Positions 1 through 64,000 of a stretch of DNA of 64,000 bases are shown here, one piece after another. Within the stretch, counting starts at the first letter, position 1; each line of letters opens with the position of its first letter. The stretch lies in NCBI RefSeq assembly GCF_029633865.1, contig NC_079222.1:30455311-30519310 (forward strand), given 5' to 3'. The DNA comes from Lampris incognitus (Eukaryota; Chordata; Actinopteri; Lampriformes; Lampridae). The translations under genes were made by a program, and so were the position numbers. The notes beneath the pieces were generated by a model, which worked only from the letters and a program-made list of their open reading frames with translations, was not told the origin of the DNA and made no database searches.

Positions 1-10
1 GCATTCTCCA
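1..10 (+). tRNA. tRNA-Ala, 3' end only (window edge)
   Basis: The last ten bases, gcattctcca, match the end of every full tRNA-Ala in the window, and the same downstream flank follows. The rest lies before the window. Confidence 0.85.
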
Positions 11-512
11 GAGAAGTTGGCTGGGACTTGGCTGTGTTACGTTTGCGCAGGCCTCTTAAGACTTAAACAATTATTGTCACTTTAACGGCAAGACTTCCCT
101 ACTATACAGGGCTGCCAATCCTGTTCAGCTTTGCCAGAATTGTGCTGTTTTTTAGATGGGTGTCACATAGGTATAACTTCAGCAAGCATAAATATTGTAT
201 TTCAACAACTGAAATGAACTTTGACGATAGGCTTTCAATATTTACAGAGATCAGCACTGTGAAGTGTAATTATGAGACTTATGTTACATATAAGGCTGAT
301 AATCCAGTTTATTTATCCAGTGCAATTTTACTCTAATTTTAAAGAGGTACAGCATGGTCACGCAGGAAGACGTAACGATACTGGACAAGCATCGTTATTG
401 TATTTCTAGAACACTGAAATGTTCAGCAATAACGGGTTCGGACATTCTGCTTGATCAGTAATCTGAAAATAAGCGTTCATGACACAAATCTACAGCGAAA
501 TATAAAACCATT

Positions 513-585
513 CTGTCTGTATGAGAGTTGAACTCACGAATTTCAGATTATGAGACTGACGCACTGCTTACTCCTTCAACAAACT
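513..585 (-). pseudogene. tRNA-Met (CAT) relic
   Basis: On the minus strand the anticodon arm tcagtctcataatctga and the T arm match elongator tRNA-Met as I know it, with CAT anticodon. The acceptor ends and D stem no longer pair well. A TTTT run lies about 7 bases past the 3' end (aaaa at about 507-510 on the plus strand), placed as a pol III terminator would be. Confidence 0.75.
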
Positions 586-954
586 AGGGAACGGTGCTCA
601 GGTACAGTCACACTACAAGTGTAAAACTGTCCCCTAATTATCCAATGTCTTCAAGTGCGGCCTTGTTAAAGCACCTCAAAGCCAGAAATATAAGTGTTGT
701 AAGCAATTGGAAATAACATGTGCTCATACCAAACCTCATATGAATTGTGACATAATCTAAGGGCTTCCTTTCAGCATATTTGAAAATGTGTTCATGTCGC
801 TTTGTTTCCACTGCTCTTCTATGTGCATCGTATTTGATTGGAGTTGCTTGAGTAGGAGTTCATCAGGACACTAGCAACTGTGAATACGTTTATAAAGACG
901 GTCTTTAGCAGCCTCACTTTAGTTAATGAAGACTCTTCCGAAGTTCGAAATAAA

Positions 955-1027
955 CGCCCGAACAGGGACTTGAACCCTGGACCCTCAGATTAAAAGTCTG
1001 ATGCTCTAACGTCTGAGCTACACAGGC
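955..1027 (-). tRNA. tRNA-Lys-TTT: tRNA-Lys (TTT), slightly degraded
   Basis: On the minus strand a 73-base cloverleaf: anticodon stem tcaga/tctga around cttttaa (anticodon TTT), variable loop gggtc, T arm cagggttcaagtccctg. This type 1 copy has acceptor gcctgtg/ttcgggc with a T-T mismatch, and GT instead of GG in the D loop (the conserved G19 is lost). Confidence 0.7.
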
Positions 1028-1732
1028 CCTTCTGGTAACTTTGAGTGCCCAAGAAATTGCTGATTGCTGAAATGTAGCTCAAGTCAAATTTATCTGTATA
1101 GCCCTATATTATAATTTAGACCCCGAGGGCTTTGAAGTCACAATTAATTTCTGTGCAATGTATGACGCCCCCTATCCTTTCACCCCCAATTCAGATGAGG
1201 AAAAACAAATCTACAATTTTTTTTAAAATTTTCATTTATTTTGAACTTTCAACTAATTCCAAATTGTAAACTTGTGCATACAAAATCTGGAATCCAAACA
1301 GCAGACCCCTATAAATCACATTACCCTCCCCCATCAAGTCACCCCCATAAATGTCAATTTTGTGGGTCAAAAAAATTAAAGCCAATTATAAAAAAACAAG
1401 AGCCCTTGCTCGGTCTGAATTGGATCAAGCCAACAGTTGTGAGAATGTAATCTAAACGTATGGATCATCATTATCCCTCAAGGGCAGATGACCAGATACA
1501 ATGAATCCATGTCGACTTATCTTTCCGGCAAGGCCATACGTCTTACGTTTTTCTTTGTCACCTAAGACTGACTGGGAAAGAGCCAAGTTAACCTTTGCCT
1601 CATTTAGTGAGTATACGATTTTAATGAATGCTCATAGCCAAGGGGATGAAAAACACCACTTTATTGTCCTTTTGCCGCGCAACTATGACGTGAAATAAAC
1701 CCTACTGCATGGGGTTCTTCTTTGACGTGGCA

Positions 1733-1805
1733 GGGGAATTAGCTCAAGTGGAAGAGCGCTCGCTTTGCATGCGAGAGGCAGCGGGATCGATGCCCGCATT
1801 CTCCA
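1733..1805 (+). tRNA. tRNA-Ala-TGC: tRNA-Ala (anticodon TGC)
   Basis: 73 bases that fold as a cloverleaf: acceptor ggggaat with attctcc, D arm gctc/gagc, anticodon stem ctcgc/gcgag around the loop tttgcat (anticodon TGC), T stem gcggg/cccgc, discriminator A. The acceptor has the G3-U70 wobble that alanyl-tRNA synthetase is known to require. Box A and box B promoter motifs are internal. Here the D loop reads GGAA where most copies have GGTA (U20 to A), shared with 11218-11290. The first run of four Ts downstream is about 110 bases away. Gene structure is clear; expression is unknown. Confidence 0.85.
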
Positions 1806-2091
1806 GAGGAGTTTGCTGTGTTACGTTTGTGCATGTCTCTTTAGACCTCAACGATTAATGTCACTTTAACTGCAGGATTTACCTACTATACAGGGCTGCC
1901 AATCCAGCTCAGCTTTGCCCGCATTTTGCTGTTTTGTAGATGGATGCCACATAGGTATATCTTAAGCAAGCATACTTATTGTATTTCTACAACACGGAAA
2001 TTAACTGTGACGACAGGCTTTCAGTATTTATGGAGATCAGTACCGTGAAGTGTAACAACGAGATGTATGTTCTGTATAAGGCTGTTAATCC

Positions 2092-3311
2092 TGACACCCT
2101 TCTCCACCAACTCCACCCTGCCTGCACTCTCTTCTTCACCTCTCTCGAGGCTCTGCTCAACCTGCACCCTACTCTCGCTACAGATGACAATGTCATCCCT
2201 AAACATCATCGTCCGCGGAGACTCCTGCGTGATCTTGTCCGTCAACGTGTCCATCACCATTGCAAACAAGAAAGGGCTCAGAGCCGATCCTTGATGTAAT
2301 CCCACCTCCACCTTGAACTCATCTGACATTCCAACCGCACACATCACCATTGTCACACTTCCCCCATACATATCCTGCAGCACTCCTACATACTTCTCTG
2401 CAACTCCCGACGTCCTCAAACAATGCCCCCCCTCCTCTCTAGGAACCCTGTCGTATGCTTTCTCTAAATCTACAAAGACACAATGTAACTCCTTCTGACC
2501 TTCTCTACTTTTCTCAATCAACATTCTCAAAGAAAACATCGCATCTGTGCTGCTCTTTCGCGGCATGAAACCATACTGCTGCTCGCTGATCGTCACCTCT
2601 CCTCTTAACCTAGCTTCCACTACTCTTCCTCATATCTTCATGCTGTGGTTGATCAACTTTAGTCCTCTGTAGTTGCTACAGTTCTGCACATTGCCCTTGT
2701 TCTTGAAAATCGGTACCAGTATACCCTTTTCTTCACTCCTCGGGTATCCTCTCGCTTTCCAAGATTGTGTTAAACAATCTAGTGTAAAAAGTGGGTGCAG
2801 AAGAGTGTCAAGAGTGATTTGCGACAGAAGGGTACCAGCAAGAGTTAAACAAAAGGTTTACAAGACGGTTGTGAGACAAGCTATGTTATATGATTTGGAG
2901 ACAGTGGCACTGACGAAAAGAGAGGAGGCAAAGCTAGAGGTGGCAGAGTTGAAGATGCTAAGATTTTCATTGGGAGTGACGAAGAAGGACAGGATTAGGG
3001 ATGATTATATTAGAGGGACTGCTCAAATTGGACGGGTTGGAGACAAAGCAAGAGAGGCAAGATTTACATGGATTGGACATGTGTGGAGGAGAGATACTGG
3101 ATATATTGGGAGAAAGATGCTGAATATGGAGCTGCCAAGGGAGAGGAAAAGATGAATGCCAAAGAGGAGGTTTATGGATGTGGTGAGGGAGGACACGCAG
3201 GTGGTTGGTGTGACAGAAGAACATGCAGAATACATGAAGAAATGGAAACGGATGATCCGCTGTGGCGACCCCTAACAGGAGCAGCCGAAGTTTGTAGTAC
3301 TAGTAGCAATT

Positions 3312-3342
<31 letters not shown>
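2092..3342 (+). mobile_element. RTE LINE copy with 5' inversion (type 2)
   Basis: The 3' part (about 2787-3342) reads on the plus strand and matches the C-terminal third of the young RTE. The 5' part (2092 to about 2787) is inverted and matches its RT domain. Both parts contain the element sequence around ggagaagagtgtcag (about 20 bp), so the junction overlaps. The copy is flanked by ataaggctg.taatcc on both sides (2076-2091 and 3343-3358) and ends in ten TAG units (3313-3342). This is the structure expected of twin priming. The inverted RT part also has an internal deletion of about 200 bp relative to the young copy. Minus-strand RT motifs (HCVFVDLEKAYDRVP, FLFAMVMD) are readable but the frame is not intact. 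Confidence 0.9.
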
Positions 3343-3565
3343 ATAAGGCTGATAATCCAGTTTATATATCCAGTGCAATTTTACTCTGATTGTAAAGAGG
3401 TACAGCATTGTCACGCAGGAAGATATAACGGTATTGGACAAGCATTGTTACTGTATCTCTAGAACACTGAAATAATCAGCAATAACGGGTTTGGACATTC
3501 TGCTTGATCAGTAAGCTGAAGATAAGAGTTCATGACACAAATCTACATCAAAATATGAAATCATT

Positions 3566-3638
3566 CTGGCTGTGTGAGGGTTGAACTCACGAACTTCAGA
3601 TTATGAGACTGACACACTGCCTACTGCTCTAACAAACT
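3566..3638 (-). pseudogene. tRNA-Met (CAT) relic
   Basis: Type 2 form: T stem gtgag/ctcac and anticodon stem tcagt/tctga around ctcataa. D stem and acceptor degraded. Confidence 0.75.
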
Positions 3639-4004
3639 TGGGTACAGTGCTCAGGTACAGTCACAGAACAAGTGTAAAACTGTCCTCTAATTATCCAGTT
3701 TCTCCAAGTGCGGTCTTGTTAAAGCACCTCAAAACCAGGAAAATTCTAGTGTTGTAAGCAAAAACATGTGCTCATTTCAGACCACGTAGCAAGTATGACT
3801 TAATGTAATGACTTGTGTTTCAGCATATTTCACAAGACGTTCTTGTCACTTTATTTCCACTGGTCTTCTGTGTGCACCACATTTGATTGGAGTTTCTTGA
3901 GCAGGAGTTCATCAGGACACTAACAACTGTGCATACGATTATAAAGAAACTCTTAAACAGCTGCACTGCAGCTTTTGAAGATTCTTCTGAAGTTTTGAAA
4001 CAAA

Positions 4005-4077
4005 CGCCTGAACAGGGACTTGAACCCTGGACCCTCAGATTAAAAGTCTGATGCTCTACCGTCTGAGCTACCCAGGC
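4005..4077 (-). tRNA. tRNA-Lys-TTT: tRNA-Lys (TTT)
   Basis: Best type of Lys copy: acceptor gcctggg/ttcaggc, D arm gctc/gagc with GG in the loop, anticodon TTT, perfect T stem. It closely resembles vertebrate tRNA-Lys(TTT) as I know it. No run of four Ts follows closely on the minus strand. Confidence 0.9.
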
Positions 4078-4583
4078 TCTTCCAGTAATCTTAAGTGCCC
4101 AAGAAATTGCGGATTGGTAAATCAGCGTATACAAAATCGGAAATCCAAACAAGAGACACCTATAAATGCCACTACCCTCCCCCATCAAGTCACCCCCATA
4201 AATGTCCATTTTGTGGGTCAAAAATGAAAGCCAGTTATTAAAAACCAGGAGTCCTCGCTCGGTGTGAATAGGAGCAAGCCAACAGTTGTGAGAAAGTAAT
4301 CTACCGTAGTGCTCATCATTATCCCTCTAGGGTTGGGGACCAAATACAATGAATCCATGTCGACTCATCTTTCTAGTAAGGGGACACGTCTTAGCTATGC
4401 TTTTGTTTGTCACCTAAGACTGACTGGGAAAGAGCCAAGCTAAGCTCTGCCTCATTTTGTGAGTATATGATTCTAAAGAATGCTCATAGCCAAGGGATGA
4501 AAATCACCACTTTATTGTCATTTGGCCACACAACAATGACGTGAAATAAACACTACTGAATGGGGTTCATGTTTGTTGTGGGA

Positions 4584-4656
4584 GGGGAATTAGCTCAAGT
4601 GGTAGAGCGCTCGCTTTGCATGCGAGAGGTAGCGGGATCGATGCCCGCATTCTCCA
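4584..4656 (+). tRNA. tRNA-Ala-TGC: tRNA-Ala (TGC)
   Basis: Full cloverleaf with D loop GGTA, variable loop AGGTA, G3-U70 and all stems paired. One of the best-preserved copies, at the start of a type 3 monomer. Confidence 0.92.
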
Positions 4657-4953
4657 GAGAAGTTGGTTGAGAGATAGTTGTATTATGTTTGTGCAGGCCT
4701 CTTAAGACCTGAACAATTATTGTCACTTCAACTACAGGACTTACCTACTATACAGGGTTGCCAATCCAGTTTAGCTTTGCCAGCATTTTGCTGTTTTGTA
4801 GATGGATGCCACATAGGTATATCTTAAGCAAGCATACTTATTGTATTTCTACATCACGGAAATGAACTGTGACGACAGGCTTTCAATATTTATGGAGATC
4901 AGTACTGTGAAGTATAACCACGAGATTTATTTTCCGTATAAGGCTGCCAATCC

Positions 4954-7156
4954 TGACACCATTCTCCACCCACTCCACCCTGCCTGCACTCTCTTCTTCA
5001 CCTCTCTTCTGCACTCCCCGCTACTTTAGACAGTTGACCCTATATGCCTTCGTCACCTCTACTCCTTGTATCCTCACCATTCCGCTGTCCTCCGTCTCAT
5101 TCGCGCATATGTATTTCGTCTTGCTCCTACTGACTTTCATCCCTCTTCTCTGCAGTACATCCCTCCACCTCTCCAGGCTCTCCTGAACATGCATCCTACT
5201 CTCACTACAGATCACAATGTCATCCGCAAATATCATGGTCCACGGAGACTCCTGCCTGATCTCATCCGTCAGCCTGTCCATCACATTGCAAACAAGTAAG
5301 GGCTCAGAGCCGATCCTTGATGTAATCCCACCTCCACCTTGAACCCATCTGTCATTCCAAACATACACCTCACCACTGTCACACTTCCCTCATACATATC
5401 CTGCACCACTCCTGCATACTTCTCTGCAACTTCCTCATACAATACCACACCTCCTCTCTCGGCACCCTGTCGTATGCTTTCTCTAAATCTTCAAAGACAC
5501 AATGTAACTCCTTCTGACCTTCTCTATACTTCTCAATCAACATTCTCAAAGCAAACATCGGATCTGTGGTGCTCCTTCGTGGCATGAAACCATACTGCTG
5601 ATCAACTTTAGACCTCTGTAGTTGCTACAGTTCTGCACATTGCCCTTGTTCTTGAAAATTGGTACCAGTATACTTCTTCTCCACTCCTCAGGTATTCTCT
5701 CGCTTTCCAAGATTGTGTTAAACAATCTAGTTAAAAAGTGGGTACAGAAGAGTGTCAGGAGTGATTTGCGACAGAAGTGTACCAGCAAGAGTTAAAGGGA
5801 AGGTTTACAAGACGGTTGTGAGACCAGCTATGTTATATGGTTTGGAGAAAGCTGCACTGACGAAAAGACAGGAGTCGGAGATGGAGGTGGCAAGAGTTGA
5901 AGATGCTAAGATTTTCATTGGGAGTGACGAAGAAGGACAGAATTAGGAATGATTATATTAGAGGGACTGCTCAAATTGGACGGTTTTGAGACAAAGCAAG
6001 AGAGGACAGATTGAGATGGTTTAGACGTGTGGAGGAGAGATGCTGGGTATATTGGGAGAAGGATGCTGAATATGGAGCTGCCAGGGAACAGGAAAAAAGG
6101 AAGGCCAAAGAGGAATTTTATGGATGTGGTGGGGGAAGACATGCCTCTGTCACACCAGCCGTGCAGTGAGTCTGATGGGGAAGACTGCGGAAGGGGGAAG
6201 ACTGAGAAGGATCTTGGTATGGGGCAACTGGATGAAATGAGTGGAAGTGATCAGAGTGAGCCAGAGGAGGAGAATAAATCTCAAAGATCCAACAATGAAG
6301 AGGAAAAGAAATCTCCCCAGGTAAAACACATACCTTCCGAGTCAATAAGGGTCAGGAGAAACCCCCGCCAAAGAGACTGACGTATGAATTAAAGACCCTG
6401 GACCCCCCACTCAGTTCAGCCGAAGATAGACATGGGATGGAGAATATGGAAGAGAGCTAAAGTAAAGATGAACAAGAGGGTGGCAGAGAGTGACACACAT
6501 GTACATACCCCATGACACACGCATCTCATCATGGCTGTGTTTTGAGTTATGGGCTACTTGTGAACTTAATCTGATAGCGGTGACGCCATCAAACATAGCG
6601 GGGGTAGATTTAAGGAAGTGAGTTACACTTATTCGCCGGCAGAGGATGATCTTGCATTGTTGGCACGTATTTTTTCCTTCTTGAGCGTTGCCGAATTCTG
6701 AGTCTTTTGTCCCTCCGTGGCTACTGTAGAGCCAGTTCCGTTTTGTGTTACAAGCTGCCTGTATGCTGCGAGTGGTGCTGTGTATGAGGAAGCTAAGAAA
6801 TGCAGAAAACCTGCCCTGCCTAAACCGGCATGAGGACTACTGTCTCCCGTCTGTACAACTGTATTCTCCCTCCGTCCGCCCTGGAGTCAGTCAGTATACA
6901 TTAAAAAATAACACGACGCAGACTCTGTTCAAGGGGTGTTCGGGCCGACAGCCAGAATAGGGTTACAGCTTTGGTATGGAGTATTGGTATCCTCCAGACT
7001 CGCTCACGGCTGGTGTAGCAGAGAAAGATGCAAAAGACAGGAAGTAATGGAAACGGATGATCCGCTGTGGCGACCCCTAACGGGAGCAGCCGAAGGTAGT
7101 AGTAGTAGTAGTAGAAGTAGAAGTAGAAGTAGTAGTAGTAGTAGTATTAGTAGTAG
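4954..7156 (+). mobile_element. RTE LINE copy with 5' inversion (type 3)
   Basis: Same insertion site, target duplication (4938-4953 and 7157-7172) and inversion junction (near 5735) as in type 2, so it is the same event. The inverted part keeps RT sequence that type 2 lost and instead lacks other segments near 5598. A piece of LTR element (about 6145-7007) lies in the 3' part. The tail is an imperfect TAG tract with AAG and TTAG interruptions (7096-7156). Confidence 0.88.
6145..7007 (+). mobile_element. LTR-element fossil piece inside the RTE
   Basis: About 860 bp lying within the RTE 3' region of type 3 monomers. The start resembles the tail of a Gypsy-type pol (an acidic stretch, then a basic RVRRNPRQR-like end); the rest looks like an untranslated and LTR region. 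It is a broken fragment with no capsid, protease or RT part. Family is uncertain, Gypsy-like at best. It is older than the amplification of the 9.45-kb unit and younger than the RTE insertion. Confidence 0.55.
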
Positions 7157-7378
7157 ATAAGGCTGATAATCCAGTTTATCTATCCAGTGCAATTTTACTC
7201 TGATTTTAAAAAGGTACAGCATTGTTACGCAGGAAGATGTAACGGTATTGGACAAGCATTGTTACTGTATCTCTAGAACACTGAAATGATCAGCAATAAC
7301 GGGTTTGGACATTCTGCTTGATCAGTAATCTGAAGATAAGAGTTCATGACACAATCTACATCGACATATAAAACCATT

Positions 7379-7450
7379 CTGGCTGTATGAGGGTTGAACT
7401 CACGAACTTCAGATTATGAGACGGACGAACTGCTACTGCTCCAACAAACT
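7379..7450 (-). pseudogene. tRNA-Met (CAT) relic
   Basis: Type 3 form, one base shorter, with an extra anticodon-stem change (tccgt). TTTT follows closely on the minus strand. Confidence 0.7.
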
Positions 7451-7823
7451 AGGGTAACAGCGCTCAGGGACAGTCACACAACAAGTGTAAAACTGTCCCC
7501 TAATTATCCAATGTCTCCAACTGCGGTCTTGTTAAAGCACCTCAAAACCAATAATTTTCTAAGTGTTGTAAGCAATAGGAAATAACATGTGCTCCTATCA
7601 GACCTCCTATGAATTGTGACATAATTTAAGGACTTCTTTTTCAGCATATTTGATAAGGCGTTCATGTGACTTTTTTCCACTGTTCTTCTATGTGCACCAC
7701 ATTTGATTGGAGTTGCTTGAGCAGGAGTTCTTCATGACGCTAGCAACTGTGTATGCGTTTATAAATAAAGTATTGAGGAGCTGCACTTTAGTTAATGAAG
7801 ACTCTTCTGAAGTTTGGAACAAA

Positions 7824-7896
7824 CGCCTGAACAGAGACTTGAACCCTGGACTCTCATATTAAAAATCTGATGCTTTACCGTCTGAGCTACCCAGGC
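7824..7896 (-). tRNA. tRNA-Lys-TTT: tRNA-Lys (TTT), degraded
   Basis: The type 3 form keeps anticodon TTT, but the anticodon stem (tcaga/tatga) has a mismatch, the D stem has ggtaaagc, and the T stem has a G-T wobble. Possibly a pseudogene. Confidence 0.6.
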
Positions 7897-8494
7897 CCTT
7901 CCAATAATCTTCAGTGCCCAAGAAATTGGTGATTGGTGAAGTGTATCTCAAGGTAAATGTATCTATATAGCCCTAAAATATAATTTGGTCCCAGAGGGCT
8001 TTGAAATCACAATTACTTTCTGTGCAATGTATGCCACCCCTATCCTTTGACCTTCGATTCAGATGAGGAAAAATGTAAATGGGAATTTATTTATTTGTTA
8101 TATTTCTTTTATTCTGAACTTTCAAAAATTTTCAAATTTTAAACTTGCGCATACAAAATCGGACATCTAAACAGGAGACACGTATAAATCCCACTAGTCA
8201 CTCCCGTAAATGTCAATCTTGTAGGTCAAAAAATGAAAGCCAGTTATTACAACCAAGAGTCCTTGCTCTTTCTGAATAGCAGCAAGCCAACAGTTGTGAG
8301 ACAGTACTCTACCGTAGAGCTCATCGTTATCCCTCAAGGGTAGGGGACCAGATACAATGAGTACATGTCGACTCATCTTTCTGGCAAGGTCACAAGTCTT
8401 CGCGATAATTTTCTTTGTCACCTAACATTGTTTAATTTGGTATCATTGGTGCTGACATAAAAAAATAAAATAAAAAAAAACGTTGAAGTTTCTA

Positions 8495-8742
8495 TCCGTT
8501 CATCCATTATCCGAACTGCTTATCCTGCGCTCAGGTCCGCGGGGATGCTGGAGCCTATCCCAGCAGTTATTGGGCGGCAGGGGGGGAGACACCCTAGACA
8601 GGCCGCCACGCCATCACAAAGCCGGCACACAGCACGGTGGCGCAGTGGTTAGAGCGGTTGCGTCACAGCAAGAAGGTCCTTGGTTTTAGCCCTGGGGTAA
8701 TCTAACCTTGAAGGTCACCCCGGGTCGTCCCCTGTGTGGAGT
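8495..8742 (-). mobile_element. tRNA-derived SINE-like insertion, head inverted
   Basis: A 248-bp insertion flanked by a 12-bp duplication, ttgaagtttcta (8483-8494 and 8743-8754); the site is empty at about 49697. The right half has pol III boxes on the plus strand (tggcgcagtggttag and ggtttTagccc-like), resembling a tRNA head. The left half (ccattatccgaactgctt, gctggagcctatcccagc) is, from memory, the reverse complement of the tail of the same common fish repeat. Head and tail thus face each other, as after a 5' inversion. Family name not assigned. Confidence 0.7.
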
Positions 8743-9426
8743 TTGAAGTTTCTACTGTGTGCGTTATGTGCCTCGCCCTCCTGTTTCTGCCTATGTCATG
8801 CCAGCACCCTAAGATTAGCTTCAGTGTCGGTAGCTCTGGCCTTAGATAAAAGCGAACATCAGTTGGCAATGCTAGGTTTAAAGTAGTCGGCAATAGATTC
8901 GCCTACTGCTAACATGTTTTGTTTAATGGTGGCTGAGAGGACAAGCAAAAACAGAGAAACACTGTGCACTGAGGATGAGAGACTGCAAATGAGTCCAAAC
9001 AGCTGTTGCAAGGGAGCACTCCTACCTTGCGGGACCAGGATAAACAAAGCTTCATTTGCTGATGTGGTTAAGCTATCCTTCGCACGGTCGCAAACCTAAT
9101 GGGCTGACTTTAAGGCCAAAGCTCTAAGATATCTGGAGTGTCAGTCAAATTTAACCTTATGGAGCGAAGTTCCATTTGCTGACAGATGGACAAGTCTCTG
9201 TAAGAGAGACCACAAATCTAAGAGGAGAGCACAGCTAGAACAAGACATTTCAACACAGCTAGATAAGTTAGCAGTAAACGTCAAAGAGCTAAGCTGACCT
9301 GTGCCTCATTTAGTGAGTATACGATTTCAATGAAGGCTCATAGCCGAGGGATGTTTAATTTCATTTCGCCATATAACTATGATGTGAAATAAACCCTACT
9401 CTATGGATTTCTTCATTGATGCGTGA

Positions 9427-9499
9427 GGGGAATTAGCTCAAGTGGTAGAGCGCTCGCTTTGCATGCGAGAAGTAGCGGGATCGATCCCCGCGCTCTCCA
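9427..9499 (+). tRNA. tRNA-Ala-TGC: tRNA-Ala (TGC), weakened acceptor
   Basis: Same body, but the 3' acceptor strand is gctctcc instead of attctcc (an A-C mismatch and a T-G wobble at the base of the stem) and the T loop ends in C. G3-U70 is kept. Confidence 0.8.
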
Positions 9500-10001
9500 G
9501 AGAAGTTGGCTGGGACTTGGCTGTGTTACGTTTGCGCAGGCCTCTTAAGACTTAAACAATTGTTGTCACTTTAACGGCAAGACTTCCCTACTATACAGGG
9601 CTGCCAATCCTGTTCAGCTTTGCCAGAATTGTGCTGTTTTTTAGATGGGTGTCACATAGGTATAACTTCAGCAAGCATAAATATTGTATTTCAACAACTG
9701 AAATGAACTTTGACGATAGGCTTTCAATATTTACAGAGATCAGCACTGTGAAGTGTAATTATGAGACTTATGTTACATATAAGGCTGATAATCCAGTTTA
9801 TTTATCCAGTGCAATTTTACTCTAATTTTAAAGAGGTACAGCATGGTCACGCAGGAAGACGTAACGATACTGGACAAGCATCGTTATTGTATTTCTAGAA
9901 CACTGAAATGTTCAGCAATAACGGGTTCGGACATTCTGCTTGATCAGTAATCTGAAAATAAGCGTTCATGACACAAATCTACAGCGAAATATAAAACCAT
10001 T

Positions 10002-10074
10002 CTGTCTGTATGAGAGTTGAACTCACGAATTTCAGATTATGAGACTGACGCACTGCTTACTCCTTCAACAAACT
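10002..10074 (-). pseudogene. tRNA-Met (CAT) relic
   Basis: Type 1 form, same as 513-585. Confidence 0.75.
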
Positions 10075-10443
10075 AGGGAACGGTGCTCAGGTACAGTCAC
10101 ACTACAAGTGTAAAACTGTCCCCTAATTATCCAATGTCTTCAAGTGCGGCCTTGTTAAAGCACCTCAAAGCCAGAAATATAAGTGTTGTAAGCAATTGGA
10201 AATAACATGTGCTCATACCAAACCTCATATGAATTGTGACATAATCTAAGGGCTTCCTTTCAGCATATTTGAAAATGTGTTCATGTCGCTTTGTTTCCAC
10301 TGCTCTTCTATGTGCATCGTATTTGATTGGAGTTGCTTGAGTAGGAGTTCATCAGGACACTAGCAACTGTGAATACGTTTATAAAGAAGGTCTTTAGCAG
10401 CCTCACTTTAGTTAATGAAGACTCTTCCGAAGTTCGAAATAAA

Positions 10444-10516
10444 CGCCTGAACAGGGACTTGAACCCTGGACCCTCAGATTAAAAGTCTGATGCTCTACCG
10501 TCTGAGCTACACAGGC
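10444..10516 (-). tRNA. tRNA-Lys-TTT: tRNA-Lys (TTT)
   Basis: Type 1 copy with the D loop GG intact. Acceptor gcctgtg/ttcaggc with one T-T mismatch. Confidence 0.78.
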
Positions 10517-11217
10517 CCTTCTGGTAACTTTAAGTGCCCAAGAAATTGCTGATTGCTGAAATGTAGCTCGAGTCAAATTTATCTGTATAGCCCTAAATTA
10601 TAATTTAGACCCCGAGGGCTTTGAAGTCACAATTAATTTCTGTGCAATGTATGACGCCCCCTATCCTTTCACCCCCAATTCAGATGAGGAAAAACAAATC
10701 TACAATTTTTTTTTAAATTTTCATTTATTTTGAACTTTCAACTAATTCCAAATTGTAAACTTGTGCATACAAAATCTGGAATCCAAACAGCAGACCCCTA
10801 TAAATCACATTACCCTCCCCCATCAAGTCACCCCCATAAATGTCAATTTTGTGGGTCAAAAAAATTAAAGCCAATTATAAAAAAACAAGAGCCCTTGCTC
10901 GGTCTGAATTGGATCAAGCCAACAGTTGTGAGAATGTAATCTAAACGTATGGATCATCATTATCCCTCAAGGGCAGATGACCAGATACAATGAATCCATG
11001 TCGACTTATCTTTCCGGCAAGGCCATACGTCTTACGTTTTTCTTTGTCACCTAAGACTGACTGGGAAAGAGCCAAGTTAACCTTTGCCTCATTTAGTGAG
11101 TATACGATTTTAATGAATGCTCATAGCCAAGGGATGAAAAACACTTTATTGTCATTTTGCCGCGCAACTATGACGTGAAATAAACCCTACTGCATGGGGT
11201 TCTTCTTTGACGTGGCA

Positions 11218-11290
11218 GGGGAATTAGCTCAAGTGGAAGAGCGCTCGCTTTGCATGCGAGAGGCAGCGGGATCGATGCCCGCATTCTCCA
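11218..11290 (+). tRNA. tRNA-Ala-TGC: tRNA-Ala (TGC)
   Basis: Full cloverleaf with the same U20-to-A change in the D loop as the copy at 1733. Confidence 0.85.
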
Positions 11291-11575
11291 GAGGAGTTGA
11301 CTGTGTTACGTTTGTGCAGGTCTCTAAGACCTCAACGATTAATGTCACTTTAACTGCAGGATTTACCTACTATACAGGGCTGCCAATCCAGCTCAGCTTT
11401 GCCCGCATTTTGCTGTTTTGTAGATGGATGCCACATAGGTATATCTTCAGCAAGCATACTTATTGTATTTCTACAACACGGAAATTAACTGTGACGACAG
11501 GCTTTCAGTATTTATGGAGATCAGTACTGTGAAGTGTAACAACGAGATGTATGTTCTGTATAAGGCTGTTAATCC

Positions 11576-12812
11576 TGACACCCTTCTCCACCAACTCCAC
11601 CCTGCCTGCACTCTCTTCTTCACCTCTCTCGAGGCTCTGCTCAACCTGCACCCTACTCTCGCTACAGATGACAATGTCATCCCTAAACATCATCGTCCGC
11701 GGAGACTCCTGCGTGATCTTGTCCGTCAACGTGTCCATCACCATTGCAAACAAGAAAGGGCTCAGAGCCGATCCTTGATGTAATCCCACCTCCACCTTGA
11801 ACTCATCTGACATTCCAACCGCACACATCACCATTGTCACACTTCCCCCATACATATCCTGCAGCACTCCTACATACTTCTCTGCAACTCCCGACGTCCT
11901 CAAACAATGCCCCCCCTCCTCTCTAGGAACCCTGTCGTATGCTTTCTCTAAATCTACAAAGACACAATGTAACTCCTTCTGACCTTCTCTACTTTTCTCA
12001 ATCAACATTCTCAAAGAAAACATCGCATCTGTGCTGCTCTTTCGCGGCATGAAACCATACTGCTGCTCGCTGATCATCACCTCTCCTCTTAACCTAGCTT
12101 CCACTACTCTTCCTCATATCTTCATGCTGTGGTTGATCAACTTTAGTCCTCTGTAGTTGCTACAGTTCTGCACATTGCCCTTGTTCTTGAAAATCGGTAC
12201 CAGTATACCCTTTTCTTCACTCCTCGGGTATCCTCTCGCTTTCCAAGATTGTGTTAAACAATCTAGTGTAAAAAGTGGGTGCAGAAGAGTGTCAAGAGTG
12301 ATTTGCGACAGAAGGGTACCAGCAAGAGTTAAACAAAAGGTTTACAAGACGGTTGTGAGACAAGCTATGTTATATGATTTGGAGACAGTGGCACTGACGA
12401 AAAGAGAGGAGGCAGAGCTAGAGGTGGCAGAGTTGAAGATGCTAAGATTTTCATTGGGAGTGACGAAGAAGGACAGGATTAGGGATGATTATATTAGAGG
12501 GACTGCTCAAATCCGACGGGTTGGAGACAAAGCAAGAGAGGCAAGATTTACATGGCTTGGACATGTGTGGAGGAGAGCTACTGGATATATTGGGAGAAAG
12601 TTGCTGAATATGGAGCTGCCAGGGGAGAGGAAAAGATGAATGCCAAAGAGGAGGTTTATGGATGTGGTGAGGGGGGACACGCAGGTGGTTGGTGTGACAG
12701 AAGAACATGCAGAAGACATGGAAACGGATGATCCGCTGTGGCGACCCCTAACAGGAGCAGCCGAAGTTTGTAGTAATAGCAGTAATTGTAGTAGTAGTAG
12801 TAGTAGTAGTAG
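11576..12812 (+). mobile_element. RTE LINE copy with 5' inversion (type 2)
   Basis: Same insertion as 2092-3342, with inversion junction near 12271, target duplications at 11560-11575 and 12813-12828, and eight TAG units (12789-12812). Confidence 0.9.
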
Positions 12813-13035
12813 ATAAGGCTGATAATCCAGTTTATATATCCAGTGCAATTTTACTCTGATTGTAAAGAGGTACAGCATTGTCACGCAGGAAGATATAACG
12901 GTATTGGACAAGCATTGTTACTGTATCTCTAGAACACTGAAATGATCAGCAATAACGGGTTTGGACATTCTGCTTGATCAGTAAGCTGAAGATAACAGTT
13001 CATGACACAAATCTACATCAAAATATGAAATCATT

Positions 13036-13108
13036 CTGGCTGTGTGAGGGTTGAACTCACGAACTTCAGATTATGAGACTGACACACTGCCTACTGCTCT
13101 AACAAACT
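13036..13108 (-). pseudogene. tRNA-Met (CAT) relic
   Basis: Type 2 form, same as 3566-3638. Confidence 0.75.
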
Positions 13109-13473
13109 AGGGTACAGTGCTCAGGTACAGTCACAGAACAAGTGTAAAACTGTCCCCTAATTATCCAGTTTCTCCAAGTGCGGTCTTGTTAAAGCACCTC
13201 AAAACCAGGAAAATTCTAGTGTTGTAAGCAAAAACATGTGCTCATTTCAGACCACGTAGCAAGTATGACTTAATGTAATGACTTGTGTTTCAGCATATTT
13301 GACAAGACGTTCTTGTCACTTTATTTCCACTGGTCTTCTGTGTGCACCACATTTGATTGGAGTTTCTTGAGCAGGAGTTCATCAGGACAATAACAACTGT
13401 GCATACGATTATAAAGAAACTCTTAAACAGCTGCACTGCAGCTTTTGAAGACCCATCCGAAGTTCGAAACGAA

Positions 13474-13546
13474 CGCCTGAACAGGGACTTGAACCCTGGA
13501 CCCTCAGATTAAAAGTCTGATGCTCTACCGTCTGAGCTACCCAGGC
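13474..13546 (-). tRNA. tRNA-Lys-TTT: tRNA-Lys (TTT)
   Basis: Same intact form as 4005-4077. All stems pair. Confidence 0.9.
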
Positions 13547-14027
13547 CCTTCCAGTAATCTTAAGTGCCCAACAAATTGCTGATTGGTAAGTCAGCGTATA
13601 CAAAATCGGAAATCCAAACAAGAGACACCTATAAATGCCACTAACCTCCCCCATCAAGTCACCCCCATAAATGTCCAGTTATTAAAAACCAGGAGTCCTC
13701 GCTCGGTGTGAATAGGAGCAAGCCAACAGTTGTGAGCAAGTAATCTACCGTAGAGCTCATCATTATCCCTCTAGGGTTGGGGACCAAATGCAATGAATCC
13801 ATGTCGACTCATCTTTCTAGTATGGGGACACGTCTTAGCTATGCTTTTGTTTGTCACCTAAGACTGACTGGGAAATAGCCAAGCTAAGCTCTGCCTCATT
13901 TTGTGAGTATATGATTCTAAAGAATGCTCATAGCCAAGGGATGAAAATCACCACTTTATTGTCATTTCGCCACACAACAATGACGTGAAATAAACACTAC
14001 TGAATGGGGTTCTTGTTTGTTGTGGGA

Positions 14028-14100
14028 GGGGAATTAGCTCAAGTGGTAGAGCGCTCGCTTTGCATGCGAGAGGTAGCGGGATCGATGCCCGCATTCTCCA
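14028..14100 (+). tRNA. tRNA-Ala-TGC: tRNA-Ala (TGC)
   Basis: Full cloverleaf, same as 4584-4656 as far as I can see. Confidence 0.92.
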
Positions 14101-14397
14101 GAGAAGTTGGTTGAGAGATAGTTGTATTATGTTTGTGCAGGCCTCTCAAGACCTGAACAATTATTGTCACTTCAACTACAGGACTTACCTACTATACAGG
14201 GTTGCCAATCCAGTTCAGCTTTGCCAGCATTTTGCTGTTTTGTAGATGGATGCCACATAGGTATAACTTAAGCAAGCATACTTATTGTATTTCTACAACA
14301 CGGAAATGAACTGTGACGACAGGCTTTCAATATTTATGGAGATCAGTACTGTGAAGTATAACCACGAGATTTATTTTCCGTATAAGGCTGCCAATCC

Positions 14398-16582
14398 TGA
14401 CACCATTCTCCACCCACTCCACCCTGCCTGCACTCTCTTCTTCACCTCTCTTCTGCACTCCCCGTTACTTTAGACAGTTGACCCCATATGCCTTCGTCAC
14501 CTCTACTCCTTGTATCCTCACCATTCCGCTGTCCTCCGTCTCATTCGCGCATATGTATTTCGTCTTGCTCCTACTGACTTTCATCCCTCTTCTCTGCAGT
14601 ACATCCCTCCACCTCTCCAGGCTCTCCTGAACATGCACCATACTCTCACTACAGATCACAATGTCATCCGCAAATATCATGGTCCACGGAGACTCCTGCC
14701 TGATCTCATCCGTCAGCCTGTCCATCACCATTGCAAACAAGTAAGGGCTCAGAGCCGATCCTTGATGTAATCCCACCTCCACCTTGAACCCATCTGTCAT
14801 TCCAAACACACACCTCACCACTGTCACACTTCCCTCATACATATCCTGCACCACTCCTGCATACTTCTCTGCAACTTCCTCATACAATACCACACCTCCT
14901 CTCTCGGCACCCTGTCGTATGCTTTCTCTAAATCTTCAAAGACACAATGTAACTCCTTCTGACCTTCTCTATACTTCTCAATCAACATTCTCAAAGCAAA
15001 CATCGGATCTGTGGTGCTCCTTCGTGGCATGAAACCATACTGCTGATCAACTTTAGACCTCTGTAGTTGCTACAGTTCTGCACATTGCCCTTGTTCTTGA
15101 AAATTGGTACCAGTATACTTCTTCTCCACTCCTCAGGTATTCTCTCGCTTTCCAAGATTGTGTTAAACAATCTAGTTAAAAAGTGGGTACAGAAGAGTGT
15201 CAGGAGTGATTTGCGACAGAAGTGTACCAGCAAGAGTTAAAGGGAAGGTTTACAAGACGGTTGTGAGACCAGCTATGTTATATGGTTTGGAGAAAGCTGC
15301 ACTGACGAAAAGACAGGAGTCGGAGATGGAGGTGGCAAGAGTTGAAGATGCTAAGATTTTCATTGGGAGTGACGAAGAGGAACAGAATTAGGAATGATTA
15401 TATTAGAGGGACTGCTCAAATTGGACGGTTTTGAGACAAAGCAAGAGAGGACAGATTGAGATGGTTTAGACATGTGTGGAGGAGAGATGCTGGGTATATT
15501 GGGAGAAGGATGCTGAATATGGAGCTGCCAGGGGAGAGGAAAAAAGGAAGGCCAAAGAGGAATTTTATGGATGTGGTGGGGGAAGACATGCCTCTGTCAC
15601 ACCAGCCGTGCAGTGAGTCTGATGGGGAAGACTGCGGAAGGGGGAAGACTGAGAAGGATCTTGGTATGGGGCAACTGGATGAAATGAGTGGAAGTGATCA
15701 GAGTGAGCCAGAGGAGGAGAATAAATCTCAAAGATCCAACAATGAAGAGGAAAAGAAATCTCCCCAGGTAAAACACATACCTTCCGAGTCAATAAGGGTC
15801 AGGAGAAACCCCCGCCAAAGAGACTGACGTATGAATTAAAGACCCTGGACCCCCCACTCAGTTCAGCCAAAGATAGACATGGGATGGAGAATATGGAAGA
15901 GAGCTAAAGTAAAGATGAACAAGAAGGGTGGCAGAGAGTGACACTCATACACATGTACATACCTCATGACACACGCACCTCATCATGGCTGTGTTTTGAG
16001 TTATGGGCTACTTGTGAACTTAATCTGATAGCGGTGACGCCATCAAACATAGCGGGGGTAGATGTAAGGAAGGGAGTTACACTTATTCGCCGGCAGAGGG
16101 TGATCTTTTATTGTTGGCACGTATTTTTTCCTTCTTGAGCGTTGCCGAATTCTGAGTCTTTTGTCCCTCCGTGGCTACTGTAGAGCCAGTTCCGTTTTGT
16201 GTTACAAGCTGCCTGTATGCTGCGAGTGGTGCTGTGTATGAGGAAGCTAAGAAATGCAGAAAACCTGCTCTGCCTAAACCGCCATGAGGACTACTGTCTC
16301 CCGTCTGTACAACTGTATTCTCCCTCCGTCCGCCCTGGAGTCAGTATACATTAAAAAATAACACGACGCAGACTCTGTTCAAGGGGTGTTCGGGCCGACA
16401 GCCAGAATAGGGTTACAGCTTTGGTATGGAGTATTGGTATCCTCCAGACTCGCTCACGGCTGGTGTAGCAGAGAAAGATGCAAAAGACAGGAAGTAATGG
16501 AAACGGATGATCCGCTGTGGCGACCCCTAACGGGAGCAGCCGAAGGTAGTAGTAGTAGAAGTAGTAGTAGTATTAGTAGTAG
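14398..16582 (+). mobile_element. RTE LINE copy with 5' inversion (type 3)
   Basis: As 4954-7156, with junction near 15180, duplications at 14382-14397 and 16583-16598 (the latter changed to gctcattc), TAG-rich tail at 16546-16582. Confidence 0.88.
15592..16457 (+). mobile_element. LTR-element fossil piece inside the RTE
   Basis: Same fragment as 6145-7007, duplicated with the array. Confidence 0.55.
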
Positions 16583-16804
16583 ATAAGGCTGCTCATTCAG
16601 TTTATCTATCCAGTGCAATTTTACTCTGATTTTAAAAAGGTACAGCATTGTCACGCAGGAAGATGTAACGGTATTGGACAAGCATTGTTACTGTATCTCT
16701 AGAACACTGAAATGATCAGCAATAACGGGTTTGGACATTCTGCTTGATCAGTAATCTGAAGATAAGAGTTCATGACACAATCTACGTCGAAATATAAAAC
16801 CATT

Positions 16805-16876
16805 CTGGCTGTATGAGGGTTGAACTCACGAACTTCAGATTATGAGACGGGCGAACTGCTACTGCTCCAACAAACT
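16805..16876 (-). pseudogene. tRNA-Met (CAT) relic
   Basis: Type 3 form, 72 bases. Confidence 0.7.
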
Positions 16877-17264
16877 AGGGTAACAGCGCTCAGGGACAGT
16901 CACACAACAAGTGTAAAACTGTCCCCTAATTATCCAATGTCTCCAACTGCGGTCTTGTTAAAGCACCTCAAAGCCAATAATTTTCTAAGTGTTGTAAGCA
17001 ATAGGAAATAACATGTGCTTATATCAGACCTCCTATGAATTGTGACATAATTTAAGGACTTCTTTTTCAGCATATTTGATAAGGCGTTCATGTGACTTTT
17101 TTCCACTGTTCTTCTATGTGCACCACATTTGATTGGAGTTGCTTGAGCAGGAGTTCTTCGAGCAGGAGTTCTTCATGACGCTAGCAACTGTGCATGCGTT
17201 TATAAATAAAGTATTGAGGAGCTGCACTTTAGTTAATGAAGACTCTTCTGAAGTTTGGAACAAA

Positions 17265-17337
17265 CGCCTGAACAGGGACTTGAACCCTGGCCTCTCATAT
17301 TAAAAATCTGATGCTTTACCGTCTGAGCTACCCAGGC
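17265..17337 (-). tRNA. tRNA-Lys-TTT: tRNA-Lys (TTT), degraded
   Basis: Type 3 form with the anticodon-stem mismatch. The T stem is the standard cagggttcaagtccctg but the variable loop is changed. Confidence 0.6.
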
Positions 17338-17931
17338 CTTTCCAATAATCTTCAGTGCCCAACAAATTGGTGATTGGTGAAATGTATCTCAAGGTAAATG
17401 TATCTATGTAGCCCTAAAATATAATTTGGTCCCAGAGGGCTTTGAAATCACAATTACTTTCTGTGCAATGTATGCCACCCCTATCCTTTGACCTTCGATT
17501 CAGATGAGGAAAAATGTAAATGGGAATTTATTTATTTTTTATATTTCTTTTATTCTGAACTTTCAAAAATGTTCAAATTTTAAACTTGCGCATACAAAAT
17601 CGGACATCTAAACAGGAGACACGTATAAATCCCACTAGTCACTCCCGTAAATGTCAATCTAGTAGGTCAAAAAATGAAAGCCAGTTATTACAACCAAGAG
17701 TCCTTGCTCTTTCTGAATAGCAGCAAGCCAACAGTTGTGAGACAGTAATCTACCGTAGAGCTCATCGTTATCCCTCAAGGGGACCAGATACAATGAGTAC
17801 ATGTCGACTCATCTTTCTGGCAAGGTCACAAGTCTTCGCGATAATTTTCTTTGTCACCTAACATTGTTTAATTTAGTATCATTGGTGCTGACATAAAAAA
17901 AATAAATAAAAAAAAAACGTTGAAGTTTCTA

Positions 17932-18178
17932 TCCGTTCATCCATTATCCGAACTGCTTATCCTGCGCTCAGGGCCGCGGGGATGCTGGAGCCTATCCCAG
18001 CAGTTATTGGGCGGCAGGGGGGAGACACCCTAGACAGGCCGCCACGCCATCACAAAGCCGGCACACAGCACGGTGGCGCAGTGGTTAGAGCGGTTGCGTC
18101 ACAGCAAGAAGGTCCTTGGTTTGAGCCCTGGGGTAATCTAACCTTGAAGGTCACCCCGGGTCGTCCCCTGTGTGGAGT
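17932..18178 (-). mobile_element. tRNA-derived SINE-like insertion
   Basis: Same insertion as 8495-8742 with target duplications at 17920-17931 and 18179-18190. Box B reads ggtttgagccc. Confidence 0.7.
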
Positions 18179-18851
18179 TTGAAGTTTCTACTGTGTGCGT
18201 TATGTGCCTCGCCCTCCTGTTTCTGCCTATGTCATGCCAGCACCCTAAGTGTCGGTAGCTCTGGCCTTAGATAAAAGCGAACATCAGTTGGCAATGCTAG
18301 GTTTAAAGTAGTCGGCAATAGATTCGCCTACTGCTAACATGTTTTGTTTAATGGTGGCTGAGAGGACAAGCAAAAACAGAGAAACACTGTGCACTGAGGA
18401 TGAGAGACTGCAAATGAGTCCAAACAGCTGTTGCAAGGGAGCACTCCTACCTTGCGGGACCAGGATAAACAAAGCTTCATTTGCTGATGTGGTTAAGCTA
18501 TCCTTCGCACGGTCGCAAACCTAATGGGCTGACTTTAAGGCCAAAGCTCTAAGATATCTGGAGTGTCAGTCAAATTTAACCTTATGGAACGAAGTTCCAT
18601 TTGCTGACAGATGTACAAGTCTCTGTAAGAGAGACCACCAATCTAAGAGGAGAGCACAGCTAGAACAAGACATTTCAACACAGCTAGATAAGTTAGCAGT
18701 AAACGTCAAAGAGCTAAGCTGACCTCTGCCTCATTTAGTGAGTATACGATTTCAATGAAGGCTCATAGCCGAGGGATGTTTAATTTCATTTCGCCATATA
18801 ACTATGATGTGAAATAAACCCTAATCTATGGATTTCCTCGTTGATGCGTGA

Positions 18852-18924
18852 GGGGAATTAGCTCAAGTGGTAGAGCGCTCGCTTTGCATGCGAGAAGTAG
18901 CGGGATCGATGCCCGCATTCTCCA
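18852..18924 (+). tRNA. tRNA-Ala-TGC: tRNA-Ala (TGC)
   Basis: Full cloverleaf. The variable loop is AAGTA, the form found at the start of type 1 monomers. Confidence 0.9.
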
Positions 18925-19426
18925 GAGAAGTTGGCTGAGACTTGGCTGTGTTACGTTTGCGCAGGCCTCTTAAGACTTAAACAATTATTGTCACTTTAAC
19001 GGCAAGACTTCCCTACTATACAGGGCTGCCAATCCTGTTCAGCTTTGCCAGAATTGTGCTGTTTTTTAGATGGGTGTCACATAGGTATAACTTCAGCAAG
19101 CATAAATATTGTATTTCAACAACTGAAATGAACTTTGACGATAGGCTTTCAATATTTACAGAGATCAGCACTGTGAAGTGTAATTATGAGACTTATGTTA
19201 CATATAAGGCTGATAATCCAGTTTATTTATCCAGTGCAATTTTACTCTAATTTTAAAGAGGTACAGCATGGTCACGCAGGAAGACGTAACGATACTGGAC
19301 AAGCATCGTTATTGTATTTCTAGAACACTGAAATGTTCAGCAATAACGGGTTCGGACATTCTGCTTGATCAGTAATCTGAAAATAAGCGTTCATGACACA
19401 AATCTACAGCGAAATATAAAACCATT

Positions 19427-19499
19427 CTGTCTGTATGAGAGTTGAACTCACGAATTTCAGATTATGAGACTGACGCACTGCTTACTCCTTCAACAAACT
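19427..19499 (-). pseudogene. tRNA-Met (CAT) relic
   Basis: Type 1 form, about 135 bases before the young LINE. Confidence 0.75.
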
Positions 19500-19612
19500 A
19501 GGGAACGGTGCTCAGGTACAGTCACACTACAAGTGTAAAACTGTCCCCTAATTATCCAATGTCTTCAAGTGCGGCCTTGTTAAAGCACCTCAAAGCCAGA
19601 AATATAAGTGTT

Positions 19613-19634
19613 GTAAGCAATTGGAAATAACATG
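19613..19634. repeat. Target-site duplication, left, of young RTE
   Basis: 22 bases beginning gtaagcaattgg, identical to 22421-22442. Found once in the empty sites of the other copies. Confidence 0.95.
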
Positions 19635-22420
19635 ATGACATGATGGAAAGAAGAAAGGTAGGCATACTGTGTGTGCAAGAGACCAGGTGGAAGGGGAGTA
19701 AGGCCAGGAGTATCGGAGGTGGGTTCAAACTCTTCTACCATGGTGTGAATGGGAGGAGAAATGGGGTAGGGGTAATTCTGAAGGAAGAGTATGTCAAGAG
19801 CGTGCTGGAGGTGAAGAGAGTGTCAGACAGAGTGATGAGTATGAAGCTGGAAATTGAAGGTTTATTGCTGAATGTTATCAGCGCATATGCCCCGCAAGTT
19901 GGGTGTGAGATGGATGAAAAAGAAGAATTCTGGAATGAGTTGGACGACATGGTGGAGAGGGTACCCAAGGAGGAGAGAGTGGTGATTGGAGCGGACTTCA
20001 ATGGACATGTTGGTGAAGGGAACAGAGGTGATGAGGAGGTGATGGGAAAGTATGGAGTCAAGAAGATAAATGTGGAAGGACAGATGGTGGTCGATTTTGC
20101 GAAAAGGATGGAAATGGCTGTGGTGAATACATATTTCAAGAAGAGGGAGGAACACAGGGTGACGTACAAGAGTGGAGGAAAGTGCACACAGGTGGACTAT
20201 ATCTTATGTAGAAGGCACCATCTAAAAGGGATTGGAGACTGCAAGGTGGTGACAGGGGAGAGCGTAGCCAGGCAGCATCGGATGGTGGTCTGTAGGATGA
20301 CTTTGGAGACCAAGAAGAGGAAGCGAGTGAAGACACAGCCGAAGATCAAATGGTGGAAGTTGAAGAAGGAAGACTGTTGTGTGGAGTTCAGGCAGGAGTT
20401 AAGACAGGCACTGGGTGGTAGTGAAGAGTTGCCAGATGGCTGGAAAACCACTGCAGAAATAGTGAGGGAGACAGCTAGGAAGGTACTTGGTGTGTCATCA
20501 GGACAGAGGAAGGAAGACAAGGAGACTTGGTGGTGGAATGAGGAAGTACAGCAAATTATACAGAGGAAAAGGTTGGCAAAGAAGAAGTGGGATAGTCAGA
20601 GAGATGAAGAAAGTAGACAGGAGTACAAGGAGATGCAGCGTAAAGCAAAGAGAGAGGTGGCAAAGGCAAAGGAAAAGGCGTATGGTGAGTTGTATGACAG
20701 ATTAGACACTAAGGAAGGAGAAAAGGACTTGTACCGATTGGCTAGACAGAGGGACCAAGCTGCAAAGGATGTGCAGCAAGTTAGGGCGATCAAGGATAGA
20801 GATGGAAATGTGCTGACAAGCGAGGAGAGTGTGCTAAGAAGGTGGAAGGAATACTTTGAGGGGCTGATGAATGAAGAAAATGAGAGAGAGAGAAGGTTGG
20901 ATGATGTAGGGATAGTGAATCAGGAAGTTCAGCGGATTAGCAAGGAGGAAGTGAGGGCAGCTATGAAGAGGATGAAGAATGGAAAGGCAGTTGGCCCTGA
21001 TGACATACCTGTGGAGGCATGGAGATGTTTAGGAGAGATGGCAGTGGAGTTTCTAACTAGATTGTTTAACACAATCCTGGAAAGTGAGAGGATGCCTGAG
21101 GAGTGGAGAAGAAGCATACTGGTACCGATTTTCAAGAACAAGGGCGATGTGCAGAACTGTAACAACTACAGAGGTATAAAGTTGATCAGCCACAGCATGA
21201 AGATTTGGGAAAGAGTAATAGAAGCTAGGTTAAGAGGAGAGGTGACGATCAGCGAGCAGCAGTATGGTTTCATGCCACGAAAGAGCACCACAGATGCGAT
21301 GTTTGCTTTGAGAATGTTGATTGAGAAGTATAGAGAAGGCCAGAAAGAGTTGCACTGTGTCTTTGTAGATTTAGAGAAAGCTTATGACAGAGTACCGAGA
21401 GAGGAGGTGTGGTATTGTATGAGGAAGTCAGGAGTTGCAGAGAAGTATGTAGGAGTGGTGCAGGATACGTATGAGGGAAGTGTGACAATGGTGAGGTGTG
21501 CGGTTGGAATGACGGATGGGTTCAAGGTGGAGGTGGGATTACATCAAGGATCGGCTCTTAGCCCTTTCTTGTTTGCAATGGTGATGGACAGGTTGACGGA
21601 CAAGATCAGGCAGGAGTCTCCATGGACGATGATGTTCGCGGATGACATTGTGATCTGTAGTGAGAGTAGGGTGCAGGTTGAGGAGAGCCTGGAGAGGTGG
21701 AGGTATGCACTGGAGAGAAGAGGAATGAAAGTCAGTAGGAGCAAGACGGAATACCTATGCGTGAATGAGAGAGAGGACAGTGGAATGGTCAGGATGCAAG
21801 GAGTGGAGGTGACAAAGACATCTGAGTTTAAATACTTGGGGTCAACTGTCCAAAGTAACGGGGAGTGCAGTAGAGAGGTGAAAAAGAGAGTGCAGGCAGG
21901 TTGGAGTGGGTGGAGAAGAGTGTCAGGAGTGATCTGCGACAGAAGGGTACCAGCAAGAGTTAAAAGGAAAGTTTACAAGATGGTTGTGAGACCAGCTATG
22001 TTATATGGTTTGGAGACATTGGCACTGACGAAAAGACAGGAGGCGGAGCTGGAGGTGGCAGAGTCGAAGATGCTAAGATTTTCACTGGGAGTAACGAAGA
22101 AGGACAGGATTAGGAACGATTATATTAGAGGGACCGCTCAGGTTGGACGGTTTGGAGACAAAGCAAGAGAGGCAAGATTGAGATGGCTTGGACATGAGTG
22201 GAGGAGAGATGCTGAGTATATTGGGAGAAGGATGCTGAATATGGAGCTGCCAGGGAAGAGGAGAAGAGGAAAGCCAAAGAGGAGGTTTATGGATGTGGTG
22301 AGGGAAGACATGCAGGTGGCTGGTGTGACAGAGGAAGACGCAGAAGACAGGAAGAAATGGAAACGGATGATCCGCTGTGGCGACCCCTAACGGGAGCAGC
22401 CGAAAGTAGTAGTAGTAGTA
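19635..22420 (+). mobile_element. RTE-clade LINE, young, 5'-truncated
   Basis: A 2786-bp insertion present only in the third higher-order copy; the same site is empty at about 700, 10190, 31850 and 41325. It is flanked by an identical 22-bp target duplication (19613-19634 and 22421-22442). It holds one long ORF, a very short 3' UTR and a GTA/TAG tail of about five units (22406-22420), the layout known for RTE elements, which end in short tandem repeats. The 5' end starts only five bases before the ORF and lacks the usual endonuclease start, so reverse transcription probably stopped short. Its sequence closely matches the older RTE copies in the array. Clade assignment is from protein motifs and memory; the exact family is unknown. 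Confidence 0.9.
19640..22390 (+). CDS. RTE LINE ORF: endonuclease + reverse transcriptase
   Basis: An open frame of 916 residues that would nick target DNA and copy the LINE RNA in place (target-primed reverse transcription). Residues about 1-225 are an AP-type endonuclease: QETRW with the catalytic Glu14, GADFNGH at 117-123, then TQVDYIL, and QHRMVV where many relatives have a (S)DH motif. The family's usual first strand (a TWNVRT-like start) is missing, so residue 1 here is an internal Met and not the true start. Reverse transcriptase covers about 440-720: NGKAVGPDDIP at 447, FVDLEKAYDRV at 575-585, GLHQGSALSP at 633-642, active-site FADD at 666-669. A basic tail region with RWLGH and GKPKRRFMDVV motifs follows, ending RCGDP. 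The frame has no stop or frameshift. Without the endonuclease start it is probably not autonomous, though the RT could be active if made. Confidence 0.88.
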   Translation: MMERRKVGILCVQETRWKGSKARSIGGGFKLFYHGVNGRRNGVGVILKEEYVKSVLEVKRVSDRVMSMKLEIEGLLLNVISAYAPQVGCEMDEKEEFWNELDDMVERVPKEERVVIGADFNGHVGEGNRGDEEVMGKYGVKKINVEGQMVVDFAKRMEMAVVNTYFKKREEHRVTYKSGGKCTQVDYILCRRHHLKGIGDCKVVTGESVARQHRMVVCRMTLETKKRKRVKTQPKIKWWKLKKEDCCVEFRQELRQALGGSEELPDGWKTTAEIVRETARKVLGVSSGQRKEDKETWWWNEEVQQIIQRKRLAKKKWDSQRDEESRQEYKEMQRKAKREVAKAKEKAYGELYDRLDTKEGEKDLYRLARQRDQAAKDVQQVRAIKDRDGNVLTSEESVLRRWKEYFEGLMNEENERERRLDDVGIVNQEVQRISKEEVRAAMKRMKNGKAVGPDDIPVEAWRCLGEMAVEFLTRLFNTILESERMPEEWRRSILVPIFKNKGDVQNCNNYRGIKLISHSMKIWERVIEARLRGEVTISEQQYGFMPRKSTTDAMFALRMLIEKYREGQKELHCVFVDLEKAYDRVPREEVWYCMRKSGVAEKYVGVVQDTYEGSVTMVRCAVGMTDGFKVEVGLHQGSALSPFLFAMVMDRLTDKIRQESPWTMMFADDIVICSESRVQVEESLERWRYALERRGMKVSRSKTEYLCVNEREDSGMVRMQGVEVTKTSEFKYLGSTVQSNGECSREVKKRVQAGWSGWRRVSGVICDRRVPARVKRKVYKMVVRPAMLYGLETLALTKRQEAELEVAESKMLRFSLGVTKKDRIRNDYIRGTAQVGRFGDKAREARLRWLGHEWRRDAEYIGRRMLNMELPGKRRRGKPKRRFMDVVREDMQVAGVTEEDAEDRKKWKRMIRCGDP

Positions 22421-22442
22421 GTAAGCAATTGGAAATAACATG
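22421..22442. repeat. Target-site duplication, right, of young RTE
   Basis: Perfect copy of 19613-19634, directly after the TAG tail. Confidence 0.95.
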
Positions 22443-22676
22443 TGCTCATACCAAACCTCATATGAATTGTGACATAATCTAAGGGCTTCCTTTCAGCATA
22501 TTTGAAAATGTGTTCATGTCGCTTTGTTTCCACTGCTCTTCTATGTGCATCGTATTTGATTGGAGTTGCTTGAGTAGGAGTTCATCAGGACACTAGCAAC
22601 TGTGAATACGTTTATAAAGAAGGTCTTTAGCAGCCTCACTTTAGTTAATGAAGACTCTTCCGAAGTTCGAAATAAG

Positions 22677-22749
22677 CGCCTGAACAGGGACTTGAACCCT
22701 GGACCCTCCGATTAAAAGTCTGATGTTCTACCGTCTGAGCTACACATGC
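22677..22749 (-). pseudogene. tRNA-Lys relic
   Basis: Type 1 copy next to the young LINE. The acceptor 5' strand is gcatgtg, giving two mismatches, and there are further changes in the D stem (gaac) and the variable region. Anticodon TTT is still readable. Confidence 0.7.
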
Positions 22750-23450
22750 CCTTCTGGTAATGTTAAGTGCCCAAGAAATTGCTGATTGCTGAAATGTAGC
22801 TCGAGTCAAATCTATCTGTATAGCCGTAAATTATAATTTAGACCCCGAGGGCTTTGAAGTCACAATTAATTTCTGTGCAATGTATGACGCCCCCTATCCT
22901 TTCACCCCCAATTCAGATGAGGAAAAACAAATCTACAATTTTTTTTTAAATTTTCATTTATTTTGAACTTTCAACTAATTCCAAATTGTAAACTTGTGCA
23001 TACAAAATCTGGAATCCAAACAGCAGACCCCTATAAATCACATTACCCTCCCCCATCAAGTCACCCCCATAAATGTCAATTTTGTGGGTCAAAAAAATTA
23101 AAGCCAATTATAAAAAAACAAGAGCCCTTGCTCGGTCTGAATTGGATCAAGCCAACAGTTGTGAGAATGTAATCTAAACGTATGGATCATCATTATCCCT
23201 CAAGGGCAGATGACCAGATACAATGAATCCATGTCGACTTATCTTTCCGGCAAGGCCATACGTCTTACGTTTTTCTTTGTCACCTAAGACTGACTGGGAA
23301 AGAGCCAAGTTAACCTTTGCCTCATTTAGTGAGTATACGATTTTAATGAATGCTCATAGCCAAGGGATGAAAAACACTTTATTGTCATTTTGCCGCGCAA
23401 CTATGACGTGAAATAAACCCTACTGCATGGGGTTCTTCTTTGACGTGGCA

Positions 23451-23523
23451 GGAGAATTAGCTCAAGTGGTAGAGCGCTCGCTTTGCATGCGAGAGGCAGC
23501 GGGATCGATGCCCGCATTCTCCA
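23451..23523 (+). tRNA. tRNA-Ala-TGC: tRNA-Ala (TGC) lacking G3-U70
   Basis: Cloverleaf intact, but the acceptor begins ggagaat: position 3 is A, pairing with U70. The G3-U70 wobble, the main identity mark for alanyl-tRNA synthetase, is therefore replaced by a Watson-Crick pair. All other copies keep G3. If transcribed it should be poorly charged with alanine; this follows from general knowledge of alanine identity and is not shown here. Confidence 0.82.
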
Positions 23524-23808
23524 GAGTAGTTGGCTGTGTTACGTTTGTGCAGGTCCCTAAGACCTCAACGATTAATGTCACTTTAATTGCAGGATTTACC
23601 TACTATACAGGGCTGCCAATCCAGCTCAGCTTTGCCCGCATTTCGCTGTTTTGTAGATGGATGCCACATAGGTATATCTTCAGCAAGCATACTTATTGTA
23701 TTTCTACAACACTGAAATGAACTGTGACGACAGGCTTTCAGTATTTATGGAGATCAGTACTGTGAAGTGTAACAACGAGATGTATGTTCTGTATAAGGCT
23801 GTTAATCC

Positions 23809-25015
23809 TGACACCCTTCTCCACCAACTCCACCCTGCCTGCACTCTCTTCTTCACCTCTCTCGAGGCTCTGCTCAACCTGGACCCTACTCTCGCTACAG
23901 ATGACAATGTCATCCCCAAACATCTTGTCCGTCAACCTGTCCATCACCATTGCAAACAAGAAAGGGCTCAGAGCCGATCCTTGATGTAATCCCACCTCCA
24001 CCTTGAACTCATCTGTCATTCCAACCGCACACATCACCATTGTCACACTTCCCCCATACATATCCTGCACCACTCCTACATACTTCTCTGCAACTCCCGA
24101 CGTCCTCAAACAATGCCACCCCTCCTCTCTAGGAACCCTGTCGTATGCTTTCTCTAAATCTACAAAGACACAATGTAACTCCTTCTGACCTTCTCTACTT
24201 TTCTCAATCAACATTCTCAAAGAAAATATCGCATCTGTGCTGCTCTTTCGCGGCATGAAACCATACTGCTGCTCGCTGATCATCACCTCTCCTCTTAACC
24301 TAGCTTCCACTACTCTTTCTCAAATCTTCATGCTGTGGTTGATCAACTTTAGACCTCTGTAGTTGCTACAGTTCTGCACATTGCCCTTGTTCTTGAAAAT
24401 CGGTACCAGTATACCCTTTTCTTCACTCCTCGGGTATCCTCTCACTTTCCAAGATTGTGTTAAACAATCTAGTGTAAAAAGTGGGTGCAGAAGAGTGTCA
24501 GGAGTGATTTGCGACAGAAGGGTACCAGCAAGAGTTAAACAAAAGGTTTACAAGACGGTTGTGAGACAAGCTATGTTATATGATTTGGAGACAGTGGCAC
24601 TGACGAAAAGAGAGGAGGCAGAGCTAGAGGTGGCAGAGTTGAAGATGCTAAGATTTTCATTGGGAGTGACGAAGAAGGACAGGATTAGGGATGATTATAT
24701 TAGAGGGACTGCTCAAATTGGACGGGTTGGAGACAAAGCAAGAGAGGCAAGATTTACATGGCTTGGACATGTGTGGAGGAGAGCTACTGGATATATTGGG
24801 AGAAAGTTGCTGAATATGGACCTGCCAGGGGAGAGGAAAAGATGAATGCCAAAGAGGAGGTTTATGGATGTGTTGAGGGGGGACACGCAGGTGGTTGGTG
24901 TGACAGAAGAACATGCAGAAGACATGGAAACGGATGATCCGCTGTGGCGACCCCTAACAGGAGCAGCCGAAATTTGTAGTAATAGCAGTAATTGTAGTAG
25001 TAGTAGTAGTAGTAG
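23809..25015 (+). mobile_element. RTE LINE copy with 5' inversion (type 2)
   Basis: Same insertion, junction near 24477, target duplications at 23793-23808 and 25016-25031. The inverted part lacks 27 bp present in the other copies. Seven TAG units (24995-25015). Confidence 0.9.
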
Positions 25016-25238
25016 ATAAGGCTGATAATCCAGTTTATATATCCAGTGCAATTTTACTCTGATTGTAAAGAGGTACAGCATTGTCACGCAGGAAGATATA
25101 ACGGTATTGGACAAGCATTGTTACTGTATCTCTAGAACACTGAAATGATCAGCAATAACGGGTTTGGACATTCTGCTTGATCAGTAAGCTGAAGATAACA
25201 GTTCATGACACAAATCTACATCAAAATATGAAATCATT

Positions 25239-25311
25239 CTGGCTGTGTGAGGGTTGAACTCACGAACTTCAGATTATGAGACTGACACACTGCCTACTGC
25301 TCTAACAAACT
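25239..25311 (-). pseudogene. tRNA-Met (CAT) relic
   Basis: Type 2 form. Confidence 0.75.
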
Positions 25312-25677
25312 AGGGTACAGTGCTCAGGTACAGTCACAGAACAAGTGTAAAACTGTCCCCTAATTATCCAGTTTCTCCAAGTGCGGTCTTGTTAAAGCAC
25401 CTCAAAACCAGGAAAATTCTAGTGTTGTAAGCAAAAACATGTGCTCATTTCAGACCACGTAGCAAGTATGACTTAATGTAATGACTTGTGTTTCAGCATA
25501 TTTGACAAGACGTTCTTGTCACTTTATTTCCACTGGTCTTCTGTGTGCACCACATTTGATTGGAGTTTCTTGAGCAGGAGTTCATCAGGACACTAACAAC
25601 TGTGCATACGATTATAAAGAAACTCTTAAACAGCTGCACTGCAGCTTTTGAAGACTCTTCTGAAGTTTTGAAACAAA

Positions 25678-25750
25678 CGCCTGAACAAGGACTTGAACCC
25701 TAGAGCCTCAGATTAAAAGTCTGATGCTCTACCGTCTGAGCTACCCAGGC
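25678..25750 (-). tRNA. tRNA-Lys-TTT: tRNA-Lys (TTT), weakened T stem
   Basis: Acceptor and anticodon arm intact. The T stem is tagggttcaagtccttg, with two G-T wobbles, shared with 35155-35227. Confidence 0.75.
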
Positions 25751-26256
25751 CCTTCCAGTAATCTTAAGTGCCCAAGAAATTGCGGATTGGTAAGTCAGCG
25801 TATACAAAATCGGAAATCCAAACAAGAGACACCTATAAATGCCACTACCCTCCCCCATCAAGTCACCCCCATAAATGTCCATTTTGTGGGTCAAAAATGA
25901 AAGCCAGTTATTAAAAACCAGGAGTCCTCGCTCGGTGTGAATAGGAGCAAGCCAACAGTTGTGAGAAAGTAATCTACCGTAGAGCTCATCATTATCCCTC
26001 TAGGGTTGGGGACCAAATACAATGAATCCATGTCGACTCATCTTTCTAGTAAGGGGACACGTCTTAGCTATGCTTTTGTTTGTCACCTAAGACTTACTGG
26101 GAAAGAGCCAAGCTAAGCTCTGCCTCATTTTGTGAGTATATGATTCTAAAGAATGCTCATAGCCAAGGGATGAAAATCACCACTTTATTGTCATTTCGCC
26201 ACACAACAATGACGTGAAATAAACACTACTGAATGGGGTTCTTGTTTGTTGTGGGA

Positions 26257-26329
26257 GGGGAATTAGCTCAAGTGGTAGAGCGCTCGCTTCGCATGCGAGA
26301 GGTAGCGGGATCGATGCCCGCATTCTCCA
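26257..26329 (+). tRNA. tRNA-Ala-CGC: tRNA-Ala (CGC)
   Basis: Full cloverleaf. The anticodon loop is ttcgcat, giving CGC, where the same place in other units (4584, 14028, 35734) has TGC. It still decodes alanine, with narrower wobble. Confidence 0.9.
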
Positions 26330-26626
26330 GAGAAGTTGGTTGAGAGATAGTTGTATTATGTTTGTGCAGGCCTCTTAAGACCTGAACAATTATTGTCACT
26401 TCAACTACAGGACTTACCTACTATACAGGGTTGCCAATCCAGTTTAGCTTTGCCAGCATTTTGCTGTTTTGTAGATGGATGCCACATAGGTATAACTTAA
26501 GCAAGCATACTTATTGTAGTTCTACAACACGGAAATTAACTGTGACGACAGGCTTTCAATATTTATGGAGATCAGTACTGTGAAGTATAACCACGAGATT
26601 TATTTTCCGTATAAGGCTGCCAATCC

Positions 26627-28792
26627 TGACACCATTCTCCACCCACTCCACCCTGCCTGCACTCTCTTCTTCACCTCTCTTCTGCACTCCCCGTTACTTT
26701 AGACAGTTGACCCTGTATGCCTTCGTCACCTCTACTCCTTCTATCCTCACCATTCCGCTGTCCTCCGTCTCATTCGCGCATATGTATTTCGTCTTGCTCC
26801 TACTGACTTTCATCCCTCTTCTCTGCAGTACATCCCTCCACCTCTCCAGGCTCTCCTGAACATGCACCATACTCTCACTACAGATCACAATGTCATCCGC
26901 AAATATCATGGTCCACGGAGACTCCTGCCTGATCTCATCCGTCAGCCTGTCCATCACACTGCAAACAAGTAAGGGCTCAGAGCCGATCCTTGATGTAATC
27001 CCACCTCCACCTTGAACCCATCTGTCATTCCAAACATACACCTCACCACTGTCAAACTTCCCTCATACATATCCTGCACCACTCCTGCATACTTCTCTGC
27101 AACTTCCTCATACAATACCACACCTCCTCTCTCGGCACCCTGTCGTATGCTTTCTCTAAATCTTCAAAGACACAATGTAACTCCTTCTGACCTTCTCTAT
27201 ACTTCTCAATCAACATTCTCAAAGCAAACATCGGATCTGTGGTGCTCCTTCGTGGCATGAAACCATACTGCTGATCAACTTTAGACCTCTGTAGTTGCTA
27301 CAGTTCTGCACATTGCCCTTGTTCTTGAAAATTGGTACCAGTATACTTCTTCTCCACTCCTCAGGTATTCTCTCGCTTTCCAAGATTGTGTTAAACAATC
27401 TAGTTAAAAAGTGGGTACAGAAGAGTGTCAGGAGTGATTTGCGACAGAAGTGTACCAGCAAGAGTTAAAGGGAAGGTTTACAAGACGGTTGTGAGACCAG
27501 CTATGTTATATGGTTTGGAGAAAGCTGCACTGACGAAAAGACAGGAGTCGGAGATGGAGGTGGCAAGAGTTGAAGATGCTAAGATTTTCATTGGGAGTGA
27601 CGAAGAAGGACAGAATTAGGAATGATTATATTAGAGGGACTGCTCAAATTGGACGGTTTTGAGACAAAGCAAGAGAGGACAGATTGAGATGGTTTAGACA
27701 TGTGTGGAGGAGAGATGCTGGGTATATTGGGAGAAGGATGCTGAATATGGAGCTGCCAGGGAACAGGAAAAAAGGACGGCCAAAGAGGAATTTTATGGAT
27801 GTGGTGGGGGAAGACATGCCTCTGTCACACCAGCCGTGCAGTGAGTCTGATGGGGAAGACTGCGGAAGGGGGAAGACTGAGAAGGATCTTGGTATGGGGC
27901 AACTGGATGAAATGAGTGGAAGTGATCAGAGTGAGCCAGAGGAGGAGAATAAATCTCAAAGATCCAACAATGAAGAGGAAAAGAAATCTCCCCAGGTAAA
28001 ACACATAACTTCCGAGTCAATAAGGGTCAGGAGAAACCCCCGCCAAAGAGACTGACGTATGAATTAAAGACCCTGGACCCCCCACTCAGTTCAGCCGAAG
28101 ATAGACATGGGATAGAGAATATGGAAGAGAGCTAAAGTAAAGATGAACAAGAGGGTGGCAGAGAGTGACACACATGTACATACCCCATGACACACGCATC
28201 TCATCATGGCTGTGTTTTGAGTTATGGGCTACTTGTGAACTTAATCTGATAGCGGTGACGCCATCAAACATAGCGGGGGTAGATGTAAGGAAGGGAGTTA
28301 CACTTATTCGCCGGCAGAGGATGATCTTGCATTGTTGGCACGTATTTTTTCCTTCTTGAGCGTTGCCGAATTCTGAGTCTTTTGTCCCTCCGTGGCTACT
28401 GTAGAGCCAGTTCCGTTTTGTGTTACAAGCTGCCTGTATGCTGCGAGTGGTGCTGTGTATGAGGAAGCTAAGAAATGCAGAAAACCTGCTCTGCCTAAAC
28501 CGGCATGAGGACTACTGTCTCCCGTCTGTACAACTGTATTCTCCCTCCGTCCGCCCTGGAGTCAGTATACATTAAAAAATAACACGACGCAGACTCTGTT
28601 CAAGGGGTGTTCGGGCCGACAGCCAGAATAGGGTTACAGCTTTGGTATGGAGTATTGGTATCCTCCAGACTCGCTCACGGCTGGTGTAGCAGAGAAAGAT
28701 GCAAAAGACAGGAAGTAATGGAAACGGATGATCCGCTGTGGCGACCCCTAACGGGAGCAGCCGAAGGTAGTAGTAGTAGTAGTAGAAGTAGA

Positions 28793-28823
<31 letters not shown>

Positions 28824-28824
28824 G
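26627..28824 (+). mobile_element. RTE LINE copy with 5' inversion (type 3)
   Basis: As 4954-7156, with junction near 27408, duplications at 26611-26626 and 28825-28840, TAG-rich tail at 28767-28824. Confidence 0.88.
27820..28678 (+). mobile_element. LTR-element fossil piece inside the RTE
   Basis: Same fragment as 6145-7007, duplicated with the array. Confidence 0.55.
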
Positions 28825-29046
28825 ATAAGGCTGATAATCCAGTTTATCTATCCAGTGCAATTTTACTCTGATTTTAAAAAGGTACAGCATTGTTACGCAG
28901 GAAGATATAACGGTATTGGACAAGCATTGTTACTGTATCTCTAGAACACTGAAATGATCAGCAATAACGGGTTTGGACATTCTGCTTGATCAGTAATCTG
29001 AAGATAAGAGTTCATGACACAATCTACATCGAAATATAAAACCATT

Positions 29047-29118
29047 CTGGCTGTTTGAGGGTTGAACTCACGAACTTCAGATTATGAGACGGGCGAACTG
29101 CTACTGCTCCAACAAACT
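29047..29118 (-). pseudogene. tRNA-Met (CAT) relic
   Basis: Type 3 form with ctgtttgagg at its edge, a variant shared with 38515. Confidence 0.7.
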
Positions 29119-29491
29119 AGGGTAACAGCGCTCAGGGACAGTCACAGAACAAGTGTAAAACTGTCCCCTAATTATCCAATGTCTCCAAGTGCGGTCTTGT
29201 TAAAGCACCTCAAAACCAATAATTTTCTAAGTGTTGTAAGCAATAGGAAATAACATGTGCTCCTATCAGACCTCCTATGAATTGTGACATAATTTAAGGA
29301 CTTCTTTTTCAGCATATTTGATAAGGCGTTCATGTGACTTTTTTCCACTGTTCTTCTATGTGCACCACATTTGATTGGAGTTGCTTGAGCAGGAGTTCTT
29401 CATGACGCTAGCAACTGTGCATGCGTTTATAAACAAAGTATTGAGGAGCTGCACTTTAGTTAATGAAGACTCTTCTGAAGTTTGGAACAAA

Positions 29492-29564
29492 CGCCTGAAC
29501 AGGGACTTGAACCCTGGACTCTCATATTAAAAATCTGATGCTTTACCGTCTGAGCTACCCAGGC
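29492..29564 (-). tRNA. tRNA-Lys-TTT: tRNA-Lys (TTT), degraded
   Basis: Type 3 form with anticodon-stem mismatch. T stem standard. Confidence 0.6.
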
Positions 29565-30162
29565 CCTTCCAATAATCTTCAGTGCCCAAGAAATTGGTGA
29601 TTGGTGAAATGTATCTCAAGGTAAATATATCTATATAGCCCTAAAATATAATTTGGTCCCAGAGGGCTTTGAAATCACAATTACTTTCTGTGCAATGTAT
29701 GCCACCCCTATCCTTTGACCTTCGATTCAGATGAGGAAAATGTAAATGGGAATTTATTTATTTTTTATATTTCTTTTATTCTGAACTTTCAAAAATTTTC
29801 AAATTTTAAACTTGCGCATACAAAATCGGACATCTAAACAGGAGACACGTATAAATCCCACTAGTCACTCCCGTAAATGTCAATCTTGTAGGTCAAAAAA
29901 TGAAAGCCAGTTATTACAACCAAGAGTCCTTGCTCTTTCTGAATAGCAGCAAGCCAACAGTTGTGAGACAGTAATCTACCGTAGAGCTCATCGTTATCCC
30001 TCAAGGGTAGGGGACCAGATACAATGAGTACATGTCGACTCATCTTTCTGGCAAGGTCACAAGTCTTCGCGATAATTTTCTTTGTCACCTAACATTGTTT
30101 AATTTAGTATCATTGGTGCTGACATAAAAAAATAAAATAAAAAAAAAACGTTGAAGTTTCTA

Positions 30163-30410
30163 TCCGTTCATCCATTATCCGAACTGCTTATCCTGCGTTC
30201 AGGGCCGCGGGGATGCTGGAGCCTATCCCAGCAGTTATTGGGCGGCAGGGGGGGAGACACCCTAGACAGGCCGCCACGCCATCACAAAGCCGGCACACAG
30301 CACGGTGGCGCAGTGGTTAGAGCGGTTGCGTCACAGCAAGAAGGTCCTTGGTTTGAGCCCTGGGGTAATCTAACCTTGAAGGTCACCCCGGGTCGTCCCC
30401 TGTGTGGAGT
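30163..30410 (-). mobile_element. tRNA-derived SINE-like insertion
   Basis: Same insertion, target duplications at 30151-30162 and 30411-30422. Confidence 0.7.
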
Positions 30411-31094
30411 TTGAAGTTTCTACTGTGTGCGTTATGTGCCTCGCCCTCCTGTTTCTGCCTATGTCATGCCAGCACCCTAAGATTAGCTTCAGTGTCGGTA
30501 GCTCTGGCCTTAGATAAAAGCGAACATCAGTTGGCAATGCTAGGTTTAAAGTAGTCGGCAATAGATTCGCCTACTGCTAACATGTTTTGTTTAATGGTGG
30601 CTGAGAGGACAAGCAAAAACAGAGAAACACTGTGCACTGAGGATGAGAGACTGCAAATGAGTCCAAACAGCTGTTGCAAGGGAGCACTCCTACCTTGCGG
30701 GACCAGGATAAACAAAGCTTCATTTGCTGATGTGGTTAAGCTATCCTTCGCACGGTCGCAAACCTAATGGGCTGACTTTAAGGCCAAAGCTCTAAGATAT
30801 CTGGAGTGTCAGTCAAATTTAACCTTATGGAGCGAAGTTCCATTTGCTGACAGATGGACAAGTCTCTGTAAGAGAGACCACCAATCTAAGAGGAGAGCAC
30901 AGCTAGAACAAGACATTTCAACACAGCTAGATAAGTTAGCAGTAAACGTCAAAGAGCTAAGCTGACCTCTGCCTCATTTAGTGAGTATACGATTTCAATG
31001 AAGGCTCATAGCCGAGGGATGTTTAATTTCATTTCGCCATATAACTATGATGTGAAATAAACCCTACTCTATGGATTTCCTCGTTGATGCGTGA

Positions 31095-31167
31095 GGGGAA
31101 TTAGCTCAAGTGGTAGAGCGCTCGCTTTGCATGCGAGAAGTAGCGGGATCGATGCCCGCGTTCTCCA
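31095..31167 (+). tRNA. tRNA-Ala-TGC: tRNA-Ala (TGC)
   Basis: Full cloverleaf. The acceptor 3' strand is gttctcc, making a T-G wobble at pair 7-66. Confidence 0.88.
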
Positions 31168-31669
31168 GAGAAGTTGGCTGAGACTTGGCTGTGTTACATT
31201 TGCGCAGGCCTCTTAAGACTTAAACAATTATTGTCACTTTAACGGCAAGACTTCCCTACTATACAGGGCTGCCAATCCTGTTCAGCTTTGCCAGAATTGT
31301 GCTGTTTTTTAGATGGGTGTCACATAGGTATAACTTCAGCAAGCATAAATATTGTATTTCAACAACTGAAATGAACTTTGACGATAGGCTTTCAATATTT
31401 ACAGAGATCAGCACTGTGAAGTGTAATTATGAGACTTATGTTACATATAAGGCTGATAATCCAGTTTATTTATCCAGTGCAATTTTACTCTAATTTTAAA
31501 GAGGTACAGCATGGTCACGCAGGAAGACGTAACGATACTGGACAAGCATCGTTATTGTATTTCTAGAACACTGAAATGTTCAGCAATAACGGGTTCGGAC
31601 ATTCTGCTTGATCAGTAATCTGAAAATAAGCGTTCATGACACAAATCTACAGCGAAATATAAAACCATT

Positions 31670-31739
31670 CTGTCTGTATGAGAGTTGAACTCACGAATTT
31701 CAGATTATGAGACTGCACTGCTTACTCCTTCAACAAACT
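31670..31739 (-). pseudogene. tRNA-Met (CAT) relic
   Basis: Type 1 form with three bases lost between the anticodon and D arms. Confidence 0.7.
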
Positions 31740-32108
31740 AGGGAACGGTGCTCAGGTACAGTCACACTACAAGTGTAAAACTGTCCCCTAATTATCCAAT
31801 GTCTTCAAGTGCGGCCTTGTTAAAGCACCTCAAAGCCAGAAATATAAGTGTTGTAAGCAATTGGAAATAACATGTGCTCATACCAAACCTCATATGAATT
31901 GTGACATAATCTAAGGGCTTCCTTTCAGCATATTTGAAAATGTGTTCATGTCGCTTTGTTTCCACTGCTCTTCTATGTGCATCGTATTTGATTGGAGTTG
32001 CTTGAGTAGGAGTTCATCAGGACACTAGCAACTGTGAATACGTTTATAAAGAAGGTCTTTAGCAGCCTCACTTTAGTTAATGAAGACTCTTCCGAAGTTC
32101 GAAATAAA

Positions 32109-32181
32109 CGCCTGAACAGGGACTTGAACCCTGGACCCTCAGATTAAAAGTCTGATGCTCTAACGTCTGAGCTACACAGGC
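32109..32181 (-). tRNA. tRNA-Lys-TTT: tRNA-Lys (TTT), slightly degraded
   Basis: Type 1 form with GT in the D loop, as at 955, and acceptor gcctgtg/ttcaggc. Confidence 0.7.
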
Positions 32182-32887
32182 CCTTCTGGTTACTTTAAGT
32201 GCCCAAGAAATTGCTGATTGCTGAAATGTAGCTCAAGTCAAATTTATCTGTATAGCCCTAAATTATAATTTAGACCCCGAGGGCTTTGAAGTCACAATTA
32301 ATTTCTGTGCAATGTATGACGCCCCCTATCCTTTCACCCCCAATTCAGATGAGGAAAAACAAATCTACAATTTTTTTTTAAATTTTCATTTATTTTGAAC
32401 TTTCAACTAATTCCAAATTGTAAACTTGTGCATACAAAATCTGGAATCCAAACAGCAGACCCCTAGAAATCACATTACCCTCCCCCCATCAAGTCACCCC
32501 CATAAATGTCAATTTTGTGGGTCAAAAAAATTAAAGCCAATTATAAAAAAACAAGAGCCCTTGCTCGGTCTGAATTAGATCAAGCCAACAGTTGTGAGAA
32601 TGTAATCTAAACGTATGGATCATCATTATCCCTCAAGGGCAGATGACCAGATACAATGAATCCATGTCGACTTATCTTTCCGGCAAGGCCATACGTCTTA
32701 CGTTTTTCTTTGTCACCTAAGACTGACTGGGAAAGAGCCAAGTTAACCTTTGCCTCATTTAGTGAGTATACGATTTTAATGAATGCTCATAGCCAAGGGG
32801 ATGAAAAACACCACTTTATTGTCCTTTTGCCGCGCAACTATGACGTGAAATAAACCCTACTGCATGGGGTTCTTCTTTGACGTGGCA

Positions 32888-32960
32888 GGGGAATTAGCTC
32901 AAGTGGTAGAGCGCTCGCTTTGCATGCGAGAGGCAGCGGGATCGATGCCCGCATTCTCCA
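32888..32960 (+). tRNA. tRNA-Ala-TGC: tRNA-Ala (TGC)
   Basis: Full cloverleaf with D loop GGTA and variable loop AGGCA. G3-U70 present. Confidence 0.92.
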
Positions 32961-33246
32961 GAGGAGTTGGCTGTGTTGCGTTTGTGCATGTCTCTTAAGA
33001 CCTCAACGATTAATGTCAAGTTAACTGCAGGACTTACCTACTATACAGGGCTGCCAATCCAGCTCAGCTTTGCCCGCATTTTGCTGTTTTGTAGATGGAT
33101 GCCACATAGGCATATCTTCAGCAAGCATACTTATTGTATTTCTACAACACTGAAATGAACTGTGACGACAGGCTTTCAGGATTTATGGAGATCAGTACTG
33201 TGAAGTGTAACAACGAGATGTATGTTCTGTATAAGGCTGTTAATCC

Positions 33247-34458
33247 TGACACCCTTCTCCACCAACTCCACCCTGCCTGCACTCTCTTCTTCACCTCTCT
33301 CGAGGCTCTGCTCAACCTGCACCCTACTCTCGCTACAGATGACAATGTCATCCCCAAACATCATCGTCCACGGAGACTCCTGCGTGATCTTGTCCGTCAA
33401 CGTGTCCATCACCATTGCAAACAAGAAAGGGCTCAGAGCCGATCCTTGATGTAATCCCACCTCCACCTTGAACTCATCTGACATTCCAACCGCACACATC
33501 ACCATTGTCACACTTCCCCCATACATATCCTGCAGCACTCCTACATACTTCTCTGCAACTCCCGACGTCCTCAAACAATGCCACCCCTCCTCTCTCGGAA
33601 CCCTGTCGTATGCTTTCTCTAAATCTACAAAGACACAATGTAACTCCTTCTGACCTTCTCTACTTTTCTCAATCAACATTCTCAAAGAAAATATCGCATC
33701 TGTGCTGCTCTTTCGCGGCATGAAACCATACTGCTGCTCGCTGATCATCACCTCTCCTCTTAACCTAGCTTCCACTACTCTTTCTCATATCTTCATGCTG
33801 TGGTTGATCAACTTTAGACCTCTGTAGTTGCTACAGTTCTGCACATTGCCCTTGTTCTTGAAAATCGGTACCAGTATACCCTTTTCTTCACTCCTCGGGT
33901 ATCCTCTCACTTTCCAAGATTGTGTTAAACAATCTAGTGTAAAAAGTGGGTGCAGAAGAGTGTCAGGAGTGATTTGCGACAGAAGGGTACCAGCAAGAGT
34001 TAAACAAAAGGTTTACAAGACGGTTGTGAGACAAGCTATGTTATATGATTTGGAGACAGTGGCACTGACGAAAAGAGAGGAGGCAGAGCTAGAGGTGGCA
34101 GAGTTGAAGATGCTAAGATTTTCATTGGGAGTGACGAAGAAGGACAGGATTAGGGATGATTATATTAGAGGGACTGCTCAAATTGGACGGGTTGGAGACA
34201 AAGCAAGAGAGGCAAGATTTACATGGCTTGGACATGTGTGGAGGAGAGCTACTGGATATATTGGGAGAAAGTTGCTGAATATGGACCTGCCAGGGGAGAG
34301 GAAAAGATGAATGCCAAAGAGGAGGTTTATGGATGTGGTGAGGGAGGACACGCAGGTGGTTGGTGTGACAGAAGAACATGCAGAAGAAATGGAAACGGAT
34401 GATCCGCTGTGGCGACCCCTAACAGGAGCAGCCGAAATTTGTAGTAATAGCAGTAATT

Positions 34459-34492
<34 letters not shown>
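33247..34492 (+). mobile_element. RTE LINE copy with 5' inversion (type 2)
   Basis: Same insertion, junction near 33942, target duplications at 33231-33246 and 34493-34508, eleven TAG units (34460-34492). Confidence 0.9.
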
Positions 34493-34715
34493 ATAAGGCT
34501 GATAATCCAGTTTATATATCCAGTGCAATTTTACTCTGATTGTAAAGAGGTACAGCATTGTCACGCAGGAAGATATAACGGTATTGGACAAGCATTGTTA
34601 CTGTATCTCTAGAACACTGAAATGATCAGCAATAACGGGTTTGGACATTCTGCTTGATCAGTAAGCTGAAGATAACAGTTCATGACACAAATCTACATCA
34701 AAATATGAAATCATT

Positions 34716-34788
34716 CTGGCTGTGTGAGGGTTGAACTCACGAACTTCAGATTATGAGACTGACACACTGCCTACTGCTCTAACAAACT
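34716..34788 (-). pseudogene. tRNA-Met (CAT) relic
   Basis: Type 2 form. Confidence 0.75.
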
Positions 34789-35154
34789 AGGGTACAGTGC
34801 TCAGGTACAGTCACAGAACAAGTGTAAAACTGTCCCCTAATTATCCAGTTTCTCCAAGTGCGGTCTTGTTAAAGCACCTCAAAACCAGGAAAATTCTAGT
34901 GTTGTAAGCAAAAACATGTGCTCATTTCAGACCACGTAGCAAGTATGACTTAATGTAATGACTTGTGTTTCAGCATATTTGACAAGACGTTCTTGTCACT
35001 TTATTTCCACTGGTCTTCTGTGTGCACCACATTTGATTGGAGTTTCTTGAGCCGGAGTTCATCAGGACACTAACAACTGTGCATACGATTATAAAGAAAC
35101 TCTTAAACAGCTGCACTGCAGCTTTTGAAGACTCTTCTGAAGTTTTGAAACAAA

Positions 35155-35227
35155 CGCCTGAACAAGGACTTGAACCCTAGAGCCTCAGATTAAAAGTCTG
35201 ATGCTCTACCGTCTGAGCTACCCAGGC
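35155..35227 (-). tRNA. tRNA-Lys-TTT: tRNA-Lys (TTT), weakened T stem
   Basis: Identical variant set to 25678-25750. Confidence 0.75.
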
Positions 35228-35733
35228 CCTTCCAGTAATCTTAAGTGCCCAAGAAATTGCGGATTGGTAAGTCAGCGTATACAAAATCGGAAATCCAAAC
35301 AAGAGACACCTATAAATGCCACTACCCTCCCCCATCAAGTCACCCCCATAAATGTCCATTTTGTGGGTCAAAAATGAAAGCCAGTTATTAAAAACCAGGA
35401 GTCCTCGCTCGGTGTGAATAGGAGCAAGCCAACAGTTGTGAGAAAGTAATCTACCGTAGAGCTCATCATTATCCCTCTAGGGTTGGGGACCAAATACAAT
35501 GAATCCATGTCGACTCATCTTTCTAGTAAGGGGACACGTCTTAGCTATGCTTTTGTTTGTCACCTAAGACTGACTGGGAAAGAGCCAAGCTAAGCTCTGC
35601 CTCATTTTGTGAGTATATGATTCTAAAGAATGCTCATAGCCAAGGGATGAAAATCACCACTTTATTGTCATTTCGCCACACAACAATGACGTGAAATAAA
35701 CACTACTGAATGGGGTTCATGTTTGTTGTGGGA

Positions 35734-35806
35734 GGGGAATTAGCTCAAGTGGTAGAGCGCTCGCTTTGCATGCGAGAGGTAGCGGGATCGATGCCCGCAT
35801 TCTCCA
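35734..35806 (+). tRNA. tRNA-Ala-TGC: tRNA-Ala (TGC)
   Basis: Full cloverleaf, like 4584-4656. Confidence 0.92.
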
Positions 35807-36103
35807 GAGAAGTTGGTTGAGAGATAGTTGTATTATGTTTGTGCAGGGCTCTTAAGACCTGAACAATTATTGTCACTTCAACTACAGGACTTACCTACTA
35901 TACAGGGTTGCCAATCCAGTTTAGCTTTGCCAGCATTTTGCTGTTTTGAAGATGGATGCCACATAGGTATAACTTAAGCAAGCATACTTATTGTAGTTCT
36001 ACAACACGGAAATTAACTGTGACGACAGGCTTTCAATATTTATGGAGATCAGTACTGTGAAGTATAACCACGAGATTTATTTTCCGTATAAGGCTGCCAA
36101 TCC

Positions 36104-38292
36104 TGACACCATTCTCCACCCACTCCACCCTGCCTGCACTCTCTTCTTCACCTCTCTTCTGCACTCCCCGTTACTTTGGACAGTTGACCCTATATGCCTT
36201 CGTCACCTCTACTCCTTCTATCCTCACCATTCCGCTGTCCTCCGTCTCATTCGCGCATATGTATTTCGTCTTGCTCCTACTGACTTTCATCTCTCTTCTC
36301 TGCAGTACATCCCTCCACCTCTCCAGGCTCTCCTGAACATGCATCCTACTCTCACTACAGATCACAATGTCATCCGCAAATATCATGGTCCACGGAGACT
36401 CCTGCCTGATCTCATCCGTCAGCCTGTCCATCACATTGCAAACAAGTAAGGGCTCAGAGCCGATCCTTGATGTAATCCCACCTCCACCTTGAACCCATCT
36501 GTCATTCCAAACATACACCTCACCACTGTCAAACTTCCCTCATACATATCCTGCACCACTCCTGCATACTTCTCTGCAACTTCCTCATACAATACCACAC
36601 CTCCTCTCTCGGCACCCTGTCGTATGCTTTCTCTAAATCTTCAAAGACACAATGTAACTCCTTCTGACCTTCTCTATACTTCTCAATCAACATTCTCAAA
36701 GCAAACATCGGATCTGTGGTGCTCCTCCGTGGCATGAAACCATACTGCTGATCAACTTTAGACCTCTGTAGTTGCTACAGTTCTGCACATTGCCCTTGTT
36801 CTTGAAAATTGGTACCAGTATACTTCTTCTCCACTCCTCAGGTATTCTCTCGCTTTCCAAGATTGTGTTAAACAATCTAGGTAAAAAGTGGGTACAGAAG
36901 AGTGTCAGGAGTGATTTGCGACAGAAGTGTACCAGCAAGAGTTAAAGGGAAGGTTTACAAGATGGTTGTGAGACCAGCTATGTTATATGGTTTGGAGAAA
37001 GCTGCACTGACGAAAAGACAGGAGTCGGAGATGGAGGTGGCAAGAGTTGAAGATGCTAAGATTTTCATTGGGAGTGACGAAGAAGGACAGAATTAGGAAT
37101 GATTATATTAGAGGGACTGCTCAAATTGGACGGTTTTGAGACAAAGCAAGAGAGGACAGATTGAGATGGTTTAGACATGTGTGGAGGAGAGATGCTGGGT
37201 ATATTGGGAGAAGGATGCTGAATATGGAGCTGCCAGGGAACAGGAAAAAAGGAAGGCCAAAGAGGAATTTTATGGATGTGGTGGGGGAAGACATGCCTCT
37301 GTCACACCAGCCGTGCAGTGAGTCTGATGGGGAAGACTGCGGAAGGGGGAAGACTGAGAAGGATCTTGGTATGGGGCAACTGGATGAAATGAGTGGAAGT
37401 GATCAGAGTGAGCCAGAGGAGGAGAATAAATCTCAAAGATCCAACAATGAAGAGGAAAAGAAATCTCCCCAGGTAAAACACATACCTTCCGAGTCAATAA
37501 GGGTCAGGAGAAACCCCCGCCAAAGAGACTGACGTATGAATTAAAGACCCTGGACCCCCCACTCAGTTCAGCCGAAGATAGACATGGGATAGAGAATATG
37601 GAAGAGAGCTAAAGTAAAGATGAACAAGAGGGTGGCAGAGAGTGACACACATGTACATACCCCATGACACACGCATCTCATCATGGCTGTGTTTTGAGTT
37701 ATGGGCTACTTGTGAACTTAATCTGATAGCGGTGACGCCATCAAACATAGCGGGGGTAGATGTAAGGAAGGGAGTTACACTTATTCGCCGGCAGAGGATG
37801 ATCTTGCATTGTTGGCACGTATTTTTTCCTTCTTGAGCGTTGCCGAATTCTGAGTCTTTTGTCCCTCCGTGGCTACTGTAGAGCCAGTTCCGTTTTGTGT
37901 TACAAGCTGCCTGTATGCTGCGAGTGGTGCTGTGTATGAGGAAGCTAAGAAATGCAGAAAACCTGCTCTGCCTAAACCGCCATGAGGACTACTGTCTCCC
38001 GTCTGTACAACTGTATTCTCCCTCCGTCCGCCCTGGAGTCAGTATACATTAAAAAATAACACGACGCAGACTCTGTTCAAGGGGTGTTCGGGCCGACAGC
38101 CAGAATAGGGTTACAGCTTTGGTATGGAGTATTGGTATCCTCCAGACTCGCTCACGGCTGGTGTAGCAGAGAAAGATGCAAAAGACAGGAAGTAATGGAA
38201 ACGGATGATCCGCTGTGGCGACCCCTAACGGGAGCAGCCGAAGGTAGTAGTAGTAGTAGTAAAAGTAGAAGTAGTAGTAGTATTAGTAGTAG
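36104..38292 (+). mobile_element. RTE LINE copy with 5' inversion (type 3)
   Basis: As 4954-7156, with junction near 36885, duplications at 36088-36103 and 38293-38308, TAG-rich tail at 38244-38292. Confidence 0.88.
37297..38155 (+). mobile_element. LTR-element fossil piece inside the RTE
   Basis: Same fragment as 6145-7007, duplicated with the array. Confidence 0.55.
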
Positions 38293-38514
38293 ATAAGGCT
38301 GATAATCCAGTTTATCTATCCAGTGCAATTTTACTCTGATTTTAAAAAGGTACAGCATTGTTACGCAGGAAGATGTAACGGTATTGGACAAGCATTGTTA
38401 CTGTATCTCTAGAACACTGAAATGATCAGCAATAACGGGTTTGGACATTCTGCTTGATCAGTAATCTGAAGATAAGAGTTCATGACACAATCTACATCGA
38501 CATATAAAACCATT

Positions 38515-38586
38515 CTGGCTGTTTGAGGGTTGAACTCACGAACTTCAGATTATGAGACGGACGAACTGCTACTGCTCCAACAAACT
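38515..38586 (-). pseudogene. tRNA-Met (CAT) relic
   Basis: Type 3 form, shares a variant with 29047. Confidence 0.7.
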
Positions 38587-38959
38587 AGGGTAACAGCGCT
38601 CAGGGACAGTCACAGAACAAGTGTAAAACTGTCCCCTAATTATCCAATGTCTCCAAGTGCGGTCTTGTTAAAGCACCTCAAAACCAATAATTTTCTAAGT
38701 GTTGTAAGCAATAGGAAATAACATGTGCTCCTATCAGACCTCCTATGAATTGTGACATAATTTAAGGACTTCTTTTTCAGCATATTTGATAAGGCGTTCA
38801 TGTGACTTTTTTCCACTGTTCTTCTATGTGCACCACATTTGATTGGAGTTGCTTGAGCAGGAGTTCTTCATGACGCTAGCAACTGTGTATGCGTTTATAA
38901 ATAAAGTATTGAGGAGCTGCACTTTAGTTAATGAAGACTCTTCTGAAGTTTGGAACAAA

Positions 38960-39032
38960 CGCCTGAACAGAGACTTGAACCCTGGACTCTCATATTAAAA
39001 ATCTGATGCTTTACCGTCTGAGCTACCCAGGC
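38960..39032 (-). tRNA. tRNA-Lys-TTT: tRNA-Lys (TTT), degraded
   Basis: Type 3 form, identical variant set to 7824-7896. Confidence 0.6.
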
Positions 39033-39630
39033 CCTTCCAATAATCTTCAGTGCCCAAGAAATTGGTGATTGGTGAAATGTATCTCAAGGTAAATGTATCT
39101 ATGTAGCCCTAAAATATAATTTGGTCCCAGAGGGCTTTGAAATCACAATTACTTTCTGTGCAATGTATGCCACCCCTATCCTTTGACCTTCGATTCAGAT
39201 GAGGAAAAATGTAAATGGGAATTTATTTATTTGTTATATTTCTTTTATTCTGAACTTTCAAAAATTTTCAAATTTTAAACTTGCGCATACAAAATCGGAC
39301 ATCTAAACAGGAGACACGTATAAATCCCACTAGTCACTCCCGTAAATGTCAATCTTGTAGGTCAAAAAATGAAAGCCAGTTATTACAACCAAGAGTCCTT
39401 GCTCTTTCTGAATAGCAGCAAGCCAACAGTTGTGAGACAGTACTCTACCGTAGAGCTCATCGTTATCCCTCAAGGGTAGGGGACCAGATACAATGAGTAC
39501 ATGTCGACTCATCTTTCTGGCAAGGTCACAAGTCTTCGCGATAATTTTCTTTGTCACCTAACATTGTTTAATTTGGTATCATTGGTGCTGACATAAAAAA
39601 ATAAAATAAAAAAAAACGTTGAAGTTTCTA

Positions 39631-39878
39631 TCCGTTCATCCATTATCCGAACTGCTTATCCTGCGCTCAGGGCCGCGGGGATGCTGGAGCCTATCCCAGC
39701 AGTTATTGGGCGGCAGGGGGGGAGACACCCTAGACAGGCCGCCACGCCATCACAAAGCCGGCACACAGCACGGTGGCGCAGTGGTTAGAGCGGTTGCGTC
39801 ACAGCAAGAAGGTCCTTGGTTTGAGCCCTGGGGTAATCTAACCTTGAAGGTCACCCCGGGTCGTCCCCTGTGTGGAGT
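39631..39878 (-). mobile_element. tRNA-derived SINE-like insertion
   Basis: Same insertion, target duplications at 39619-39630 and 39879-39890. Confidence 0.7.
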
Positions 39879-40562
39879 TTGAAGTTTCTACTGTGTGCGT
39901 TATGTGCCTCGCCCTCCTGTTTCTGCCTATGTCATGCCAGCACCCTAAGATTAGCTTCAGTGTCGGTAGCTCTGGCCTTAGATAAAAGCGAACATCAGTT
40001 GGCAATGCTAGGTTTAAAGTAGTCGGCAATAGATTCGCCTACTGCTAACATGTTTTGTTTAATGGTGGCTGAGAGGACAAGCAAAAACAGAGAAACACTG
40101 TGCACTGAGGATGAGAGACTGCAAATGAGTCCAAACAGCTGTTGCAAGGGAGCACTCCTACCTTGCGGGACCAGGATAAACAAAGCTTCATTTGCTGATG
40201 TGGTTAAGCTATCCTTCGCACGGTCGCAAACCTAATGGGCTGACTTTAAGGCCAAAGCTCTAAGATATCTGGAGTGTCAGTCAAATTTAACCTTATGGAA
40301 CGAAGTTCCATTTGCTGACAGATGGACAAGTCTCTGTAAGAGAGACCACCAATCTAAGAGGAGAGCACAGCTAGAACAAGACATTTCAACACAGCTAGAT
40401 AAGTTAGCAGTAAACGTCAAAGAGCTAAGCTGACCTGTGCCTCATTTAGTGAGTATACGATTTCAATGAAGGCTCATAGCCGAGGGATGTTTAATTTCAT
40501 TTCGCCATATAACTATGATGTGAAATAAACCCTACTCTATGGATTTCCTCGTCGATGCGTGA

Positions 40563-40635
40563 GGGGAATTAGCTCAAGTGGTAGAGCGCGCGCTTTGCAT
40601 GCGAGAAGTAGCGGGATCGATGCCCGCATTCTCCA
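40563..40635 (+). tRNA. tRNA-Ala-TGC: tRNA-Ala (TGC), anticodon-stem mismatch
   Basis: The anticodon stem 5' strand is cgcgc instead of ctcgc, leaving one mismatch against gcgag. The rest is intact, with variable loop AAGTA. Confidence 0.8.
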
Positions 40636-41138
40636 GAGAAGTTGGCTGAGACTTGGCTGTGTTACGTTTGCGCAGGCCTCTTAAGACTTAAACAATTGTT
40701 GTCACTTTAACGGCAAGACTTCCCTACTATACAGGGCTGCCAATCCTGTTCAGCTTTGCCAGAATTGTGCTGTTTTTTTAGATGGGTGTCACATAGGTAT
40801 AACTTCAGCAAGCATAAATATTGTATTTCAACAACTGAAATGAACTTTGACGATAGGCTTTCAATATTTACAGAGATCAGCACTGTGAAGTGTAATTATG
40901 AGACTTATGCTACATATAAGGCTGATAATCCAGTTTATTTATCCAGTGCAATTTTACTCTAATTTTAAAGAGGTACAGCATGGTCACGCAGGAAGACGTA
41001 ACGATACTGGACAAGCATCGTTATTGTATTTCTAGAACACTGAAATGTTCAGCAATAACGGGTTCGGACATTCTGCTTGATCAGTAATCTGAAAATAAGC
41101 GTTCATGACACAAATCTACAGCGAAATATAAAACCATT

Positions 41139-41211
41139 CTGTCTGTATGAGAGTTGAACTCACGAATTTCAGATTATGAGACTGACGCACTGCTTACTCC
41201 TTCAACAAACT
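41139..41211 (-). pseudogene. tRNA-Met (CAT) relic
   Basis: Type 1 form. Confidence 0.75.
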
Positions 41212-41580
41212 AGGGAACGGTGCTCAGGTACAGTCACACTACAAGTGTAAAACTGTCCCCTAATTATCCAATGTCTTCAAGTGCGGCCTTGTTAAAGCAC
41301 CTCAAAGCCAGAAATATAAGTGTTGTAAGCAATTGGAAATAACATGTGCTCATACGAAACCTCATATGAATTGTGACATAATCTAAGGGCTTCCTTTCAG
41401 CATATTTGAAAATGTGTTCATGTCGCTTTGTTTCCACTGCTCTTCTATGTGCATCGTATTTGATTGGAGTTGCTTGAGTAGGAGTTCATCAGGACACTAG
41501 CAACTGTGAATACGTTTATAAAGAAGGTCTTTAGCAGCCTCACTTTAGTTAATGGAGACTCTTCCGAAGTTCGAAATAAA

Positions 41581-41653
41581 CGCCTGAACAGGGACTTGAA
41601 CCCTGGACCCTCAGATTAAAAGTCTGATGCTCTAACGTCTGAGCTACACAGGC
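41581..41653 (-). tRNA. tRNA-Lys-TTT: tRNA-Lys (TTT), slightly degraded
   Basis: Type 1 form with the GT D loop, like 32109-32181. Confidence 0.7.
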
Positions 41654-42356
41654 CCTTCTGGTTATTTTAAGTGCCCAAGAAATTGCTGATTGCTGAAATG
41701 TAGCTCAAGTCAAATTTATCTGTATAGCCGTAAATTATAATTTAGACCCCGAGGGCTTTGAAGTCACAATTAATTTCTGTGCAATGTATGACGCCCCCTA
41801 TCCTTTCACCCCCAATTCAGATGAGGAAAAACAAATCTACAATTTTTTTTAAAATTTTCATTTATTTTGAACTTTCAACTAATTCCAAATTGTAAACTTG
41901 TGCATACAAAATCTGGAATCCAAACAGCAGACCGTTATAAATCACATTACCCTCCCCCATCAAGTCACCCCCATAAATGTCAATTTTGTGGGTCAAAAAA
42001 ATTAAAGCCAATTATAAAAAAACAAGAGCCCTTGCTCGGTCTGAATTGGATCAAGCCAACAGTTGTGAGAATGTAATCTAAACGTATGGATCATCATTAT
42101 CCCTCAAGGGTAGAGGACCAGATACAATGAATCCATGTCGAATTATCTTTCCGGCAAGGCCATACGTCTTACGTTTTTCTTTGTCACCTAAGACTGACTG
42201 GGAAAGAGCCAAGTTAACCTTTGCCTCATTTAGTGGTATACGATTTTAATGAATGCTCATAGCCAAGGGATGAAAAACACCACTTTATTGTCCTTTTGCC
42301 GCGCAACTATGACGTGAAATAAACCCTACTGCATGGGGTTCTTATTTGACGTGGCA

Positions 42357-42429
42357 GGGGAATTAGCTCAAGTGGTAGAGCGCTCGCTTTGCATGCGAGA
42401 GGCAGCGGGATCGATGCCCGCATTCTCCA
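42357..42429 (+). tRNA. tRNA-Ala-TGC: tRNA-Ala (TGC)
   Basis: Full cloverleaf with variable loop AGGCA. G3-U70 present. Confidence 0.92.
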
Positions 42430-42715
42430 GAGGAGTTGGCTGTGTTACGTTTGTGCAGGTCTCTTAAGACCTCAACGATTAATGTCACTTTAACTGCAGG
42501 ATTTACCTACTATACAGGGCTGCCAATCCAGCTCAGCTTTGCCCGCATTTTGCTGTTTTGTAGATGGATGCCACATAGGTATATCTTAAGCAAGCATACT
42601 TATTGTATTTCTACAACACGGAAATTAACTGTGACGACAGGCTTTCAGTATTTATGGAGATCAGTACCGTGAAGTGTAACAACGAGATGTATGTTCTGTA
42701 TAAGGCTGTTAATCC

Positions 42716-43820
42716 TGACACCCTTCTCCACCAACTCCACCCTGCCTGCACTCTCTTCTTCACCTCTCTCGAGGCTCTGCTCAACCTGCACCCTACTCTC
42801 GCTACAGATGACAATGTCATCCCTAAACATCATCGTCCGTGGAGACTCCTGCGTGATCTTGTCCGTCAACGTGTCCATCACCATTGCAAACAAGAAAGGG
42901 CTCAGAGCCGATCCTTGATGTAATCCCACCTCCACCTTGAACTCATCTGACATTCCAACCGCACACATCACCATTGTCACACTTCCCCCATACATATCCT
43001 GCAGCACTCCTACATACTTCTCTGCAACTCCCGACGTCCTCAAACAATGCCCCCCCCCTCCTCTCTAGGAACCCTGTCGTATGCTTTCTCTAAATCTACA
43101 AAGACACAATGTAACTCCTTCTGACCTTCTCTACTTTTCTCAATCAACATTCTCAAAGAAAACATCGCATCTGTGCTGCTCTTTCGCGGCGTGAAACCAT
43201 ACTGCTGCTCGCTGATCATCACCTCTCCTCTTAACCTAGCTTCCACTACTCTTCCTCATATCTTCATGCTGTGGTTGATCAACTTTAGTCCTCTGTAGTT
43301 GCTACAGTTCTGCACATTGCCCTTGTTCTTGAAAATCGGTACCAGTATACCCTTTTCTTCACTCCTCGGGTATCCTCTCGCTTTCCAAGATTGTGTTAAA
43401 CAATCTAGTGTAAAAAGTGGGTGCAGAAGAGTGTCAAGAGTGATTTGCGACAGAAGGGTACCAGCAAGAGTTAAACAAAAGGTTTACAAGACGGTTATGA
43501 GACAAGCTATGTTATATGATTTGGAGACAGTGGCACTGACGAAAAGAGAGGAGGCAGAGCTAGAGGTGGCAGAGTTGAAGATGCTAAGATTTTCATTGGG
43601 AGTGACGAAGAAGGACAGGATTAGGGATGCTTATATTAGAGGGACTGCTCAAATTGGACGGGTTGGAGACAAAGCAAGAGAGGCAAGATTTAGATGGATT
43701 GGACATGTGTGGAGGAGAGATACTGGATATATTGGGAGAAAGATGCTGAATATGGAGCTGCCAGGGGAGAGGAAAAGATGAATGCCAAAGAGGAGGTTTA
43801 TGGATGTGGTGAGGGAGGAC
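42716..43820 (+). mobile_element. RTE LINE copy with 5' inversion, 3' end lost
   Basis: Same insertion (left duplication 42700-42715, junction near 43413), but the last part of the LINE, its TAG tail, the right duplication and the Met relic are deleted. The join at about 43820 shares 'ac' between the two sides, as in end-joining. Confidence 0.88.
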
Positions 43821-44185
43821 AGTGCTCAGGTACAGTCACAGAACAAGTGTAAAACTGTCCCCTAATTATCCAGTTTCTCCAAGTGCGGTCTTCTTAAAGC
43901 ACCTCAAAACCAGGAAAATTGTAGTGTTGTAAGCAATAGGAAATAACATGTGCTCATATCAAACCACGTAGCAAGTATGACTTAATGTAATGACTTGTGT
44001 TTCAGCATATTTGACAAGACGTTCTTGTCACTTTGTTTCCACTGGTCTTCTGTGTGCACCACATTTGATTGGAGTTGCTTGAGCAGGAGTTCATCAGGAA
44101 ACTAACAACCGTGCATACGATTATAAAGAAACTCTTGAGCAGCTGTACTGCAGCTTTTGAAGACTCCTCTGAAGTTTGACACAAG

Positions 44186-44258
44186 CGCCGGAACAGTGAC
44201 TTGAACCCTGGACCCTTAGATTAAAAGTGGGATTATCTACCGTCTGAGCTACCCAGGC
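44186..44258 (-). pseudogene. tRNA-Lys relic
   Basis: Recognisable over its full length, but with several mismatches in the acceptor, anticodon (ccact/tctaa) and T stems. Anticodon TTT still present. Confidence 0.75.
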
Positions 44259-44761
44259 CCTTCCGGTAACCTTAAGTGCCCAAGAAATGCTGATTGGTAA
44301 GTTAGCGTATGCAAAATCGGAAATCCAAACAAGAGACACCTATAAATCCCACTACCCTCCCCCATCAAGTCACCCCCATAAATGTCAATTTTGTGGGTCA
44401 AAAATGAAAGCCAGTTATTAAAAACCAGGAGTCCTCGCTCGGTGTGAATAGGAGCAAGCCAACAGTTGTGGGAAAGTAATCTACCGTAGAGCTCATCATT
44501 ATCACTCTACGGTTGGGGACCATATGCAATGAATCCATGTCGACTCATCTTTCTAGTAAGGTGACACGTCTTAGCTATGCTTTTGTTTGCCAACTAAGAC
44601 TGACTGGGAAAGAGCTAAGCTAAGCTCTGCCTCATTTTGTGAGTATATGATTCTAAAGAATGCTCATAGCCAGAGAATGAAAATCACCACTTTATTGTCA
44701 TTTCGCCACAACTATGACGTGAAATAAAGACTACTGAATGGGGTTCTTCTTCGTTGCGTGA

Positions 44762-44834
44762 GGGGAATTAGCTCAAGTGGTAGAGCGCTCGCTTCGCATG
44801 CGAGAGGTAGCGGGATCGATGCCCGCATTCTCCA
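44762..44834 (+). tRNA. tRNA-Ala-CGC: tRNA-Ala (CGC)
   Basis: Full cloverleaf with loop ttcgcat. Second of three CGC copies. Confidence 0.9.
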
Positions 44835-45120
44835 GAGGAATTGGCTGTGTTACGTTTGAGCAGGCCTCTTAAGACCGCAACAATTATTGTCGCTTTAACT
44901 GCTAGACTTACCTACTATACAGGGTTGCCAATCCAGTTCAGCTTTGCCAGCATTTTGCTGTTTTGTAGATGGATGCCACATAGGTATATCTTAAGCAAGC
45001 ATACTTATTGTATTTCTACAACACGGAAATTAACTGTGACGACAGGCTTTCAATATTTATGGAGATCAGTACTGTGAAGTATAACCACGAGATTTATTTT
45101 CCGTATAAGGCTGCCAATCC

Positions 45121-45460
45121 TGACACCCTTCTCCACCCACTCCACCCTGCCTGCACTCTCTTCTTCACCTCTCTCTTGAGGCTCTGCTCAACCTGCACCC
45201 TACTCTTGTTACTGATGACAACGTCATCCCCAAACATCATCGTCCACGGAGACTCCTGCGTGAACTTGTCCGTCAACCTGTCCATCACAATTGCAAACAA
45301 GAAAGGGCTCAGCCGATCCTTGATTTAATCCCACCTCCACCTTGAACCCATCTGTCATTCCAACCGCACACCTCACCATTGTCACACTTCCTTCATACAT
45401 ATCCTGCACCACTCCTACATACTTCTCTGCAACTCCCGACGTCCTCAAACAATGCCACCC
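45121..45460 (+). mobile_element. RTE LINE copy, inverted 5' part, first piece
   Basis: Inverted RT part of the same insertion event (left duplication 45105-45120). It is interrupted by the LTR fossil that starts at about 45461. Confidence 0.82.
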
Positions 45461-45861
45461 AATGCCCACCGGGGAACTAGAGGATATTTCGAGTTCCGGA
45501 CATCATGCCTGACGCGTCTCCTTTATGCTCCGTGAACCTGATATAACATGGTGTCAGAAGTGGTCACTGTAAGCCACTTACATGCACTGGGATGAAGATA
45601 TCTCGGCATTTGTGCTAAAAGGAAAAAAAGGACCAAGCAATTGGGTTAATAACCGGAGTCTCGGTGGTGTGTGCACGATAGCTAGCGAGCTTCAAAGCTA
45701 ACTAGCGTCAGGACACTGGTCACAGCACGGGCTAGCATCAACACGAGGGGAGAAGATTGGACCGTTTTCTAGTTCCTCTATCGGCGCAATTCAATTTCAG
45801 CAAGCCAGATGAGTGACCGAAATGGATTCAGAGATTCGAGAGGTTCCGTATAGCTTCAGGC

Positions 45862-46720
45862 TTGGAGCTACAGTCCGAAGAGAACCAGATCAACACCCTT
45901 GTATACACTATGGGAGTAGAGGCAGAGGATGCGCTAACTTCACTCCAATCCACGCCAGATGAAGCAAACGCGTACGGCACGGTGAAGGCCAGGTTTGATG
46001 CGCACTTTGTAGTACGGGTGAATGTGATATTTGAACGGGCTAAGTTTAATCAGAGACACCAAGAAGTAGGTGAGACAGCTGATAGTTTTATTACAGCACT
46101 TCATTGCCTAGCAGAGCATTGTGGTTATGGTGAAGTACACAGTGAGATGATTCATGATAGGCTAGTAGTGGGGCTAAGAGATAAAAATCTATCTGAGCAG
46201 CTGCAAATGGACCCGGGGTTGACGCTAGATAGAGCGGTCATTAGGGTTCGCCAGAGCGATCAAGTCAAAAAGCAGCAACACATGCTTAGAAGCAACTTCA
46301 GAACAGCAGATGCAAGCACAGAATTGGATGCTGTTAGTGCAGGTTGGAGAAACGGCGGGAGAGAGAAGCAGAGAGGGGCAAGGGTGCCAGTCCAGAGTAA
46401 GTCATACCGTGCACAATGCAAAAGATGTGGGAAGGATGCGCATAGCATGCAACTATGTCCAGCTCGCGATGCAGTCTGTAACTTCTGCAAGAAAAGGGGG
46501 CATTATGCAAAAGTCTGCCGATCAAACACTGTAGGAGAAGTGAACATGGCCGACAGTGACAGCGAAGAGGACGTTGCATTCTTAGGCTCTGTTAATGCAG
46601 AAGATTCTGAAGCTCCGTGGCTGATAAAGCTGAAATTAGCTGACATAGAGACAGAATTCAAGATAAACACAGGAGCTGATGTGACTGTGATCCCATCAAG
46701 TCTGTACAGTACAGGGCAGT
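45862..46720 (+). pseudogene. Gag / zinc-knuckle / protease part of fossil 1
   Basis: Encoded features: a gag domain of the vertebrate Gypsy kind, two CCHC knuckles (CKRCGKDAHSMQLC and CNFCKKRGHYAKVC), and a protease start around INTGADVTVIP. Treated as a fossil part of the element. Confidence 0.75.
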
Positions 46721-46881
46721 TTAGTGAGCTGGAGAAGACAGCTGGTGAGTTGTGGTTGGGTCAGGCCTTTTTTAGGTTCGGGCAGAAGCGGAAGCAAACC
46801 TCTCTGAATACCCTGACATGCACATGTTGAATTAGACCTCAGCTCTGATCCTAACGGTATGTCTGACATTCCGACTGCATA

Positions 46882-47157
46882 ATGGACAACCCAGGGACAT
46901 GTGTCATGATGGACAACCCAGGGACACGTGTCATGATGGACAACCCAGGGACATGTGTCATGATGAAGGACAACCCAGGGACATGTGTCATGATGGACAA
47001 CCCAGGGACACGTGTCATGATGGACAACCCAGGGACATGTGTCATGATGAAGGACAACCCAGGGACATGTGTCATGATGGACAACCCAGGGACACGTGTC
47101 ATGATGGACAACCCAGGGACACATGTCATGATGGACAACCCAGGGACACGTGTCATG
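46882..47157. repeat. Minisatellite, 27/30-bp unit, ten copies
   Basis: Ten units built on atggacaacccagggac plus ayrtgtcatg. Units 4 and 7 are 30 bp (an extra aag); the others are 27 bp. Variants run in an 84-bp super-period (acacgtg, acatgtg, then aag plus acatgtg), seen at units 2-4 and 5-7. Because both lengths are multiples of three, reading frames on both strands stay open through it. Confidence 0.95.
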
Positions 47158-47559
47158 ATGTCTCTGTCCTGCCAGGCAGTTCGTTTCATCTGTTCAATAT
47201 AGTCCAACCATTTGACCAGTTTACTGTAGACCAGGTCCATGTATTAAACCACCTGGCACAACACAACGCCAGCAGAACATTAGTAGCGCCACTGCAGCAC
47301 CTGAGCTGCCCGCCGACCTACCTGATGATCTGCAGATTACAGCTGCAGATGGTGCCCCCCCAGACCCCACACCTGTCTCCAGTGAGACCTCACCCCAACC
47401 ACAGACTGGGTCTGCCCGGAGGTACCCTGTGAGGCAACGTTGTCCTCCACTCCACCTGACGGACTTTGTAAATTAGTTAAACAGGTGCTGTGGGACACAC
47501 TGAGTGGTTAAAGGGGCAGAATAATCCCCTCACTCAGTCGAGGGCTGGGGCAGTCTAAC

Positions 47560-47924
47560 CCCCCCCTTAGAAAAAAATAAATACATTTCTGTTGAATTAT
47601 TTTGTTCGAAAAAAAAGGGAATAAAGAAGTGTTCTGTATCTTCTGTATCCAAAGGAGTTGAATCAAGTGCAACTGGACTTGGTATATATCCGTGAAGACG
47701 TTTCGCCTCTCATCCAAGAGGCTTCCTTAGTTCGTGCCTTTCTGACTAGACCAAGCTAGTCTGACTGGCTAGTGATGAGACTCAGAATTTATCCTGTAGG
47801 AGTCGTTGTCAGAGCTATTGATATGCGTGGCTCTTTGTGATCCGATGTTTACCAAGAAGAGTCTACCAGAGTCTACTGATACCGATTTTGTTGTTGAAAA
47901 TCGGTATCAGTCGGGAAATCGGTG
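47560..47924. other. Mixed repeat sequence, no gene
   Basis: About 360 bp between fossil 1 and the resumed RTE. It includes cgcctctcatccaagaggc near 47704-47722, an inverted repeat that I recall from dispersed fish repeats, and the hairpin at 47878-47908. I cannot assign it to a family. Confidence 0.45.
47878..47908. repeat. Perfect 12-bp inverted repeat (hairpin)
   Basis: gataccgatttt and aaaatcggtatc are exact reverse complements, 7 bases apart. It lies just before the RTE sequence resumes. Confidence 0.85.
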
Positions 47925-48727
47925 TCTTCAAAGACACAAAGTAACTCCTGACCTTCTCTATACTTCTCAATCAACATTCTCAAAGCAAACATCGCATCTG
48001 TGGTGCTCCTTCGTGGCATGAAACCATACTGCTGATCAACTTTAGACCTCTGTAGTTGCTACAGTTCTGCACATTGCCCTTGTTCTTGAAAATCGGTACC
48101 AGTATACTTCTTCTCCACTCCTCAGGTATTCTCTCGCTTTCCAAGATTGTGTTAAACAATCTAGTTAAAATGTGGGTGGAAAAGAGTGTCAGGAGTGATT
48201 TGCGACAGAAGGGTACCAGTAACAGTTAAAAGGAAGGTTTACAAGACGGTTGTGAGACCAGCTATGTTATATGGTTTGGAGACAGTGGCACTGACGAAAA
48301 GACAGGAGGCAGAGCTGGAGGTGGCAGAGCTGGAGGTGGCAAAAGTTGAAGATGCTAAGATTTCCATTGGGAGATACGAAGAAGAACAGGATTAGGAATA
48401 ATTATATTAGAGCGACTGCTCAAATTGGACGGTTTGGAGATAAAGCAAGAGAGGCAAGATTTAGATGGCTTGGACATGTGTGGAGGAGAGATACTGGGTA
48501 TATTGGGAGAAGGATGCTGAATATGGAGCTGCCAGGGAAGAGGAAAAGAGGAAGGCCAAAGAGGAATTTTTTGGATGTGGTGAGGGACGACATGCAGGTG
48601 GCTGGTGTGACAGAGGAAGATGCAGAAGACAGGAAGAAATGGAAACGGATGATCCGCTGTGGCGACCCCTAACGGGAGCCGCCGAAGTTAGTAGTAATAG
48701 TAGTAGCTGTAATAGTAGTAGTAGTAG
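47925..48727 (+). mobile_element. RTE LINE copy, second piece with 3' end
   Basis: Resumes in the inverted RT part, passes the inversion junction near 48169, and runs through the C-terminal region (RWLGHVWRRD, GRPKRNF) to RCGDP and a TAG tail. The right duplication follows at 48728-48743. A short internal repeat (gagctggaggtggca twice near 48310-48340) is unique to this copy. It carries no LTR piece in its 3' part, unlike type 3. Confidence 0.82.
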
Positions 48728-48886
48728 ATAAGGCTGCTAATCCAGTTTATATATCCAGTGCAAGAATCGTTATTGTATTTCTAGAACACTGAAATGATCA
48801 GCAATAACGGGTTTGAACATTCTGCTTGATCAGTAATCTGAAGATAAGAGTTCATGACACAAATCTACAGCGAATATAAAACCATT

Positions 48887-48959
48887 CTGGCGGTATAAGG
48901 GTTGAACTCACTAACTTCAGATTATGAGAGTGACGAACTGCCTACTGCTCCAACAAACT
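48887..48959 (-). pseudogene. tRNA-Met (CAT) relic
   Basis: Diverged copy with further changes in the T stem (gttag) and anticodon stem. Last Met relic in the window. Confidence 0.65.
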
Positions 48960-49331
48960 AGGGAACGGTGCTCAGGTACAGTCACAGAACAAGTGTAAAA
49001 CTGTCCCCTAATTATCCAGTGTCTCCAAGTGCGGTCTTGTTAAAGCACCTCAAAGTCAGTAATATTCTATTGTTGTAAGCAATAGGAAACAGCATGTGCT
49101 CATATCAAACCAGATAGCAAGTATGACATAATGTAATGACTTCTGTTTCAGCATATTTGACAAGGTGTTCATGTCACTTCGTTTCCACTGCTCTTCTATG
49201 TGCACCACATTTGATTGGAGTTGCTTGAGTAGGAGTTCATCAGGACACCAGCAACTGTGCATATGTTTATAAAGGAACTCTTGAGCAGCTGCATTTTAGT
49301 TAACGAGGACTCCTGTGACGTTGGAAACAAA

Positions 49332-49404
49332 CGCCTGAATAGGAACTTGAACCCTGGACGCTCAGATTAAAAGTCGGATGCTCTACCGTCTGAGCTACCC
49401 AGGC
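49332..49404 (-). tRNA. tRNA-Lys-TTT: tRNA-Lys (TTT), degraded
   Basis: Anticodon stem tccga/tctga has one mismatch and the T stem has a C-A mismatch. Acceptor gcctggg is intact. Confidence 0.6.
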
Positions 49405-50320
49405 CCTACGAGTAACCTTAAGTGCCCAAGAAATTGCTGATTGCTGAAATGTATTTCAAGTCGAATTTATCTGTATAGCCCTAAATTATAATTTAGTCCC
49501 AGAGGGCTTTAATATCACAATTACTTTCTGTGCAATGTATGACGCCCCCTATCCTTTGACACTCGATTCAGATGAGGAAAAAAATAACGAAAAAAAGATG
49601 TTTTTTTTATTTCATTTATTTTGAACTTTCAACAAGTTCCAAATTGTAAAATTGTTTAATTTAGTATCATTGGTGCTGACATAAAAAACAAAATGTTGGA
49701 GTTTCTAGTGTGTGCGTTATGTGCCTTGCTCTCCTGTTTCTGCCTATGTCATACCAGCACCCTAATACCTTCAGTGTCGGTAGCGCTGGCCTTAGGTAAA
49801 AGTGAACTTCAGCCGGCCATGTCAAGTTTAAAGTAGCTGGGAAATGATTCGCCTACTACTAGCATGTTTTCTTTAATGGTAGTTGAGAGGACAAGCAAAA
49901 ACAGAGAAATACTGTGCACTGAAGAGGAGAGACTGCAAATCAGGCCGCACAGCTGGTGCAGGGGAACACTCCTACCCGGCTGCGGGACCAGGATAAACAA
50001 AGCTTCATTTGCTGATGTAGCTAAGCTGTCATTTACACTGTCGCAAATGCTAACGGGCTGACTTGAAGTCCTAGGCTTTAAGTTATCTGGAGTGTCAGTC
50101 AGTCACTTTTAACCTTATGGAACGAAGTTCCCCTTTGTGACGGACGGACAATTCTCTGTAAGAGACACCTAACTAAGAGGAGAGCACAGCTGGGTAACTT
50201 AGCAGTAAACGTCAAAGAGTTAAGCTGACTGGGAAAGAGCCAAGGTAACCTCAGCCTCACTTAGTGAGTATACGATTTTAAAGAATGCTCATAGCCACTG
50301 AAATGAACTTTGTTGTGGGA

Positions 50321-50393
50321 GGGGAATTAGCTCAAGTGGTAGAGCGCTCGCTTTGCATGCGAGAGGTAGCGGGATCGATGCCCGCATTCTCCA
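50321..50393 (+). tRNA. tRNA-Ala-TGC: tRNA-Ala (TGC)
   Basis: Full cloverleaf despite the diverged monomer around it, so the tRNA is better kept than its spacer. Confidence 0.92.
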
Positions 50394-51155
50394 GAGGAAT
50401 TGGACGAGACCTCAACAATTGTTGTCACTTTAACTGCAGGACTTACCTACTATACAGGGTTGCCAATCCAGTTCAGCTTTGCAAGCATTTCGCTGTTTTG
50501 TAGATGGATGCCACATAGGTATATCTTAAGCAAGCATACTTATTGTATTTCTACAACACGGAAATTAACTGTGACGACAGCCTTTCAATATTTATGGATA
50601 TCAGTACTCTGAAGTGTAACTACGAGACTAATGTTCCGTATAAGGCTGCTAATCCAGTTTATCTATCGGGTGCAACTTTACTCTGCTTTTAAAGAGGTAC
50701 AGCATGGTCACGTAGTAAGATGTAACCGTATTGGACAAGCATTGTTATTTTATTTCTAGAACTCTGAAATAATCAGCAATAACGGTTTGGACATTCACAC
50801 AGGTACAGTCACACAACAAGTGTAAAATTTTCCACTAATTATCCAGTGTCTCCAAGTTCGGTCTTGCTAAAGCATCTCAAAGCCAGGAATATTGTAAGTG
50901 TTGTAAGCAATGGGAAATAACATGTGCAAATATCAAACCTCATAACAAGTGTGACATAATCTCACGGCTTGTTTTTCAGCATATTTGACAAGACATGTCA
51001 CTTTGTTTCCACTGCTCTTCAATGTGCATCACATTTGATTGGAGTTGCTTGGGTAGCAGTTCATCGAGACACTAGCAACTATGCCTAGGTTTGTAAAGAA
51101 ACTCTTGAGCAGCTGCACTTCAGTAAGTGAAGACTCCTCTGAAGTTTGAAACAAA

Positions 51156-51228
51156 CGCCTGAACAGCGACTTGAACCCTGGACCCTCAGATTAAAAGTCG
51201 GATGCTCTACCGTCTGAGCTATCCAGGC
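51156..51228 (-). tRNA. tRNA-Lys-TTT: tRNA-Lys (TTT)
   Basis: Acceptor gcctgga/ttcaggc pairs better than in most copies. There is one mismatch each in the anticodon stem (shared with 49332) and the T stem. Confidence 0.7.
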
Positions 51229-51787
51229 CTCTCCAGTATACTAAACTGTCCAAGAAATTGCTGATTGCTGAAATGTATCTCAAGTCAAATTCATCTGTTT
51301 AGCCCTAAATTATAATTTAGTCCCCGAGGGCTTTAAAATCACAATTACTTTCTGTGCAATGTATGACGCCCCCTATCCTTTGATTCTCCATTCTGATGAG
51401 GAAAAATGTACCTGGTTTTTTTTTAATTTAATTTATTTTTAACTTTCAACAAGTTCCAAATTGCAAACTTGTGCAAACAAAATCGGAAATCCAAACAAGA
51501 GGCACATACAAATTCCACTACCCTCCCCCATCAAGTCACCCCCATAAATGTCAATATTGTCGGCCAAAAAATGAAAGCCAGTTATTAAAAACCAAGAGTC
51601 CTTGTTCGGTCTGAATAGGAGCAAGCCAACAGTTGTGAGACAGTAATCTACCGTAGAGCTCATCATTATCCCTCAAGGGTAGGGGACCAGATACAATGAA
51701 TTCATGTCGACTCATCTTTCTGGCAAGGTCATTTGTCTTTCTATATTTCTCTCTGTCACCTAAGATTGTTTAATTTAGTATCATTGG

Positions 51788-51979
51788 TATTATGTTGCCC
51801 ACTAAATGTCTGTGTGCAAACAACTTCACACACACTCACGGAGCTACACAGACGCATGTGGCTTTTTCATTCACTTCTTTACCAAGGAACTCCACATGGT
51901 ACAACCAGTCAATCAATTGCTGGGCGCCAGCAAGTGGTCGCCGTCTACACAACTTAACATTAACCTCAATACACAACGT
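51788..51979 (-). repeat. 3' LTR of fossil 2
   Basis: About 192 bp, preceded in element direction by a purine-rich stretch. The inner border is uncertain by a few bases. Confidence 0.8.
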
Positions 51980-52300
51980 CTCCTCACTAAAATGTGTCAA
52001 TAAAACACAAAGGATATATTTTCTGTCTTTTACACAACATAAAGGTGTACTCTTTTTTTTACACTAAATAAAGACTGGGAGTTATACTACTTTCTGTGTA
52101 TAATTTGTATGTTGAAAACCATATCTCTTAAAACTCAGAAACAGTCTTAAAGTTTTTGCACAACTAGTTCAGTTCGTTCACTCCTTTCGGTAACGTCCTT
52201 GTGGTTTAGTCATCATCACAGGATAGCGTCTAACAGTCTCTGTTACCTGAGTATCTCCAGCATGCGGTGGTTCAGTGCAATGGTGTGTTTTGGCTCGGTA
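51980..52300. other. Untranslated inner region of fossil 2
   Basis: A/T-rich sequence between the 3' LTR and the integrase C-terminal region. No gene or site recognised apart from the purine-rich tract next to the LTR. Confidence 0.5.
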
Positions 52301-52829
52301 ATCAAAGGAACTCGATTATCATTCTTTTTACGTTGAGGTGTACTGGGGTGAAGGGTGGTACTACCAGTACTATGTGGAGGTAACACAGGGGGGCTGATGG
52401 GAAGGTTCACTGCAGAGCCTGCAGTCTGCTGAATTGCTGGCTCTGAGCGTGTCAACATCTGGTCCACATGGCGTTTCCATACTCCTTGTGTTCTTACATT
52501 TACCTTGTACGCACTGATCCAGTTTGCTCCATTACGACACCTTGTGTCCACTTTTCCTCCCCCTTCCAATAGTCAAGGACAAGGACAGGCTCTCCAACAT
52601 CGAACTGCCTGGCCTTGGAGTGTTGTTGGCAGCGTTGCTGCTGGGAATCCCGAGATTGGTGCACTGGATTTCCTTAATCTCGGCTGGATTTCCATAAAAC
52701 CCATACTGGGCTTAAGGAAATCCAGCCAAGAGCGCAGCTTGCACCTGAGGAACAGCATGGCTGGCGGTTCTTTTGTTGTGGGAAGTGGGTTGTTGTGGTA
52801 AGTCAACAGGAACCTATCAAGCCGCTGTT

Positions 52830-53450
52830 GCTGTGCCTCTGGAAGACTTTAAGGCATGTTTGAAGGTCTGCAGAAAGTGCTCAGCCAGGTCGTTGGTGGC
52901 AGGGTGGTATGGCGCTGAGTGGATTTGCTTAACTCTATTGGACCTCATGAATGCAGTGAATTCTTCAGAACAGAACTGAGGTCCGCTGTCGCTCACGAGA
53001 ATGTGAGGAATGCCATAACGACTGAAGAGGCCCCTCAGTACTTGGATGGTCGTGCTTGCTGTGGTGTTGTCCATAATATGCACCTCGGGCCACTTGGAAT
53101 GTGCATCAACAGCCACCAGGTACATATGTCCTTCAAATGGACCCACAAAGTCCACGTGAATCCTTTCCCAAGGACTGTAGGACCACATCCAGGGGTGTAC
53201 AGGAGCAAGACCTTGCTCTTTTTGTACTCGCTGGCAGGAATGGCAGAGTTTGGCCTGGAGCTCTATCTGGGATTCAATGCCGGGCACCAAACATAACTGC
53301 TAGCCAAGCTCTTCATCCTCACTACACCTGGGTGTGCTGTGTGGAGCTCTTTCAGAACTCGGGGGCATAGTTTGGGTGGTATGATCACTCGCATACCCCA
53401 CATGAGGCATCCTTGTTGTATCATGAGGTCATGCCAACGCAGCAGATTGG
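52830..53450 (-). pseudogene. Integrase part of fossil 2
   Basis: Zinc-binding HHCC region (CHSCQRVQ) then a DDE core region (VDFVGPFEGHMYLVAVDAHS). A C-terminal region continues to about 52300. Fossil. Confidence 0.8.
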
Positions 53451-53689
53451 GTGACAGTTCATCCATCACCTACATCTTTTGTAGTTGGAAAATGATCAGT
53501 TGTGACTATCTCCAGGACATGAGACAGAGTGGGGTCAGACATGGTGTCATGTCTGAGCTCCGTGCTACTGATTGTTAGTGTGTCCAACTGGGATGTGTAG
53601 AACACGCCTACAGTGTCTACCTTCTCTTCATGAGCACAGGGAAGTGGTAACCGTGAAAATCCATCTGCATTTGCATGTAATGCTCCCTT

Positions 53690-55340
53690 CCGGTACTCAG
53701 TGGTGTAGTCATGTGCTGATAGGAGGAGCGCCCAACGCTGCATTCGGGCTGCGGCCATCGACGGCATACTTTTCAGTGGACTAAGGATGGAGGTCAGTGG
53801 GCGATGATCGGTGAGCAGGGTGAACTTTTTACCATCGAGGTACTGGTGAAATTTGCGTACTCCAAAAACTATTGCCAATGGCTCCCTCTCAATCTGTGTG
53901 TAATTTTGTTCTGCCTTGTTGAGCGTTCGCGAGGCATAGGTGATAGGTTTTTCCTCGTCGTCAGGCCTGACATGTGAGAGCACAGCCCCAACCCCATAGG
54001 GTGAAGCATTACAGGCAAGGTGGAGAGGCAGCTCAGCATTGTAGTGGGTCAGCACCTCCTGGGATACCATGAGCGCTTCAGCTTTTTGGAACGCTGACTC
54101 GCAGGCTGCCGTCCACTGCCATTTCTTCCCCTTGTGCAGCAGTGTGTTCAGTGGTTTCAGGATAGTGGCTAGGTCGGGAATGAAACGTCCATAATAGTTT
54201 ATCATCCCGAGGAAGGAACGCAGTTGGCTGACGTCACGGGGTGCTGGTGCATCCACAATTACATGTTCCTTCTCTAGTGATTTGTGGAGCCCTGCCACAT
54301 CGACGATATGGCCCAGGTACTCCACTGACTCCTGGAAGAACAGGCACTTCTCCTGTTTGACGTGCAGACCATACTCCTCCAGCCTTCCAAGGACCACATC
54401 CAGGACTTTCAGGTGGATCTCCTGATCTGGCCAACTTACAAGGATATCGTCTAAGTAACAGTGGGTGAAGGGTCGTCCAAGGAGCACTTGGTCCATGGCC
54501 TTCTGGAATAACAGCAGCACTGACGCTATGCCAAAGGGTAAGTGGTTGTGGCGGAACAGACCTTTCTGTGTAGCGATAGTCAGTAGCTTGCTTGACTTCT
54601 CCTCTACTTCCATCTGCAGATAAGCGTTTAACAAGTCTAGCTTACTGAAGTGTTGACCTCCAGCTAGGGAAGCAAAAAGGTCCTCAATATATGGAATTGG
54701 ATACTTGTCAACACAGAGAGCTTGGTTGATGGTGACCTTGAAATCGCCACAGAGCCTCACTGTGCCATCTTTCTTGCAGGCACCATGGGTGTGGCCCAGT
54801 CACTGTGCTCCACTGACGAGATCACACCGAGCTCAGTAAGGCGTGTCAGTTCGGCCTCCACTTTAGGTCGAAGGGCATAAGGCACATTACGTGGCGGGAA
54901 GAACTTGGGTACACTGTCAGGTTTAAGAGTCACTCTGGCTTTAATCCCTTTCATTGTGCCTAGCTTCTTGGAGAAAACAGCGGAATGCCTCTTTAACACA
55001 CTCCCTAAGCTGTCTTTATCTCGCTGCTCTACTGCATACACAGTCTTTAGGTCCCTCCAGTTCAGCCTAATGGCTCTCAGCCACCCTCTACCAAACAGTG
55101 GGGGTTCGTCTACTTTCACTAAATACAGGGGTAAATCAGCAGTCTGATTATTTAACCTTACTTGCACTTTAATGACCCCTTCTGGTGCGAGAGGCTGTCC
55201 AGTGTATGTTTTCAGCACGATATCCGTGGGCTGCAGGGGCACATGTCTCAGAGTGCTTTTGTACTGTCCCCATGAAATCAAAGACACAGCAGTCCCTGTG
55301 TCCAGTTCCATCTTCTTTCCATTTACTATAGGCAGCACAG
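53690..55340 (-). pseudogene. Protease, RT and RNase H parts of fossil 2
   Basis: In element order: a retropepsin-like LDTGTAVSL motif, RT with YLDDILV and the following SFLGMINYYGRFI, then RNase H with HRPLTSIL-like sequence. Typical Ty3/Gypsy pol order. Fossil. Confidence 0.8.
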
Positions 55341-55521
55341 AGATGCGTGTATATTTCCCTTTATGAGACAGCGAGTTCAGTCCTAGTTCATCATGTGTCA
55401 GATTTTATTTCCTCACTTCCATTTCCATTCTCACTTGCCTCTGCACAATGAACTCTCCTCTTTTTAGCTCTCACACTGCGCATAGTTGAGTTACCTTTAA
55501 GCTCTGTTTTTCCTTTTCCAT

Positions 55522-55524
<3 letters not shown>

Positions 55525-55596
<72 letters not shown>
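55525..55596. repeat. (CT)36 dinucleotide microsatellite
   Basis: A perfect CT run of 72 bases on the plus strand (GA on the element's strand) between the zinc-knuckle and protease regions of fossil 2. Confidence 0.97.
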
Positions 55597-55598
<2 letters not shown>

Positions 55599-55599
55599 G

Positions 55600-56340
55600 T
55601 TGTTTTTAGTCTTATTCTTACACATACACCCAATATGGCCTTTCCTCCCACATTGTTGGCAGTCCCGATCCTTGCACCAGCAGTCATCATCAGTATGATT
55701 CGTTTTCCCACACCGGCGGCACTTGTCGCTACATTTCTGAGAGAACCGCGTTCACTTTGAGTGAGCCACTTAGCTGCTGCGCATCGCGCGCCACTGCCCC
55801 TGCAGACACAGCGTAGTTGACTGCTTTCTGAAAGGTGAGCTCTTCCTCTGTCAAAAACGCTTTTGAACAGCTTCACGTTTTAGTCCACAAACGAATCTGT
55901 CCCGCAGTGCGTCCTCCAAATGCGCACCGAACTCACAATGCTCAGAACGTCTTTTCAGTACCGCGACATACTTCGCTACTGACTCTCCTTCCTCCTGATT
56001 CCGTTTGTGGATACGGAACCTCTCCGCTATCACGAGCGGGTTCGGAGCGAAATGGGCTTGCAAAACATCCACAATACGTTGATAATCCATATCCCCAGGC
56101 TTTGCAGGGGCAATCAAAATGTGCAGTAATCCATGATTTCGGTCCCATCACATTAAACAACACTGGCACTTTCTTGGCATCCCTGATCTCGTTAGCCCGG
56201 ATATAATGTTCAAAACGTTCAATATACATTGCCTATTGCTCACCGGATTCATCAAAGGGATCCATATGTCTGATTATTCCAGCCATGCGTCTGTCTTCAG
56301 TGACTTGCACTGTAGAGTCGTCGGAGGAAGAGCGGCTCAT
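55600..56340 (-). pseudogene. Gag part of fossil 2
   Basis: Gag-like coding with a nucleocapsid region of zinc-knuckle type (CRRCGKTNHTDDDC-like and CQQCGRKGHIGCVC-like). Fossil part. Confidence 0.7.
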
Positions 56341-56491
56341 TACTCACTGCTAACACAGCTAACCCACTAGCTCACTAGCCAGCTTCCTCACAGCGTGGTT
56401 GTTATTTTCCGTCCAAACGTAACCAACACTGATAATTCACGCACAGCGGATGGAGAAAAGTTTCAGGACTTCACACCTCGTCGCCAATTCA

Positions 56492-56686
56492 TATTATGTT
56501 GCCCACTACATGACTATGTGCAAACAATTTCACACACACTCACGGAGCTACACAGACGGATGTGGCTCGTTTATTCACTTCTTTACCAAGGAAATAACTC
56601 CACATGGTACAACTAGTCAATCAATTGCTGGGCGCCACCTAGTGGTCGCCATCTACACAACATAACATTAACCATAATACATAACA
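56492..56686 (-). repeat. 5' LTR of fossil 2
   Basis: 195 bp, the upstream LTR in element direction. Matches 51788-51979 at roughly 91% by eye. Confidence 0.85.
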
Positions 56687-57119
56687 ATTGGTGCCGACAT
56701 GGAAAAAATAAATATTAAAGTTTCTAGTGTGTGCGTTATGAGCCTCGCTCTCCTGTTTCTGCCAGACATGCCAGCACCCTAAGATTACGTTCAGTGTCGG
56801 TAGCTGTGGCCTTAGGTAAAAGCGAACATCAGCTGGCCATGCTAGGGTTAAAGTAGCCGGTAATAGATTCGCCTGCTACAATCGTGTTTTGTTTAATGGT
56901 GGCTGAGAGGACAAGCAAAAACTGTGCACTGAAGAGAAGAGACGGCAAATCAGCCGCACAGCTGGTGCAGGGAGAGGGGGGGGGGCACTCCTACCTTGCG
57001 GGACCAGGATACACAAAGCTTCATTTGGTGATGTGGCTAAGCTATCTTTTGCACTGTCGCAAACGCTAATGGGCTGACTTTAAGTCCAAGGCTCTAAATA
57101 GGTTTGCCAACCGTTCCTT

Positions 57120-57285
57120 AAAATAAGGAATTGTTATATATATTATTTTATATTATATATAAATGTATGTGTGTAATGTGTAAGGCACATTATATTTGTT
57201 ATGCCCGCGCCGCCCAAGTCCATCCAACCCTCGCCCCTGTCGTCTGTTCCTTATTTCCGTTTCAATGAGTTGGCAACCCTAGCTC
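57120..57285. other. Short A/T-rich insertion in monomer spacer
   Basis: Spacer matching other monomers (…ctctaa / ctctaaggtatctgg) is interrupted here by a tatatatta-rich stretch and a segment flanked by ggtttgccaacc / gagttggcaaccc. Possibly a small non-autonomous element; not recognised. Confidence 0.4.
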
Positions 57286-57622
57286 TAAGGTATCTGGAGT
57301 GCCAGTCACATTTAACCTTATGGAAAGAAGTTCCACTTACTGACGGACGGACAGGCCTCTGTAAGAGAGACAACCTATCTAAGAGCAGAGCAAAGCCAGA
57401 ACAAGACATTTCAACACAGCTAGATAAGTTAGCAGTAAACGTCAAAGAGCTAAGGAAACCGGGAAAGAGCCAAGCTAACCTCTGCCTCATTTAGTGAGTT
57501 TACGATTTTAATGAATGCCCATAGCCAAGGGATGAAAAACACCAGCTAAATTTCGTTTCGCCACACAATTAACTATGAGTTGAAATAAACACTACTGAAT
57601 GGGGATCTTTGTTACTGTGTGA

Positions 57623-57695
57623 GGGGAATTAGCTCAAGTGGTAGAGCGCTCGCTTCGCATGCGAGAGGCAGCGGGATCGATGCCCGCATTCTCCA
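57623..57695 (+). tRNA. tRNA-Ala-CGC: tRNA-Ala (CGC)
   Basis: Full cloverleaf with loop ttcgcat and variable loop AGGCA. Third CGC copy. Confidence 0.9.
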
Positions 57696-57800
57696 GAGGA
57701 GTCGGATAAGACCTCTCTGTGTTACGTTTGCGCAGGCCTCTTAAGACTGCAACAATTACCTTAACCGCAAGACTTACCTACTATACAGGGCCGCCAACGT

Positions 57801-58258
57801 CCCCTCTCTGGATTTCCGATTTTGTTTGCGCAAGTTTACAATTTTGAACTTGTTGAAAGATCAAATTAAATTAAAAAATGTTTTAAAAAATCCCCCCCCC
57901 ATTACGTTTTTCCTCATCTAAATTAGGCGCAAAGGATTGGGGGCGTCATGCATTGCACAGAATGTAATTGTGATTTTAAAGCCCTCTGGGATGACATTAT
58001 AATTTAGCGCTATACTGATAAATATGACTTGAGAAACGTTTGCGCAATCAGCAATTTCTTGGTCACTTATAGTTACCGGAAGGGCCTGGGTAGCTCAGAC
58101 GGTAGAGCATCCGATTGTTAATCTGAGGGTCCAGGGTTCTTCAGAGGAGTTCTCAATAACTGAAGGGCAGCTGCTCAAGGCTTTCTTTATAAACGTATGC
58201 ACAGTTGCTAGAGTCGTGATGAACTGCTACTCAAGCAACTCCTACCAAATGTGGTGTA
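57801..58258 (-). repeat. Inverted monomer segment (left arm)
   Basis: The reverse complement of the monomer stretch that normally surrounds tRNA-Lys. It shares the private variants of 62293-62705 (gcgcaaacgtttctc, tgtcatcccagaggg), so the two form an inverted repeat of about 410 bp around the hAT and Gypsy-like pieces. Confidence 0.85.
58084..58138 (+). pseudogene. tRNA-Lys relic, truncated, anticodon GTT
   Basis: Plus-strand copy in the inverted segment. It matches the tRNA-Lys body from the acceptor through the first half of the T arm (ccagggtt), then changes abruptly to spacer, so the 3' end is lost. The anticodon loop is ttgttaa, which would read GTT (an asparagine anticodon) on a lysine body. 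The anticodon stem shares the tccga variant with 49332 and 51156. Not functional. Confidence 0.85.
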
Positions 58259-58575
58259 GGTCTGCACGATATTGACAAAAACATGCATTGCGGCGATGTA
58301 ATCTTTTGTGATATATTGCACGATATATTGCGTTATATTAAACAAGGCGTGGGTAGTAAAAAAGTGCATGCACATTCATTCTTTTTGCTATAGGAGGTGG
58401 CGTCTGTGGCCAAAGCATTGCAACCTGAACCAGTCGTTCAGAGCGGCCGCCCTGATCATGTTTGACGCGTTGTCTGTTGTGATGCAGACTAGTCGGGTTT
58501 CTTCTAGCCCCCAAGCAGCCAGCGCTTCTCTTAACCCTGTTGCGATGTTTTCACTTGTGTGATCTATTGTGTTTA
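58259..58575 (-). mobile_element. hAT DNA transposon fragment
   Basis: The edge, ggtctgcacgatattg, resembles the termini of hAT elements common in fish. On the minus strand about 58398-58560 encodes a hAT/ZBED-like transposase stretch (EALAAWGLEET, CITTDNASNM, WFRLQCFGH) where TDNASNM fits the family's core motif. It is only a fragment: no BED finger, no C-terminal dimerisation part, one end only. The protein match is recalled from the family, not searched. Confidence 0.65.
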
Positions 58576-58760
58576 GAAATCACGTCAGGACACAGCGCTG
58601 TCGCTTGACACAACCTCTACGTTGCATTCTTTTAGACTAACACAGCATCACAGACAGACCCGATCAAACAACCCAGAGCCCGCAGGCATCACCAATCGAT
58701 CCCAGCACAATAGAACAGCACCAAATCAAATGCAGCACTGTCGATGTGTGCAGACATAAC

Positions 58761-58776
58761 ACCCCCCCCCCCCCCG
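58761..58776. repeat. Poly-C run
   Basis: About 16 Cs on the plus strand (G run on the element strand), next to the LTR start of fossil 3. It could be the element's polypurine tract, lengthened. Confidence 0.7.
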
Positions 58777-58789
58777 GCAGGATTTCAAA

Positions 58790-60200
58790 CATGTAAGGTT
58801 GACACAAAGTCCTCTAGGTGGCCAGGGCGTAAACATGTGCGAACAGGTCGCGAGGCGGCCTGAGGCTGGGCAGGCCGAGGTGGGGAGGGAGAAGGCGGGG
58901 GAAGCTGAGGCCCAGGAATGTCTGGGGCCCGTGTAGGAGCTGCATGAAGCCCCAGGGTGTCTCGCCACGCTGAGGGAATGGCTATGGTTGTGTCACCAGC
59001 TGTGTGTGGCGGAGCTGAAACCTTCCGTAGATGACTGGAGTGCCACCCAGTGCCATCGCTGAGGACGTAGGTGGCTGGGCCCAGCTGATGGGTGACTTGG
59101 AGAGGAGAGGACCAGTATGAAGCCATTTTATTGTCCCTGTGGGGCCTGCGGACCCTGACCCAGTCTGACACATTGATGTCTGGCACCCTGGTTCGTTTTG
59201 ACTGGTCAAACCGTTGCTTCATCCGCGTCTGCTGACGAGTGACTGAGGCTCTGACCCCAGAGGGAGGTGCCTGAGGTGTGGAGGGGCGGAGCCTGTCAAG
59301 GGGCATGCACAGTTCCCGGCCTAGCATGAGAGAGGCTGGGGAGACGCCTGTGGTCGAGTGCTGTGTGGCCCGATAGTGCAGCAGAGTGTGACGGATGGCC
59401 TGCGTGAAAGAGCACCCTTGGGCCATGTGTGCTCTGAGGCCGTTCTTCAGTGACTGGTGAAAACGTTCAACGCCACCATTGGCCTGGGGGTGGTAGTACG
59501 CAGTGCGTATATGACGGATGCCCTTGTTTTCGAGATAAGCAGCGAAGTCAGCAGAGACCAGCTGAGGGCCATTGTCAGTGGTGATGGTCTTTGGGAGGCC
59601 CCAGCGAGAGAGTCCAGGAAGTCGATGATGACCTGTGAGGTCACAGTGCCGGAAGTGGTGAGTTCAGGCCATTTTGAGTGTAGATCGTAGGCGACCACCA
59701 TGAAGTGTTGGTGGTGGGGAACTCCATGGATCTCACCACAGATGTCCAACTGCAGGTGTTCCCAGGGCTGAGAGGGCCAGGCGAGAGGTTGCAGGGGTGG
59801 GGGAGCCTGGTGGCCAGTCTTGCCACTCACAAGGCAGGCAGAACAGTCCTTCACCAGAGCCTCAATATCTCTCTTTATCCCCGGCCACCACACCAGGTCT
59901 CGGCAGCGCTGTTTCAGTTTCACAATGCCCAGGTGGCCTTCATGCGCCATATTCAAAACATGCGCACGGAGAGCAGCTGGGACCACTGTGCAAAACCCAC
60001 GTGCCACGCAGGTGTCGTTCCAGCAGGAGAGCTCCTGTCTGACTCGGGCGAACGCAGCCAGCTCCTCTGGGACCTTGTGAGGCCAGCCGTTCTGGATGTA
60101 GGTGCGGAGCTGGGAGAGGACAGGGTCCTGTTCGGAGGCTGCCCTCAGCTTCTGCAGAGAGACAGTGGCCTGAAGGGGTGTGTGTAGCATTTGGACAATG
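58790..60200 (-). pseudogene. Integrase part of fossil 3
   Basis: HHCC region (GHLGIVKLKQRCRDLVWWPG, CSACLVSGK), DDE core beginning LQLDICGEIHG, and a C-terminal module with WSSPLQVTHQLGPATYVL. Fossil. Confidence 0.8.
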
Positions 60201-60309
60201 TCCTTTTCCACACAGTCAGTGTCTGTCTGTGGAGCTGGGGTGGAGACAGAGCGAGAGAGCAGGTCGGCGACAACATTGTCTCTGCCTTGGGTGAACTGCA
60301 GGCTGAAGT

Positions 60310-62120
60310 TTTACTGGCGGAGGCGGTCAGACCAGCGGTGCAGCCTCAGGGGTTTGTGGCCTGTCCCAGATGTGGACAGCAGCACTTTCAGGGCCTGATG
60401 ATCTGTCCTGAGGGTGAAGGAGCAGCCATAGAGGTAGAGGTGCCACCTTTCACAAGCCCAGATACAGGCTAATGCCTCACGCTCACCCACGGAGTACCGC
60501 TGCTCGGTCAGGTTGAGGGCACGGGAGGCGAAGGCGATGGGCTTCTCCACGCCATTCTGTGTTTGAGACAGCACAGCCCCTATCGCTGTGGCTGACGCGT
60601 CACAGGTCACAAAGGTGGAGCTGGAGATGTCGAAGTGAGCCAACACTGGTGGTGAAGTCAGTTGAGTCTTGAGATCATGCACAGCGTCACTGCATGCCTT
60701 TGACCACACCCATGGCTCGTCCTTACGCAGCAGCTGGTGCAGGGGGGCTGTGGTCGCAGAGTACTGGGGAAGAAACCTCAGGTAGTAACTTGTCATACCC
60801 AGGAAGGAGGCGACCTGGGCGGCCGAGCTGGGCTCAGGGATGGCCTGAATGGCGTCCACGTTGGATTGTAGTGGAGTTACACCGCTCGCTGACAGCCGGA
60901 ACCCCACGAACTCGATGGCTGGCACAGAGAGGACACATTTCTCAGCATTGAGAGTTAGCTTGTGCTTGGACAGGGCTGCGAAGACCATGTTGAGGCGCTT
61001 GTCGTGGATTTCACTGGTGGGCCCGTGTACCACTATATCGTCCAGACAAATGGCCACGCCCAGTATGCCAGCCAGCACGGAGACCATGATTTTCTGGAAG
61101 CAGCTAGGGGCGGAGCTGAGACCGAAAGGCATCCTGGTGTAGCGAAACACTCCTGCATGTGTCACAAAGGCTGTGAGGTTTCGGCTGCTGGGGTGGAGGG
61201 GCACCTGTAAGTACCCCTGTCTGAGGTCGAGCTAGGAGAACACCTCAGAGCCATAGAACTGAGCAGTGAGTTCTTCTGAGGTGGGCAGTGGATACTTATC
61301 AGGGACCACTGCCTTATTTACTGCACGTAGATCGACGCAGACACGCAGGCCCCCCGACTTCTTCTTAGCCACCACGAGGTTTGAGACCCAAGGTGACGCG
61401 TCCACCGGTTCAATGATGCCAGCTTCCAGCAGTTGTTGCAGCTCGGCGGAGACCCCATCACGGAGAGCCAACGGGATGCGGCGCAGTGGTTGGATGACAG
61501 ATTTCACAGCAGGGTTGAGGAGAGGTTGATGGGCGAAGGTGGAGAGGCAGCCCAGCCCCATAAACAGCGATGGCCACTTCTGCTGCCAAGGCGTGGCAAC
61601 AGTCAGGATTGCTGCCCCCCTTGCGTCTAAGAGGGAGAACCCCAGAGCGGAGAACAGGTCCAGGCCCATCAGGTTGGACCCACGGCGTGCCACATGAAAA
61701 ACTGCATTGGGCACCAGCTTGATTCCATAGCGGACAGTCACTTGGAGAGAGCCAACCAGATCGATTTTGGAGTCACCATACCCACAGAGGACAGCCGAGG
61801 GTGCAGACAGTGGCAGTGAACCGAAGAATTGACTGTAGGTATCAACATTCAGGAGAGACAAACCTGCACCGGTGTCCAACAGCAGGGGGATGCACACATC
61901 ATTAATGTTGACTGTGCATGATTTAAATGACACTGGCCCAGAGCTCACCTTGTGAATGATGGCGTTTGAAGACTGGGGGGTGTGGCCCTCTGACCCAGCC
62001 GGGGAAGATCGACAGACGTTGGCAAAGTGATTTTGCTTACCGCAGCTACGGCATGTCTGGCCACGGCAGGGCAGTTCTGAGCCCTTGAAACATAAGACCG
62101 AGATCCACAGTTACCACAGG
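60310..62120 (-). pseudogene. Zinc-knuckle, protease, RT and RNase H parts of fossil 3
   Basis: A CGNCGS knuckle start, a retropepsin-like LLLDTGAGLSLL, RT with CLDDIVVHG and SFLGMTSYYLRFLP, and RNase H with FVTCDASATAIGAVLSQ and REALACIWACERWHLYL. Fossil. Confidence 0.8.
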
Positions 62121-62292
62121 ACTGTTGAGGGCGGGGCCGAGAACGCTGTCGTTGCAGTTGCAAGACGTCCTCAGTGGAGTCGGCGCCCGCCTCGCTCTGG
62201 CTGGGTTGCGTCCCGAGGGGCAGCCGTGAGTAGAGGGAGAAGTCGTTGGCAGCTTGACTGGAGGTGGCCACTTGCTGTGTATTTAGCAGCAG

Positions 62293-62705
62293 ACGTTTAT
62301 AAAGAAAGCCTTCAGCAGCTGCTCCTAAGATTGGAATCAACGCCTGAACAGGGACTTGAACCCTGGACCCTCAGATTAAAAGTCTGATGCTCTACCGTCT
62401 GAGCTACTCAGGCCCTTCCTTCAACTGTAAGTGACCAAGAAATTGCTGATTGCGCAAACGTTTCTCAGGTCATATTTATCTGTATAGCGCTAAATTATAA
62501 TGTCATCCCAGAGGGCTTTAAAATCACAATTACATTCTGTGCAATGCATGACGCCGCCTATCCTTTGCGCCCAATTCAGATGAGGAAAAACGTAACGGCG
62601 CGGGGGGGGATTTTTTGGAAATTTCATTTAATTATATCTTTCAACAAGTTCAAAATTGTAAACTTGTGCAAACAAATCGGAAATCCAGAGAGGAGACGCA
62701 AATAA
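62293..62705 (+). repeat. Right arm of the inverted repeat
   Basis: Normal-orientation monomer stretch with tRNA-Lys. Near reverse complement of 57801-58258. Confidence 0.85.
62341..62413 (-). tRNA. tRNA-Lys-TTT: tRNA-Lys (TTT)
   Basis: Fully paired copy: acceptor gcctgag/ttcaggc, standard D, anticodon and T arms. Probably the best-folded Lys gene in the window, although it lies beside fossil elements. Confidence 0.9.
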
Positions 62706-63471
62706 ATCTCACTACCTACCCCCATAAAGTTTCACTTAGTGGGTTCAAAAATGGAAGCCAGTTATTTAAAACCAATAGTCTTTGCTCGGTCTGAATAGGA
62801 GCAAGCGAACAATTATGAGACAGTAATCTACATTTGGGCTCATCATCATCCCTCAATGGTAGGGGACTAGGGAAAATGAATCCATGTCGACTCATCTTTC
62901 TGGCAAGGTCACAAGTCTTAGCTATGTGTTTCTTTGTAACCTAAGTTTGTTTCATTTAGTATCATTGGTGCTGACATGAAAAAAAACGTTGGAGATTCTA
63001 GTGTGCGTTATGTGCCTCGCTCTCCTGCAGAGCACTGCTCCCCTGCGGGACCAGGATAAACAAAGCTTCATCTGCTGATGTGGCTAAGCTATCATTAGCA
63101 ATGTAGCAAACCTAATGTGCTGACTTTAAGTCCAAGGCTCTAGATATCTGGAGTGTCAGTCACATTTAACCTTATGGAACGAAGTTCCACTTGCTGACGG
63201 ACGGACAAGTCTCTGTCAGAGAGACAACCTATCTAAGAGGAAAGCACAGCTAGAACAAGACATTTCAACACAGCTAGATAATGTTGCAATAAACGTCGAA
63301 GAGCTACAGTAACTGGGAAAGAGCTAAACTAGCCTCTACCTCATTTAGTGAGTATACTATTTCAATGAATGCTCATAGGCAAAGGATGGAAAACACAAGT
63401 TTAATTTCATTTGCCACACAACTATGAGTTGAAATAAACCCTACTGAGTGGGGTTCTTTATTGTTGTGTGA

Positions 63472-63544
63472 GGGGAATTAGCTCAAGCGGTAGAGCGCTC
63501 GCTTTGCATGCGAGAGGCAGCGGGATCGATGCCCGCATTCTCCA
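63472..63544 (+). tRNA. tRNA-Ala-TGC: tRNA-Ala (TGC)
   Basis: Full cloverleaf. The D loop reads AAGCGGTA, one base different from the other copies. Confidence 0.9.
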
Positions 63545-64000
63545 GAGGAGGTGGATGAGATTTGTATGTATTACGTTTGCACAGGCCTCTTAAGACTGCA
63601 ACAATTGTTGCCACTTTAACTGCAAGACTTCCCTACTATACAAGGCTGCCAATCCAGTTCAGCATTGTGCTGATCTGTAGATGGGTGTCACAGAGGTATA
63701 TGTTAAGCAAGCATACTTATTGTATTTCTACAACACTGAAATGAACTGTGACGACAAACTTTCAACATTCACGGAGATCAGTATTTTGGAGTGTAACTAC
63801 GAGATTTATGTTACGTATAAACCTGCTAATGCAGTTTATCTATCCAGTGTAGCTTTGCTCTGATTTTAAAGAGGTACATCACGGTCACGCAGGAAGACAT
63901 AAAGGTATCAGGCAAGAATCGTTATTGTATTTCTAGAACACTGAAATGATCAGAAGTAACGGGTTTTGGACATTCTGCTTGATCCGTAATCTGAAGATAA
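63472..64000. repeat. Monomer, partial, cut by window end
   Basis: tRNA-Ala (63472-63544) followed by the spacer that normally leads to the tRNA-Met relic. The RTE site near 63816-63831 is empty. The window ends before the Met relic. Confidence 0.85.

Follow-up and report, generated by a model that had tools for sequence, protein, structure and literature searches.

The window analysed here, a stretch of 64,000 nucleotides of the Lampris incognitus genome with a GC content of 45%, lies inside a tRNA-gene array of ~135 kb that extends from -69.4 kb to +65.8 kb (window coordinates, negative upstream) at ~30.4-30.5 of 57.0 Mb on its contig, C15. The repeated cassette is tRNA-Ala (+), tRNA-Met (-) and tRNA-Lys (-), in units that run head to tail with several tRNA genes each; the left arm has the inverted orientation. 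The ~135 kb are free of N runs, the nearest being a 200-N gap at -77.6 kb. The tRNA-gene macrosatellite with a three-monomer higher-order unit proposed in a preliminary description of this DNA is real, and larger than was claimed. Within the window ARAGORN detects 33 tRNA genes, of which 17 are Ala (+) and 16 are Lys (-); the main features are collected in Table 1.

Table 1. Units, representative genes and transposon insertions of the window
Feature	Position	Strand	Details
End of U2	1..1732	+	A monomer, Ala from -62; Met relic 513-585 (-), Lys 955-1027 (-)
U3	1733..11217	+	9.49 kb: B 1733-4583, C 4584-9426, A 9427-11217
Older LINE relic of B monomers	2092..3342		Ends in (GTA)n; flanks ATAAGGCTG..AATCC at 2076 and 3343
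tRNA-Met (CAT) relic of B monomer	3566..3638	-	31.7 bits, acceptor stem broken
tRNA-Ala (TGC)	9427..9499	+	Head of A monomer, one of the 17 Ala in the window
tRNA-Lys (TTT) of A monomer	10444..10516	-	68.3 bits
U4	11218..23450	+	12.23 kb, LINE insertion: B 11218-14027, C 14028-18851, A* 18852-23450
Non-LTR retrotransposon	19613..22420	+	Span includes the first copy of the target duplication; 919-aa open frame at 19631-22387
U5	23451..32887	+	9.44 kb: B 23451-26256, C 26257-31094, A 31095-32887
U6	32888..42356	+	9.47 kb: B 32888-35733, C 35734-40562, A 40563-42356
Decaying seventh unit	42357..50320	+	B' 42357-44761, C' 44762-50320
Array edge	50321..64000	+	Diverged monomers broken by LTR-retrotransposon pieces

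From position 1733 onwards, successive Ala genes are spaced by 2851, 4843, 1791, 2810, 4824, 4599, 2806, 4838, 1793, 2846, 4829, 1794, 2405 and 5559 nucleotides. Of the first 14 intervals (Ala -62 to Ala 42357), 13 have a Met relic between their Ala and Lys genes according to BLAST, and none is found in the interval starting at Ala 42357. In a self-BLAST, long diagonals appear at 9.43-9.49 kb and at combinations of these spacings (97.6-98.7% identity over 9.5-19 kb), in agreement with the 9.45-kb diagonal spacing that had been predicted.

The array centre is a three-monomer higher-order repeat of types A, B and C, with six complete units in B-C-A phase running from -19,991 to 42,356, and a decaying B'-C' following to 50,320. 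When the 18 core monomers are compared at lags of 1 to 6, identity averages 83.0, 82.6, 96.9, 83.0, 82.6 and 96.3%, respectively (range 75.2-87.5% at lag 1 and 90.7-99.8% at lag 3), a pattern that excludes chance. Complete B and C copies are 96.6-99.8% identical within their type, and between types identity is 78-90% in aligned blocks. Monomers that are unlike inside the unit and near-identical at a fixed lag make this a higher-order repeat, as they do a tRNA-Thr array on C12, and alignment, monomer lag and shared insertions all support the structure. The preliminary count of four 9.45-kb units and a decaying fifth falls short: four complete units lie in the window, but there are six in all, since the higher-order region is not bounded by the window edge. 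Nor does the 9.45-kb size hold throughout, as U4 is 12.2 kb long, with a 2.8-kb insertion in its short monomer. Identity declines rightward (95-97%, 90%, 86%): B' is 94.9-97.2% identical to other B monomers, C' ~90% identical to other C monomers over an aligned 3.1 kb, and the first monomer past 50321 matches the six core A monomers at 86%. The last tRNA match of the array is a Lys at 65709-65779. To the left, the core is preceded by a simple 3.31-kb array from about -38 to -26 kb and, farther out, by the inverted arm, which is diverged (about -64 to -52 kb).

The U4 insertion is a LINE flanked by a 22-bp target duplication (19613 and 22421), with an RVT_1 match in its long frame and an Exo_endo_phos match slightly under the curated cut-off. 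The same 2.8-kb LINE occupies the same site in U1, with the same 22-bp duplication (-11569/-8761), and the A* monomers of U1 and U4 share 99.3% identity. U1, which is upstream of the window, and U4 also have 36 private sites in common. At the site of the older LINE relic of the B monomers, C monomers also carry one and A monomers none; the first part of the B relic matches the U4 LINE inverted and the last part directly. A purine-rich stretch at 20-22 kb was set aside as a separate feature, for it coincides with the coding strand of the U4 LINE.

The cloverleaf is intact in the 33 window genes (46.0-71.3 bits), the exceptions being the Met relics and the C-type Lys genes with a mispaired stem. 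This mispair, in the anticodon stem, occurs in all six core units; the core C-monomer Lys copies in the window score 47.8-52.6 bits, and the other core A and B Lys copies 58.7-68.7 bits, except for 46.5 in U4. Among the Met relics of the window, only the four B copies, at 31.7 bits, reach the Rfam cut-off. The core Ala genes have the anticodon TGC in all six A monomers and CGC in one of six B and three of six C monomers, and among 73 genome matches of the array Ala type, all 18 with TGC are in C15.

Ala and Lys genes have been kept while the spacer diverged by ~25%, and Met has not. Gene bodies exceed their flanks in conservation by 14.4 points (Ala) and 12.5 points (Lys), in a test that favours the body since copies were chosen by BLAST to the gene. 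The Met relic, chosen likewise, shows no conservation above its flanks (excess 0.8 points, 95% interval -3.4 to +4.9), yet it is an imperfectly matched control, its flanks having a similarity of 0.85-0.87, which is higher than the 0.75-0.77 for Ala and Lys. Upstream stretches at ~-40 (Ala) and ~-38 (Lys) are among the most conserved flank windows, and the top Lys window lies downstream, at +128. By eye, Ala, Lys, Thr and Cys have no common upstream motif; upstream sequences are alike only inside each family.

Other tRNA arrays of the genome place the locus in context. A sister array on C9 has the same gene order as C15 in a simple ~2.59-kb repeat (99.1-99.5% alike), with Met intact across a homogeneous 20 kb stretch. 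The C12 tRNA-Thr array, of an unrelated family, has its own three-monomer unit of ~4.02 kb, of which 11 copies follow one another at 3.99-4.02 kb, and CGT, TGT and AGT anticodons side by side (the DNA search of C12 scored 40 of 186 candidates, and another DNA search 40 of 92). This independent array indicates that the architecture recurs in this genome, and what was earlier called unusual thus occurs here at least twice. The notion that the unit is built on transposon scars applies in part: on C15 the monomers are distinguished by LINE insertions, but the C12 Thr monomers are nearly equal in length (1.32-1.36 kb in the 20 kb examined), so large scars seem unneeded. A Cys cluster on C2 was considered as a third higher-order array, but 10 kb of it shows irregular 71-86% repeats without a high-identity period.

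Could the repeats be haplotype copies, or a contig wrongly repeated, that mimic higher-order structure? The units differ by 0.7-1.9%, and haplotype differences of this size occur in some fish. However, pairwise differences of 67-178 substitutions indicate that the units are not copies of one contig. They are also unlike in size, insertions and indels, the 135 kb is gap-free, and the C12 Thr family behaves alike, so we regard an assembly artefact as very improbable. Unit similarity does not track adjacency (U2-U5 99.29% versus U1-U2 98.48%), so the history was not simple slippage. One reading is a third level of organization, in which three units, one LINE-bearing and two LINE-free, were duplicated together as a 31.2-kb block. 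The LINE units are positions 1 and 4 of six, and the nearest neighbour by identity is three units away for five of six units, with U3-U6 (98.93%) barely above U3-U2 (98.91%). In 2000 block bootstraps with the LINE columns left out, though, all six units agree with this scheme in only 6 replicates; replicates with five, four, three and two agreeing units number 442, 869, 634 and 49, respectively, and the tree supports only U1+U4 versus the rest. Support being partial, we did not adopt this block duplication, which we consider rather doubtful.

We favour, with a probability of roughly 0.8, a tandem tDNA array that expanded and was homogenised through unequal exchange in a three-monomer register. 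The ancestral unit would have been a single Ala(+)/Met(-)/Lys(-) cassette, whose intact Met persists on C9 and at the left edge of the array. Monomers may then have diverged through a LINE insertion in the B/C ancestor, point changes and Met loss, after which the block of three unlike monomers would have become the unit of exchange. Unequal crossing-over or conversion, recurring in this register, could have produced the at least six homogenised B-C-A units, with the right end escaping homogenisation and decaying. The order of events and unequal exchange as the agent are the parts that we infer.

Whether the genes are used is a separate matter. A T4 terminator lies within 25 nt of 1 of 40 Ala copies and 5 of 44 Lys copies, and the trailer starts with a TTTNTT-like or T4 stretch in 34 of the 44 Lys copies. 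At other tRNA loci, T4 lies within 25 nt in 8 of 16, a mixed set of high-scoring rows from a family search that scored 63 of 158,055 candidates, so no tRNA census; it includes a locus within a C13 cluster (L047) and two close pairs (L034/L035, L039/L040), leaves out L049, L050 and L029, and gives 8 of 14 without two loci that resemble array copies (L046 on C2 and, by upstream sequence, L037). The near absence of canonical T4 speaks against full expression, and CpG-decay changes occur at 4.2 times the frequency of other transitions (array copies only), a pattern that methylation of the array would be expected to produce. Both features, with the loss of Met and the Lys stem mispair of the C monomers, fit tRNA genes that are silent passengers of a selfish or neutral macrosatellite spread by recombination, as does the near-complete CpG methylation that zebrafish embryos show in their large tRNA clusters of chromosomes 4, 8 and 3 (PMC11574265). 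Against this stand the conserved Ala and Lys bodies between ~25% diverged flanks and the conserved upstream stretches, the latter tempered by the top Lys window downstream; we give the passenger reading a little less than an even chance. An oocyte-type array, silent in the soma and transcribed in oogenesis like maternal 5S/rRNA arrays, is possible, although we lean against it. Ala-TGC genes elsewhere with T4 at 6 nt (L038) and 2 nt (L039), though only at 174 nt for L040, point to another possible Ala-TGC source. The zebrafish embryo methylation reported in PMC11574265 speaks against the oocyte reading. Both alternatives are compatible with the structural reading, that is, expansion by unequal exchange. 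Most likely the array copies are largely silenced; that they are used at a particular stage, for instance in oocytes, is a guess from zebrafish. The Ala and Lys genes would have been useful through much of the array's history.

A more speculative and probably incorrect extension is that three-monomer higher-order repeats are a recurrent mode of tRNA-array growth here (C15, C12) that preserves isoacceptor variety. Exchange would then homogenise entire units rather than individual monomers, so that a unit could carry and multiply several anticodons of the same amino acid as a cassette; if so, monomer-level exchange would erase variety that higher-level concerted evolution would keep. New wobble bases would arise via C-to-T at the anticodon CpG, the presumed direction of change, leaving the amino acid unchanged. 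Higher-order repeats have been studied mostly in centromeres, where monomers have no gene that could mark function. The monomers described here contain genes whose structure is known, and a dead Met serves as an internal control beside two conserved genes. With two independent arrays and a simple C9 sister, this makes higher-order repeat formation testable by sequence, including whether selection or exchange alone sets the unit size. The findings also hint at the way in which tRNA gene families expand and remain uniform, and bear on why some fish have thousands of tRNA genes.

The likeness to alpha satellite drawn earlier extends to organization: diverged monomers, near-identical multi-monomer units and decaying edges. 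Nothing shows a centromere here, and in 264 kb TRF (maximum period 2000) reports no array >833 bp; alpha satellite has 171-bp monomers without genes, is centromeric and reaches megabases. The Xenopus laevis 3.18-kb tDNA repeat and the Entamoeba tRNA arrays are known as tandem tRNA-gene units of a simple kind. Our literature searches found no report of tRNA higher-order repeats. Tandem tRNA units of Entamoeba are named in PMC2888827 and PMC4041453. Zebrafish and stickleback have clusters of fifty and more tRNA genes, and the cited sections do not mention higher-order structure (PMC2888827, PMC11417395, PMC11574265); zebrafish pairs are mostly heterogeneous and nearly all parallel, whereas Ala here opposes Met and Lys. 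The human 1q23.3 tRNA VNTR is likewise a large tandem repeat of several different tRNA genes, in 7.3-kb units whose genes, unlike the spacer, are conserved to mouse; it is GC-rich, CTCF-bound and described as having one unit type, and the portion cited does not mention a unit of unlike monomers (PMC4041453). The Arabidopsis SYY (Ser-Tyr-Tyr) cluster, silenced in most tissues, similarly has tandem cassettes with a core and variable, pseudogene-richer edges, but belongs to a plant, and core expansion is described there with no three-unlike-monomer unit mentioned in the excerpts used (PMC12308677). According to the cited part of PMC11675761, the NBPF 3mer of human chromosome 1 is also gene-bearing, with three monomer types (~1.6 kb) per unit; its repeats are protein-coding and occur in primates, whereas those described here carry tRNA genes.

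The higher-order structure that the preliminary description proposed for this array of tRNA-Ala(+), tRNA-Met(-) and tRNA-Lys(-) cassettes is real. Across the Met-Lys stretch of the 18 core monomers, those three steps apart share a mean identity of 96.9% (range 90.7-99.8%), versus 83.0% at one step and 82.6% at two. The three monomer types (A, B and C) are 78-90% identical to one another in aligned blocks. A 9.45-kb unit repeated four times and followed by a decaying fifth had been suggested; the decay stands, but the count does not. Six complete units are present (U1 to U6, in B-C-A phase), measuring 12.26, 9.46, 9.49, 12.23, 9.44 and 9.47 kb, two of them well above 9.45 kb. Their pairwise identity is 98.1-99.3%, with 67-178 differences, the figure for U1 and U4 counting the LINE that both carry.

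We analyzed the window, contig C15 at 30455311-30519310, with 100 kb on each side (264 kb) in an assembly of 1.48 Gb and 537 contigs. The array spans -69.4 kb to +65.8 kb, the interval in which BLAST with the three tRNA genes detects copies longer than 60 nt (Ala 40, Lys 44, Met 35); ARAGORN predicts 69 tRNA genes in the 264 kb, 3 of them Met. No N runs occur within the array. The right flank contains two, each of exactly 2500 bases (window 100126-102625 and 105126-107625).

Parts of the array and features within it (window coordinates; negative values lie upstream of the window)
Feature	Position	Remarks
Array left edge		two intact Met genes and one Ala-AGC
Inverted, diverged arm	-64 to -52 kb	~82% to right arm
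Simple array	-38 to -26 kb	3.31-kb monomers
Higher-order core	-20 to +42 kb
Younger 2.8-kb LINE in A of U1	-11569 to -8762
Old LINE relic in B	2092-3342
Younger 2.8-kb LINE in A of U4	19613-22420
27-bp minisatellite	46878-47160	~10 copies, inside the decaying C' monomer
Decaying right edge		interrupted by LTR-retrotransposon pieces
LTR-retrotransposon pieces, right edge	52820-62110	RT, RNase H and integrase domains in separate frames

An old LINE occupies one site common to B and C and is missing from A, and C monomers carry additional insertions. In the B relic, one piece of the element is inverted and is joined to another in direct orientation, the pattern that would follow from a 5' inversion at insertion. 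The younger LINE lies at a single site in A of U1 and U4 with an identical 22-bp target duplication, the target being single copy in the remaining core A monomers. Both copies retain an open frame of 919 aa, which in U4 includes a reverse transcriptase domain and an endonuclease match slightly under the curated cut-off. U1 and U4 also split from the other four units with full bootstrap support, and the tree supports no branching order among U2, U3, U5 and U6. Nearest neighbors three units apart hint at duplication of a 31.2-kb block, which the bootstraps do not settle. Identity drops rightward, from 98.6-99.0% in the last A (U6) to 94.9-97.2% in B', 90% in C' and 86% in the next monomer, as would be expected if array ends seldom take part in exchange.

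Gene bodies were compared with 75-bp flanks on non-redundant copies (Ala 20/40, Lys 25/44, Met 16/35). Bodies are more conserved than flanks by 14.4 points for Ala (95% interval 10.3-18.3) and 12.5 for Lys (9.1-16.0), which points to constraint on these two genes, and by 0.8 for Met (-3.4 to 4.9). Met is an imperfectly matched control because its flanks are more alike than those of Ala or Lys, perhaps through diverged Met relics escaping detection. Core copies of Met are relics whose acceptor stem is broken. Defects are seen in Lys too: each of the six core units has a C-type gene with a single mispaired base in the anticodon stem, U4 has a damaged A-type gene (46.5 bits), and in U2 the B-type gene lacks its first bases.

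Few array copies carry the canonical Pol III terminator T4 within 25 nt downstream (Ala 1/40, Lys 5/44), and the trailer opens with a TTTNTT-like or T4 stretch in 34 of the 44 Lys copies. Among genes inspected in related or independent arrays, T4 was found within 25 nt in 0/6 on contig C9 and 0/7 at one Thr locus on C12 (L048); it was found at 8 of 16 other tRNA loci, a mixed comparison set. Conserved stretches precede the Ala genes (about -50 to -25, including TGACGTGAAATAAAC) and the Lys genes (about -39 to -12, including CAATTTCTTGGGCACT) and are possible Pol III upstream elements. Relative to other transitions, CpG-decay changes stand at 4.2-fold here, 10.8-fold on C12 and 6.4-fold on C9, in array sequence only.

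The same cassette, but with Ala-AGC, occurs on C9 from ~17.40 Mb; in the 20 kb read there (17.485-17.505 Mb), Met is intact and copies with a ~2.59-kb period are 99.1-99.5% alike. A 41-base stretch of the Ala type has 73 occurrences in the genome at up to 3 mismatches (32 in the present contig, 28 on C9 at 17.40-17.70 Mb, 13 on C12 at 17.86-18.02 Mb); among these, the TGC anticodon is confined to the present contig (18 occurrences). For a 61-base Lys-type stretch, 53 of 54 occurrences fall within the Ala/Met/Lys arrays of C9 and C15. An independent tRNA-Thr array on C12 (39.64-39.76 Mb; L048 and L049) consists, over the 20 kb read, of ~4.02-kb units of three monomers that measure 1.32-1.36 kb and are 74-85% alike; neighboring units are 99.0-99.6% alike and those ~40 kb apart about 97%. 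The best 40 of 186 candidates include at least 19 places at 93-100% (one partial), at least 22 at 75-83%, and at least 11 successive high-identity copies spaced 3.99-4.02 kb. Anticodons run CGT-TGT-AGT at one place, where the AGT gene is truncated in one unit, and CGT-CGT-AGT at another. Three-monomer higher-order structure of tRNA arrays is thus recurrent in this genome. The repeats of a tRNA-Cys cluster (C2, 37.174-37.184 Mb) are irregular, and a higher-order period is absent from the 10 kb examined.

The present structure is best explained by unequal exchange in three-monomer register, which would have acted on an old tDNA array. Among top-ranked titles and abstract openings of a mostly open-access literature, no report of tRNA higher-order repeats appears; tandem tDNA arrays are on record there for human, Arabidopsis, teleosts and Entamoeba, and NBPF is described as a gene-bearing repeat with a three-monomer unit. 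Tandem tDNA arrays are already known, and the variant here is the three-monomer higher-order register.
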